Of a DNA stretch of 64,000 bases, positions 1 to 64,000 are shown one piece after another. A program made the translations under genes and the position numbers. Within the stretch, counting starts at the first letter, position 1. Every line of letters starts with the position of its first letter. Origin of the DNA: Mactromeris polynyma (Eukaryota > Mollusca > Bivalvia > Venerida > Mactridae); contig JASFXZ010000044.1 of the NCBI GenBank assembly GCA_032209605.1, positions 1,550,001-1,614,000 of the forward strand, written 5' to 3'. The notes under the pieces were generated by a model that saw only the letters and a list, made by a program, of their open reading frames with translations, ran no database searches and had not been told where the DNA came from.

Positions 1-72
1 GAGAAATTCAGTGAAGGACCCGGTATAAAACCCGGGGGGATCACTGAATCGACTAGTATCTCTACTATGGTC

Positions 73-351
73 AATTTGTTTGATTGTTTCATCGGGTTTA
101 ACGCCGTTTCTCAACGATATTTCAGTTATATACGGCGGCCTGTTCACCTAACCAGTTTTTCCTGGACTGAAATCTAACCAGTACTAACTTACCCTTCCAC
201 AAGGAGCCGGCAACTTCTCCACATGTGGATGAAAATCGACAATTTTTTGTCAAATTTTCATGGAAGGGTATGCCTGCCGCGACCGGGAATCGAACCCGGA
301 TCGCCGGGTTACAAGTCCAGCGCACTAACCACTGGACCACGGCCATGGCTT
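73..351 (-). repeat. tRNA-derived SINE with conserved core domain
   Basis: The tRNA-like head at about 276-346 (minus strand) has an A box (GTCCAGTGGTTAGTGCG) and a B box (GGTTCGATTCC). Its anticodon loop CTTGTAA would read TGU (Thr). The body toward lower coordinates carries the block CACATGTGGAGAAGTTG and a tail with CGGCGTTAAACCC, which I recall from SINEs widespread in metazoans (MetaSINE-like); the family name is from memory. The copy is bounded by the same 10 bp, tactatggtc, at 63-72 and 352-361, as expected of a LINE-mobilised insertion. It lies just upstream of the Tigger fragment. Confidence 0.8.
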
Positions 352-433
352 TACTATGGTCGAGGATTCTAGGGAAGGACACAGGTTATAATCCGGAGGG
401 ATATCTAGATCGGCCACTGATAGTAGCGGTAAG

Positions 434-974
434 ACGAGTAAATTAAGAACACAGAACTACATTACAAAATATGAAGCGATTATGGAGGTCGAAAAAGGGG
501 GTGTGTCTAATAAGGCTATCGCTCAGAAATATGGAATTCTTCCGAATACATTTTCAACGTGGTTGAAGTAAAAGGGGAAATTAAAGCTCAATTCCTGAGT
601 GTGGAAATGCAGCCAGAAAGGAAAAATGGCAATCAGCGTTATTCACAGAATGGGTAAAACATCATGACGAACAAATGTCAAGACAAAATCGTAAGATAGT
701 GCTGATAGTGGACAACTGTCCAACATACCAAGACATTAAAAGTCTGAAGGCTATCAAACTCATTTTTCTACACCCAAATACAACAAGTGTTACACACCCA
801 ATGGATCAGGGTGTAAAGGATCTTAAGATTCATTATAGAAAAAGTATTATCGCCAGAAAGATTCGCACCATTGATCGATGTGCATGCTTTGTGGTAAATG
901 TTTTAGACGGGTTACACATGTTGCAAAAACTTGTCCAAAATAATGACTGTGCTCGGGGATCAATCATCTATTGA
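434..974 (+). pseudogene. Pogo/Tigger-like transposase, internally deleted
   Basis: Two open segments belong to a pogo/Tigger (CENP-B-like, DDE_1) transposase. Positions 434-571 encode a helix-turn-helix start (KYEAIMEVEKGGVSNKAIAQ) and end at a stop. Positions 627-974 encode part of the catalytic domain, with VLIVDNCPTY holding a catalytic Asp, then LHPNTTSVTHPMDQG. Some 250 residues that normally lie between HTH and DDE regions are missing, so this is a deletion remnant. The reading continues in broken form to about 1110 (SSIDDFVNVDLHIPVC). It has no intact start and no visible inverted repeats. Confidence 0.75.
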
Positions 975-1149
975 TGATTTTGTAAATGTGGATTTACATA
1001 TTCCCGTCTGTGCGCCCATAGAGAGTTCCGACATCATCAAGGATTTGTTCAACCACGATCTGCTGACGACGCGGAATTTAGCAGTGATGATGATTATGAT
1101 GTGAACCTGCAGTAGTGTCTTTAGCTCGTGCTTCGGATTATATTGAAGA

Positions 1150-3086
1150 TCTACGGACATACATAGGATATTTCAATAACAATGATAGATAAGTGTAATT
1201 GAATGTTTGGTTTTTATTGACTCATTTGTTTCAAACAATCATTGGACGAGTGTGTGTTCCAAAAAACAAACTCAGATTCTGGATTTCTTTAAGAAGCAGT
1301 GACATTTGATGTTTTCATATTGTGATTTACGTGTAAACATATATTCAATGTGCTATTTTTGTACTTTGATTCGTGTGCATTATTTGACTGTTTGTATAAT
1401 ATTGAATCTTGTCAGTATTGTTAATGCATGTGTTTTTGTATTAGTGTAATTAAATGTGTGTATGTCTCCTGTATATATGTGTAAATACATTTTGATATGT
1501 CATTCATGTTTGTTGATTAAATTATAAAACAAAAACTATATGCTCTCTGTTATCTTTATTTCATCTACTCATGGTTTTAAACATATATGTTAATGTATAC
1601 AAATATATTTCTGAGATGATTACACAATGTCATGTTTGAATTAAAAGATGTACACATGTTTATATAATTTAACACATCGTTCTGAATCAGTGGCTGGCTG
1701 TTATGTTTTCACCATTAGTATTTTATTAATAACATCAATTCTATTTGTGAAATCTTTCCTTTCCAACTTGGATAATTAATGCGTGTAAAAGTTAGGAAAC
1801 CTAGTATCTGCCCATTTGCTTAATGGAATGACTGAGCGCGTCATTTTTGTTGTTGTGGAGAAAACCAACATGTTCTATTAGTTTTATTAAATGTATTACG
1901 TTATCATTTACTTCCTGGTATGGGTGTTGTAGGAGTTTGTGTGTGACTATTTCGTTTATTTGTTCTCGATTTATCTAAAGAAGTTCCGATTGATGAATGT
2001 GGTTTCCTTTTATCTGACTTTCAACTTTTATTACACTTTACAAGTCACTTTTTAAATAAATGTCTCGTAACAACCATGAGCTAATTTGGCATCGCATTGT
2101 ACTGTATACATCAACCATGACCTATAAACATCTTAACTATGACAAAAGCTTATATATCATTGAACATATGAACAAAAGCCAAATGTTGTGTTACTTGGAA
2201 CTAAACAACTATTGGCTATGTTTCATTTTATGATATACAACTTCCTATACATCAGGAAATAAAACAAATCATATTCTTGGTTATACGTCAAAATTTATTA
2301 CATAACACAGCAATAGCAAAATTCGACCTTGATGGTTATAATAGAAATGTTAATGCGTAAAACTATAACACAAGTCGTACAGGAAGTGCACAGTCAAATA
2401 AAAGCATAAGCAGACATGGACATGATATGCAAAATGAACTAACATATAATTTACTAAATAGGTAGACACATGGTTCAAACATCAAGGATGGTAAAAGCAG
2501 GAATACCGAATTTGAACGGTCAATAAAGAAATCTCGGAATATTTTAAATACAACACTGCTTAGGCAATCAGTGCAATCTATCAATAGTGATTCTCAAAGC
2601 AAATTATTTGAAAACAAAGAGCCATGTTTTATAAATCAGGGTTGTAATGTATCCAGCTTCTTCCTCCTTGACTATCCATAAAGACTACGGAAACAAAGCG
2701 ATCACAGAAGCTAAAACAGCAACTACTAATAAGCTGTCACAATGCCATTGTAGGAAACCCTGTTTCGAGCATATTGAGTTGGAAATGTGACTTCTGGAGT
2801 GTTAACAATCTCATTCCTGACTGACAACACTCAACAGACAATGACTAACTTCTGTCTAAATAGAAATAAACGAAACCTTTGGCGTTCCATCTCCAGGCGA
2901 AACGATTTGTTCGCCATGGTTGTTCATTTTCGGCGGGAGTCAATACTGCGTCAAACAATTGTGTTCGTTCACATCACTAAGAGTGTTACTTCCACACACA
3001 ACCAAAATAGAATCAAAACTTTAGTGATTTTGTAAACATATGCTAGTAATAGCCAATGTGCAGACAAGACGTAATACACAATGTAC
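1150..3086. other. AT-rich intergenic stretch, nothing recognised
   Basis: I see only short chance reading frames and no tRNA-like box, terminal repeat or splice-bounded coding segment. Confidence 0.4.
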
Positions 3087-3845
3087 AACGAAGAGATCTG
3101 CAAGACAGTTTTCACACATTTCACATAGCGACGAGTCCTATACTGACGGTTTGATGAACAACATCATCGGATGAGAGTTCCAAAGTTGATAATATTCGAA
3201 CGTTTATTTCCCACACTATGTTTAACCATTATCATGCTAAGCACGAGATATCTCGGTTTTACAATTCTCACAGCCAGTGCGAACCACGAGATATCCCGGG
3301 TTTCTATATGTAGTGGATACACTATTGCAATACACATCCCAGTATCAGGTTACTGATAAGCAATTATAGGTGAATGGTGTGGGAACACCATGGCGAATGT
3401 TTATGACCTGTTGATAACACATTCAAGACAAATGGTATCAAAAATAAAGCTTGATTAGGTGTAATGTATACAAGTGTGTATAATTCAGAAAAATACATCA
3501 AAGAGACACATCTGATTCATAATCATTTTCTGGAATTTTCACAGCACAAATCTATACTTAAACCTTATAAATAGAATAAATGACTGCTTTTTTAGTGATA
3601 ATCAATGATTGTTTTAATATTTCATTTTCAGCAGGTGTCATGATTTATGATTTAACAAATATTTCCAAATCTAAAACATGTTTTCTTTTTCTTTTTTGTG
3701 TTTATAAACAGAAGAAATTAATTTTTAAAATTGGTGAATTGTATTGTTTTTTTTTATATCATTGCAAAGCACATTTTATTCTGTTTCAGAAAATATTTGG
3801 GTTGTATGCAATATAATTAATAATTAATTAATTAGAGCAACTAAA
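3087..3845. repeat. 759-bp tandem duplication, copy 1
   Basis: This 759-bp block is followed immediately by a second copy at 3846-4604. By eye the copies differ at one base (catcatcgg versus catcattgg), so the event is recent. Each copy contains two related motifs (cacgagatatctcgg and cacgagatatcccggg) about 50 bp apart and ends in a TTAATTAA palindromic run. The 61- and 78-codon frames inside show no family signature and I do not call them genes. Confidence 0.95.
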
Positions 3846-4604
3846 AACGAAGAGATCTGCAAGACAGTTTTCACACATTTCACATAGCGACGAGTCCTAT
3901 ACTGACGGTTTGATGAACAACATCATTGGATGAGAGTTCCAAAGTTGATAATATTCGAACGTTTATTTCCCACACTATGTTTAACCATTATCATGCTAAG
4001 CACGAGATATCTCGGTTTTACAATTCTCACAGCCAGTGCGAACCACGAGATATCCCGGGTTTCTATATGTAGTGGATACACTATTGCAATACACATCCCA
4101 GTATCAGGTTACTGATAAGCAATTATAGGTGAATGGTGTGGGAACACCATGGCGAATGTTTATGACCTGTTGATAACACATTCAAGACAAATGGTATCAA
4201 AAATAAAGCTTGATTAGGTGTAATGTATACAAGTGTGTATAATTCAGAAAAATACATCAAAGAGACACATCTGATTCATAATCATTTTCTGGAATTTTCA
4301 CAGCACAAATCTATACTTAAACCTTATAAATAGAATAAATGACTGCTTTTTTAGTGATAATCAATGATTGTTTTAATATTTCATTTTCAGCAGGTGTCAT
4401 GATTTATGATTTAACAAATATTTCCAAATCTAAAACATGTTTTCTTTTTCTTTTTTGTGTTTATAAACAGAAGAAATTAATTTTTAAAATTGGTGAATTG
4501 TATTGTTTTTTTTTATATCATTGCAAAGCACATTTTATTCTGTTTCAGAAAATATTTGGGTTGTATGCAATATAATTAATAATTAATTAATTAGAGCAAC
4601 TAAA
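3846..4604. repeat. 759-bp tandem duplication, copy 2
   Basis: This is the second copy of the adjacent block at 3087-3845. The identity runs to about 4607, where the flanks diverge. The junction (taaaaacgaagag) shows only about 2-3 bp of shared sequence at the unit ends, which suits an end-joining or replication-slippage duplication better than recombination between long repeats. Confidence 0.95.
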
Positions 4605-4789
4605 AACAGTTAACCCCGTTAACCCAAATTTCCCAGCGAGCTGCTGAGAATTTATTCAGCAGTGAGGGGTATGATAAACCATTAGGTAGCCAGCACGTTA
4701 AGAGTTTTTAACGGGGATTTCCCATTGCGTATTTGATAGACATAATAAACAAGTCTTAAGTCACAGTTATAGAAATGGCAGCTCTTCAC

Positions 4790-5420
4790 CACACGTATGA
4801 AACACAAAATTGAACGGAGAGTTACACATAAACTATAAAAATGAGAGAATACGTAGCTACAGGAAACGCTACATACACAAGACAGTGCCTCCCCACGCAG
4901 ACCTCCGGAAAAACAACAATCCACAAAACACAAGGCACTTAAGCAGATTAAAGGTTACATATGTTAAGGAATAGAGGCAGAGGGAATGGCCTGGCAGACA
5001 ATAAGGAATAACTAGTGAAGGACGGGGGGACCAATGGGAAAGATCGCTGGACAAGTCAAGTCAGTCGGCAGCAATAGACCGAATCCGGTCGGGAAACAAC
5101 CCGAATACAATATAAAGAGGCAGACTTGCACAGGGGAAAGGGAAATATAAAACACATTCAAAACACAAACAGAAATAATAACCATACAGCGAATTACAGC
5201 CTTGGAACTGTCAGTACAAATACTGGGGCTTAAATCGATTTAACAGCTAGCTAACCTCACACTTAATCGCTATTTTGTCATTGATTTCCAACATATATAC
5301 ATAAATTGACTAAGTAGGCAGTAACTAATCATTAAAAGCAACCAACCATCACGAACATAATAACAGACATACAGTAACTAATCCAGCACGAAGGAACAAG
5401 CAGCCATATACTGGCCTTGC
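4790..5420. repeat. Dispersed repeat R, copy 1
   Basis: This stretch is alignable by eye to 61268-61845, and its first part to 38550-38845. Shared blocks in order are an acgcCACATAcATAAGACAG-like start, TCCGGGAAAACAACA, a GGAATGGCCTGG block, then GGAACTGTCAGT, TTAACAGCTAGCTAACCTCA and AATCGCTAT. No terminal repeat or transposase is visible. The 38.4-kb copy is preceded by a tRNA-like B box, so a SINE-type or non-autonomous family is possible. Confidence 0.75.
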
Positions 5421-5963
5421 TCCCTGTGACTAAAATAGTAACATCAGAATAGAAATAACCTTAAAATGTCAAATTAATAATGCAATTTAAAGTAAAGTCA
5501 ACTCGATAATGTATTTAATAATTAAACAATTCTTAGATATTATTGATAGGGAAATGGAATTTTTAACTAAAAGAAATATGTCTAATAAGAAAACTAAAAT
5601 ACAAAAACACGACTGCACCCAATGAATATTAAGATGTGTTATGAAAAGTTTTCTTGGTAATGTCAAATGACGTAATGAAATGTTAATGACGTCATAAAAC
5701 TGATAAATATAAGAGAGAAAAAAATAAGTTGATACAGAGAAGGCCACAGAACAAAAAGAAACAAGGACAACACCAACATAAACCCGAAAAAAACATAAAC
5801 AACACAACACAATCCCAAATGGGCTGGTCGATAGTATTAAGATACTCCATTGAACATATCATGTTAGTTCCAGAGCAAAAGTCAATGCCTACAAAGTCCC
5901 GAACATAATCCCTAAAGACATTGAAATCAGTCATGTCCTGCCATATCAAATACGGTTTACATA
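5421..5963. other. Intergenic, nothing recognised
   Basis: AT-rich sequence between repeat R and the mariner left end. It ends with the TA (5962-5963) that is duplicated at the far mariner end (35702-35703). Confidence 0.4.
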
Positions 5964-6027
5964 CGAGGGGCGTTTCAAAAGTAATGCAACTTGGGTAATA
6001 TAAAGCGCGCGTTTGATAGATTTTTAA

Positions 6028-6819
6028 TTATTTACGCGTCATGCCCTCAAAGTAATCCCCCTTGTTACGTACAAAAAGTTTAAAACGTTTAATCCAGTTC
6101 TTAAAGGCATCTTCATACTCATTTTCAGGTATACCCAGCATACACTGATAAACAGCGGACCCCAGGGCTTGTCGGGACCTATACCGTCTACCAGCTAAAT
6201 GTTTTTTTTCAGTTTAGGGAACAAGAAATAGTCACACGGGGCTAGGTCGGGGGAATATGGTGCATGTGGAAGAACTTGAACCCTTTCCTTGTTCAAAAAC
6301 GAGGTCACAATAGCAGACTTATGCGCAGGGGCGTTGTCATGCAACAGGGATAGGTACTTAAAGCCAGCGTGCGGGCGACGTTTGAAACATTGTTTTTTAA
6401 GTTCCTTCAACACTTTTTCTTTATAAAATAAACCAGTCATAGATTTTCTATTTGGTACAACCAATTAAATAATAGGACCACGGATATCAAAGAAAATAAC
6501 ACACATTGCTTTCTTAGCACTGATCAATATTTTGGCAATTGAGGGGCGGCGACAGTTTTTGGTAGCCCATATTTTGTTGTTAATTGTTCTGGTAGGCTCG
6601 AAAAAGTGTACCCATGTCTCATCTCCAGTAATAATGTCAGAAACCTGCTTTCTATGATATTTTGGAAACATGTTAAGCAGTTTTATGGCAGTTTCAAGTC
6701 GGACACGTTTTTGCTTGTCTGACAACACATGAGGAATCCATATAGCTGTAATACGTCTCATTTTTCAATGACGTTTTACAATGAGGAATACGCTTGCGGC
6801 TGAAATACCAACTATACTA
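6028..6819 (-). pseudogene. Mariner transposase, C-terminal catalytic part
   Basis: This continues the N-terminal part at 35222-35510. It holds the catalytic triad of the mariner D,D34D type: ITGDETWVHF, LLHDNAPAHKS and YSPDLAPCDYFLF, with 34 residues between the second and third Asp. It is inactive: an in-frame TGA at 6765-6767, an in-frame TAA at 6465-6467 and a frameshift in an A run near 6195-6205. The frame then reads to a stop at 6028-6030. The whole transposase would be about 359 codons, close to the normal family length. Confidence 0.93.
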
Positions 6820-7100
6820 CAGTACCGCCAGCGTGACAGTTCCGCGTTTTCGTGTCATTTCTCTAACGCAAAACGAAACACGAACGCTTTATCGTTAAAA
6901 ACGGGAAGCGTGAAACCGTTAAGCGTGTAGCCAATGAAAATTCGGCATTTTCGACTCTGTGGAAACGCGAAACCGTGAAAGCGTGTGACCAATCAAATTG
7001 CCGCGTTAACCGTGTGACCAATCAAATTGCCGAATTAAAATTCGTTCGGTTAAGAAATTTGGCGAAATAGAAGAACATGTTCTCCACATGTTCAACTAAA
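6820..7100 (+). promoter_or_regulatory. CpG-rich left subterminal region with repeated CCAAT boxes
   Basis: After the 28-bp terminal repeat this end holds repeated GCGTGAAA and AACGC motifs and three CCAAT boxes in the same orientation (6931, 6989, 7018). The last two lie in a direct repeat, GTGTGACCAATCAAATTGCC. About 200 bp downstream is a small possible first coding exon (7218-7244). The arrangement looks like a promoter, or else a set of transposase-binding subterminal repeats. Confidence 0.4.
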
Positions 7101-7217
7101 TCGACTCCGATGAAAACAATCAAGTACGACATGGAATGGCGATGATTTCATCGGTAGTGACATGTGCATATGTTTGTTCGAAATAGTGGATTTTTGCTAG
7201 ACTCGTGTGGAAGGAAG

Positions 7218-7244
7218 ATGAGTTCAAAGTGGAAAAGGATGCAG
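7218..7244 (+). CDS. Candidate first exon (MSSKWKRMQ)
   Basis: ATG at 7218 in fair context (gaagATGa) is followed by nine codons and then a plausible splice donor, CAG|GTAAAA. The exon ends in phase 0. Exons at 21651-21737 and 22393-22824 both start in phase 0, so they could belong to the same transcript. The link across 14 kb, including a nested hAT, is inference; a nine-codon frame could be chance. Confidence 0.25.
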
Positions 7245-7299
7245 GTAAAACTATTCAAGTGCAGTTCAAATTATTTAACTGATTCAAAATGATGTTGTG

Positions 7300-9065
7300 T
7301 TTATATGTTGCCGGCCACTAAATGACTTGAGTTTAAGAATACTAAGATGTACACTTCACCTCTACAGTACAGTACATATTCATATATCACGGGGCCATGG
7401 CATCTTTCTTTCACGTCACGGATGCCTTCCAAACCACCAAAAAGAACTCCAAAATGCATTTATTTTACAGAACAAATTTGATTACACCCTTCCGAAACGA
7501 AAGTAGCCTGTTTTAAACATTAAATTAAAACGAAAGTAGGAATTTTGTGCGACCGTAATTATAAATTTTTACAAATCGGGCATTATGACCTTATTAAACA
7601 TACTTGTACATCAAACAGTTTTTTCATATGTGTATCAGTTCAGAGATTGACAAAGTCAGTTGTAAATGCATAGAGCAAAATGTATTGCAGAAGAAAGTTT
7701 GGAGTAGATTGAAATTCAGTGTAATAAAAACCACATTCCAATTCCAAAGTAGGGTACACAGGGCTCTAAAAAAAATTCAGTTACGCTTGTTCCAGGCTAG
7801 TGTATATATATGTTAAAGTTTCCGGCATGGGAGGCTAGTTGTTGGAGAACATTTTTCTTGTTTCATTATTGAATATAAGAAAATTGGCAATGTTCAAAAC
7901 CACAGTTATATCATCAAGTGTTTTAACTGGACAGATGCCCTGATGTGTTAGTTACCACACAATAAACAACGACATGAATAATGTAATAACTGATAAGATG
8001 TGTTAATTCCATTTTGGGTAATTTATACAGTATTGAGTCTAGGCCTTTTAAAACAGACCTGTCAAGGGCTAGTGAATTTCTTGAGTCCTGGTCCATTTTT
8101 TCCCAATCTAAAGAAAACATTCCCAATAGAAAACAAATGATTTTGAGCGAAAATAATGAATTTATAAACAAGCAGTAACTCGAGTCAAAATCATTATTGA
8201 CAATTAATTAATCATGTTATAAAATATCTGCTATAAATATCTGCTATATCTTATGAGACAGTAAAACTAGAAAAATGAAGTTGTATTTCATTAATTGCAA
8301 TTAACTGTTAAAAATACTGGATACATTTGTCCTGATTTTGGACAATTAAGTGAGATTAAAATATAATTTTACCAGGGACCTTTTTCCTATTACCCTAGGA
8401 AAAAGCCCTGAATATCTTCGTAAAATACAGTAGCAGTACAAATTGGATGCGTCATGTCTTAGTTTCCCTGGGATATGTGTGTGGAGGCATTGTTGTGTGT
8501 GTGTAGTGTTCCATTTTAACTACTTAAATTTGTTTTATCAAGCTGTACATATATCAGCTTGTTTTATTGATGTGCTAGGTTCAAGAAATTGCATGGTTTG
8601 TATTTAAGTGGCTTTGACCAATCCGGAACATACATTAATCTTCTTTTTGAAATAGGAACCAGCATCGATGAATTTATGGGTTGGTCTTGGTCTCATTACG
8701 TCATCCTCAACTGTAGGATAATAATTTGTTGAAGTTTTCCTTATCAATAACATATATGATTGCATTTACAATCACTATCTAACATAGAGGAGTTGGCCTA
8801 TTACTACTGTTGCAGAATTGGACACCATGTATAAATGCTAATCAGATTGACTGTTTATTAAGGTATATTAATTTGCGATTGGAAAAAGTGAAACTATATT
8901 AATTTCCCTAATAGTAAAGACAGACTTATTTAGTAGATAAAGGCGACCGGCCCAAAATACATGTCAATACAGTACAATGGTTTCAAAATATAATAGTTGT
9001 GTCACATACTGTAGTATATATTATGATAGTAAACAGTGAATAATAATTCAACCAATTCAAGTTAT
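7300..9065. other. No gene seen; short imperfect hairpin at 8373-8410
   Basis: The only structure noted is an imperfect palindrome, CAGGGACCTTTTTCCTA facing TAGGAAAAAGCCCTG. It resembles two fused hAT-type ends, but no 8-bp target duplication flanks it. Confidence 0.35.
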
Positions 9066-9393
9066 TAAATGAACAGGGATGTGATAATCGTACTCGTACT
9101 TGTACTCGTACTTACTCGAGTACCAATTTTCAAGTACTCAGCAGTACTCAGTACTTGTCTGAAATTATGAGTACAAGTACTCATACTTACTCAAGTACTG
9201 AAGCAAAATGGTCAGTACTTAGGAGTACTTTGTGAGTACTATATGAGTACTTCCACACTTATGTGTGAAATGCAAATTAAAGTAACATAATGAAGTAAAA
9301 ATATATATTAAAAGTGAATGGTAAAAATAATTAATTATAACAACACATTGGACAGGCTTATTAAAAGAAATATGTCTACTTCTGTAATGTTGT

Positions 9394-9605
9394 TGTTTCG
9401 TTATGTATATGGTGTAATGTAGAACAACACTTATAATGATTTCTACTACTTTAATTGTACTACCATATAATATGAAAAAGCTACAGGTTTAATAATTATA
9501 CTACTAGTTCATGGAAGCTGTGTGATAGAGTCCTTCTCACAGATTGTATAAAGGTATACATAGTGCTGGTCAGTATAGAAAGTAGACTGGCTACATAACA
9601 CAACA
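9394..9605 (-). repeat. 3' LTR of gypsy element
   Basis: The 212-bp terminal repeat begins TGTTTCG and ends ACACAACA on the plus strand. By eye it is identical to 13967-14178. The 5-bp duplication gttgt precedes it. Confidence 0.95.
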
Positions 9606-9907
9606 TCTCCCTTTTTATAAATGAAACAAAACATACAATGTTTACATTATTAAAATATTCAGTAATCAAATCTGTTTCTAAAATAAACTGTATCATGTAT
9701 TCAACTGTAAATAATTGTCTTTGTTGTATTTTCTTTAAATCAACATCATATCAAAAGAATGGTTTATACGATTTTATTTATTACTAAATATCGTCCAGTC
9801 TATTTAACCCTCATAGGTAGAAATTCAATTCTCACGATATTTTTCTCAATGAATGTTTATTTACATAAACGATGCTGTCGGATGTTAACATTCATGAGTT
9901 AATGAGT

Positions 9908-12900
9908 TCACACTGAGTCAATAATCCTTGGCTTCACTAATCGCCCATATCGTGTTCTATACAATGTCTTATCAGCACTACTATTACCTGGCTGAATTTT
10001 CTCGGACATGGAAGTTGGTGATTGAGGTTCCAAACAGGGATTGCTCTCATTTTCTGACTGTTCAGTTATTTCAATATCCGGTGTTACTGGTGTGCACTCA
10101 TTTGATTTAATTAGGTGGCGCCTATTACGTCTGTATGTAGCACCATCTGAAGTGCGTACAACATAGGAGCGGTCATTTAATTTGTCTATGACCTCAGCTG
10201 GTTTCCAGGTTTTATCCTGTTGTTGGACCCGTGCTGACCCTCCCAGATCAAGTGATTGAAGTGGTTTTGCACTTTTATCATAATACCCTTTCTCCCTTTT
10301 TCTACTGTTTCCTAACTTTGTTTCTACAACCTTAGGTGAAATGTGGCGAGGCATTAAATAGGCCTTTGCTGTTGGAAGAATGGAGCGTAATTGTCTACCC
10401 ATTAATAACTCGGAAGGGGTATATCCTATGTTCAGGGGTGTACATCTGTACTCTAAAAGTCCAATGTACGGATCTTTACCATCTGATTTTGCTTTCTTAA
10501 AAATGCGCTTACATATTTTTACATAAGCTTCTGCATATCCGTTTCCGGAACTATGGTGAGGACTGGATGTAACATGTTGAAAATCCCAATGCTTTGCAAA
10601 CTGTGCAAACTCCTCAGATGCATAACATGTCTGATTATCAGAAACTAACCTCTCAGGTATACCCAGCCTTGAAAATATACCCTTCATGCGGTTTATCACC
10701 GATGAACTTTTCATATTGGATAACTGTTTGACCTCGAAATAGTGACTGTAGTAATCAGCCACTACTATGTATTCCTTGTTACCCCATGTAAACAAATCAC
10801 TGGCAACAATCTGCCATGGGTACTTAGGGATTTCATGAGACTGTAATGGTTCCTTGGGATTAGAGCTTCTGAACTCTAAACAAATAGGACAATCTAGTAC
10901 CATCTGTGTAATATCATTGGAAATTCTTGGCCAAAATATCAGATCACGTGCTCTTCTCAGGGTTTTTTCCACTCCAAAATGAGCAGAGTGTACTACTTTT
11001 AACATGTTTGACCTTAACACCCTGGGAATTACAATTTTCTGACCTTTCATAATCAAGCCATTAACAACAGAGAGTTCATCTCTGTAATTCCAGAAATCAA
11101 TAACCTCAGGTTGGCATTGCTTTCTATAGACTGGCCACCCAGCCATTATTACAGTTATCAAAACTGACAACTGTTCATCTTTTTCTGTTTCTGCACATAT
11201 CTCCTGCAGTTTTCTGTCACTTACAGGCAGGCTAGAAATAACCATATTAACCTGGACATCTATATTATCCGATAACCCTGGGCATGTGTCATTAACTGAC
11301 TTTCTTGACAGGGTATCCGGTACTGGTATTTGCTTTCCAGCACGGAAAGTGACCTGTATGTCATAGCGTTGCATTTGCAACATCATTCTTTGTAAGCGGG
11401 CAGGTGCTAAAAATAGCGGCTTCTTAAAAATAGGAATTAGTGGAAGATGGTCAGTTTCTACTGTAACCTTTCTACCGTAGACCCAATGATTGTAACGCTT
11501 AAGTCCAAACAAAATACCTAGAGTTTCTAACTCTATTTGGGCATAATTCTTCTCACTAGCAGTGAGTGATTTGGAAGCATAGGCTATTGGTCTTCCATCT
11601 TGTAACAAAGTAGCCCCAAGACCTGACCTACTAGCATCTGTTTGCAGAATCAATGGTTTATCTGGGTCATAATAACATAATACCTGACCGGGTTCCTGAG
11701 TGATTAACTCTTTAACCTTACTGAAAGCTTCCGCTTGGGGTTTGCCCCAGTAAAATTCCACTGATTTGCCTAACAATTCTCTCATGGGATTGGTAACCTG
11801 TGCCAGTTTCGGACAGAATCTGGACAAATAATTGACCATCCCAAGAACGGTTTGCAGCTCTGACTTATTTTCTGGAGCAGGCATGTCCTTGATAGCGGAA
11901 ATTTTGGCAGGATCGGCACTTAGCCCATTTCCTGACAACACGTGACCAAAGTATTTGACCTCTGTAAGACCCACTTCTAGTTTGTCTTTATTTAAGCGGA
12001 TGCCCCTTTCAAATGACCTTTGAAGAACTATCCTTAAGTTTCTATCATGTTCCTCTCTGGTTTTGCCATAAACCAGTATGTCATCTACAATAATGACAAC
12101 CCCTGACAACCCTTCAAATGACTCATCCATTTTCCTTTGAAATATGTCCATAGACGATATTAATCCAAAAGGTAACCTGAGATATCTATATCTCCCGAAG
12201 TAAGTATTAAAAGTTGTCAAGAATGATGCTTTTTCGTTAAGCTTAATTGCCCAATAACCGGAAGTTGCATCCAGTTTTGTAAAGTACTTGGCTTCAGTGA
12301 GCTCTGGAAGTACATCATCAATTGTTTTGATAGGGTAGTGTGGACGTTGAACACATTTATTCAAGTCATGCGGATCTAAACAAAGACGTAGGGCTCCGGA
12401 AGTCTTAACGACACAAACCAGACTATTAACCCATTCTGTCGGTTTTTCAACTTTTTTAATGACCCCTAAATCTACCATTCTATCAAGTTCTTTTTTACAC
12501 CTATCTCTAATTGCTACAGGTATCTTACGTGGCGGATGTACTACTGGGACTGCCCCTGGGGAAAGTTGAATAGAGCATTCTCCTGGAATTGACCCTATAC
12601 CCTTGAACACCTCAGGAAATTCCCGTAAAACTGACTCTTTAGTCATACTGCCCGTAGAAATATCTTGCTCAACGGAATAGGTAACCTTTACCAACCCAAA
12701 ATCTAGGCAAGATTGTAACCCAAACAGAGGTGGTGATGTGGTTTCCACCACATGAAACTCAACCTGTTCAGTGCGGGACGATTTGTTATGTATGCAAGGT
12801 AGTTTAATGACCCCTTTCAAATCTAACTGAGTATTGCTATATGCAGACAACTTAGTTTTTGAATTAGTGAGTGCACTTTTCACACCGAGCATACGAAATA

Positions 12901-13891
12901 ACTGAAAAGGCAAAATGTTTACCTGCGATCCCGTATCTATTTTGAATTTAATATTATGTTTCCGTGGTCCTACTTCCATTTCCGTGAAAACCTGGCCACT
13001 GGGATAATCCGTTTTTACACTGTCAATGCATAACTCAGAATCTGAACTGTCTGACTGTATAATTACGTCATTTACATTTTTCGTCTTGCAGACCTTTGCG
13101 TAATGGTTCCACTTCTTGCATTTATTGCATTGTTTCCCTTTCGCAGGACACTGTCCTTTGTTGTGGCTCTGTCCACATCGGTCGCATTTTTCGGCACCGG
13201 ATTCATATGTAGATTGTTTCCATTTTGGTTTATCCTTGTAGTGGGATCCACGTTTTGTCTTGGCAACATGGTTAACTGAACCACTTGCATAATTGAAGTT
13301 TGAACTTGAACTTGGCTGCATGTTTCTTAATTGCTCCTGTGCATACTCATATGACTGGCAAATTTGTATAGCCTTTGTTAATGTCAAATCTTCTCCAATG
13401 GTGAGTAACCTTTCTCTAATTTTCTGAGATTTGATGCCGAACACTATTCTGTCTCGGATCATGTCATCTATATAACTTGCACCGAATGAGCAGTCCTGAG
13501 CGAGTACTTTTAATCTAGTTATATACTGCTCTGCGGTAGTGTCGCCTTGGATTTCATTATTAAATTTAAATCTCGCGAATACCGGATTTGACTTTGGCTG
13601 CACCAGTGTCTGGAATGCATCACATGTAGATTTAACTGACTTTTTCTCTTCGTCTGTAAGTGATAAAGTGTTAAATATCTCCCGTCCTTTATTACCAACC
13701 CATAACAATAGATAGGTAATTTGAACTTCTTCCGTTTTATCCAATAAAGCACCAGCGAAAATAAGTTCTACATGCTGTCTAAATTTTCTGAACGATTCCA
13801 GCACATTGACACTATCCCAGTCCATGACTGGTGTCGGGACACCTGCTAAGTCCATCTTAGAAAAGTTCCGTTTATATTCACTTGGAATCAA
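9908..13891 (-). CDS. Gag-Pol polyprotein of Ty3/gypsy element, 1327 aa
   Basis: A single uninterrupted frame encodes gag and pol together. In order: a capsid-like region (about 1-200), two zinc knuckles (about 236-268, C-X2-C-X4-H-X4-C type), an aspartic protease (DTGSQVNIL, 319-327), reverse transcriptase (LRLPFGLISS near 571; catalytic IVDDILVYG at 601-609), RNase H (QTDASRSGLGA from 750), and integrase with its zinc-binding HHCC region (968-1004) and catalytic D1032, D1085, E1121 (D,35,E). Catalytic residues look present, though the usual DNGPQ-like motif reads DNQTC. Gag and Pol share one frame, so no frameshift is needed. Family assignment is firm; the exact lineage cannot be named. Confidence 0.97.
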   Translation of the reverse strand: MIPSEYKRNFSKMDLAGVPTPVMDWDSVNVLESFRKFRQHVELIFAGALLDKTEEVQITYLLLWVGNKGREIFNTLSLTDEEKKSVKSTCDAFQTLVQPKSNPVFARFKFNNEIQGDTTAEQYITRLKVLAQDCSFGASYIDDMIRDRIVFGIKSQKIRERLLTIGEDLTLTKAIQICQSYEYAQEQLRNMQPSSSSNFNYASGSVNHVAKTKRGSHYKDKPKWKQSTYESGAEKCDRCGQSHNKGQCPAKGKQCNKCKKWNHYAKVCKTKNVNDVIIQSDSSDSELCIDSVKTDYPSGQVFTEMEVGPRKHNIKFKIDTGSQVNILPFQLFRMLGVKSALTNSKTKLSAYSNTQLDLKGVIKLPCIHNKSSRTEQVEFHVVETTSPPLFGLQSCLDFGLVKVTYSVEQDISTGSMTKESVLREFPEVFKGIGSIPGECSIQLSPGAVPVVHPPRKIPVAIRDRCKKELDRMVDLGVIKKVEKPTEWVNSLVCVVKTSGALRLCLDPHDLNKCVQRPHYPIKTIDDVLPELTEAKYFTKLDATSGYWAIKLNEKASFLTTFNTYFGRYRYLRLPFGLISSMDIFQRKMDESFEGLSGVVIIVDDILVYGKTREEHDRNLRIVLQRSFERGIRLNKDKLEVGLTEVKYFGHVLSGNGLSADPAKISAIKDMPAPENKSELQTVLGMVNYLSRFCPKLAQVTNPMRELLGKSVEFYWGKPQAEAFSKVKELITQEPGQVLCYYDPDKPLILQTDASRSGLGATLLQDGRPIAYASKSLTASEKNYAQIELETLGILFGLKRYNHWVYGRKVTVETDHLPLIPIFKKPLFLAPARLQRMMLQMQRYDIQVTFRAGKQIPVPDTLSRKSVNDTCPGLSDNIDVQVNMVISSLPVSDRKLQEICAETEKDEQLSVLITVIMAGWPVYRKQCQPEVIDFWNYRDELSVVNGLIMKGQKIVIPRVLRSNMLKVVHSAHFGVEKTLRRARDLIFWPRISNDITQMVLDCPICLEFRSSNPKEPLQSHEIPKYPWQIVASDLFTWGNKEYIVVADYYSHYFEVKQLSNMKSSSVINRMKGIFSRLGIPERLVSDNQTCYASEEFAQFAKHWDFQHVTSSPHHSSGNGYAEAYVKICKRIFKKAKSDGKDPYIGLLEYRCTPLNIGYTPSELLMGRQLRSILPTAKAYLMPRHISPKVVETKLGNSRKREKGYYDKSAKPLQSLDLGGSARVQQQDKTWKPAEVIDKLNDRSYVVRTSDGATYRRNRRHLIKSNECTPVTPDIEITEQSENESNPCLEPQSPTSMSEKIQPGNSSADKTLYRTRYGRLVKPRIIDSV

Positions 13892-13966
13892 AATTAAGTT
13901 AAATTAATGTTCCTTTCAGTGAAAATATATCAAGAAATTCACACCAGTTTTAAACTTCTGACACCA

Positions 13967-14178
13967 TGTTTCGTTATGTATATGGTGTAATGTAGAACAA
14001 CACTTATAATGATTTCTACTACTTTAATTGTACTACCATATAATATGAAAAAGCTACAGGTTTAATAATTATACTACTAGTTCATGGAAGCTGTGTGATA
14101 GAGTCCTTCTCACAGATTGTATAAAGGTATACATAGTGCTGGTCAGTATAGAAAGTAGACTGGCTACATAACACAACA
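13967..14178 (-). repeat. 5' LTR of gypsy element with adjacent primer-binding site
   Basis: This is the upstream LTR for the minus-strand element. The tRNA-Leu-type primer-binding site is at 13954-13966, directly inside it. It should hold the promoter; no clear TATA box was identified. Confidence 0.95.
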
Positions 14179-14234
14179 GTTGTATTATAATAGTTAATTA
14201 TTTATTAATGCATTATAAATAAATCATGATCAAA

Positions 14235-14372
14235 GTCATACAGGCAACGTCTGCTGCTGTGGAAAGACTTTTTAGTATAGGTGGTAAGGTCTTCAGGCCT
14301 GATAGGTGCAGACTAAAATACGACACATTTGAAAGGCTCATGATGATACTTGCAACAGCCTGCGACTCTTAG
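14235..14372 (+). pseudogene. hAT transposase C-terminal dimerisation remnant
   Basis: The 45-codon frame ends at a natural stop (14370-14372). It contains AAVERLFSIGGKVFRPDRC followed by RLKYDTFERLMMI, the conserved hAT C-terminal dimerisation domain (hATC). No DDE core or BED zinc finger is left. It runs on the plus strand inside the hAT, just right of the gypsy LTR. Confidence 0.88.
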
Positions 14373-14430
14373 ACTATTGACAGTGAGACTAATTGGGGAC
14401 TGTATTCCAAGTTTGGAATAATTATGATTA

Positions 14431-15266
14431 CACTGGAACTCCTTTTAACCGGACATGCTCGGGACTGGACAAAATGTCTGTTTTAAAGGGGTTTCCGGAC
14501 TAAAGGGGTTTTGAGAACTGGACAAGATTGGCAAATTTATTTTCAAACGAGGTCATTTGGATCTATATTTTGTTTTGTAGTGGTAATGATTTGTATCAAA
14601 AATCCATATAACTGTTAAATCTGAATGTGAAAATCTGACTAAAAATACATTAATAAACTCCTATTTATTTCAATATCGAATAAAAAACAATTTCAGTGTT
14701 GCAAATTATCAATTAGTCAAATGATTTACAATAATTGATTGGTTGGAGGTGACCCCCTGAAAGATACTAGTCCATTGTCAAATCTACAGGGGTTATAAAT
14801 TAAACAAAGAACCTGTGAAAACACAGTCAATGTTCCCTTCAATTATCAAGTATCATTAATCAGTTTGTTGTCATAGCAATTAAGACCATGACAGACAGAT
14901 GCTCTAGCCAAACACTAAGTAGGTGTGAAATGTTAAAAACAATATTGACTGCCTTTATTTACTGTATAATTTAACTTACAATTCCAATTGCATTAAAAAA
15001 TCATTTCTTCTGATACTCTCAGTGCTCTGTATCAAACTCTTCCGTCAAAAGTTTTGCGCAAGATGTGAAAATTAATATTGGGTTGAAGGGTCGTGATTTA
15101 TAATGGAAATATCCATTTCGAGCCAAAATTCTTGACTGCTTTCCTGAATTAAGGGGTTTCTGGATTAAAGGGAAATTATATAGTAAAAAAGTTGGGACCG
15201 TATGATTTGTCCTGTTTAAAGGGGTTTCCAGAATTAAAGGGATTCTGGTTTAAAGGGATTCCAGTG
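14431..15266. mobile_element. MITE with TA target duplication, nested in the hAT
   Basis: The inverted ends begin CACTGGAACTCCTTTTAACC (left) and CACTGGAATCCCTTTAAACC (right, reverse complement), flanked by TA (14429-14430 and 15267-15268). The subterminal parts repeat (T)TTAAAGGGGTTTC-like motifs several times. There is no transposase, so it is a non-autonomous Tc1/mariner- or pogo-type element. Confidence 0.85.
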
Positions 15267-15596
15267 TATATTTCTGTGATGAATATATTTCTGGGTTAAT
15301 TTAATTTCTGTCTACTGACGATATGCATTATTAAATATATTCTACATAAATTTGAATAAGTTAACATATCGTGTTTTATTTGCGACCCATTTTAGACAGT
15401 TATTTATTATACAATAATAATTTAAAACATTCTGTACTCAGTACTTACTCGAGTACTTTAAGTAGTACTCAGTACTTACTTAAGTACACACACAAAAGTG
15501 AGTACTCTGTACTTACTCGAGTACTGCCTAAGCATCCAGTACTCCGTACTTACTCTAGTACTATCCCCCAGTACTCGACCCATCCCTGTAAATGAA

Positions 15597-18500
15597 CAAT
15601 GCTAATGTATATATGACTTAAAATGTACCTTTTTATATTATTTAGAAATAAAGCATACTGTTGAATACAATTTATGTTTTTACTACAATACTTGGTTAAT
15701 TATTTCATTCCAACCAATAATCTGAAAGCAGTCATTACTTTTTTACCAAAATGTCTCTTTCTCACTAGCTGGTTTTAATCAGTTGCAATTTAAATAGATA
15801 ATGGACATAAAATCTTTAATATATCTGGATGCTAACAAACCATAAATATTTTTTCTAAACTAAAATAATGGAATTCCTTCAGCCGTCAAGCTTGGATCTA
15901 ATAATAGCTTAGGTCTGTTATAATAACTTATTGACAGGTAGGCATGTGTTTGGACCATAATCAATGAAGACACCAATAATAGTTGACATAAAAAGTTAGA
16001 TGCAGAAACATGATTAGCTTTTATTATAATTGTAAATTCTCCAAATATGGGCAATTAGAAAAATAAATCCCAGTGATATGCTGGTAATGGCTACTCACAT
16101 TTGAGTCTTTATTTCAAAAGTAATTTATAGGAGTGAGAAAAGTTCTTATTCCCTCATTGTTTCATTTTTTACTGTTTAAAATAAGAAATGAGTAAGTAAC
16201 ATTTTTAAAACCTTAAATTTAATCTTTATGTTCATTCAAATCTTTTCACAAAGATAAACATATTTTCTAACATTCAAAACATGCCACATTGATTAATGTT
16301 TATATAATATCTTGTATAAACTATTTTAATTAATTTTAATTGTGGTAGACTCTTCTCATCTTCACTGTAAATAGGAGTCAGTTGGTGACAGCACATATTG
16401 ATAAGATTCAATTGGAGTCCCACTGGGCCAGACATTGTAAAACTGCAGATTAGTGGTCTGGACACATTGATATCTAGATAGTGCACACAGGGGGCAATAT
16501 TGTTTATTGCATAACCTAATTTGTCCACCCCAATATTGACCCTTATTTTTGCCTCTCTTCTGATTTTTATCATCTTATATTTTAAGTATAATTTGTTTAA
16601 TATTTCAAATTTTGTGTTGAAGCATTTTTGAAGATTAGAAATACAATCCTAACATTGTAATGTCTGTCCACACAATTACTTATGTTTTAAAATGATTTTT
16701 GTCAATTAAAAAATGATTTGGTTACCTTTTTGACCTGTAACATACAGACCCTTCATTATAAAATCATTTGGATGATATAATTGATTATATATCCTAATAT
16801 TACCAGAAATATGCCAATTGTGTGCATTTTTGTTACAGCTGTATAAAATATAGATCCTTATGAATAAGACACTAAACTACAAAGTTGATTTTTCTTTCTT
16901 TCAATACAAAATCTAGGCTAATTTTATATATATGATAATTATTTTCTATAGATGCTTAGAATGGCCTTTTATTATTCATTTAATAAAATTGGTTACTAGC
17001 GAGTTACCATTAATCAGTTTGTTGTTTTTATTCATGAATGTTATATACACTACATGTATGTTGGCCTTGGTTGACCAGGGTGCTGGATTACAATATAATC
17101 TTAGACTGGATTAAGCACATTGGCCGTCCCTGGGTCCGCATAACTAAACCAGCCCACTTTTATTAAATCTACTAATTGACTGGCACAATGAGACTAAGTG
17201 ATGGATCAATTTTTTTGCAAAACTGATCGCAAAAATATCACAATTAAATATGTAGGGCCTCGTCCCGCATCTGGGTGATGGGTAGTTTTGATGCCCATGT
17301 ATCTGGATGTGGAGTGTTGGCCTTCTTACACATCCAGAAATAATAAATAACTCCATACATTGCTGGAACAGAACATTTCCACTCCCCTAAATTCATGATG
17401 GGGATTTTGTCCACCTTGTAAAATTCACGAAGGGGATTTTGTCTGCCTTGTGCAAAATGAGCCATGGGGATTTTGTCCGTAAGGGATTTTGTCCGTATAC
17501 CAATCAATTCAGCTGTATGGAAATATGTACATAATTATAGTTAATGTTATGAAGAATAGTAAACCATTTCTGTATTATTAGTCTTTAATTTTTAATATTA
17601 TGTGATTTACCTAATTATCAAGTATTACGCTGGTTATGTCATTTACAAAGGTTCATTTAAAAAAACTTAGGTTTGATATCACAATGGCATACAGTAAGAT
17701 ATATAATTATACAGATACAGCTTTTCCAGGCCCTGCATTTGTTGGTTAGATCCTGAATTAAGGATGCTCGGTCTAGGGAATCGTCAAGTCTAATGAAAAT
17801 TGACACATGCAAACTTGGTGTCATAAAATTTAATTCTGCATTCATGACAGTACATTCAAAATAATTTCATGTCATTATTTCAATTCTGTTAGTATAAATT
17901 TAACTTTCTTTATTTTTGCATAATATGTCAAAAATATTTAATGATAACATGCTCTGTCACATTTGATAGATAATAACAAATATTAACATGCCATGCAGTG
18001 TTTTTCCTGACAAACAAATCTTGTCTCATTTTTCTGAGAAATTAAAATTATTTGTGTGCGTCCAGGATGACAGAATTTCTTCAAAAGTGAAATCACCTCA
18101 GTTTGTACCTTACTGCAATTTTCCAAAAATGTACTTTCACTTTGATAATTGCATGCAGACTGTGTCAAAGATTAAGTACAATAAGTGTTGACTCAATTGA
18201 ACATAAATAGTAACCAGTCTAAAATTTGACCAATTCATACTTTGAACGGTTGCACAGTTCGCAAAACAAAGTGTTATACCACTCGCTGTGCTCAAAGGAA
18301 TCTGATGATGTTTATGACATTCGCTACAAGTTATGAGAGCATAGCAGTTCAAAAGATAATGACAAACGTCACAATTCAGATTCATTTGTTTCAAATAAAA
18401 GTAAATCATGATCTGTAATGTTCATTTGTGTGTTAACCCTCACAGTCACATACAGTAACTAATAAGTACGACTTGTAGTTTTCATTACAATTACGACAAA

Positions 18501-19186
18501 TAGTAATCAGTAAGTCATTGTTTAATAACTATTATCAGTAGAACAAAGTTTTATTCAAAAAGTATTCCTGTATGACATTTAGAAATGACAGTCAAATGTG
18601 TAAACGAGGGGGTCAAAATGACCCCCAATTTTTAAGTCAGGGGAAAACACTGTCATGAACAATGAAAAATGAGTTGTTCATTGTCACTCAGTTATTGAGT
18701 TATATTGGACATTAATTATAATTAAAAAATCAATTATACTCATGCTGGTGCTAATTTTGTTCCTTTTCAATATGTAAAGCATGTTTCAAAATTTCACTCT
18801 GCAAATAAACTTAGAAGTAATTGATTGAACAGAATACTTTTAAAAATAAATATTATAATAGTTGCTCCTTTAATTAGGACGTAATGTGACAAAATGAACT
18901 CATTAATACTTCTGCCATTTATGTAATGTATTATGTGGTATTACTGACGTCTTTTTTATTTAATATATAATTTATCAAAAAATAATTTTATATAATTTTA
19001 TGGAACAATGTCATGTAGATATATTTTCATCCATTAATGACAAAATTGATTAGTAGTGTATGACAACAATCTGCTATAAGACTGGGGCCAACTGTATATA
19101 CAATATGTGGTGACACATTGGTGATCACATCTACTATGTTAATCTCATCCTGTCATAAAAGGAGACATTATATAACATTATATAAC
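15597..19186. other. No gene seen; GGGGATTTTGTCC motif cluster at 17400-17500
   Basis: The stretch is AT-rich. The only clear structure is a run of four GGGGATTTTGTC-type motifs, about 17 to 35 bp apart, within 17400-17495. A perfect short palindrome, GGGGGTCAAAATGACCCCC, sits at about 18609-18627. Confidence 0.4.
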
Positions 19187-19199
19187 CATGGTCATAAAA

Positions 19200-19496
19200 A
19201 TTGGTAGCGGATCAGTGGTCCAGTGGTAAAACGCTGGACTTGTAATCCAGGGATCGCTGGTTCGATTCCCCGCTCCATCACTGACCGTACTAACAGTCTT
19301 TCGGACGAGACTTTAAAAACCGAGGTCCCGTGTATGATGCTTTACATCGAGCACGTAAAAGAACCAGGGGTGCTTCTGGAACTGGGGCATCTTCTGTATC
19401 ATGCACTATCCTCCAAAATCTAATATGACTAACATTCTTCCGGAGGCGTCGCCCATGTGGGAAACCGGTGGCGACGATAAATAAAAGCATATACAA
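19200..19496 (+). repeat. tRNA-derived SINE, second family
   Basis: The tRNA-like head at 19207-19279 folds with a good anticodon stem (CTGGA/TCCAG) and loop CTTGTAA (UGU, Thr). It has A box CAGTGGTAAAACGC and B box GGTTCGATTCC. The body carries TTTCGGACGAGACTTTAAAA, GAGGTCCCGTGTATGATG and GCACGTAAAAGAACC, blocks I know from invertebrate SINEs. The 13-bp duplication catggtcataaaa at 19187-19199 and 19497-19509 bounds it. The core differs from the SINE at 73-351 although both heads are Thr-like. Confidence 0.88.
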
Positions 19497-19509
19497 CATG
19501 GTCATAAAA

Positions 19510-20560
19510 TCAACATAGATAATGACAATGTGCAAATCGTGTCTGAAGAGGGGTTGGTTTTTTATAATCATCCTATCAGATTAAGGGCAATATGCTGATT
19601 GAAAAATCTTAATTGTCAATGTTAATTTCATTAATCATTGATTCTTAGTGCAGAGCAGTCTCATTCGAAATTATTGAATAAATAGTTGACCAGTATAACA
19701 AAGAAAACTGATAGTGCCAACTGATTTAAGGTAAAGATGATCAACAATAATATTTTATGTTTGATAAAATATTGAAACCTGATTTCCTCAACATAATATT
19801 TAATGCTGTGATGGTGATGGTGTGATTTTTATCATATTAAGAAATATATTAATTACTGAATAGTAGAACAACTATGATGTTTTGTTTAGTATAAAAATTG
19901 ATTATTTTAGTGATAGCCTTAATGGTTTATGTGTTAAGGGTGCCTAATGGCCAATTTTTTTAATCTGGAACCGTGCTTGTTATACAGATGACTATGGTAA
20001 TTTATTTTTAGTAAAACTATTTAGTGTATCAAGGCAAAGCTTTATTCAGTAGCTGGCCAGAAGCTGTAGACTCTATATTTTTATTCCTGTTTATCGTTGA
20101 CATTTCTAGTTAAAAACTCACATATTCCAGTCTTCATATAGCTTAAATATTACATTCATCAGCACTCCAGCGTTCATGCCGCCATCTTGTTTTCATGACA
20201 TTCGAATGGTATTTCTGAAAGTAGTGCCTAAGGTACATCCGAGGCACTTGACATAGTTGGCCGACGATTTCCGAATGTTGTTTAAGTATCAACCAAAATG
20301 GCGGTTTTGTCGTATAATTAACGACAAACAAAATATAAACATTTATATAGCGTATATACTGATATTTGTTTTAATATCTTTTACTTATATTTGATCTGAG
20401 TATGTGTCATATTTATAAACTCCCGTACCCGTAGCATATCCTTGGTATGATATCTACGAGTACGAGACTCCCGTACCCCTAGAATCAAATTCTAGAGGTA
20501 CGGACCCGTACCCGTAGTCACTTCCTATAAATTTATGTAACCAGTAACATTTTCAACCAC
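19510..20560. other. No gene seen; GTACCC-rich patch at 20420-20515
   Basis: A short patch repeats CCCGTACCC(G)TAG and contains the palindrome CTAGAATCAAATTCTAG. The rest shows nothing recognisable. Confidence 0.35.
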
Positions 20561-20571
20561 TAATTTTATTG

Positions 20572-20645
20572 GCAATAGCGCCACTAGGATTTGAACACAT
20601 GTCTCCGGTCCGGTCCGGTCCGTTATGCTAACCACTACACCACAC
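20572..20645 (-). repeat. tRNA-like fragment
   Basis: On the minus strand, a GTGGTTAGCATAACGG A-box-like and a GTTCAAATCC B-box-like motif are separated by a CCGGA triplet-like repeat. The arms do not fold into a normal tRNA, so this is a SINE relic. Confidence 0.45.
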
Positions 20646-20956
20646 ACCTAATATTTTGTTGCTCTCTGTCAGTTAAAGACGCTTAAAATCATGATCCTGT
20701 CTTTCTTGTATTTGGTGTCAGTTGTATTGATAAAGTCAAATGGATTGATTTTCCTGTAAAAAAGTACAACATGAAGTGTATTGCGCATTGTTATCCAAAG
20801 ATTGTCTTGAAGATTTAATCAATCAAACCAGGTGGGAAAACCCACAACCCACTGCTGTTTGCCTTAAATGAAGTAATACACAACATTCTTTGTTTCACAG
20901 GTCTGATAGTGTTCACAGAATGGTATAACTGGTATGGGTCAGAATGGTATATGTGA

Positions 20957-21031
20957 CAAACAGTTGGGCATCTCAAAAATGAAAATACAAAGAAGCTGAA
21001 AGATGTATTGCCTACACAAAGAAAGGCTTAT
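20957..21031 (+). CDS. Possible upstream exon of unknown gene
   Basis: A 25-codon open stretch ends at TAT|GTAAGT, a consensus splice donor in phase 0, matching the phase of the next exon at 21651. Its 5' limit is uncertain: no strong acceptor is visible. It encodes KNENTKKLKDVLPTQRKAY. Weak support. Confidence 0.3.
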
Positions 21032-21650
21032 GTAAGTAGTTTTTGGAAGTGATATTGTTTTTTACCTTGATACTGCCTTGAACATATTGTTTCATCAGAC
21101 ACTACTGTTTACAGTCATGCAGCTTGATATTTACAGTATCAATTGGAGAACATAAAGGTACAAAACATGTTTTGTTCTTCTCTGATGTAGCCTGCCCATT
21201 CAGCTTAGTTGGAAGAGTGCTAGACTGTTACCTGGAAGATTATTATTCATTTGTCAGGCTTGCAATGTTATACTTTACTTTGACATTTGGCTACTGTCAT
21301 TGTCCTCAACTTCTGATTTATGTTGTAGTTGTTGGTTGCTTCTGTAGGGCCAAATTAGTAATAGTTAATACTCAATTGCAGGTAAAATGATTAGTTCAAA
21401 GTGCAAATAACTGGAAATAGTGAAAAGAGGCATTGTGTAATTTTATAGCATTTATTTAGTAAGGGAAGAGCTATGCCTCTAGATTGAGAAGAGTTGGGGC
21501 ATCTGTATCCAGTGGACGCATATTTAGTTCCTATATTTAAAAGTGTAATTTACATTGATTAGGATCACTAGAACTTCTACTGATGTTTATCCAAGTCATT
21601 AAACAGTTATGCATTTCAATCAATGTTTTAAAACTATTTTTTCCTTACAG

Positions 21651-21737
21651 GTTGTGAAAAATGGTGTAAGACAGATTGAAGAATGCCAACATTCAGATAG
21701 TATTTTTGTGGAAACCAAACAGCAGCATGTAAAAACG
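21651..21737 (+). CDS. Internal exon of unrecognised gene
   Basis: The exon is preceded by a strong pyrimidine-rich acceptor (TTTTTTCCTTACAG) and is open in one frame for exactly 29 codons (VVKNGVRQIEECQHSDSIF...). It ends ACG|GTATAA, a usable but weak donor. Both ends are phase 0, which fits the next exon at 22393. The other frames are closed by stops. I do not recognise the protein family. Confidence 0.5.
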
Positions 21738-22392
21738 GTATAAATTAAGTACTAAGTTTATCATAGAGGTGGCTATGAGTATTCAAATATTATATGTTCT
21801 ACTGAATAGCCAAATAGATATTGGAACATTTGACAAGAAAATCAAAGGAAAAGCTAACAGAAATCAAAACTTTCTTCACATTTTATTTAATTGTATTAAG
21901 GATTGGTATATTATAGTAATGACATACAGACCTGCACAAATTGTTCAATGGTGAGGTATTGGTTGGTTGTCTGTCCTTTACAATTTGATAGTTTACACGC
22001 TAGCACCCACATGTCATAAGCAGTCCTAAACAAACGTTAATACCAATGTAAGGAAAACATAAGCAAATGGCCCACTATAGTTTGATGATTGACTGTTCAC
22101 AAGTTGAATGTTATATGATAAGTTCTCTGTAATACTTAGCGCATCCTTATAGTGTGCATCAAGCATGAATATAGTGTTAGGTATAAAAGACACCAAATAT
22201 ATGACAGAGTCTACAATATCAAATCCAGGGGACGTGGGAGGGAGACCTGGCATAAAATTCTCGTCTTTGTTAAAACATCACTATACCATCCAAGCAACAA
22301 AGTATGGAGTAGTCATGATAGTAAATTTGTTTTATTTACAATTTTGTGAGAGAGCCATTCCTATGTCAACATGCCTGCATTTTATATTTTAG

Positions 22393-22824
22393 GGCACAAA
22401 TGGACGCACTATCAAAGTTCGTTTTGAGGGTGGGATGGAGAAGACAAAGAGAAGTGCCAAACCATTGAAACCAAACAGAGAACCTGTTTACACTAGGTCA
22501 ATATCAACAGATCAAAGAGACACCTTGTTACAAGAAATAGCATACAGTGAAAGAAACATGGTGTCTGTGGCAACACAGGATATGCCGGTGATAATTCTAA
22601 ACAGTGATGAAGAGATCACAAATGTTGATAGACAGTTTAAATTAAACGAGATACTAAAAATGTGTAAGGAAATAAAAATTGAATTGCCCTCAAAACCATT
22701 GTGTACAGGAAATTCGGATACACCATTACACCAGACACATACCACTCACTGCTACACAAACAGAAAACAGTCCAACACTATTCACTTATACACAAACAGA
22801 AACCAGACACATACCAGTCACTAG
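22393..22824 (+). CDS. Exon of unrecognised gene, running into a minisatellite
   Basis: The acceptor TTTATATTTTAG precedes GGC ACA AAT, in phase 0 with the exon at 21651-21737. The frame runs 143 codons to a TAG. The first 110 residues have normal protein composition and include DMPVIILNSDEEI, which looks like a SUMO-interacting motif (VIIL followed by acidic residues). The last 30 residues are read from the start of a 36-bp minisatellite (CYTNRNQTHTSH), so the original C-terminus was probably replaced. The gene lies inside the 28.4-kb element; host-derived cargo is possible. No function is claimed. Confidence 0.5.
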   Translation, partial: GTNGRTIKVRFEGGMEKTKRSAKPLKPNREPVYTRSISTDQRDTLLQEIAYSERNMVSVATQDMPVIILNSDEEITNVDRQFKLNEILKMCKEIKIELPSKPLCTGNSDTPLHQTHTTHCYTNRKQSNTIHLYTNRNQTHTSH

Positions 22825-23625
22825 CACACACACAGAATCAAGGCACATACCATTCACTAACACACACACAGAATCAAGGCACATACCATTTACTAACACA
22901 CAAACAGAAACCGTCCGACACTATTCACTGCTACACAAACAGAAACCAGACACATACCACTCACTGCTGCACAAACAGAAAACCGTCCGACACTATTCAC
23001 TGCTACACAAACAGAAACCAGACACATACCACTCACTGCTGCACAAACAGAAAACCGTCCGACACTATTCACTGCTACACAAACAGAAACCAGACACATA
23101 CCACTCACTGCTGCACAAACAGAAAACCGTCCGACACTATTCACTGCTACACAAACAGAAACCAGACACATACCACTCACTGCTGCACAAACAGAAACCA
23201 GACACATACCAGTCACTAGCACACAAACAGAAACCAGACACATACCAGTCACTAGCACACAAACACAAACCAGACACATACCATTCACTAACACACAAAC
23301 AGAAACCAGACACATACCACTCACTGCTGCACAAACAGAAAACAGTCCGACACTATTCACTTATACACAAACAGAAACCAGACACAACTCACTGCTACAC
23401 AAACAGAAACCAGACACACACCACTCACTGCTACACAAACAGAAACCAGACACATACCAGTCACTGCTACACAAACAGAATCAAGGTTCATAAATTCAAT
23501 AACTCACAAACAGAAACCAGACACATACCATACACTTATACACAAACTGAAAACATTCTAATGCCGTACACTAATACACAAACAGAAACCAGGCAGATAC
23601 CATACACTAATACACTAACGTAAAA
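22735..23625. repeat. 36-bp minisatellite, partly 72-bp higher order
   Basis: The unit is 36 bp with the common core CACAAACAGAAACCAGACAC. Two variants (one with ACCAGACACATACC, one with ACCGTCCGACACTA) alternate four times to give a 72-bp higher-order unit, then the array becomes irregular. Because 36 is divisible by 3, long frames are open on both strands; this is a consequence of the repeat and not evidence of several proteins. Confidence 0.92.
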
Positions 23626-24618
23626 CATGCACAACCATTCACTACAGGACAAACACATAACATGCAGACTCCATTCTCTATAACACCAACAGTAATCCTA
23701 CAGACTCAACATATTTCAAAACCAACAAAAGATATGCAGACACCATTCAATTCAAAGTCAATAGCAAATACCCATTGCATTGTGAATTTATCCATAGGAC
23801 AACTTTTGTACTGAATTCCTTCTATCATGTATTGCTTTATTGCTGCATATTTAACATACTATGGTGTGCAAATATACCCCACCTATGTTATTTTGTATAT
23901 ATCTATTGGTCAAGCAAATATTGTGCTATATGTTGTTCATTAGTTTGATTCTCTAAATTCAGTAAATCACATATTCATTTAAACAATAACTTTTAGTTAA
24001 TCTATGCATTTGGTAGTCATAATTGGTACTGATTGGTCATGTGAGTGTGATGTCATCAGTATATAGATGTAGTCATCATGTAGATTTCTTACAAGTCTGA
24101 TAGTACATTTTCTTATAGAGGCCCCGAAGGGGATTGTTAGATGTAAATATTGATTTGTTAAATGATTATTTGAGTAAATTACCATTTGCCCTTGACTTAT
24201 ACTGTTATTTTGTATCATGTAAATATTCCTCGAATGTTTTTTGGAAACTTTGTGTGATTTATCATGCATGTTTATTTTACTGTTTGAGGTGTTTGAACCC
24301 CATTTTGAACTCATGTTGGTTCTGTCCGTTGTTCTGTTCAAACACTTGAAACTATTTGAAGTTTGGGTATAAAAGTCCATGTCCATTGTTTGAAAGTCCC
24401 TCTGCAGTACATTTTCTTTAGGTCGGCTACTTCATTATAGATAAAGTTTTACATCAGAAATTATCCATTTGAATTATTATAAATAAATAGTAGCTTGAAG
24501 TAAGTTTAATTCTGTTAAAGTTAGTATTTTATTTATAACGTTTTTTGTGCATACTTAAGTTGATTTTCAGAAACGAAATAAGTTTTCAAATCTAGATTTT
24601 CTGAAATATATTTGGTAA
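23626..24618. other. No gene seen
   Basis: AT-rich sequence with decaying minisatellite-like text at its left end and nothing recognisable after it. Confidence 0.4.
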
Positions 24619-24620
24619 TA

Positions 24621-24809
24621 CAGTCAAACCTGTCTGTAAAGACCACCCATTGGAACAGCAAAATGTGGTCTTTGTTTACAGGTGGTCTCTATTAACAGAT
24701 TAAATATCATTGAAAATGGTCTGATGGAAGATAAAATTGGTGGTCTTTTCCGACAGGTTTTACAATAGTGATCTTTGTTCGAAGGTGGTCTTTAACACAG
24801 GTTTGACTG
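24621..24809. mobile_element. 189-bp MITE with TA target duplication
   Basis: The ends are inverted: CAGTCAAACCTGTCTGTAAA (left) and CAGTCAAACCTGTGTTAAAG (right, reverse complement). Both continue with GACCACC, and TA at 24619-24620 and 24810-24811 flanks them. It is a non-autonomous pogo/Tc1-type element; the interior repeats GTGGTCTTT motifs. Confidence 0.9.
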
Positions 24810-24811
24810 TA

Positions 24812-26040
24812 CTTGCAAAAACATTAAATGTTTTTACCTTTATAGATAAGCCACAGACACCTTGTCCAGTTTTATTGTGTAAATTTGCTGGTTGTTGTCT
24901 TGAGATCAATTTCCTACTTGTAAATAATAAACAGCATTGTTGTGGCATTTTTCTGAGAATAAAAATTATGAATCTTTCATAACTCTTGCTTATTTTTTCA
25001 GTTTAACTTAGTCGTAATTCCATTTTTTTTATTTGCTGCCGAGTCACATTCGACTGCCTGCCTGTATCCACAGCTGATTAAATGTTGTTGAGCAGTGAAG
25101 TATCTAACACAGCAACTCTAGCTTGTAATAATACAATGACATAGATTTGATTAATGAAGATCATTACAAACAATAGTTGTCAGTCTTGTTACTGTTACAT
25201 GTGTCACAATGTGAAATTATAAATTGTCTTTGATGGAAAGAATTCTTTAATATTATAGAATACAATGATGACATTCAACATGCACATTTTAACCAAAAAG
25301 TAAAGTAGGTAGAGTACAAATATTATTTAAAATGTATTCTTTGACTCAATCCAATCGATTTTTAAGGATCGTTTTTATTTAAACGCTTTCTTCTTCTTCG
25401 ACAATATATGGTGGCATATTTCTGCCACCAGTTAACTACTTAATTAACTAGATAATTATCTGGTTATCACGTTAAAGAAACTAGATATCTACTTAAATGA
25501 CTAGATAATTATGTGGTTAACTAGATAAGTATCATGATAAATTTTCATACCAGATAAATATCTTAACACAAAAATTGTCTGATAGTGCCCACGGGTTTAT
25601 ACATGGTAGTGTTAACATTATTTACTGTGTCCAACCTCAAGGAGTCTATATGACCAGTTACAGGTTTATACATGGTAGTTTTAGAATTATAAAATAAATA
25701 TGAAGCTTTTTGTTGGAAAGTTATATTGTCAACCTTTGGAGAAATACCATCACCCTTGGCTGCACCTTGAGTGACAGTAATCACATAAAACAGTGCGATA
25801 TTTATATATGTAGAACTCGGAACATCCAGTTTGCTATATTGGTTCCCCTAGTTTCATACAAGTCTGAACCTCAGACATAAAAGAATAAAAGATGTCAAAA
25901 TATGAGCAACACTGTATATTTCTTAAGGTAATCAAATAGTAGTTCTAAATCTAATGAAACATGACAATCAGACTGCTTAATTAATTAAAGTATCATTATT
26001 TACTGTCACAGGCACGTAACATACACATTATTTATACGGA
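24812..26040. other. No gene seen; AGATAATTATCT-type palindromic patch
   Basis: At 25430-25560 the sequence repeats TTAACTAGATAATTATCTGG-like palindromic words several times. A nearby pair of CGGGTTTATACATGGTAGT-like repeats (25590, 25665) lies in direct orientation. No coding signal. Confidence 0.4.
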
Positions 26041-26044
26041 GAAT

Positions 26045-26135
26045 TTACCAGACTTGTCCAGGATTTGCACCTGGGACCTCTCTAGCCAACAATCAAGATG
26101 GCACTGAGCGCTCTAACTACTGAGCTAACAAATTG
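26045..26135 (-). repeat. tRNA-like fragment (SINE relic)
   Basis: The minus strand carries TTAGCTCAGTAGTTAGAGCG (A box) and GGTGCAAATCC (B box) at tRNA-like spacing, but the anticodon arm does not fold. Confidence 0.5.
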
Positions 26136-26840
26136 AACAGTAAATTTCTCCATTGTAACCCCTAGCAATTACAAAAGGAAGACATTTCAAAAAGTAATAG
26201 TTATTTTACTTTGGTTTCCTAGTATGCACAAATACTGATATGAATGTTGCTTAATGCAATTTCTTTGTTAAAGAGTATATGCATTTTTTTAACAGTATTT
26301 AAGTTAGAAAAAGGGATTGGATGACTTGATGCGACTCGAAAAATGTATTTTGGCCTGAATTTCAGTCTAGGTTGTTGCTACAAAAACACATGTACTAACA
26401 TCTGACTTTTTGGCCTTATTCAAAAGAAATGTAAAATATGTTTCCATGACTTACAGGATTTGCAAGCATTATATATTAAAGTTGAGTTTACAAAATATAT
26501 TTCCATGAGGCTAAATTGCATGGTGCCACCATAAAAAACAATGCTTCAAATCATAAGTGACATAATGATTATATCTAGTTAACATTTTTAGATAAGTTGT
26601 GTGCATGTCCATAAAAAACTTATTTTACACACCTTATAAGAAATGACATTCTAACCGTTGAAAGTGCATAAAAATGAACTACCAATAAAATTGACATATT
26701 TTGCAAGAACCACATCTTAGTAGTAAATATATTCCAAATCACTAAACTGTCCATGATGAGCTCAAGGCATTAACAAATAGAAATGGCAGTCTGATGAAAG
26801 GTGTATGAAAAAACCTTAATGATATATATGATCCTGTTAC

Positions 26841-28075
26841 CCATTACCTCCACCTACCATACCATTACCTATACTACACTAACTCATGTTACCCCATTAC
26901 CACCACCTACCATACCATTACCTATACCACACTAACTCATGTTACCCCATTACCACCACCTACCATACCATTACCTATACTACACTAACTCATGTTACCC
27001 CATTACCACCACCTACCATACCATTACCTATACTACACTAACTCCTGTTACCCCATTACCACCACCTACCATACCATTACCTATACCACACTAACTCCTG
27101 TTACCCCATTATCACCACTTACCATACCATTACCTATACCACACTAACTCCTGTTACCCCATTACCACCACCTACCATACCATTACCTATACCACACTAA
27201 CTCCTGTTACCCCATTACCACCACCTACCATACCATTACCTATACCACACTAACTCCTGTTACCCCATTATCACCACCTACCATACCATTACCTATACCA
27301 CACTAACTCCTGTTACCCCATTACCACCACCTACCATACCATTACCTATACCACACTAACTCCTGTTACCCCATTATCACCACTTACCATACCATTACCT
27401 ATACTACACTAACTCCTGTTACCCCATTACCACCACCTACCATACCATTACCTATACCACACTAACTCCTGTTACCCCATTATCACCACTTACCATACCA
27501 TTACCTATACTACACTAACTCCTGTTACCCCATTACCACCACCTACCATACCATTACCTATACCACACTAACTCCTGTTACCCCATTACCACCACCTACC
27601 ATACCATTACCTATACCACACTAACTCCTGTTACCCCATTACCACCACCTACCATACCATTACCTATACTACACTAACTCCTGTTACCCCATTATCACCA
27701 CTTACCATACCATTACCTATACCACACTAACTCCTGTTACCCCATTACAACCACCTACCATACCATTACCTATACTACACTAAAAACTCCTGTTACCCCG
27801 TTATCACCACCTACCATACCATTACCTATACTACACTGACTCCTGTTACCCCATTATCACCACTTACCATACCATTACCTATACCACACTAACTCCTGTT
27901 ACCCCATTACCACCACCTACCATACCATTACCTATACCACACTAAAAACTCCTGTTACCCCGTTATCACCACCTACCATACCATTACCTATACCACACTA
28001 AAAACTCCTGTTACCCCATTATCACCACCTACCATACCATTACCTATACCACACTAACTCTGTTACCCCATTTTC
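26841..28075. repeat. 53-bp minisatellite, about 23 copies
   Basis: The unit is 53 bp and C-rich on this strand, with cores CCTACCATACCATTACCTAT, ACCACACTAACTCCTGTTAC and CCCATTACCACCA. Copies differ at a few positions (CTCATG in the first ones, CTCCTG later; ACCACC/TCACC). A few 3-bp expansions (CTAAAAACTCC) occur near the right end. The left-to-right change of variants shows directional spread of newer units. Confidence 0.95.
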
Positions 28076-29610
28076 TACAACACTTCTCCACAAACTGCAC
28101 ATCACTATTGCAATATATCATATACATGCAATGCCATTTGCCAGGGTAAAGATGGCAGCACCAGTACCTTGGTAAAACACAGCATTGAAATGAAGTCATA
28201 CACAATGTTTGATCCCTTGGTCCATAGTATACCTTACATACATTATTAGATCTGCAGCCTATGTAGTTTCAGTATCCCCATTTTGGATTATGATATTAAA
28301 ATAATTATTACAAATTTACATTCCAATATCATGTTTATTAGTGTAATATCAAATTAAAAGCAGTATAATGATCAATCATTTTTAACATTGCTTTCCATGC
28401 AATGCATAGTCATGAGTTAAATTAACCTGCCAAAATTTTATGGGTGGGTTACAAATTTTTAAACTTACATTAGAAAATAACATAGCATTCTATATAAGAA
28501 TTATCTCAAGGACCAATATATCACACAAGATATAATACTGCTGCTTATAAATATAAACTATCCCATTATTACCAATAGTATTTAAACAGAGGTCATACTT
28601 ATCAATGTAACGCAAATAAAATATAATAATTGTGTAAGATAGATATGTAATGTCTCTTCCCACCGTTTCTGTTATATAATAAAGTCAGTTGTTGGGGTAA
28701 CATATTCACTCATTCTTCACAGCTAATAGTGAACACATGTATTGATAAAACATGTTATCTATATTAAAATGTGACATTTAACTATTTGTACAACTATATT
28801 TAAAAATTTACATTAAAAATATCTTCTTGAAATAATTTGACTATACAACACTTTAACAATGCAGAAACCAACAGAATCACAAGTGTCACAAGATTCATGA
28901 CATCACAACATCAATTGATGATGTCATTAGAATGTGAAAAACTCAAGTTAGAATACCTTTGCATTAATCAAATTCCAGTATTAAATGAAAAAATGTTTTG
29001 CAAAACTATTCTAACTATTAAACTTAAAATAGTTTTGAGCCAAGAAAATAGTTGTCCGAGATAGAATATATTTTTTACATTTGAGTTTTTAAAAACTATT
29101 CACAATATAATCATAATAATTTGACAGATTATGAGTTTTAAGATTTCAAGAACAAAACTGTCAAATAACCACTTACTAAAAAAAAACAAGATAGAATAGT
29201 CTTGCGCTGAGCCCTCGATATAAAGACTAAAGTTTAATGATACCCAGAATTTCAAATGATACCTTGGAAGTTACTAATGTAATAAATTTGGTAAAAACTG
29301 CCATCACACAAATTCTTGCTTTCATTTTCAATAAGTTTCAGTAGCACATCAATTTGATGGTTTTAAATTACCAAATAGCTTTCAGAGAACTGCAATTAAT
29401 TGTGTTATGTAGCTTTGAAAGATAATTCTATCTGTATAACCAAATCCTTTTGTTGACTTAATCACACAGAAATTAGGTGGATGTAACTTCAAATGCCTGG
29501 AAAGTTTTCAGCATTGTTTCATTATTGTTATATGAATGCGACAAGTCACAGTCTGAAGACAACATCTAAGTTTGTACTAGTCAGACTGCAATAAGTAGGA
29601 ATCAAGGGGG
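28076..29610. other. No gene seen
   Basis: AT-rich. A 75-codon frame at 28837-29064 has no family signature and unremarkable composition. Confidence 0.35.
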
Positions 29611-29614
29611 AAAA

Positions 29615-30008
29615 GTGTGTCCGATGTGAGACTCGAACCCATGGCTCCCTAAACACCAGTATGGCACTCTACCGACTGAGCTAACCATGTGACTGTCTAA
29701 CCTCACACCACTACACTCCTCCCCATTCTGGTATTTGTGGCTAAAACCATGTGGGCTGTCAAACACCACTGCCATCATTGAAGTAAGTCAAGGGGAAAGT
29801 GTGCCTGATGTGAGGTCCAAACCCACCACCCCTAAATACTAGTATGTCACTCTAACAACTGAGTTAACCGGACAGCCGTCTGACTCTACACCATATCATG
29901 ATAAATCACACAAGAAAAACAACATATCCCACCAGGGATTGCACCCGGGTCCTCTTATATGATTTAAAGCGGACATAATATTCTACCGCATCACTTCAGA
30001 GCTAGCCA
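29615..30008 (-). repeat. Cluster of three tRNA-like SINE relics
   Basis: Two related units (29615-29690 and 29798-29872) have A boxes like TTAGCTCAGTCGGTAGAGTG and B boxes like GGGTTCGAGTC; the second is decayed. They share flanks (CAAGGGG(G)AAA(A)GTGTG; GCTAACCATG/GTTAACCGGA), so they look like an old tandem duplication. A third, different tRNA-like motif lies at 29927-30008 (TAGCTCTGAAGTGATGCGG). All are on the minus strand. Confidence 0.55.
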
Positions 30009-30009
30009 A

Positions 30010-32050
30010 ACAGAAAAGCTATTGGAAGTGACCTAAGTCACCACATTCACGGACATATGCCGTATAAACTGTAAATGGCATTTTCTTTCCAATCATAATG
30101 CCGATGTCAAGACTGAATTAGCATGAATATTATGGTTCCTCTCAAACATGGGAAGGCCAAATGTACTGGTTTCCGTCTGTGTCATTGTATGTAGAGGCAA
30201 AAAATCGAAGAACGATACTAGAATGACGATACGGAAATAATTTACCGAAAATATATTTAAATTATCCTTGTAATCTACAGTAGTCTGTAACTTACACATC
30301 AAAAGCACTTCTAACTTCATACGTCAAACGCACTGAAAACTTAAATGCCAACAACTAAGCGTGTCTGTTTACATCAACACCGGGTCAAAGCTATCTCCGC
30401 TATATTTTACAATGTCATGCAGAAATACTTCAGTAATCACTCAATATTTATATAAATTAGTTATTTACCGTAACAATTACATGCTAGCACACTTCTGTAT
30501 TGTAATATTTCTGATAAATCTTGTACTGTCAACTGCATTTCACATTTATCCGCCACGTTTGTTGTCACTTCCGGTTAGTACCGGTAAATCTCTATCCGAA
30601 GTCAGATCAAATACTTTTAATGTTTATCGTAGCATACCTGTCTGTAATTACTCAATCATATATTACTAATATGTATTTATGTTGGATTCAGTTTAAGACA
30701 CACATTGTAGCTATTAATGGGGTTGGTTTAGACATTAATCTCTAAACTCTCATTTGCATATCGTGTACTAATTTGCATACCATAACAATGTGCATACCAG
30801 CGTTCATAGTACCAACTCTTGACTTTGCCTCAGTCTCCAGAGTAGTTTAGACGTGTCTGTCTTACGTTTTCATTTTCCTCTGCATCTTGAATAATTTCTA
30901 ATTCAACTTTTATCTTATTATCATCAGGTATAAATTATATTTATAAATTAAAAAAGTTCACTATTGAGAACGGTTATTTGTTTACGTTTTGGGCACAGTG
31001 CATACTTAAATATAATTCGACATTATCGTATTTTTTTTATCTGGCGACTACCGAGACTTAGTTTGTTTCGATATTTTAAGTAGATTCTATTATTACTTAG
31101 ACTTAGTTAATATTTCCTAGTTAAGGCTACAAAATAAATTACATCAAGCCGAAAGGATTTTAGTTGTTTTGATTTATAGTTTGACATTTGTTGGCCGCTA
31201 CCAGGCTGTTTATTACGCTACCTCTACCGGTCCCCCTTAGTGAGATTGGTTATATTTAACTAACTATGGCAATCTTTAAAAATAGATTGCGGATGTAAGC
31301 CCGCAGGTTTACTTTTTGCACACTAGTGATATTCACACACACACACACGGGCATTACAATATTTTAATTATGTTCAGACTAAGATTGAGTTTTGAGACAA
31401 ATTTTATAATGTCCGATGTAGAGGTTTCAAGCAAGAACGGTGATTTTAAAACGATCTGGTTTAAGTTTTTTATAGTAAAACTACATGAACATATGATTAT
31501 GTTGTAAAAAGTGGTCACGTTTGAGGCTCAAACACAATTACATACCATGTCTATACCATACATGCACTTATTCATGTCTGCTACTATACCGACTGCACTT
31601 CATTGACTTATAGAAAGTTTCAATGGTCACGAGTATGGTTGTGAAATTATTAATGCTTAAATGATTATTTATTGGTGTACATATTGTTCAAAAAAGTTTT
31701 TGACTTGAACAGTAACCACCCACATGTCTAGTTCTATAACTTTATAAAATTGTTAGAATATTTTCTGTCAGTTTTCTATTAAATGTGCACACATTATGTG
31801 AATGTGTTACAAATTATCAGTTCAAATTGATAGTTCTACAAATGTATAACTTAGAATCTTAGATGATGTTGTATAAAACTAACAGATAGCCACATTATTA
31901 CTGTTAGACAGGCTTTCTAATTTTTATAAATATTACTACTGAGACTTAACAAATAATAAGGATGAGTAGACATAATGATAATTAAATAAGTTTGTCTAAA
32001 GAGTAAAGTATATTTAGTTATTTAAATAAAGATTAAAATGTAAAAAAGAA
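30010..32050. other. No gene seen
   Basis: Only short frames and a (CA) run at 31336-31350. The 102-codon frame at 30361 has no recognisable domain. Confidence 0.35.
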
Positions 32051-32061
32051 GTGTACACCGA

Positions 32062-32955
32062 GATTTACGGAGGTTTCGGTAAATGACAAGTTCGGTAAAT
32101 TGATTTTAACGTTCATTTCGTTTGGAGGTTTCGGTAAATTGATTTTAACGTTAGTTTATTTCGGAGGTTTCGGTAAAAATATTTTTTGTTAACATTGAAC
32201 AATGACATAGGCTTAATAATAGGATAGTGTGACCAAACAATGTAACTAAGTCAATTACCTACACAAGTCATCTCGTACCCTTTCTTTGGTCAACTCGTAC
32301 ATATCCAAGTCATCTCGTACCCTTTCTTTGGTCAACTCGTACATATCCAAGTCAACTCGTACCCTTTCTTTGGTCAACTCGTACCGATCCAAGTCAACTC
32401 GTACCCTTTCTTTGGTCAACTCGTACCTATCCAAGTCAACTCGTACCCTTTCTTTGGTCAACTCGTACCCTTTCTTTGGTCAACTCGTACCTATCCAAGT
32501 CAACTCGTACCCTTTCTTTGGTCAACTCGTACCTATCCAAGTCAACTCGTACCCTTTCTTCGGTCAACTCGTACCTATCCAAGTCAACTCGTACCCTTTC
32601 TTCGGTCAACTCGTACCTATCCAAGTCAACTCGTACCCGTAATTAATTTTAATTAACACGCTGGTTGCAGTTCAAAGCTAATGACACCTGATAATCCTAT
32701 CTGTGTTCAGCTTTAATTATACAAATACATGTTTGGTTATTTGTTTTATTTTATTTCTAGCATTAACTTTTAATTGAAAATGTGTTAACAACACTATTAT
32801 ATTAATTTACCGAAACATTCAATGTTAACAAAAAATCTTTTTACCAAAACCTCCGAAAGAAACTAACGTTAAAATCAATTTACCGAAACCTCCAAACGAA
32901 ATGAACGTTAAAATCAATTTACCGAACTTGTCATTTACCGAACTTACTAGTATCC
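32062..32955. mobile_element. Foldback element with long inverted arms and internal minisatellite
   Basis: Arms of about 140 bp (32070-32206 and 32807-32945) are inverted copies, each built of GGAGGTTTCGGTAAAT-type repeats spaced by TTGATTTTAACGTT. The same 8 bp, tacaccga, lies outside at 32054-32061 and 32956-32963, a probable target duplication. The loop holds a 42-bp minisatellite. There is no coding sequence, so it is a non-autonomous element; the 8-bp duplication would fit hAT- or other 8-bp-TSD superfamilies. Confidence 0.75.
32262..32640. repeat. 42-bp minisatellite, about nine copies
   Basis: The unit is 42 bp, made of two related halves each containing TCAACTCGTACC (CAAGTCAACTCGTACCCTTT and CTTTGGTCAACTCGTACCTA). 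One unit is shortened near 32455. The first copies read TCATC, and the last ones CTTCGG, so variants are spatially sorted. The open frames on both strands follow from the unit length being a multiple of three. Confidence 0.93.
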
Positions 32956-32964
32956 TACACCGAT

Positions 32965-33290
32965 ATATATGGCAACAATTAGTAGTATTATTTATTTATT
33001 TTAAACATTTATTATAATTTTGCCATTGAATAAATATTACTAATTTACTTTTTAATCATGATAAGGCAGTTATTTTTTCAAATCAGTTATGTTTTTCACA
33101 ACTTTTTACAAATCACATTTGTATTGTTTATTACAGAATTATATCAAAAGTGAAAAGGGTGTTGATTAAATCACAATATTACTGCAAAGTCATTAAACAT
33201 GAAGATAAAGGGTTTTTTAACTATAACTTAACAATTTAATTTGAAAAAACATCAAATAAAAAAGTAAATCACACACAAATAATTATATTA
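32965..33290. other. No gene seen
   Basis: AT-rich spacer to the right of the foldback element. Confidence 0.35.
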
Positions 33291-33292
33291 AA

Positions 33293-33415
33293 AGGTGGGG
33301 GTGAAAAGTCTAGGGTCTATTAAAATTGGGGATGAAACGTCTCGGGAGGAAATGACTACGGGGTGAAATGTCTTGGGGTGGAAACGACTTGGGGGTGAAA
33401 CGTCTGGAATTCTGC
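33293..33415 (+). repeat. Degenerate GGGGTGAAACGTCT repeat
   Basis: Six or so imperfect copies of a 20-25-bp unit, GGGGTGAAA(A/C)GTCT(T/C)GGG, follow one another. It is unlike the surrounding AT-rich sequence in base composition. Confidence 0.6.
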
Positions 33416-33680
33416 AGGGGCGGATCCAAGATTTGGTCTCAAGGGGGCGTTACTTTTTGGTTTTGCTCAAGCCTTATACAACGGCAATGACTGTCACTAA
33501 ACATCATCATGATAGACTATAATACTACAATAAATCAGGCAGAATCACTTATTTAAAAATCTTATCATTAAAGATCTATGTATAATTGCGTATTTATAAT
33601 TGTACTCAGCCATACATGTAAGGTTGGGGAATTCTACAGGGTGTGCGCCGGGCGCCTCCCTTGGATTTGCTAGCAAACTG
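33416..33680. mobile_element. Possible hAT-type MITE remnant
   Basis: The left end CAGGGGCGGATCCAAG and the right end CTCCCTTGGATTTGCTAG are imperfectly inverted, and CAGGGGCGGATCC is a common hAT-type terminus. I see no clear 8-bp duplication, so this is tentative. Confidence 0.35.
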
Positions 33681-34298
33681 CTTGTTAATTACATAAGGAA
33701 ATCCTCATAGATTCCAGGACACAATTACTGTTGACTAAATCACAGATGTGAACAAATACACAAGTTCCAAATGATAACAGTGTATTGTAATACATATTAT
33801 AAATATAAAATGTAAGTTATAACTGTAAAATATCAAGTTGCAGTATAACTGTAACAACGGCTGCATGGAGAAGTGGAATGAGTAAGGCTAGCACATGTAT
33901 GTATGCTTCAAGGTTAATATCCACTGACAACCACACTCATTGTGTAGATTAAGTGTACGTTATGTACATGAACTATCTAACAATTTTGAAATTAGAGCAG
34001 TAATGACATGAATTGAAAGGTATGTTGGCGATTTGTCTATCTTTATGCTCTTTTGCAACACTAACGAAACAACCAAAAACGACAAGTACGAAACGGCAAG
34101 AGTACGAAACGACCTGTATTCGTTACAGCAAATAATGAAATGAAAATACGTCAGTATATACGCAGAGTAACGACATACAGTTCTTAGAGACAGTAAACAT
34201 GTATTTGAACATAACCAGATAAATCATCGTCACAATACATGACCAAGTATTCGTTTTTCTCTCAACCATTCAATGTGAAAAACAACGATTCGTACTCA

Positions 34299-34850
34299 CC
34301 TTGTATAAATGTTTCGGCTTAGGAGCTCTGCACGGCAGGTGTGAGAGAGATGCCTGTCTTTGATAAATTTCCATCAAAAGAAAGTCTTCCAGAGGAATTC
34401 ATTTCAACCGTAGTTTCATCCGTAAATATAAAATCTCTAAAATCCTCACGGACTGCCAACATATGAATAGCCCATTTCTTCCGGAATGATTTCGCCCTGT
34501 TCGCTTTAATTGTTGAGATTGACACATTCACACCAAAATTTTGGTAAATTTTCTTCTGCAGATCAACTGCTGTCAACATTAGCATCTTTAGTCAAGCAAA
34601 AATTAATATACTCCAAGTGAACTGGGTCCAATTTCGTAGATCGAATAGGCCGACGTTTAGACACTTGCATAACACTTCCGACTCTAGATTTAACCCTACA
34701 CAAAATTTTCCTCACACCACGACGAGCAGTAATGGTGAAAGCATGATCATTTTTTAAAATCCCAGAAATTGCTACGGAAGAATAATCCATTTGATCCAAG
34801 ATCAACAACCAGAGCTCGTAAAGGAACAGGCAACATAATTAAGAATCAAT
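34299..34850 (-). pseudogene. Tc1/IS630-type transposase, N-terminal two thirds, broken
   Basis: Several frames together read as a Tc1/mariner-superfamily transposase: a start near 34840 (MLPVPLRAL), a frameshift into SSVAISGILKNDHAF and RRGVRKILCRVKSRVGS, a second shift near 34575, VSISTIKANRAKSF, then the first catalytic Asp in DFIFTDETTVEMNSSGRL. A further shift gives KPKHLYKV (34299-34322), a motif that normally precedes HVWGGIS in this family. All homology stops there; the second Asp and the Glu are absent. A GTGAGT at the break could be a splice donor. The gene lies about 400 bp inside the right end of the 28.4-kb element and is its likely source transposase. Confidence 0.7.
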
Positions 34851-34988
34851 ATCGAAATATAACTAAATATACGCCAATTAATATTTATAGTTCAAACGCT
34901 ATTAGAGCTAGAATGTATACTAGATGAATCAAACGCATCCATGTAAACAAAACCTGACAATTTGAATAGCTTTCTCGGTACGCGTTTA

Positions 34989-35125
34989 CACGGTGCGCAT
35001 GCGCTTTTGAAATTCACGCTTTCACGCTTTCACGGTGCGCATGCGCTTTTGAAATTCACGCTTTCACGCTTTCACGGTGCGCATGCGCAGTCGTGAATTC
35101 TCTTACACGCTGCGCATGCGTAGTG
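34989..35125. promoter_or_regulatory. Subterminal 42-bp repeats with NRF-1-like palindromes
   Basis: A 42-bp unit starts at 34989, 35031 and 35073. Each copy holds TGCGCATGCGC, the palindromic core of the NRF-1 site, with a fourth variant (TGCGCATGCGTA) at about 35110. Between them lie CACGCTTTCACGCTTT blocks. The position, between the right inverted repeat and the transposase start, suits a transposase promoter or transposase-binding array. NRF-1 identity is by motif only. Confidence 0.5.
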
Positions 35126-35221
35126 GAAAATACACGCATACTCGCTTTCACGCTAACACGTTCTCGCGTTAGAAACGAACGCGAAACGCTTTCACGCGGA
35201 ACTGTCACGCTGGCGGTACTG

Positions 35222-35510
35222 TAGCTATCTGATGAACAGTTAGTCTGGCGTCAGACTCAACCACATCACATACTTTTTCAACCATAGTGTTAGAAGTAGC
35301 ACTACAAGGACGTCCCGATTTTGGTGCATCATTATTGGAGACACTATTAAACTTCTTAATCCACCTTGTGACGGTGGCATACGACACTTCATTCTGTCCA
35401 TGAACAACACACAACTCGTCAAAAATCTCCTTCGCTGATACGCCAAGCTGGCATCGAGTCTTTACATAACCTTGAATTTCAGCTGCCTTTACACTTCTCT
35501 TGCCGACCAT
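35222..35510 (-). pseudogene. Mariner transposase, N-terminal part
   Basis: Starting at the ATG at 35510, this part encodes the paired-like helix-turn-helix DNA-binding region of a mariner transposase (SYATVTRWIKKFN, then the linker PKSGRPCSATS, then ARLTVHQIA). The coding sequence stops making sense exactly at the TA at 35222-35223, where the 28.4-kb insertion begins. The next codons (S-IVGIS) are found 28.4 kb away at 6817 and below. A spurious stop follows only because reading enters the inserted inverted repeat. Confidence 0.92.
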
Positions 35511-35789
35511 TTTACTATAGTGTCAATGACTATATGTTGCTTTTATCACTGTATTAGCGATAATACTGCGTGTACACCTGTTAATTTGGTATATATGTGT
35601 AGGCAATTGATGTATCGCTACATCGGTATGATTTTCACGAAAATCCCGTGCAAGACGAGGCCGCACGATAATCAGTTGCATTACTTTTGAAATGCCCCTC
35701 GTATATAACTTCATTTAGTCTCAAAACATTAGTGTCCGGCGTGCAGCAAAAACAGGTGTGCAAATCGATCAAGTATTGATTTACTTAAA

Positions 35790-36676
35790 ATCTGATCTGC
35801 AGTTGTTCTCATAATGTCAGGATTATAACCCTTCCCTTTGAAATTTTTAATTAATTTACAAATAACTGATCAAAGTAACAACTGTTATGAATTTTGCGAA
35901 TTTTATATAACAGATCACCATAAAAATTGGGTTTGGTAATTCCTGTCTTTAACATAGATTTGACACTAGTGCCATATTTTAAAATAATATCGGGATATTT
36001 ATGGCAAATCTTACGAAACGTCTTACATAATTTATGATAACGATATCCTTGTTTTAGCAGTATACCTCTTAGTAGAAGGTTATGTTATTAAAGTCCTCTA
36101 GATTTGTATAATCGCCCTCAGAAATATAATAAGTTGAGATATAAATAGACCATAGGTTTGGCTCCTAGGTATATCGCTCTTGAGCCAGGGAAAGTTTATA
36201 ATCTCAAAGTCATAATCTTCTCGTTTATCATAAATTTTAGTAGTAATAATACCATTTTCTATAGAAATGTCCAAGTCAAGAAACGAGGTATATGTATCCA
36301 AGGTGTTAGCTTTCGAAAGTTGTAGTTCTGTTGGATATATAATATTTATCATGGTAGGGAAAAACTCATTATCAATATTTAAACTATCATCTACATAACG
36401 GGAGATGATATTGAAAGCGTCAATTACATCCATCTGATTTTCTTTGGATAAAGATAACATAAAGTCTCTTTCGTAACATGATAATAATAATTCGGCTATA
36501 AGTGGAGCACAATTAGTTTCCATAGGAATACCAACTTTCTGTTGGTACACTGAGTTGTCAAATTGAATAAAGATATTATTTAGTAAAACATTAAGAGTTT
36601 CACAGACATAACGCAAATTGTTTAAATAAAAGACAAACATGTAGGATACAAAACCATCTTCATTGTATTAATGAAT
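35790..36676 (-). pseudogene. Reverse transcriptase fragment (possibly Penelope-like)
   Basis: An open stretch (36098-36676) carries YNEDGFVSYMFVFYLNN, the RT motif KVGIPMETNCAPL (usually GIPMGTNCAPL), the catalytic RYVDDSLNID, and FLDLDISIENGIITTKIYDK. After a frame break near 36098 it continues to about 35790 with LLKQGYRYHKLCKTF and FYGDLLYKIRKI. This RT type is common in invertebrate genomes and looks Penelope-like to me. The Gly after GIPM is Glu here and no endonuclease is seen, so it is a dead fragment. It begins 10 bp past the stop of the last OGFR-like exon. Confidence 0.7.
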
Positions 36677-36685
36677 AATTACTCA

Positions 36686-38267
36686 TTAATGCATGGAGAA
36701 TCGTCTGCGAGAAGAACTAGAATAGGACATCTTCCGCGCCATGTCAATTTTTGATAATTTGTGACTTCTTAAATCATAGTTACAAGCCGCGTCATTTGCA
36801 TAAGTGGTACTGTTTGAAAGAACACTGTTTTCAATAGTACTCTTTTCTGTTCCGTTTCCACTACGTAAAGACCCACCATTTGAATTATTTTCATCGTTTT
36901 GTTGTACAATCACATATTTTTCTTCTATCAAATTTCTGTAATTCATGTGCATTTGGCATCTCTCGCCGTCATCTTTTATAGCATCAATCCAATGTATCAT
37001 GCATTCGTTGTAAACCTCTGCCGTCAGGAATTTGACAAATGGAACCTGATACCGTTCATAACCAATATTACCAAGAGATTTTAGTATCCCTGTAATGCTT
37101 CGCAAGTTGAAGTCAGATCTGTGAAAATAAGAGGCATAAGTATCGTTCATATTTGTTTAATGATTATTAATTACTCTCAGATGTACAATAAGCCAGATTC
37201 CACTAGGAAAGGAAATGGAAAATTAGTTGACCATATGGGCGAGAACAATGCAACATTAAAACAGTTGAATGTTCTCAATACTGAAATTTGCCGGGGGTCG
37301 GGGCCCAGCATTATCAGATGCAAATGTCTAATGATCTCAACTATCGAAATGCATTAGTGCACAAAACGTTTCGTAGCAGTCGCGATTCGGCCCGTACACC
37401 GTCCCCACCCCCACATAAAAAATCATCAGATTTACATCGATCTAAAAGTGACCATGGAGCCTCTAAATCAGGGTGTCTGGATTAATTCTGATCTTTAAAT
37501 CCCCTGAATTGTTTATACTTAGTTAAGATTTTATGATCAGCCATGAGAATCCGCTGTACGCAAAATCTTTCCTAGATATCATTCCTTCAACTATTATGGA
37601 AAATTTCAACACTGACATTTCACTCATGTCCAGTATTTTCATTTTAATTACCCATGTACATGCAATGCAGAGTCAATGTTTGTGGTGGTAGAATTTCTTA
37701 CATAAGTCTGTCTGACATAATGTCAAGCTCCGAATTCACAAAATATTCATACTAATATCTATTTTTTTATTATTCAATCAAATTTTGTGTGATTTTCCAC
37801 AGATGCTATTCAATAACAGCATTTGAAGAAATCTCAGCTCAATATTTAAATTACACTCAAAAATATTCATGTTGATATAAGGTACACTTGCTACTTGAGA
37901 ATGTTTTGTGAATATTTATTTGAGTGAAAACGCAACTGACTCATGCGAACTGATGCGGAAAAATACTAATACATTTTTGTGAATACGAACCAGGTTTGAC
38001 TTGCCAAATCATATGAGCATTTAAATAACAGTAGAAAAAATGTCATCTGAGATCAATAATTGATGGTGTATTACGTCACAGAAAATTCGTTCTTAAATAT
38101 AAAACAATATGTTCTTACGCATTAAGTTTCTCCCTCCTTGATTCCCATTTCGTCGATCTTTTTAACTCTCCGGTTTTTCGATCAACTATCTCCATTCCGT
38201 AATAATCAAGAATCAACACATATGCTCGATGCACACGTTCAGATGTCGTCTCACCTTCAATAATTGC
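36686..38267 (-). CDS. Diverged OGFR-like gene, two 3' exons only
   Basis: Exon 38119-38267 (149 nt, acceptor CTTCACAG, donor GC|GTAAGA) encodes ERVHRAYVLILDYYGMEI, and exon 36686-37118 begins SDFNLRSITGILKSLGNIG and reaches FVKFL and HWIDAI. These match the last two OGFr-domain exons of the neighbouring cassettes in order, length and intron phase (phase 0 in, phase 2 between), but the amino acids are strongly diverged. The tail is acidic/Ser-rich and ends at a stop at 36686. No equivalents of the earlier domain exons are visible up to 40.6 kb, where a Harbinger fragment and repeat R are inserted, so the gene is probably truncated. Confidence 0.7.
37360..38110. other. Intron and flank, nothing recognised
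   Basis: This is the intron between the two diverged OGFR-like exons. It contains no recognised repeat. Confidence 0.35.
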
Positions 38268-38394
38268 CTGTGAAGGATAAGACAAAGAATCATAAAAGGA
38301 CTAAATGTTGTATTGTATGTTATCTTTAGCGTATAGCCATTTTTGTTGAAACCAAACAACAATTTAATACTGGACTACTCGTACTTTGAGAAGA

Positions 38395-38845
38395 CTGTCC
38401 GACACTTGAACCGGATGTTGTCGGTTCGAATCCTACCTTGCGCTTTGGGAAACTATGAACTGCGCAATCCATGTATAAGGCACTTGTACCAGTTATTGAC
38501 CAAGGCGGAAGCCTCGAAGAGAGGTCATTATAAGATGTAAAGGAGAAGAAATAAGTTGCTACAGGGAACGCCACATACATAAGACAGGGCCTCTTCACAC
38601 ATACTTCCGGGAAAACAACATCCCATGAACCATAAGGCACTTGAGGAGGTTTAGAGGGTACATACGTTAGGGAACTGAGGCGCAAGGAATGGCCTGGTAA
38701 ACAAAAACAATCCATTAAACATAAGTTAGTTTGAGAGGTTTAGAGGGTACATACGTTAGGGAACAGAGGCGCAAGGAATGGCCTGGCAAACAAAAACAAT
38801 CCATTAAACATAAGGTATTTGGGGAGGTGTAGAGGGTACATACGC
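38395..38845 (+). repeat. Dispersed repeat R, copy 2, with B box
   Basis: It shares the CCACATACATAAGACAG and GGAATGGCCTGG blocks with 4790-5420 and 61268-61845. A tRNA-type B box (GGTTCGAATCC at about 38432) precedes it. An internal stretch of about 105 bp (GGTACATACGTTAGGGAAC...) is duplicated in tandem. The 129-codon frame across it (GFEPTTSGSS) is the usual read-through of a B box and not a protein. Confidence 0.65.
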
Positions 38846-39039
38846 TATGAAAAGGGTACCGTTTTACTAACATACATTTCGTAACTTTTTGCGTACGTGC
38901 ACACTTTCTACGTATTACTAAATGCTTTTCACTAATATTTGTGTACGTATGTATTTGCGTAAGTTAGAGCCTAAAGTTACGTTAGAAATCACCGACCGTC
39001 AATCTCTACGTTTTTCGTAAAAAAGGTCGACCGTGTGAC

Positions 39040-39217
39040 CGCTCGAAGAGCTTGACATTTTAGAGAAATACCTGACATGTTAGACGCGTTGTCGGATCGT
39101 GAACTTATAGAAAAATACAAATTGTCACGATCTCTGATTGGCGTAGTTTATTATTTGATAGTTAATGACATTAATCCTCGTACAGATAGGAGCCACCCTA
39201 TATCAGCGATGACAAAG
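39040..39217 (+). pseudogene. PIF/Harbinger (HARBI1-like) nuclease, N-terminal fragment
   Basis: From ATG at 39077 the frame reads LDALSDRELIEKYKLSRSLI and later NDINPRTDRSHPISAMTKV, the start typical of HARBI1-like transposases. It ends at ATGACAAAG|GTAAGT, a consensus donor, so it is a first exon with the catalytic part missing. It could be a transposon relic or a stray exon of a domesticated copy. Confidence 0.6.
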
Positions 39218-39305
39218 GTAAGTGACGCTAAATTGTACAGTTTACGTATTACTAGCACCACATGTGTTTACACGATAATCTCTGTAGTGCCACATATAGT
39301 CCGTG

Positions 39306-39450
39306 CCGCATATAGTTCGCGCAAGAACTAAATGCGGCGAAGAACGCCGCATTAAGTTCATGCGTGAACTATATGCGGCGAAGAGCGCCGCATTAAGTTC
39401 ACATTAGCTTTATGCCGCGGGCATGTGCCTCGTCGCCGCATGAAACTCAC
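39306..39450. repeat. Cluster of GC-rich palindromes
   Basis: The unit GAACTAAATGCGGCGAAGAA-CGCCGCATTAAGTTC repeats about three times with changes. Each has inverted ATGCGGCG/CGCCGCAT arms around a 5-base loop. It is strikingly GC-rich compared with its surroundings. Confidence 0.8.
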
Positions 39451-39747
39451 GCCTCTTAATGATGTTTTTTGAAATGTGTATTTGAATAAGATAACAATAT
39501 CAAAAACGTTAATTTAGAAAAGGAGATAAACTGACTTATGTATCAATGTTCCTAAACCACTGTCAGTCGAATGAGTTATGACCCATTTATGTACAAATGC
39601 ATTATAGTAGGCATACATATGTTTGAAAGCGCTTCACCTTCTGCATATAAGACCAACTTTAAAATTTAAAGAAACCTCACAGAAATAATCATTTTAAACA
39701 CATTTTTAAACATTTCTATTAATTGCGTCAAAAGCATGTAAATTGCT

Positions 39748-39912
39748 ACTCTCCTTTAGCATCGGAAGCTTATTCTGATTCCTTCATATTCACCCTCTGC
39801 TTTATACCTCCCGCACGACTGATATTTTCTATATTTAGACAGGCGAGTCGACATGTGTTCAGAGACATTCAGCGAGCAGCTTACAACGACTCGCTAATGT
39901 CCGAAATGTAGG
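39748..39912 (-). promoter_or_regulatory. Promoter-like module P, diverged copy
   Basis: This is related to the modules in the OGFR array (CTCCTTTAGCATC, ATTTAGACAGGCGAGTC) and keeps a TATAAAG on the minus strand. It lies about 1.5 kb upstream of the diverged OGFR-like exons and could be their promoter. Function is inferred from motif and position only. Confidence 0.3.
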
Positions 39913-40595
39913 ACAGTAAACATGACATTTTGTGTAAATAAACTTTATGCGAGTAAGCATTGAATAGACAGCTTTCACTGTCATAGAAATGCCGCTGTGA
40001 CTATGGAAATTGCTAGAAAATCTAAATAAATCGAACGTAAGTGACTATCGTTTCGTCGGCATGCCAAATTATTCCGATGCCTGTAAATGTGTAATGATTT
40101 AGGGTCATTTAAGCAACTGTACGTGCGGAATCTGTGTATATTTTGAAATGCGTCATATTGTTACTTGGCATCTTATTAATCAGATTCGCCATGCTATTTT
40201 TAAAACTTATCAGTACAAACCTCGATGAATGAACGAAACACTGCCTTCTGTAAGTGCTACACTTTTAATGACATGAACTAAAATAACTTTCCTTCGACGC
40301 GAACACTGCGTTGTTTTGGGCTAAATGTGCCACAGTCATTATGTTTTAAATTGATATCCATATTGGTATGGCCAAATAAGTCAACAAGCCAGTTGCACAA
40401 TAAAAAACACTATCATATTTTTTCATTGCCCAATAACAAATAGGAAACAAATACAGCAAAATAACTTATTTTTGCTGTAATCTTTGATAAAAACAGTATA
40501 AAAGTGCTACATCCTAGCAGTGATTATAAAATTACATCCCTTTTATGAAACTTCTTTACATTATATAAATAAGCCATGCTTAAAACTGTGGCATA

Positions 40596-43500
40596 TCATA
40601 CCTCTGACTTGTTCCTTGCAGATGCTCCAAGTATATCATCATATTCAGCATCATCCTTATCACCTAAATCAGTATATCGTTTTTCTACATTTTCACCATC
40701 CTTCTGACCCTCTCTATCTGAAAAATCTTTATGCGCACTTAATCTCTTTCGATCATTTTCACTTAACAGCTCAGGAACAGAGCCATCTGATGTAGTAAGT
40801 TTCTGTTCAATTTTTGAAGGCACTTCCTTCGTGGTATAACTGGTTCCAGTTGCACCCTTCTCCAAAATATCCCTAGTTTTTGAAGCTGCAATATCTTCCT
40901 CTTCGTCGCTTTCTGAATTTGTATCTTGCAGAGTTCTTTCAATTTTTATTGGCAAGCCGTGCATTTTTCGGTACACAATTTCTTTTTCAGCACCATCATG
41001 GATAACATCTATCCAACGGTAGAAACAAGATTTGTTTAGATTAGGTAAAGCTTTGTTGACAACACACTCTTCAAATAGAAAATTGACCCATTGAAATTGG
41101 AATCTCTCAAAACCCAATTCTCCTACTGATTTTATAATTCTTGTTATTCGAAGTAGTGTGTGCCGCGACCTGGAATATAAACATAACTACAGAATTAACC
41201 TCATGGTATAGACACTTTTCTACATGCAAAGGGATACTTTATTTTATCTGCTATACTGGATGCAGTGTTTCACATAAACACACACTGAAACAAAAGAAAT
41301 GATATCCAGTACATATATTGCTAGTTTCAGATATGCACTTCAGACCGTAAGAGTGTTTTTGCAATACAGCAAACATTTATTAGTCAGAGTCTCATGAATA
41401 GTCTTCTCTTTGACATAGACTATTTTCTGTTCCAATTATGTTACCTGCTCTAAATTGACAGGTGAGTAAATCTTTCAAGAACATAAACTACACCAAAAAG
41501 GTGTGTTTAAACTTGATTACAACTAAACATGACTGTTAGAACCTAGATTTATGACTTATAAATCAGTCAGTTAATTTCTGTTACAATGAAACCTGTCAAA
41601 ACCGAACCCTTAATAAACTACTGTCTTACCTAAACGCAGTGTTTTCGTTCTTTGTTAAAAAACCTGGGAATACAACACTCTTAGAAAACCGAACACCGAA
41701 CTGTTGTCAAGATGAATTTAGTATCATTTTCACTTAAAACTACCTGAGAATACCAAACAGGCAAATCTGGTTTATATATTTGTCAACCTACGACCTGATG
41801 TGTCAACAGGTTGATTGTGTCTGCGCACTTGTGTGTGTTAATGCTGCAATAAACAAGGTTGGGTGATCATGTACCTGTGCTTATGAACTATGAAGAGTTG
41901 TGAAAATCGCAAAATGACCAGCGTGAATCGCTAATTGGCCTATTCAATTATACCAGGGGTTAATCTTATAATATTGTATTGGTAAAAATACCAGTTTACT
42001 CAAATATGGTTATCAAATAAAAAGGGTTTAAAGGTCTCCCCCAATTGCAACTAATCGATGCAAATTGGCAACTGCGGCTCTTTTCATACCGTACTCTGGT
42101 CCGTGTCTCTCTGTGATAAAGTGTCCAATTATGCCAACACAGAGGAAAGAAAAGTTAATGGAAAGAAGCTGGGTGGGGACTGGTTTACAAATTTCCTCTC
42201 ATCAACTTGTTCTTGTATACTTTTACATAACTATTCTTTACTTGTCTACACAGAGCACCTGTGACAGGTTTCACTGTATAATGATATCCTGATTCTGATA
42301 TATTATACTGTTTACCTGCATCAGAAAGCATAAAGAAATCACACCAAACATTAAGGAGAGTGACTGAGAATAGCTCACCTGTTCAGGTGTGCATATCTTT
42401 CTTTCCAATTCGTTGCTGATCTTTTGACAGTTCCAACATTCTCATCAGCTAGACGCATTCCATAAAAGTCTAACATCATTTTGTAAGCTCCCAAAACACG
42501 TTTAGATGCTCTGTCATCCAGCTTTATTTCCTGAATCATTACAAACAAAACAAAGGCCTATATAGAACATTAAAATAGTTTGTTTCAAGTACCTGTGAAC
42601 AAATGAAAGAAGGTACAAACTGCAAATGTTTCTGCATAACGCAACATCACCCGTAAAAGTTTTAATCAGTGTTTCTGTAATTGTTCTTGCCTTAAGCATG
42701 AACCAACGATGACCACATCTGTCACTTAAAATCCACCTCAAAATTAACATTGTCTTATTAATATAAGTAATTTCATAGACCTATTTTCATTTTTTTTCCA
42801 TATTTTACATTGTTCAACAGACAAACCTCATTAATAAGACCAACATTCTTCAGTGGTTTTATTATCGAAGTTTCACTGTACAATAAACCCAATATTACCT
42901 CGGCTTCATATTGAGTAAGTTGCTGGGCATATAGGTTAAGTCCACGTCCTTCTGGAATGGGGAATAACCTGAAAGTATAACACACATTGTATTGTGTTTC
43001 AGCAGTGCCAAAAAAGAAACAGAACACAGTTACCCTTACTTTACCTAATCAAGGGGAGCAACAGTAAATTACTCTTCTCATTCTAAATAAATGCAATGAA
43101 AAAAGACACAGGTACCCATTTTCATGCTATGACTGATATTTGCACGAAGTTTTGTTGCTCTAGCTCAATCACTTTTTGAGAAATCAAAACAAAATCTAAG
43201 TGACCCCCCCACACACACACACACTACAATTGCGTGGGGGCACAATCCTGTAAAAATATAAAATCTAGGGACATTTTCTGTTCTAAATATGCTTTCTTCA
43301 GAATACACTAACAAGTCTGTAAGGTTAAAAAGCCAAACTATCCCCGTCTACGATGCATTTTCAAGAAAGAGCATTGTATGACTTAGAACTGTATCAACTG
43401 TTCTCAAATTTAATTAATAGTAAATCTAAGCGACCCCCACACTATTGTGGGGACACAATAAGTAACTTTGGACTCACCACTGTATATACTGGTGATTCCT

Positions 43501-46023
43501 ATCTAGCATGTCATAATCACCTTTCCATTTCAACATGTCTTTTATATAATGACCTGCAAAAAACAAGGGTTCTCAGTAGTGACAGATATTCAGACAAATT
43601 TTATAATCGATTATTGGATCTATAGGTTTGAAAACTCATAATCGATAATCGAATCGGAAATAATCAAAATATTTAGTTTTTTTAGTAAAGTGTAATGCTG
43701 ACAGTTTAAAGTTCATTTATACAAGTTTATTTATTTCTTTGTAACTATATTTAACATATATGGGGTTTTACATTAATATTTTATATCGTATATTTCATTT
43801 AATTATTTGTATTTGACTGAAGAAATTGACAACAATAATATTTTATTTTCTTTGTACAGATTGGTACTAGTGTGGATGTTAATAAAGATTTGATCTATAG
43901 TTTGAAGTAACAGACACAATTTACAGATGTCGATTATATTCAATGCATAGTTCCCACATCTACAATATTTACCTCCCTTGGTCTGAATTGTCGGCCATTT
44001 GGTAGGCAAATGTCCTTTAAGTTTATAGGGAATATAATGTAAACGATGATAGAACTAATCTGATAAATAAAAAATAACTTATTAATTATGCTCATGTGGG
44101 CATTTGGCTCAGTAAGTGGTTGTCACATGCAAATTCTCTTGGTATTTTCTCAATTATTACATTTTTGGAAAATACCCCTATAAGGGCTTATCAGTTTTGC
44201 CTACCAAAATGGCCGAGAGTAAAGGACAAGGGAGGTAAATAGTGTAGATGTTACATCATGTAGGAACTATGTATTATTGTAGTTCATACTTGATTGTCGC
44301 CTATGTCGGAAATCTAGCGACGATTTTTCGATTATTTTCGGTAATCACGCCATCACTAGTTCTCAGCATACTGATATGTCCTGGACATGGTTAGTATGCT
44401 CTTAAATTTATGGTCAACTACTCTCCTTTAGCATCAGGCACTTATTCCAATACCTTCATAAACTCCCTCTGCATTATATTTCTACCACAACTGATCTTTT
44501 CTACTTTTAGACAGGCGAGTCAACATGCATTCATAGCGAATCAGCGAGCCTCTTGCCAAAGAATATTACGGCTTTCATGTGTAAATTAACATTATGCCGT
44601 GTGATTAAGAAGTCAGTAATTCATGCATAATGAGCTTTTAAAGGGGGAGTAATCTAATGCAAATCACAACTCATCATATCAAGTTGATTACGGAAAATAA
44701 CATGTTATATGGATTAGTTTGATCACTGTAAGATTATGCAAGCCTCTTATATGGCATTTTAGACACAACATCTTCAAGGCAGCTTTACAAACAATAATCA
44801 AGCAATCAATTTATTGTGACCTTTTTATACCTACCAGGTACTGGCTTGGACTTAATCTTGCCTTGATAAAAATCCAAATTATCCCTTAAGTAAGGTTCAT
44901 GTGTTGCAGGCGTATACTGTAAAAGACAAGACATCAGTATCAAAAATGAAGTACATACATATTATAGTATATCGTTCTGCAGATGATGCTTACAAAGATA
45001 TGTTATTGATTGGGACCTGTTATGATCAAAGTATTGTATAAGCATAATTTAGGCATACACATAAGGCCACGCCAAATTTGAATTGGCAAAATTGTTAAAA
45101 ATATACTAATTAACATGACCTCATGTAGTACACTACAGGCTAGCAGTGTAATAATCTATTGCATAGCAGTTAAAATACTGTTAGTAAGATTGATCAACAT
45201 TTGTAAATAAACACCTGAAAATATTAAGTGGCCAGATTTGTGAATTTTAGCCAGATTTTTGTGAAAAAAATATTCTTTTGGTGATTGTGAATGGGGCCCA
45301 ATATCGGCCCCATTTTTGGGCAAAAAGAAACGCTGAATGCATTCAATTTGATAGTTGCTCCAACATTAGTTTCACAAAAATTTAAAAATGTCAATTTACT
45401 TACCTGATATGAAAATGTTCTTGCATAAGATGATCTTGGTGCATCAAACCCAGAGTGTGGATCTCCTGATTTCTCAAGCAAAGAAGCTGATCTATCTGTA
45501 AGTATGCTCTTAAATTTATGATCAAATACACTCCTTTAGCATAAGGCACTTATTCCGATACCTTCAAAACTCCCTCTGCTTTATATTTCTACCACAACTG
45601 ATCTTTTCTACTTTTAGACAGGCGAGTCAACATGCATTCATAGCCAATCAGCGAGCCTCTTGCCAAAGAATATTACGGCTATCATGTGTAAATTAACATA
45701 ATGCTGTGTAATTAAGAAGTCAGTAATTCATGCAAAATGAGCTTTTAAAGGGGGAGTAATCTAATGCAAATCACAACTCATCATATCAACTTGATTATGG
45801 AAAATAACATGTTATATGGGTTAGTTTGATCACTGTAAGAATATGCAAGCCTCTTATATGGCATTTTAGGTACAAAATCTTCAAGGCAGCTTTACAAACA
45901 ATAATCAAGCGATCAATTTATTGTGACCTTGTTATACCTACCAGGTACTGGCTTGGATTTAATCTTGCCTTGATAAAAATCCAAATTATCCCTTAAGTCA
46001 GGTTCATGTGTTGCAGGCGTATA
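40596..46023 (-). CDS. OGFR: OGFR-like cassette 3 (whole OGFr domain, no first exon)
   Basis: Minus-strand exons in order: C' 45942-46023, B 45404-45495, C 44835-44916, X 43478-43553, D 42899-42968, E 42379-42530, F 40596-41169. They encode the conserved opioid growth factor receptor region: DNLDFYQGKIKSKPVP, HYIKDMLKWKGDYDM...YIQW, LFPIPEGRGLNLYAQ, GAYKMMLDFYGMRLADENVG, then RDNLLRITRIIKSVGELGFE. Exon F continues into an acidic, lysine-rich tail (SESDEEEDIAAS) and stops at TGA 40596-40598. Every intron has AG/GT borders and compatible phase. No exon with an ATG precedes C'. In mammals OGFR is a nuclear/perinuclear receptor for met-enkephalin that restrains proliferation; that role is not shown here. 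It is the most diverged of the three cassettes. Confidence 0.8.
43200..43250. repeat. Poly-C/(CA) tract conserved in each OGFR cassette
   Basis: A run GACCCCCC followed by (CA)n and then TGTGGGGGCAC occurs in the C-X/X-D intronic region of all cassettes (also near 48765, 53955 and 54075), with differing lengths. It is a microsatellite inherited with the duplication. Confidence 0.75.
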
Positions 46024-49000
46024 CTGTAAAATACAAGACATCAGTATCAAAAATGAAGTACATATATATTATAGTATATCGTTCTGCAGATGATGCTTAC
46101 AAAGTTCTATTATTGATTGGGACCTGTTTTGAATCAAAGTAGTGTATAAGCATAATTTAGGCTTGTCCTTTTTCTATTCGCAGCAGAATAATTCAAGGGC
46201 AATTTACCAAAATTTATTAGTTTTTTTAAAACTCAAGTACTTTTCAAGAAGTTTTTGGCCATTACCAGTTTAAGTAGTTTTAAGGAGTAGACATCAAATA
46301 CAAGGAATTTTCAAGACCTGTGCGAACCCTGGTAAACATTCATCCATACTGGTATGGCCCAATGAGTAAACATGCAAATTGCACAATAATAAAAACACTT
46401 TCATATTAATTCATTGCCAAATAACAATTAGGAAACAGATACAGCAAAATAACATATTTTTTGCTGTTCCTTCTCACCTGAATATCTTTTATAAAACAGT
46501 ATAAAAGTGCTACATCCTAACAGTGATAGAAAATTACATCCCTTTTATGAAACTTCTTTACATTATATAAATAAGCAATGCTTAAAACTGTGGCATATCA
46601 TACCTCTGACTTCTTCCTTGCAGATGCTCTTTGTATATCATCATCTTCAGCATCATCCTTATAACCTAAATCACTATATCGTTTTTCTGCATGTTCACCA
46701 TCTTTCGGAACCTCTTTATCTGAAAAATCTTTATGCGCCCTTAATCTCTTTCGATCATTTTTACTTAAGGGCGCAGGAACAGTGTCAACCGATGAAGTAG
46801 TTTTCTGTTCAATTTTTGAAGGCACTTCCTTCGTGGTATAATTGGTTCCAGTTGCACCCTTCTCCAAAATATCCCTAGTTTGTGAAGCTGCAATATCTTC
46901 CTCTTCGTCGCTTTCCGAATTTGTATCTTGCAGAGTTCTTTCAATTTTTATTGGCAAGCCGTGCATTTTTCGGTACACAATTTCTTTTTCAGCACCATCA
47001 TGGATAGCATCTATCCAATGGTAGAAACAAGATTTGTTCAGATTAGGTAAAGCTTTGTTGACAACACACTCTTCAAATAGAAAATTGACCCATTGAAATT
47101 GGAATCTCTCAAAACCCAATTCACCTACTGATTTTATAATTCTTGTTATTCGAAGTAGGTTGTCCCGCGACCTGGAATATAAACATAACAACAGAATTAA
47201 CCTCATGGTATAAAAATCCATGATTATTTGATATGAGTTTAAATTAATGTATTTCAGATCGATTGTGAAACAAGTTAATAACTCATATTAATCACTACTT
47301 CCTGGGTAACTAACCAATACTTGTGTAAAATAATTGTGAAGTTTGAGCGCAATCTTGTCAAAGCCAGGATCCCAAATCATGACTATTGGATCAGGAGTCT
47401 GAGGCTCTAACCCATGACCACAATACTTTTGTCTTGTTTTCATATTGCTGACTATTCTACATGCAAAGCCAAACTACTTACATCAGTGTCTCACATAAAC
47501 ACACACTGGAACACAAGAAATGATATCCAGTACATATATTGCTAGTTTCAGAGATGAACATCAGACCGTGAGAGAGCGTGTTGCAACACAGCAAACATTT
47601 ATTAGTCAGAGTCTCATCAATCGTCTTCTCTTTGACAAATACTTTTTTCTGTTCCAATTGTGTTATCTGCTCTAAATTGACAGGTGAGTAAATCTTTCCA
47701 GAACATAAACTACACAAAAAAGGTTTGTTTAATATTGATTACAACTGTACGTGTAAAACCCCAGGTTTGTGACCTAAGAACCAGTTAAATTTGTTATAAT
47801 AATAGCCTAATTCTGACATATTAAAACCTTTACCTGCATTAGAAAGCATAAAGAAAACTCGCCGAACATTAAGGAGAGCGACTGATAATTGCTCACCTGT
47901 TAAGATGTGCATATCTTTCTTCCCAATTCGTTTCTGATCTTGTGACAGTTCCAACATTCTCGTCAGCTAGCCTCATTCCATAAAAGTCTAACATCATTTT
48001 GTAAGCTCCCAAAACACGTTTAGATGCTTTGTCATCACGCTTTATTTCCTGAATTATTACAAACAAAACCATAGGTACTTTAAACAAACCATTTTAATGT
48101 TCTATATGGTCTATATGGAACATTAAAATAGTTTGTTTCAAGTACCTGTGAACAAAGCAAAGAAGGTACAAACTGCAAATGTTTCTGCATAAAGCAATAT
48201 ATGACCATTAATTAAAATCAATTATAAAATGAGGATTAATCAGTGTTATTGACATTTTTCTAGTCATTAGCGTGACACAACAATGACCTAATCCATCACT
48301 TAAAATCTACCTCAAAATTAAGATTGTCTCAATGATATGTCATTTCATGGACCTATTTTCATTTTTCTTCCATATTTTACATTGATCAACAGACTACCCC
48401 ATTTATAAGACCAAGATTCTTCAGTGGTTTTATTATCGAGGTTTCACTGTACAATAAACCCAATATTACCTCGGCTTCATATCTAGTAAGTGGCTGGGCA
48501 TATAGGTTAAGTCCACGTCCTTCGGGAATGGGGAATAACCTGAAAGTATAACACACATTGTATTGTGTTTCGGCAGTGCCGAAAATGAACAGAATTAGAA
48601 ATGAGCCCACATGACACAGTTGCCCTTACTTTACCTAATCAAGGGGAGCAACTCTTCTCATACTAAATAAATGCAATGAAAAAAGACACAGGTACCCATT
48701 TTCATGCTTTGACTGACATTTGTACAACGTTCCGTTACTCTAAATCGAAACAAAATCTAAGTGACCCCCCCCCCCCACACACACACACACACTCACTACA
48801 ATTGTGTGGGGGCACAAAAACTACAACAAATATATAATTTAGGGACATGTTGTGTTTTAAATATGCTTTCTGCAGAATACATTAACAAGTCTGTAAGGTT
48901 AAAAAGCCAAAATATCCCAGTCTACGATGACTTTCGAGAATAAGCATTGCATGACTTAGAACTGTATCAACTGTTCTCAAATTTAATCAAGATTAAATCT

Positions 49001-49581
49001 AAGCGACCCCATATAAGAAGTAACTTTGGACTCACCACTGTATATACTGGTGATTCCATTCTAGCGTGTCATAATCACCTTTCCATTTCAACATGTCTTT
49101 TATAGAATGACCTGCAAAATACAAGGGTTCTCAGTAGTGATCGATAATCGGACATATTTTATAATCGATTATTGGATAGGTTTGGAAACTCATAATTGAT
49201 AATCGAATCGGAAATAATCAAAATATTTAGTTTTTTTAGTAAAGTGTATTGCTGACAGTTTAAAGTTCATTTATAAATACAAGTTTAATTATTTCATTGT
49301 AACAAAATTTAACATATCATGTGAATTTACATTAGTTTTTGTATGTTTATATTGTACATTTGTATTTGTCTGAAGAATATTTTATTTGCTATGTACAGAT
49401 TTATAGTACTAGTGTGGATGTTAATAAAGATATGGCTTGAAGAAATAGACACAATTTACAGATGTCAAAAAATTCACTTATTGTAGTTCATATTTGATTG
49501 TCGCCTATGGACGATATTTCGATTATTTTCGGTAATCACACCATCACTAGTTCTCAGCATACTGATATGTCCTGGACATGG
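44391..49581. repeat. 5.19-kb tandem duplication, copy 1
   Basis: Positions here recur at +5191 with very high identity over about 45.0-48.3 kb (versus 50.2-53.5 kb), including introns. The outer parts show more substitutions and small indels. The block carries exons C'/B of cassette 3 and X-F of cassette 2, so its borders cut across gene units. The uniformly high identity in the centre suggests recent duplication or gene conversion. Confidence 0.88.
45525..45690 (-). promoter_or_regulatory. Promoter-like module P (example copy)
   Basis: On the minus strand the module reads ATTGG (inverted CCAAT, near 45645), a gap of about 50 bp, AAATATAAAG (TATA-like, near 45590), then GGAATAAGTGCC and ATGCTAAAGGAGTG. 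Near-identical copies lie at 44418-44572, 49609-49763 and 50719-50880. A split copy is at 54953-55076 plus 56591-56640, a diverged one at 39748-39912, and a short 3' part at 59876-59925 upstream of exon 1. Copies occur between C' and B and between C and X. Promoter role is inferred. Confidence 0.35.
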
Positions 49582-51214
49582 TTAGTATGCTCTTAAATTT
49601 ATGGTCAAATACACTCCTTTAACATAAGGCACTTATTCCAATACCTTCATAAACACCCTCTGTATTATATTTCTACCACAACTGATCTTTTCTACTTTTA
49701 GACAGGCGAGTCAACATGCATTCATAGCCAATCAGCGAGCCTCTTGCCAAAGAATATTACGGCTATCATGTGTAAATTAACATTATGCTGTGTGATTAAG
49801 AAGTCAGTAATTCATGCATAATGAGATTTTAAAGGGGGAGTAATCTAATGCAAATCACAACTCATCATATCAAGTTGAGTACGGAAAATAACATGTTATA
49901 TGGGTTAGTTTGATCACTGTACGATTCTGCAAGCCTCTTATATGGCATTTTAGACACAACATCTTCAAGGCAGCTTTACAAACAATAATCAAGCAATCAA
50001 TTTATTGTGACCTTTTTATACCTACCAGGTACTGGCTTGGACTTAATCTTGCCTTGATAAAAATCCAAATTATCCCTTAAGTCAGGTTCTTGTGTTGCAT
50101 GCGTATACTGTAAAATACAAGACACCAGTATCAAAAATGAAGTACATACATATTATAGTATATCGTTCTGCAGATGATGCTTACAAAGATATGTTATTGA
50201 TTGGGACCTGTTTTGATCAAAGTATTGTATAAGCATAATTTAGGCAGACACATAAGGCCACGCCAAATTTGAATTGGCAAAATTGTTAAAAATATACTAA
50301 TTTACATGACCTCATGTAGTACACTACAGGCTAGCAGTGTAATAATCTATTGCATAGCAGTTAAAATACTGTTAGTTAGATTGATCAACATTTGTTAATA
50401 AACACCTGAAAATATTAAGTGGCCAGATTTGTGAATTTTAGCCAGATTTTTGTGAAAAAAATATTCTTTTGGTGATTGTGAATGGGGCCCAATATCGGCC
50501 CCATTTTTGGGCAAAAAGAAACGCTGAATGCATTCAATTTGATAGTTGCTCCAACATTAGTTTCACAAAAATTTAAAAATGTCAATTTACTTACCTGATA
50601 TGAAAATGTTCTTGCATAAGATGATCTTGGTGCATCAAACCCAGAGTGTGGATCTCCTGATTTCTCAAGCAAAGAAGCTGATCTATCTGTAAGTATGCTC
50701 TTAAATTTATGATCAAATACACTCCTTTAGCATAAGGCACTTATTCCGATACCTTCAAAACTCCCTCTGCTTTATATTTCTACCACAACTGATCTTTTCT
50801 ACTTTTAGACAGGCGAGTCAACATGCATTCATAGCCAATCAGCGAGCCTCTTGCCAAAGAATATTACGGCTATCATGTGTAAATTAACATTATGCTGTGT
50901 GATTAAGAAGTCAGTAATTCATGCATAATGAAATTTTAAAGGGGGAGTAATCTAATGCAAATCACAACTCATCATATCAACTTGATTATGGAAAATAACA
51001 TGTTATATGGGTTAGTTTGATCACTGTAAGAATATGCAAGCCTCTTATATGGCATTTTAGGTACAAAATCTTCAAGGCAGCTATACAAACAATAATCAAG
51101 CGATCAATTTATTGTGACCTTGTTATACCTACCAGGTACTGGCTTGGACTTAATCTTGCCTTGATAAAAATCCAAATTATCCCTTAAGTCAGGTTCATGT
51201 GTTGCAGGCGTATA
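46598..51214 (-). CDS. OGFR: OGFR-like cassette 2 (whole OGFr domain, no first exon)
   Basis: Exons: C' 51133-51214, B 50595-50686, C 50026-50107, X 49036-49111, D 48470-48539, E 47897-48048, F 46598-47171. Order and sizes equal those of cassette 3 and the phases match. The coding sequence is nearly identical to the first gene in exons E and F (three changes in the 207-codon frame containing F). B (LLEKSGDPHSGFDAPRSS) is homologous to the end of exon 1 of the complete gene, so it seems to be a partial copy of that exon. Exon C is present twice (C' and C), which would repeat DNLDFYQGKIKSKPVP in the product. Exon F ends GAG GTA TGA, so the same place could be a stop or a splice donor (GAG|GTATGA). 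Confidence 0.82.
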
Positions 51215-54200
51215 CTGTAAAATACAAGACATCAGTATCAAAAATGAAGTACATATATATTATAGTATATCGTTCTGCAGATGATGCTTACAAAGTTCTA
51301 TTATTGATTGGGACCTGTTTTGAATCAAAGTAGTGTATAAGCATAATTTAGGCTTGTCCTTTTTCTATTCGCAGCAGAATAATTCAAGGGCAATTTACCA
51401 AAATTTATTAGTTTTTTTAAAACTCAAGTACTTTTCAAGAAGTTTTTGGCCATTACCAGTTTAAGTAGTTTTAAGGAGTAGACATCAAATACAAGGAATT
51501 TTCAAGACCTGTGCGAACCCTGGTAAACATTCATCCATACTGGTATGGCCCAATGAGTAAACATGCAAATTGCACAATAATAAAAACACTATCATATTAA
51601 TTCATTGCCCAATAACAATTAGGAAACAGATACAGCAAAATAACATATTTTTTGCTGTTCCTTCTCACCTGAATATCTTTTATAAAACAGTATGAAAGTG
51701 CTACATCCTAACAGTGATAGAAAATTACATCCCTTTTATGAAACTTCTTTACATTATATAAATAAGCAATGCTTAAAACTGTGGCATATCATACCTCTGA
51801 CTTCTTCCTTGCAGATGCTCTTTGTATATCATCATCTTCAGCATCATCCTTATAACCTAAATCACTATATCGTTTTTCTGCATGTTCACCATCTTTCGGA
51901 ACCTCTTTATCTGAAAAATCTTTATGCGCCCTTAATCTCTTTTGATCATTTTTACTTAAGGGCGCAGGAACAGTGTCAACCGATGAAGTAGTTTTCTGTT
52001 CAATTTTTGAAGGCACTTCCTTCGTGGTATAATTGGTTCCAGTTGCACCCTTCTCCAAAATATCCCTAGTTTGTGAAGCTGCAATATCTTCCTCTTCGTC
52101 GCTTTCCGAATTTGTATCTTGCAGAGTTATTTCAATTTTTATTGGCAAGCCGTGCATTTTTCGGTACACAATTTCTTTTTCAGCACCATCATGGATAGCA
52201 TCTATCCAATGGTAGAAACAAGATTTGTTCAGATTAGGTAAAGCTTTGTTGACAACACACTCTTCAAATAGAAAATTGACCCATTGAAATTGGAATCTCT
52301 CAAAACCCAATTCACCTACTGATTTTATAATTCTTGTTATTCGAAGTAGGTTGTCCCGCGACCTGGAATATAAACATAACAACAGAATTAACCTCATGGT
52401 ATAAAAATTCATGATTATTTGATATGAGTTTAAATTAATGTATTTCAGATCGATTGTGAAACAAGTTAATAACTCATATTAATCACTACTTCCTGGGTAA
52501 CTAACCAATACTTGTGTAAAATAATTGTGAAGTTTGAGCGCAATCTTGTCAAAGCCAGGATCCCAAATCATGACTATTGGATCAGGAGTCTGAGGCTCTA
52601 ACCCATGACCACAATACTTTTGTCTTGTTTTCATATTGCTGACTATTCTACATGCAAAGCCAAACTACTTACATCAGTGTCTCACATAAACACACACTGG
52701 AACACAAGAAATGATATCCAGTACATATATTGCTAGTTTCAGAGATGAACATCAGACCGTGAGAGAGCGTGTTGCAACACAGCAAACATTTATTAGTCAG
52801 AGTCTCATCAATCGTCTTCTCTTTGACAAATACTTTTTTCTGTTCCAATTGTGTTATCTGCTCTAAATTGACAGGTGAGTAAATCTTTCCAGAACATAAA
52901 CTACACAAAAAAGGTTTGTTTAATATTGATTACAACTGTACGTGTAAAACCCCAGGTTTGTGACCTAAGAACCAGTTAAATTTGTTATAATAATAGCCTA
53001 ATTCTGACATATTAAAACCTTTACCTGCATTAGAAAGCATAAAGAAAACTCGCCGAACATTAAGGAGAGCGACTGATAATTGCTCACCTGTTAAGATGTG
53101 CATATCTTTCTTCCCAATTCGTTTCTGATCTTGTGACAGTTCCAACATTCTCGTCAGCTAGCCTCATTCCATAAAAGTCTAACATCATTTTGTAAGCTCC
53201 CAAAACACGTTTAGATGCTTTGTCATCACGCTTTATTTCCTGAATTATTACAAACAAAACCATAGGTACTTTAAACAAACCATTTTAATGTTCTATATGG
53301 TCTATATGGAACATTAAAATAGTTTGTTTCAAGTACCTGTGAACAAAGCAAAGAAGGTACAAACTGCAAATGTTTCTGCATAAAGCAATATATGACCATT
53401 AATTAAAATCAATTATAAAATGAGGATTAATCAGTGTTATTGACATTTTTCTAGTCATTATCGTGACACAACAACGACCTAATCCATCACTTAAAATCCA
53501 CCTCAAAATTAAGATTGTCTCAATGATATAAGTCATTTCATGGACCTATTTTCATTTTTCTTCCATATTTTACATTTATCAACAGACTACCCCATTTATA
53601 AGACCAAGATTCTTCAGTGGTTTTATTATCGAGGTTTTTTCTCTGTACAATAAACCCAATATTACCTCGGCTTCATATCTAGTAAGTGGCTGGGCATATC
53701 GGTTAAGTCCACATCCTTCGGGAATGGGGAATAACCTGAAAGTATAACACACATTGAATTGTGTTTCAGCAATGCCGAAAATGAACAGAACTAGAAATGA
53801 GTCCACATGACACAAGTTCTATCACATTACCTAATCAAATGGAGCAACTTTTCTCATACTAAATAAATGCAATGAAAAAAGACACAGGTACCCATTTTCA
53901 TGCTATAACTGATATTTGTACAACGTTTTGTTACTCTAAATGAAAAAAAATCTAATTGACCCCCCCCCACCTCCTCCCCCCCACACACACACTCCAAAAA
54001 TTACAAAAATATATAATCTAGGGACATGTTCTGTTTTAAATCACTTTTTGAGAAATCAAAACAAAATCTAAGTGACCCCCCCCCCCCCACACACACACAC
54101 ACACTACAATTGTGTGGGGGCACAATCCTGCAAAAATATAAAATCTAGGGACATTTTCTGTTCTAAATATGCTTTCTTCAGAATACACTAACAAGTCTGT

Positions 54201-54929
54201 AAGGTTAAAAAGCCAAAATATCCCAGTCTACGATGCACTTTCGAGAAAAGCATTGCATGACTTAGAACTGTATCAACTGTTCTCAAATTTAATTAATAGT
54301 AAATCTAAGCGAGCCCCACGCAATTGTTGGGGCACAAAAAGTGAATTTGGACTCACCACTGTATATACTGGTGATTCCATTCTAGCGTTTCATAATCACC
54401 TTTCCATTTCAACATGTCTTTTATAAAATGACCTACAAAATACAAATTTCATAATCGATTATTGGATAGGTTTGAAAACTCAAAATCGATAATCTAATCG
54501 GAAATAATCAAAATATTTAGTTTTTTTAGTAAAGTGCAATGCTGACAGTTTAAAGTTCATTTATACAAGTTTATTTATTTCTTTGTAACTACATTTAACA
54601 TATATGGGGTTTTACATTAATTTTTGTATGTTTATATCGCATATTTCATTTAATTATTTGTATTTGACTGAAGAAATTGAAAACAATAATATTTTATTTT
54701 CTTTGTACTGTTTAGTACTTGTGTGGATGTTTTTAAAGATTTGATCTATAGTTTGAAGAAATAGACACAATTTACAGATGTCAAAAAAATCAAAACTTCC
54801 GATTATATTCAATTATTGTAGTTCATATTTGATTGTCGCCGATGTCGGAAATCTAGCGACGATTTTTCGATTATTTTCGGTAATCACACCATCACTAGTT
54901 CTCAGCATACTGATATGTCCTGGACATGG
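49582..54929. repeat. 5.19-kb tandem duplication, copy 2
   Basis: This is the partner of 44391-49581. Its right part (53.5-54.9 kb) has indels, including a doubled poly-C/(CA) tract at 53955-54110, which shifts the offset to about 5348 bp at the far end. Confidence 0.85.
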
Positions 54930-57900
54930 TTAGTATGCTCTTAGAGTTATGGTCAAATACTCTTCTTTAGCATCAGGCACTTATTCAAATACTTTCATAA
55001 ACACCCTCTGTATTATATTTCTACCACAACTGATATTTTCTATTTTTAGACAAGCGAGTCAACATGCATTCATAGCGGGTCTGCCTATTCTGATGACCAA
55101 ACACCATTGACCAGTTGACCATTGACCATTGACCAATATGTCTATTCTATTGACCATCGTCTAATTGACCATTATCCAATATATTCCCCCAGGAGTAGGA
55201 TAAGCTAATTGTTAAGGTGTTAAAATCCCAATTATCATAGAGCATGAACACAATTCTCACTTTAAATGTTTATTTTTATCAATTAATTTTTAAGCAAATT
55301 GTATTCTATTTAATTAATCAAAATAGTTTATAAAAAATAACAGACATAAATATTGCAGTTAACACTGTTAACATTTATTTAAGCAAAACATGATAAACAA
55401 GCATTTCTTAAATTTGTTATTAATTTTTATTTAAAACATAACAATTGATACACTGAAATTCATGTGTAATATTTAAATATAAAAAATACATATTTTTATC
55501 AATATGTGTGATGATAATTTTTTACATAAAAACACTATAGCATTATTCTAGTAGATAAAATGCTTGAAATATAAGAAACTCATGTAAAATATCAATATTT
55601 GTAATTCAAAAATTGACAAAATCCACATTACAATTGAACAATAATGTAATCAAGACGAACCTAAAAAAATATAATATGTTTGCAGTAGCCCTATCCAGAA
55701 CTTTTGGGGTAGGTAGGTTGGTATGGATATATTTTTTAAACTATGTATATATGGTAAATAAAACTTCAAAATGTCTGAAGGGTCTTTAAAAATAGAGTGA
55801 GAGCAATTTTGATTAGTCGGTCGGGTAACTGACACAATAAGAAAATTCAAAATATTTAAATACAAACACATGCTTATGATAGTTCTAGAATACCAACATT
55901 TAGTGCATAAATTATATACCATTTATTTCACTTCATAAGTGTAAATATTTCATGAATAATACATCTTTATGTAACAACACCACTCTGTCCAATCCCTTTT
56001 TTAAATTTTGAAAATGTTCCTGTCTCAACCTATCTGGTTAGCATCTTATAATTGGCATTAATAATATGCTTGTTCAATATTGATTCAAAATCAACTGGAA
56101 ATGATTTATTAAATTTGTTATTAATATACATTTTCACCTCCATCTGAAATATCTGAATGCCTTACATAATGATTAGTGATACAACCAGAGATGTAATGTT
56201 ATGGAAATATAAACTACATTAAACTACATTTTATACAATTATTTGAAAAAGGCATAATTCAGTTAAACCTATAATTTGTAATATTTCAGCAAACTATGTT
56301 AACATTGATATTGACTAAACAACAGAGCAAATTTAGTCCTATTTTTTTTCTTTGAAATTGACTTATAATGGACTTTAATTTTATACAGCAACAACAACAA
56401 CCTTTTATTTTAATGACTATTCAGTAATTTGCGGACATTATTTCAATAATTGACTACAAGGTTTAAGTCACACCTCTCACCCCAATCATGGTCAATTAGA
56501 CGTGGTCAATAGAATAGACACATTGGTTAATTGGTCAGTGGTCAATGGTCAACTGGTCAATGGTGTTTGGTCAACAGAATAGATTGGCCCATTCATAGCC
56601 AATCAGCGAGCCTCTTGCCAAAGAATATTACGGCTATCATGTGTAAATAAACATTATGCTGTGTGATTAAGAAGTCAGTAATTCATGCATAATGAAATTT
56701 TAAAGGGGGAGTAATCCAATGCAAATCACAACTCGTCAGATCAAGTTGATTATGGAAAATAATATTTTATTTGGGTTAGTTTGATCACTGTACGATTATG
56801 CAAGTCTCTTATATGGCATTTTAGATACAAAATCGTCAAGGCAGCATTACAAACAATAATCAAGCGATCAATTTATTGTGACCTAGTTATACCTACCAGG
56901 TACTGGCTTGGACTTAATCTTGCCTTGATAAAAATCCAAATTATCCCTTAAGTCATGTTCTTGTGTTGCAGGCGTATACTGTAAAATACAAGACATCAGT
57001 ATCAAAAATGAAGTACATACATATTATAGTATATCGTTCTGCAGATGATGCTTACAAAGTTCTATTATTGATTAGGACCTGTTTTGAATCAAAGTATTGT
57101 ATAAGCATAATTTAGGCAGACACATAAGGCCACGCCAATTTGGAATTTTGTTAAGCTTCAACCTAAGTTCGCGAAACCTAGCTATCTATAAAAAACGACA
57201 AACTCATAAAGAAAAAAACATATATCCTCAGATAATAAGCGATGCACAATTTTAGATATTTTAATGAAAGAATCATCATAAAAAACAACACAAAATGATT
57301 TGTTTCAAAACTAGATCTACACATGAGTAAATCCAATTTAAAACTGACTAGTTTTCACCCAAATTGACTTGTTTTCACACAAATTAACGTTAAACAAATT
57401 TCTACAAGACAATAATATGTTAAGAATTCAGGCCTTTTTCTGTCCATTTTGGAAAAAAGACTCTAGATAAATGGGAAAATTTGCGTCGTAAATTTGCCAA
57501 TTTAAAAAAACTTGAATCGCTTCAACTTGAATTTTGGGAATTTTCATAGTTAAAAGAACAGGCTTTTCATATCAAAATTTTATATAAACAAGCATTCTAA
57601 TCTACATTTCAAGTATCAACTGTTGATTATGATACAAGGGACAATAATGGCGAGAGTTATTCAAAGAGCTTTAAGATATACCAGGTCGACCGCTCAAGTA
57701 GACGATTATTCGCAGATGCTTCTGATTGGGATTTTTTTCCAGATTGGGAAAAAAAACACATATTTGGCTTGGGGAATTGGTCAGATAGTCACATAGTTGT
57801 CGGATCTCAACTTAAATTGCCGTTGTCGAATCATGGACATCGAAAATATTTGAGAATTTAAGCTTAGAAAAATGTTTTTATGGCTCGAGGAGCGCAAGAC

Positions 57901-58979
57901 CTAGACGCAAGCGGACGCTTAACAAAATTCCAATTTGGCATGGGTTAGTTTTTATCAGTAGTACAGATTTTAGGATGAAAACTCATAAAAATGAGCATAT
58001 GTGTAAACAAATATGTTTCATCATGGTATGTCATCATCATGGTCTAATTTCCACTTAATCTATATAGGGTGGATTGATTAACCTGGATCCATGAAGTCTT
58101 CACTGCATCCCACTAGCCCTCGGCCTGAGGCTCATTATTGTTGATTTCGGACTACAGTCAACTCTCGTTACAGTCGACATTCGTTACAACGGAACGATCT
58201 GCATGTTGTGTTATTGATCAAATTCAATTTAACCACATATTCATTACACTGACATAAATCCAGGGTACACACATGGTAGTTGCAATAAAAGTTGTCTGTA
58301 ATTACCGAGTGCTAGCCTGAAGGGACAAGTGCTTCATGTTATTGAATATACTTTGCAGGGAAATAGAAAAATATAGAATTCTTCCAATATATTTACAAAT
58401 TGTACACATACACAATGTGACTGTTTAGTATACTTCACCCCATTAAAAACGCAACTATATCACTATAAATAGCCTTCATTGTGTTCAAAGTATTAAAAGC
58501 GTTATATTGTCACAGACATGATATCAACAGCCCTGACTCCCAGATTCTGGCACCCAACTCCTAGATATAGTAATGGCTTTATCTTTGTGAAAAATATGCA
58601 ACACACTAAAAACATCTTTAAAAAAGCTATTGCTGGCCATTCAATGCTCAAAATTTGATAGTTGCTCCAACATTATTTTCACAAAAAATAAAAATGTCAA
58701 ATTATTTACCAGATATGAACATGGTATTGCACACGATGATCTTGGTGCATAAAATCCAGAGTATGTATCTCCTGATCTCTCAAGCAAATTTGTGTTGATT
58801 CCTATTTTTGCCCTTTCATTATCTCCAGTGGAACTGACATGCGCTGACCTGGTCATTTTTAATTTGTCAGTTTCCTTTCCTTTCCCTCTTTCTTTGCGTT
58901 TCATTTCATCTAGTCTAGTAGCTCGACATGCGGATGCTATGGTAGGCATTGAACGGCCACTATTCTTGCTGACAGACAT
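51789..58979 (-). CDS. OGFR: Complete OGFR-like gene, six exons, predicted 407 aa
   Basis: Exons: 1, 58710-58979 (ATG at 58979; exactly 90 codons, donor CTG|GTAAAT); C 56897-56978; X 54357-54432; D 53666-53735; E 53088-53239; F 51789-52362. Phases are 0, 1, 2, 0, 2, so the joined frame is open throughout and gives about 407 residues. Exon 1 encodes a basic, Lys/Arg/Ser-rich N-terminus (MSVSKNSGRSMP, KRKERGKGKETDK). The OGFr_N domain follows (about 91-245: NLDFYQGKIK, HYIKDMLKWKGDYD, YIQWLFPIPEG, MMLDFYGMRLADENVGTV, RITRIIKSVGELGFERF), then an acidic/basic low-complexity tail with KKSEV at the end. The length is nearer OGFRL1 than the repeat-bearing mammalian OGFR. Intron 1 carries a TIR element and intron 2 a 1.5-kb transposon. 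Confidence 0.85.
55077..56590. mobile_element. 1.5-kb DNA transposon with 9-bp target duplication
   Basis: The ends GGGTCTGCCTATTCTGATGA and GGGCCAATCTATTCTGTTGA (reverse complement of the right) are inverted and continue with CCAAACACCATTGACCAGTT and repeated ATTGACCA words. The 9 bp attcatagc occur at 55068-55076 and 56591-56599, and the uninterrupted site is seen in the sister modules (e.g. 45635-45645). A 9-bp duplication fits Mutator-like elements. No transposase; it splits a P module in intron 2 of the complete OGFR-like gene. Confidence 0.9.
57135..57939. mobile_element. TIR element (about 0.8 kb) in OGFR intron 1
   Basis: Inverted arms of 22 bp with one mismatch (CCAATTTGGAATTTTGTTAA..., 57135-57156 and 57917-57938) bound an AT-rich interior. 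The sister cassettes have a short related palindrome at the same place (near 45074 and 50264) without the interior. No transposase is seen and the superfamily is unknown. Confidence 0.6.
57945..58640. other. OGFR intron 1, possible MITE end
   Basis: Near 58155 the words TACAGTCAACTCTCGTTACA and GTCGACATTCGTTACAACGG resemble a pogo-type MITE end. The partner end was not found. Confidence 0.3.
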
Positions 58980-58991
58980 TTCGTGCCAATG

Positions 58992-60000
58992 AATTGGCAG
59001 ATCAACTACATTATCCAGTTAGCATTTCATTGTTTCACCATCAGTACCAGTTCCCAAATATTCAGATGTTTCGTGTCAGTAATTTCATGTTTTATGTTTA
59101 ATAAAATTGTAACTCAAATCATATTTTAGGACTAGGCACTATATCAACAAGAAATCATAGGTAAATATTCCGCAGGCTGTCATCAAACAATGCACTTGCC
59201 AAGAATTGCCTAATTAACTACCGGAAGACAGAACAAAACAGCCACAAGAAAACGTCCATTGTTCACCAACAAATATTCAAAATCCATTTCAAATTTATGA
59301 CCGACTTAATTATTGTTTACATTTCAAACCGAAAGTGGAAAGAACGATAACTCTGGTAAGACGAAAACATAATGATTTCTACTTTCGTTTTCGAACTTCA
59401 CTGTTCATTTAATTTGCTGCAAAAAGTCGAACTACAAAAACATATTTCGTGATTGGCAAAATGACGCTGAATATCAACTGACGTATGTTTGAACAATAAG
59501 ATCTACTGAAAAATGTATTTCATGAAGATCTAATTTCTTAACAAGTTATCGATTAACTTCTCGGAATATTCAATAATTCAAATTAAACGTTTTAAACAAA
59601 TTATTTACACAACTTTATATTAAGCAACATAATGTTTGCATACTATTAAACATAAAACGTACATGTATCGGTGTTATTAAACCTAACACTAACAGCCAGC
59701 CATTTCATGACTGTGTACATGTATATCTAGTACAATAGTTTAAGCTTAGGAATGTTCTTGAATAATCACTATTGTAACAGAAATGATAAAAACAGTATAA
59801 GATTTATTTACCGGACGTCTTTTACTGTTCACGCAGCCAACCGTGCCACTGAAAACGATCGTTACGGCTAGTACTCTCCTTTAGCATCGAACGCTAATTT
59901 CGATAATAGAATCAAAGCGCTATGTGGGCGTATACAGCTGACAGAGGCTGTATACAAATTTACTATAGGTAATACAAATATTAGCATGTGTTGTACAGCA
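58992..60000. other. Upstream flank of the OGFR-like gene
   Basis: No coding region. At 59876-59925 (minus) lies a short copy of the end of module P (CGATGCTAAAGGAGAGTA). It is followed in the sense direction by a stretch ending CCG|GTAAAT that could be a 5' untranslated exon. Confidence 0.3.
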
Positions 60001-60009
60001 TGTGTGGAC

Positions 60010-60390
60010 CGGTATGCATATAGTTTTGTTGTCCTTGTAATTTTGTTTCGCTAAGGTCAACTTGTCCATGGTAGTATGCTAACATTTTATACAGGAAATA
60101 AATCAGTGTTGAGGTTAATTAAATAATTTGAATACATATAGCTAGATGTATTAATAAATAGTATCATCACAACTTGCCAATGGTAGTATGTTATCATTTT
60201 ACCCACAACTTGCCAATGGTAGTATGTTATCATTTTATCCAGGAAAATTTCAGTGTTATTTGAAACCATTTGAATACAGAGGTAGATCTATTAATAAATA
60301 TTGTTATCGCACCATTTTGTTGACCTTGTAAATTTCGTTTCGTCAAGGTCACCTGTCAATGGTAGTATGACAACATTTTAGCCATGACAA
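60010..60390. repeat. Degenerate tandem repeat
   Basis: A block with TTTTGTTG(T/A)CCTTGTAA, TTTCG(T/C)(T/C)AAGGTCA and AATGGTAGTATG appears at about 60022 and again at about 60313. In between, a 34-bp piece (CACAACTTGCCAATGGTAGT...) is tandemly doubled (60168-60237). Confidence 0.75.
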
Positions 60391-60399
60391 TTCCATTAA

Positions 60400-61267
60400 T
60401 ATATATATGGTTTGTAATGAATGTAGGCCTATGTATTATATTAACGGATTATACTATACCAAATATAGAGCTATGTACAATCGTGACATTTTTCCATTGA
60501 CATACGTGTGTAACAATATCGTTGTTTCATATCATTACTTGCATAAGGGCCTAGCTTTGAACTATACCAGATGCTAAATGATTATACATGTATTAGTGTT
60601 AAGGCATGTACATAGATCTGCATGCGTGCATATTGTATTTATTTTATCATTTTGATTATTATAGAGAGCTTAGTGTGCCATTTATTAAATTCTCCGTATT
60701 GTAGTTGATAAATTGCTTGCCATTTTATGTTATGTTAGTTATGTGGACCTTATTCTTGACATAAACATGTATCCAACTTAACTGTATGAAAATAAGTCGA
60801 TTCAGATTTCCGGATCAGCTTGTTGAATATGTGTATGCCAAATACTACAAAAAAATCCTTACATACCTTCAAATGCAATAACATGAAGACAAACAAAACC
60901 TCAAAGTTCCATAAGTGTGCGATTTAGAGGTACAAAGTATATATAAACGAATCAAATGGCATTGCAATGGTCAATATTGTACATTTACTACATGTATACA
61001 CAACATAAACGTTGGTGTTTTCGTTTGGTTCAACATAAACATATGTATATACCAAACAAAGACGCTGACTTGATTTCATTGCGATAAAATCGCAAATTAT
61101 TGTCTTGTGTCGTATCACGTGCATTAAAAGAAAACAAACAACACCGTAAATACATAACTAACGTTGCCGAACAAGTAATGTGAATGTGATATATTCACGG
61201 AGGTCTAAAATGTCCAGAAAGTTATTTTAAGGGCTATATAGCCGATTTGTAAAAATGGGCCACGTAA
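60400..61267. other. No gene seen
   Basis: AT-rich sequence without recognisable repeats or coding segments. Confidence 0.35.
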
Positions 61268-61845
61268 CGATGATGAAAAGGAGAGAGAATATGTTGCTAA
61301 CGGGAACGCCACATATATAAGACAGTGCCGATCCACACAGAACTCCGGGAAACAACAATCCATAACACATACTACATTTGAGGAGGCTCAAGGGCACATA
61401 CGTAAGTGAACAGGGGCGCAAAGAATGGCCTGGTCGACCATGAGGGATAACTAGAAAAATCAAGAGAGCAAAATGGTGGATTTAATGGATGGACAATTCA
61501 TAACAGTTGGCAACAATAGGCCGAAAGTGGGGAGAAAATAACATGAACATTAAACAAAGTGAAATAAGTGCACCGGGAAAAACGGTAAATTTAACATACA
61601 TTTAAAACAAAAATATAAATAATAACCACACAGCGATTTACAACTTTGGAACTGTCAGTAAAAATACTGGGGGTTTAAATCGAGTTAACAGCTAGCTAAC
61701 CTCACTCTTAATCGCTATATATGGTCATTGATTCCAAAACATATAATACATTGACTAAATAAGCAGTAACTAATCATGAATAGCAATTGACCATTACGTA
61801 AATAACGACAGACACACTGTACATAATTTAGCACGAATGAAACTG
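61268..61845. repeat. Dispersed repeat R, copy 3
   Basis: It is collinear with 4790-5420 over its whole length: GGAACGCCACATATATAAGA, AACTCCGGGAAACAACAATC, AATGGCCTGGTCGACCA, GGAACTGTCAGTAAAAATAC, TAACAGCTAGCTAACCTCAC. The divergence is roughly 15-20% by eye, so the copies are old. Confidence 0.75.
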
Positions 61846-62499
61846 AAATGTTACTTCAAGTAGGGCAATTCATAGAAATATAATAACAAGAATATAAGAA
61901 ATGATTTATGGTTAGTAGAAACTAGTCAAGTGACCATTAAGGTAAGACCATTTATTGGTTAAAGAAAGCATTTGAAGCTTTAATCATCTTCAGTGGTGGA
62001 TATGTGGTACATGTAATTGCAAACCACCCAAATTTCATTTCACGAAATGTCTTTGTATTAGTTTGATAACGATGCGTTCCTGGACCGAAACTGGCCAATT
62101 TCATACAGCAAAACGAACGTATCAATGCTCTGTGACCTTCGTTGGAAATTCTGACAAATCGGAGAGGATTTGCTACGGACAAGGAATGACATTATGCGTC
62201 ATTAAGCGTAATGCCCGCAACACATAAAGATACTTATTATCATTATCACCATTATGAACGCTTGGTCAATGAAAGAAACATATGTATAAAGAAGCACATG
62301 AGTGAACACTTTATAGAAGAGAGATTAACACCGTTTGTTTTTCTAGGTTTAACTCCATTTTTCAGTTACGTATAGTGGTCAGTAGACCTAACCGTTCTCC
62401 TTGAATTGATTATCAACTACAACAAATTAACAACTTTGCAAGCATCTAGCAGTTCTACACATAAATCAGAGATAGAGGACACATTGCCGTAGCCGAATG

Positions 62500-62600
62500 T
62501 CATGGCAGTACGTGACATGCCACTCCCGGGATTCAATGTTGGATCCCCTGGGTGACAGTCCAGTGCTCTACCTACTGGGGCTACTGGGCTAACCTGAGAT
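62500..62600 (-). repeat. tRNA-like fragment (Asp-like anticodon)
   Basis: The minus strand reads TTAGCCCAGTAG, GGTAGAGCACTGGACTGTCA and TTGAATCCCGGG. The loop CTGTCAC gives GUC, but an insertion in the D arm and a weak B box show it is a SINE relic. Confidence 0.45.
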
Positions 62601-64000
62601 TAACGTTAAATGATATTGTGACGTAAATTGACCATAATGGTAGTTAAATGTTATCACATTATTTTTTCTAGTAAACATTTGAATGAATAGTAGAATAGAT
62701 GTTGCTGAACTGACTGATTTAGTTTTACATTGGAGCGTACCATTTTCTGAAACAGGTTTTATCTAATATTCGTTGAAACTATTAAAGGCGGTATCAGCCA
62801 TCCGTTCAATAATATATTTACCGCGTTCTAATTATTAATATAGATCGTGCAGCATCTCTTGTGTAATATTGCGGAAATGGATGACCGGATGTAGGGTTCG
62901 ACTGTCAACGGACAACATTAACAAATACCCCTTAACAAGGTAATTTAACGTACCATTCTAAACATATTATAGATAGCTCATTAAAAGTGCACACTTAAAA
63001 CGGTTTATATTGAGTTATACTACATCATTTCACGTGAAAGAAAATCATGCGTTCAAGTCAGCGTTGCGGGGGTTTATCATACCAGTGTAGTAAACTTTTG
63101 TCCGCGCTATACTAACCTCAATATGTACAAGAAGAAGAAGAAGAAAAACTTTTATTTGTACTAAACCCCATAAAAGGTTATTGACAAAACATCAATATAA
63201 CATAGAAAATAATACATAGCAATACGTGACAAGAAGATACAATGAAATGGTAAATAAATGCATTGTTATTTACATACTGTTATATATAATAATAGGATGT
63301 TATTTTTGTATATTTGAGACGTATATGATTGGATCCGTGATCGGACATTGTATACAATAGTTGTTAAATATGAGGTGCATCTCTGTTGGGGGAGGCAGAA
63401 TAATTTAAATGATAAATACATGTTAAAAACAAAGCATCCAATTCATGTACCAAGCTTCATATCCACAATTACATAATTATATAAAATAATTTAACGTCAA
63501 TGGTAACTCCTAGAACATCTAAATGGATCATCAAGGAAATGGCCCTTACAAAGAGCGCATAACCTATAATGATCGAGCAATTTTAAAATGTACAGTCACC
63601 AATTGCATGTGTGCTCTAACGAAACGAAATTGTAAAGCATCGCACGGTGATCATGTACATGAAACAATCATTAAATATACATATAGTGTACATATTAGTA
63701 GTTTCCATCGACGTTATCACTTATATGAAACAAATAATTATACATACACATTTACATACATTCACATATATAAATACATTTCTTATATTATAATAGTTAT
63801 ACAATTTTAAATATAACAGACAGTAGTATATTCAATATCGGCAATTTTGCTGTAACCATTTAAACATTTTTAAACCAAATGACTAATACTTTTACAACTC
63901 GTTATGAAGTTATTGGCGCTTAATAAATCCATGATGTGCAAATACACTTAAATTTCGTATTTCTGATACATTTTTTGTCGTCATTCATGCGATGAACTTA
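62601..64000. other. No gene seen
   Basis: AT-rich. A short (GAA)n run at 63129-63146 is followed by TTTTATTTGTACTAAACCCC, which might be the end of a retroposon. The 95-codon frame at 63523-63810 ends in simple TA/CA-rich sequence and is not convincing. Confidence 0.35.

Follow-up and report, generated by a model that had tools for sequence, protein, structure and literature searches.

Among small transposons of the cut-and-paste type, Tc1/mariner elements are the best known, and gene-transfer tools are based on them; Tc1 elements usually measure a few kb, and the ends of Tc1 and pogo elements start with CAGT. The window, i.e. the whole stretch of 64,000 nucleotides analyzed here (Mactromeris polynyma, contig JASFXZ010000044.1), carries a mariner gene interrupted by 28.4 kb of DNA with ends of this type. 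This raises the question of whether such a long segment can be a transposon of this superfamily and which enzyme would move it. In our opinion, the window copy likely belongs to a giant non-autonomous DNA transposon family of Tc1/mariner type. The locus is organized as follows:

5957..6819, minus strand: 3′ half of the transposase gene of the target mariner, with the outer 35-bp inverted end (5957-5991) and TA as final two bases
6820..35221: giant element, window copy, 28,402 bp, delimited by paired inverted ends, with an interior common to other copies
6820..6847, plus strand: perfect 28-bp terminal inverted repeat, "T" end
6848..7038: T-end subterminal repeats, 29-bp units with CGTGAAAGCG-like motifs (repeat and sequence reading)
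34980..35193: G-end subterminal repeats, 42-bp units with CGTGAAAGCG and GCGCATGCGC motifs (repeat and sequence reading)
35194..35221, minus strand: perfect 28-bp terminal inverted repeat, "G" end
35222..35708, minus strand: 5′ half of the target mariner, with the second TA at its start and the outer inverted end at 35674-35708

As described in the initial annotation, the 28-bp inverted ends are perfect (31 bp if a chance-matching flank is included) and flanked by TA on both sides (6818-6819 and 35222-35223). The terminal repeat starts with CAGTACCGCC..., opening with CAGT (CAGTA tips); the terminal sequence of the family is also given as CAGTACCGCCAGCGTG ends. The end 20-mer has two matches in the window and none further with up to three mismatches (mean of 0.00 in 100 shuffles). 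Without positions 6820-35223, the mariner is 1348 bp long, has its own 35-bp inverted ends (94% identical) and encodes VHQIASIVGIS across the join. Since there are stops inside its reading frame, this target is a decayed copy. The 27-mer covering the rejoined site has 36 exact matches in the genome and six with one or two mismatches (none for the reversed control), which directly shows empty sites. The interruption of the mariner at a TA is therefore exact, as initially proposed, and these empty sites argue against a misassembly at 6820 or 35221, an error that had been envisaged.

A search of the genome for inverted pairs of ends, with measurement of their distances, had been recommended. It revealed 80 matches to the exact end, 56 of which form 28 adjacent convergent pairs that span 20.6-41.0 kb (n = 27) or 82 kb (n = 1), seven of them falling in 20.6-21.2 kb; the other 24 exact ends have no exact partner. 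Random placement of the ends gave a mean of 0.095 pairs below 50 kb and a maximum of two in 1000 trials, compared to 27 observed. With up to three mismatches, 107 matches were found (10 for the reversed control), and no short convergent pair is present among the 100 of these matches that were listed. TA precedes 29 of 30 ends examined and TC the remaining one; in addition, the alignment of the T end at C245:6641772 lacks the two final bases of this end, and TA may be missing there. At 94% identity or more, the T end is present in at least 40 places, 38 with the tip (best 40 of 93 candidates), and a 2.3-kb interior piece in at least 38 places, with 44 matches (best 40 of 2189 candidates, among which no donor locus for this piece was found). 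The genome searches covered this piece of the core, the T end, exon 1 (see below) and the tips. With all 28 pairs above 20 kb, the initial view of a giant element that has ends of Tc1/mariner type and a TA target holds.

The comparison of the interiors, also recommended, revealed a skeleton of ~20.6 kb in all seven complete copies read, each with TA at both sides and all with different flanks. Six complete copies differ from copy B by 1.1-1.8% substitutions. A unit of ~20.6 kb with 28-bp inverted ends, a TA duplication and copy-specific flanks has thus recently multiplied in this genome. One end (L009) departs from the skeleton close to core position 1425; it was considered as an ancestral form and not retained, 35 bp having been read past the break. 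The two element ends diverge beyond 28 bp, and one G end and one T end are found in all 15 pairs with both ends read (the seven complete copies and eight others). A composite transposon had been suggested; in the sense of two whole elements flanking other DNA, it is contradicted by these two observations.

The same data weigh on two other explanations. An assembly artefact or a segmental duplication, instead of transposition, could account for one end pair (L007/L008) that has the same 14 flank bases and looks like an ordinary duplication. However, the empty site found 36 times exactly in other mariners and the flanks that differ in all seven complete copies refute it at the family level and leave it a negligible probability. 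Alternatively, a small MITE or Tc1 element could have been independently enlarged in each copy by nested insertions, a possibility already raised in the initial annotation. The window copy and a 26.4-kb copy (C286) do contain nested insertions, but seven copies have the same 20.6-kb interior and short convergent pairs are absent among the matches listed. This explanation, very improbable as a whole, is refuted for the core and is valid solely for the size differences between copies.

Such differences concern the window copy itself. The length of 28.4 kb initially given is that of this copy, whereas the transposing unit measures ~20.6-20.7 kb; by arithmetic, ~7.7 kb correspond to later nested insertion. 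The window copy reached 28.4 kb through later insertions, namely a hAT that harbours a Gypsy-like element, a fold-back element and a SINE-like piece, listed here with other interior features:

9074..15588: later hAT insertion, ends CAGGGATG..., 8-bp duplication TAAATGAA (9066-9073 / 15589-15596), missing from all six other copies read
9394..14178, minus strand: Gypsy-like LTR retrotransposon within the hAT (family named by eye), duplication GTTGT, 1331-aa open frame, 212-bp LTRs 100% identical
14238-14348, plus strand: hAT dimerisation fragment (Pfam Dimer_Tnp_hAT, 2.5e-4; 21.2 bits, just below the cut-off of 21.4)
19199..19480, plus strand: later SINE-like insertion with approximate boundaries, tRNA-like head at 19209-19277 (Rfam tRNA, 34.6 bits), missing from six other copies
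22393..23643, plus strand: core open reading frame entering a 36-bp minisatellite, possibly a captured exon
26832..28072: 53-bp minisatellite of the core, varying among copies (repeat search, copy comparison)
32062..32955: fold-back element inserted later, inverted arms of 125 bp, duplication TACACCGA (repeat search, copy comparison)

The frame at 22393 shows seven nonsynonymous and three synonymous changes (ratio 0.61) and non-triplet indels in some copies; its Pfam match to SVA (0.13) was taken as chance. In the six-frame Pfam search of the window copy (excluding three minisatellites, the Gypsy-like element and, on the minus strand, the last 319 bases), the hAT fragment alone scored better than 0.04. 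Weaker matches to DUF7006 (0.13), IgD1_Trs65 (0.071), MCP1_SIFV (0.25), Dicer_N (0.046) and ForC_N (0.11) were taken as chance.

The size of ~20 kb and the inverted ends could also evoke a viral or Polinton-like element integrating by a DDE enzyme. Polintons/Mavericks have a 6-bp duplication and carry genes for PolB, a retroviral-like integrase and capsid proteins. In contrast, the family duplicates TA, the same six-frame search detected no polymerase, capsid, protease or integrase family (the only capsid-like match being MCP1_SIFV), and frames over 130 aa are few in three other copies. We therefore rejected membership in Polintons and regard a viral origin as hardly credible. EnSpm/CACTA elements, which have CACTA tips and mostly a 3-bp duplication, were also rejected, the family having CAGTA tips and a 2-bp TA.

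The remaining question is that of the enzyme. The spliced gene initially announced is represented solely by the first exon of a Tc1-like transposase gene, carried by the G end; no catalytic half was found with this exon 1, which is broken in the window copy:

34300..34836, minus strand: exon 1 of a Tc1-like transposase gene, frameshifted in the window copy (limits by arithmetic from translated frames and copy B)

Two window frames (34838-34566 and 34591-34322) carry its HTH region and IFTDETTVEM, and a Pfam match to HTH_33 (0.17) agrees with this reading of the broken exon. In copy B, exon 1 contains IFTDETTVEM and ends with ACAAG|GTGAGT, a splice donor read as DNA. Exon 1 appears to encode a Tc1-type HTH and the first catalytic D, with sub-threshold Pfam matches in three copies; those of L020 are HTH_Tnp_Tc3_2 (0.0022), HTH_32 (0.0042) and HTH_33 (0.0089), all below the curated cut-offs. 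No Pfam family matched exon 1 of copy B or of L050. Searches of exon 1 against PDB sequences gave three, one and zero matches, none related (best E 0.49), and a search of an exon-1 fragment against a set of 5.8 billion proteins, assumed to be possibly poor in animal proteins, gave 85 candidates, none with E ≤ 0.001.

Some copies could nevertheless be autonomous giants, if exon 1 were spliced to distant, perhaps unrecognised exons inside the 20 kb to encode a working transposase. The consensus splice donor is indeed retained in copies B and L017, and five copies keep exon 1 open along the entire 174-aa query, with 98-100% identity in four of these copies. However, the DNDPKH and SPDLNP patterns have no match in the searched pieces (the short end pieces L039, L042, L045 and L048 being left out), and 16 loose matches to HVWGGIS (up to two substitutions) in family copies were taken as chance because no transposase sequence follows them. 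The six-frame Pfam search of the window copy detected no catalytic domain. Furthermore, exon 1 of six copies differs from that of copy B by 14 nonsynonymous and four synonymous changes (ratio 1.06), a small test of only 18 changes without sign of purifying selection, and five of these six copies have non-triplet indels. Autonomy is therefore improbable. The family seems to have lost its own working enzyme and probably moves with borrowed machinery. Since no intact transposase with the ends of the family was found, its trans-acting source is assumed.

Relatives provide indications about the lost part. Two of them (L049 and L060) are 76-77% alike to the family over exon 1, with an intron that aligns in pieces, and continue past this intron into KVFVWGGVFYRGRTN and KVYVCGGVFYRGRTN, respectively, L060 extending further into TPAQSPDINPFDNVW. 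The intron is located at the K|V(F/H)VWGG position. The relative at 77% similarity retains the next exon and a catalytic-core motif; remnants of the second transposase half occur in L049 and L060, with a DDE_3 match (0.052, profile positions 110-141 of 146). Candidates for a complete partner (C57:5329296, C146:9649761, C13:12702456, C113:10352382 and C243) were rejected as truncated or rearranged relatives. The T end of C57:5329296 (79%) leads into a gene judged FN3-like by eye; the 24 kb read there contain no second end (up to five mismatches), so that this copy is probably truncated. Related elements (L050 and L052-L054) have similar ends and different interiors. Conceivably, although this is rather unlikely, host DNA with gene exons in it is exchanged again and again close to the intron break in this lineage; alternatively, these elements, read from one end, may be truncated copies.

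We propose that an ancestral intron-bearing Tc1-like element would have been broken in intron 1 and would have lost everything past that point, ~19 kb of other DNA replacing the lost transposase part. A transposase from another, intact element would recognise the ends and subterminal repeats and would cut and paste the 20-kb unit into TA. Later insertions, such as the hAT, Gypsy-like, fold-back and SINE-like ones of the window, would then enlarge individual copies to 41 kb or more.

The family resembles Tc1-like elements by: (i) its TA target and duplication, (ii) its CAGT ends, (iii) its putative HTH of HTH_Tnp_Tc3_2 type and (iv) its IFTDE motif, SPDINP being present in a relative. It differs from them by its size, by an intron in its gene (at the K|V(F/H)VWGG position) and in that no catalytic domain was found. 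No report of a giant Tc1/mariner family was found in the open-licence literature, as judged by titles and abstract beginnings, and the word "mariner" does not occur in the available text of a giant-transposon review searched for it. As far as accounts of Teratorn (piggyBac and herpesvirus) go, it is also a giant animal element of cut-and-paste transposase type, but it belongs to another superfamily, and no virus genes were found in the giant family.

According to the review PMC6431247, DNA transposition falls above a cargo of about 6 kb. In view of this limit, it is surprising that a family of 20 kb should have no short derivatives. With 28 end-to-end pairs that all exceed 20 kb, low divergence and exact empty sites, the family offers a natural test of this length limit and points to a transposase tolerant of long cargo. 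It is conceivable, although rather unlikely, that a Tc1/mariner lineage escaped the cut-and-paste length limit and is copied at its 20-kb size, the acting transposase tolerating or favouring long DNA, perhaps via subterminal repeat arrays. Pack-MULEs and large retrotransposon derivatives, as presented in PMC6431247, also carry other DNA between ends recognised in trans, but Pack-MULEs stay within 7 kb compared to ~20.6 kb here. Pack-TYPE elements contain fragments of host genes captured between their ends; for the 2.3-kb interior piece of the giant family, the best 40 of 2189 candidates included no donor locus. In the sections of PMC12477816 consulted, a likeness also exists with the giant KDZ, EnSpm and Sola-1 families of Ectocarpus, which exceed 10 kb and contain nested insertions; their transposase is often pseudogenised and is absent in several families, and the authors infer movement in trans. 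The two Mariner-Tc1 elements given there measure 4.4 kb and 217 bp. The Ectocarpus giants belong to other superfamilies than the giant family of M. polynyma.

The initial annotation proposed to search the genome for inverted pairs of the ends of the giant element, and this search revealed a family: 28 convergent pairs, with lengths from 20557 to 81909 bp. The 20-base terminal sequence has 80 exact occurrences in the 793-Mb assembly, 56 of which form these adjacent pairs. Twenty-seven pairs are shorter than 50 kb, compared to a mean of 0.095 when ends are placed at random.

Lengths (bp) of the 28 convergent pairs
20557, 20599, 20731, 20841, 20950, 20982, 21193, 24067, 24565, 25202
26394, 26399, 26635, 26678, 27207, 28361, 28402 (window), 28700, 28767, 29496
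29873, 30476, 31376, 32540, 33442, 34519, 40963, 81909

The longest pair may include other elements; about 1 kb inside its G end (the terminus carrying exon 1 of a Tc1-like transposase gene) on C112, L029 has a 181-aa frame, gag-like by eye, that probably belongs to a nested retroelement. Allowing up to three mismatches gave 107 matches (10 in the control) and one more pair, of 21.3 kb, on C146; no short convergent pair was found among the 100 places listed. The other 24 exact ends have no exact partner, and some seem to have a worn one:

C57:9797670, exon 1 at 9773843
C45:71013, exon 1 at 96397-96855
C35:2006247, T end (the opposite terminus) without its tip at 1979681

Furthermore, the G ends at C35:2257113 and C35:2484520 (L007/L008) share 14 identical flank bases, and therefore one of them probably results from an ordinary duplication of the region.

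The window copy is integrated in a mariner of 1348 bp (after removal of the giant element and one TA) that has its own 35-bp inverted ends. The 27-mer spanning the mariner join has 36 exact matches in the genome, and six with one or two mismatches, compared to none for its reversed control. Therefore, the interruption is exact, as initially annotated, and the empty site does exist as genomic sequence. The features of this copy are:

6820-35221, giant element, 28-bp perfect inverted repeats at both termini, each flanked by TA
9074-15588, insertion with hAT ends and an 8-bp duplication (TAAATGAA), absent from the six other complete copies
9394-14178, Gypsy-like element within the hAT, 5-bp duplication GTTGT, identical 212-bp LTRs
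about 19199-19480, tRNA-headed SINE-like insertion, absent from the six other copies
32062-32955, fold-back insertion, 8-bp duplication, absent from the six other copies

The copy reaches 28.4 kb because of these insertions, missing from the six others, and without them it measures about 20.7 kb. The order of insertion is mariner, giant element, hAT, Gypsy. Likewise, the 26.4-kb copy on C286 (20 kb read) consists of the skeleton enlarged at two sites, by about 5.6 kb and 0.6 kb. Elsewhere in the window, we observed:

585-974, open frame resembling by eye a pogo-type DDE transposase fragment
3087-4607, direct tandem duplication of 762 bp, 99.9% identical
40356-55077, blocks of roughly 5.2 kb repeated in tandem, with ORFs (44274-48862 and 49478-54041, 97% identical)
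46598-47287, ORF of these blocks, Pfam OGFr_N (6e-14)

The same skeleton aligned between the window copy and all six further complete copies (A-F, from L031-L048, six of the seven shortest). Substitutions relative to copy B over 17.5-19.6 kb amount to 1.8% (A), 1.7% (C), 1.6% (D), 1.7% (E), 1.1% (F) and 1.6% (window), values inflated by a 36-bp minisatellite where the alignment is unreliable. All seven copies have TA at both termini and seven distinct flanks. Among single ends, 29 of 30 are preceded by TA and the remaining one by TC. An additional T end, at C245:6641772, was aligned without its last two bases, so TA may be absent there. The 15 pairs read at both termini all have one G end and one T end, which diverge beyond the 28 bp, the former having the exon. 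Both contain GCGTGAAAGCG-like repeats. In 300 bp of each terminus, CGTGAAAGCG (one mismatch) occurs six times at the G end and twice at the T end; it is absent from the middle.

In copy B, a 174-aa open frame begins about 390 bp inward from the G end and terminates at ACAAG|GTGAGT, a consensus splice donor. L009 retains 181 aa, including a LGWSCKQTGYCQMI stretch missing from copy B, and its donor is not reached in one frame. The motifs AVDLQKKIYQNFGVNVSISTI and DFRDFIFTDETTVEM are common to these exons. Pfam matches are mutually consistent, all below the cut-off, and none was obtained for exon 1 of copy B or L050:

L020, HTH_Tnp_Tc3_2 (0.0022), HTH_32 (0.0042), HTH_33 (0.0089)
L009, HTH_33 (0.011)
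L045, HTH_33 (0.013), HTH_Tnp_Tc3_2 (0.015)

Exon 1 shows 14 nonsynonymous and four synonymous changes (ratio 1.06), hence no sign of purifying selection in what is, with 18 changes, a weak test; five of the six compared copies carry non-triplet indels. In the 21.2-kb copy C201:548341-569533, exon 1 (568938-569150) lies inside a 1737-aa open frame.

A diverged relative on C243 has two copies (L049 and L060), mutually 95-96% identical along most of their length, that match copy B at 76-77% across exon 1 and in pieces across the intron. This match ends within the intron, at about position 1416, and the relative's next exon starts about 60 bases further (...TTTTAAG|GTATTTGTATGGGGTGG, KVFVWGGV...RGRTN). 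Farther on, L060 contains TPAQSPDINPFDNVW, whose top Pfam match is the end of the DDE_3 profile (0.052). We infer that the giant family has probably lost all sequence past a break in intron 1. In L050 (C296, 674-2431), a relative's exon 1 ends at the site of its splice donor and continues directly, with no intervening intron, into an exon from an OB-fold gene (Pfam SHLD2_OB1, 8.6e-9 with the two exons joined), which could be a capture at the exon edge. In L052/L055 (C57:5329296 onward), a relative with 79% similarity has a T end that leads into a gene of several exons, FN3-like by eye; a search of the 24 kb read found no second end.

The rest of the core comprises about 19 kb of AT-rich sequence, in which there are two minisatellites and, at 22393, one odd open frame. 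Scanned with Pfam in six frames, the window copy outside its minisatellites, the nested Gypsy and the final 319 minus-strand bases yielded no further gene. With 40 of 2189 candidates scored, a 2.3-kb interior piece gave at least 44 matches in at least 38 places, none of these 38 lying more than about 36 kb from a known end, and no host donor of the interior was found among them.

The giant element would be cut and pasted at TA by a Tc1-type transposase from another element; the search did not find this supplier. In the literature searched, judged by titles and abstract openings, there is no giant Tc1/mariner family, and the word mariner is absent from the review PMC6431247. Cut-and-paste with a transposase supplied in trans is the most likely mechanism for the present family, and is supported by the TA duplication, the terminal sequences and the exon.
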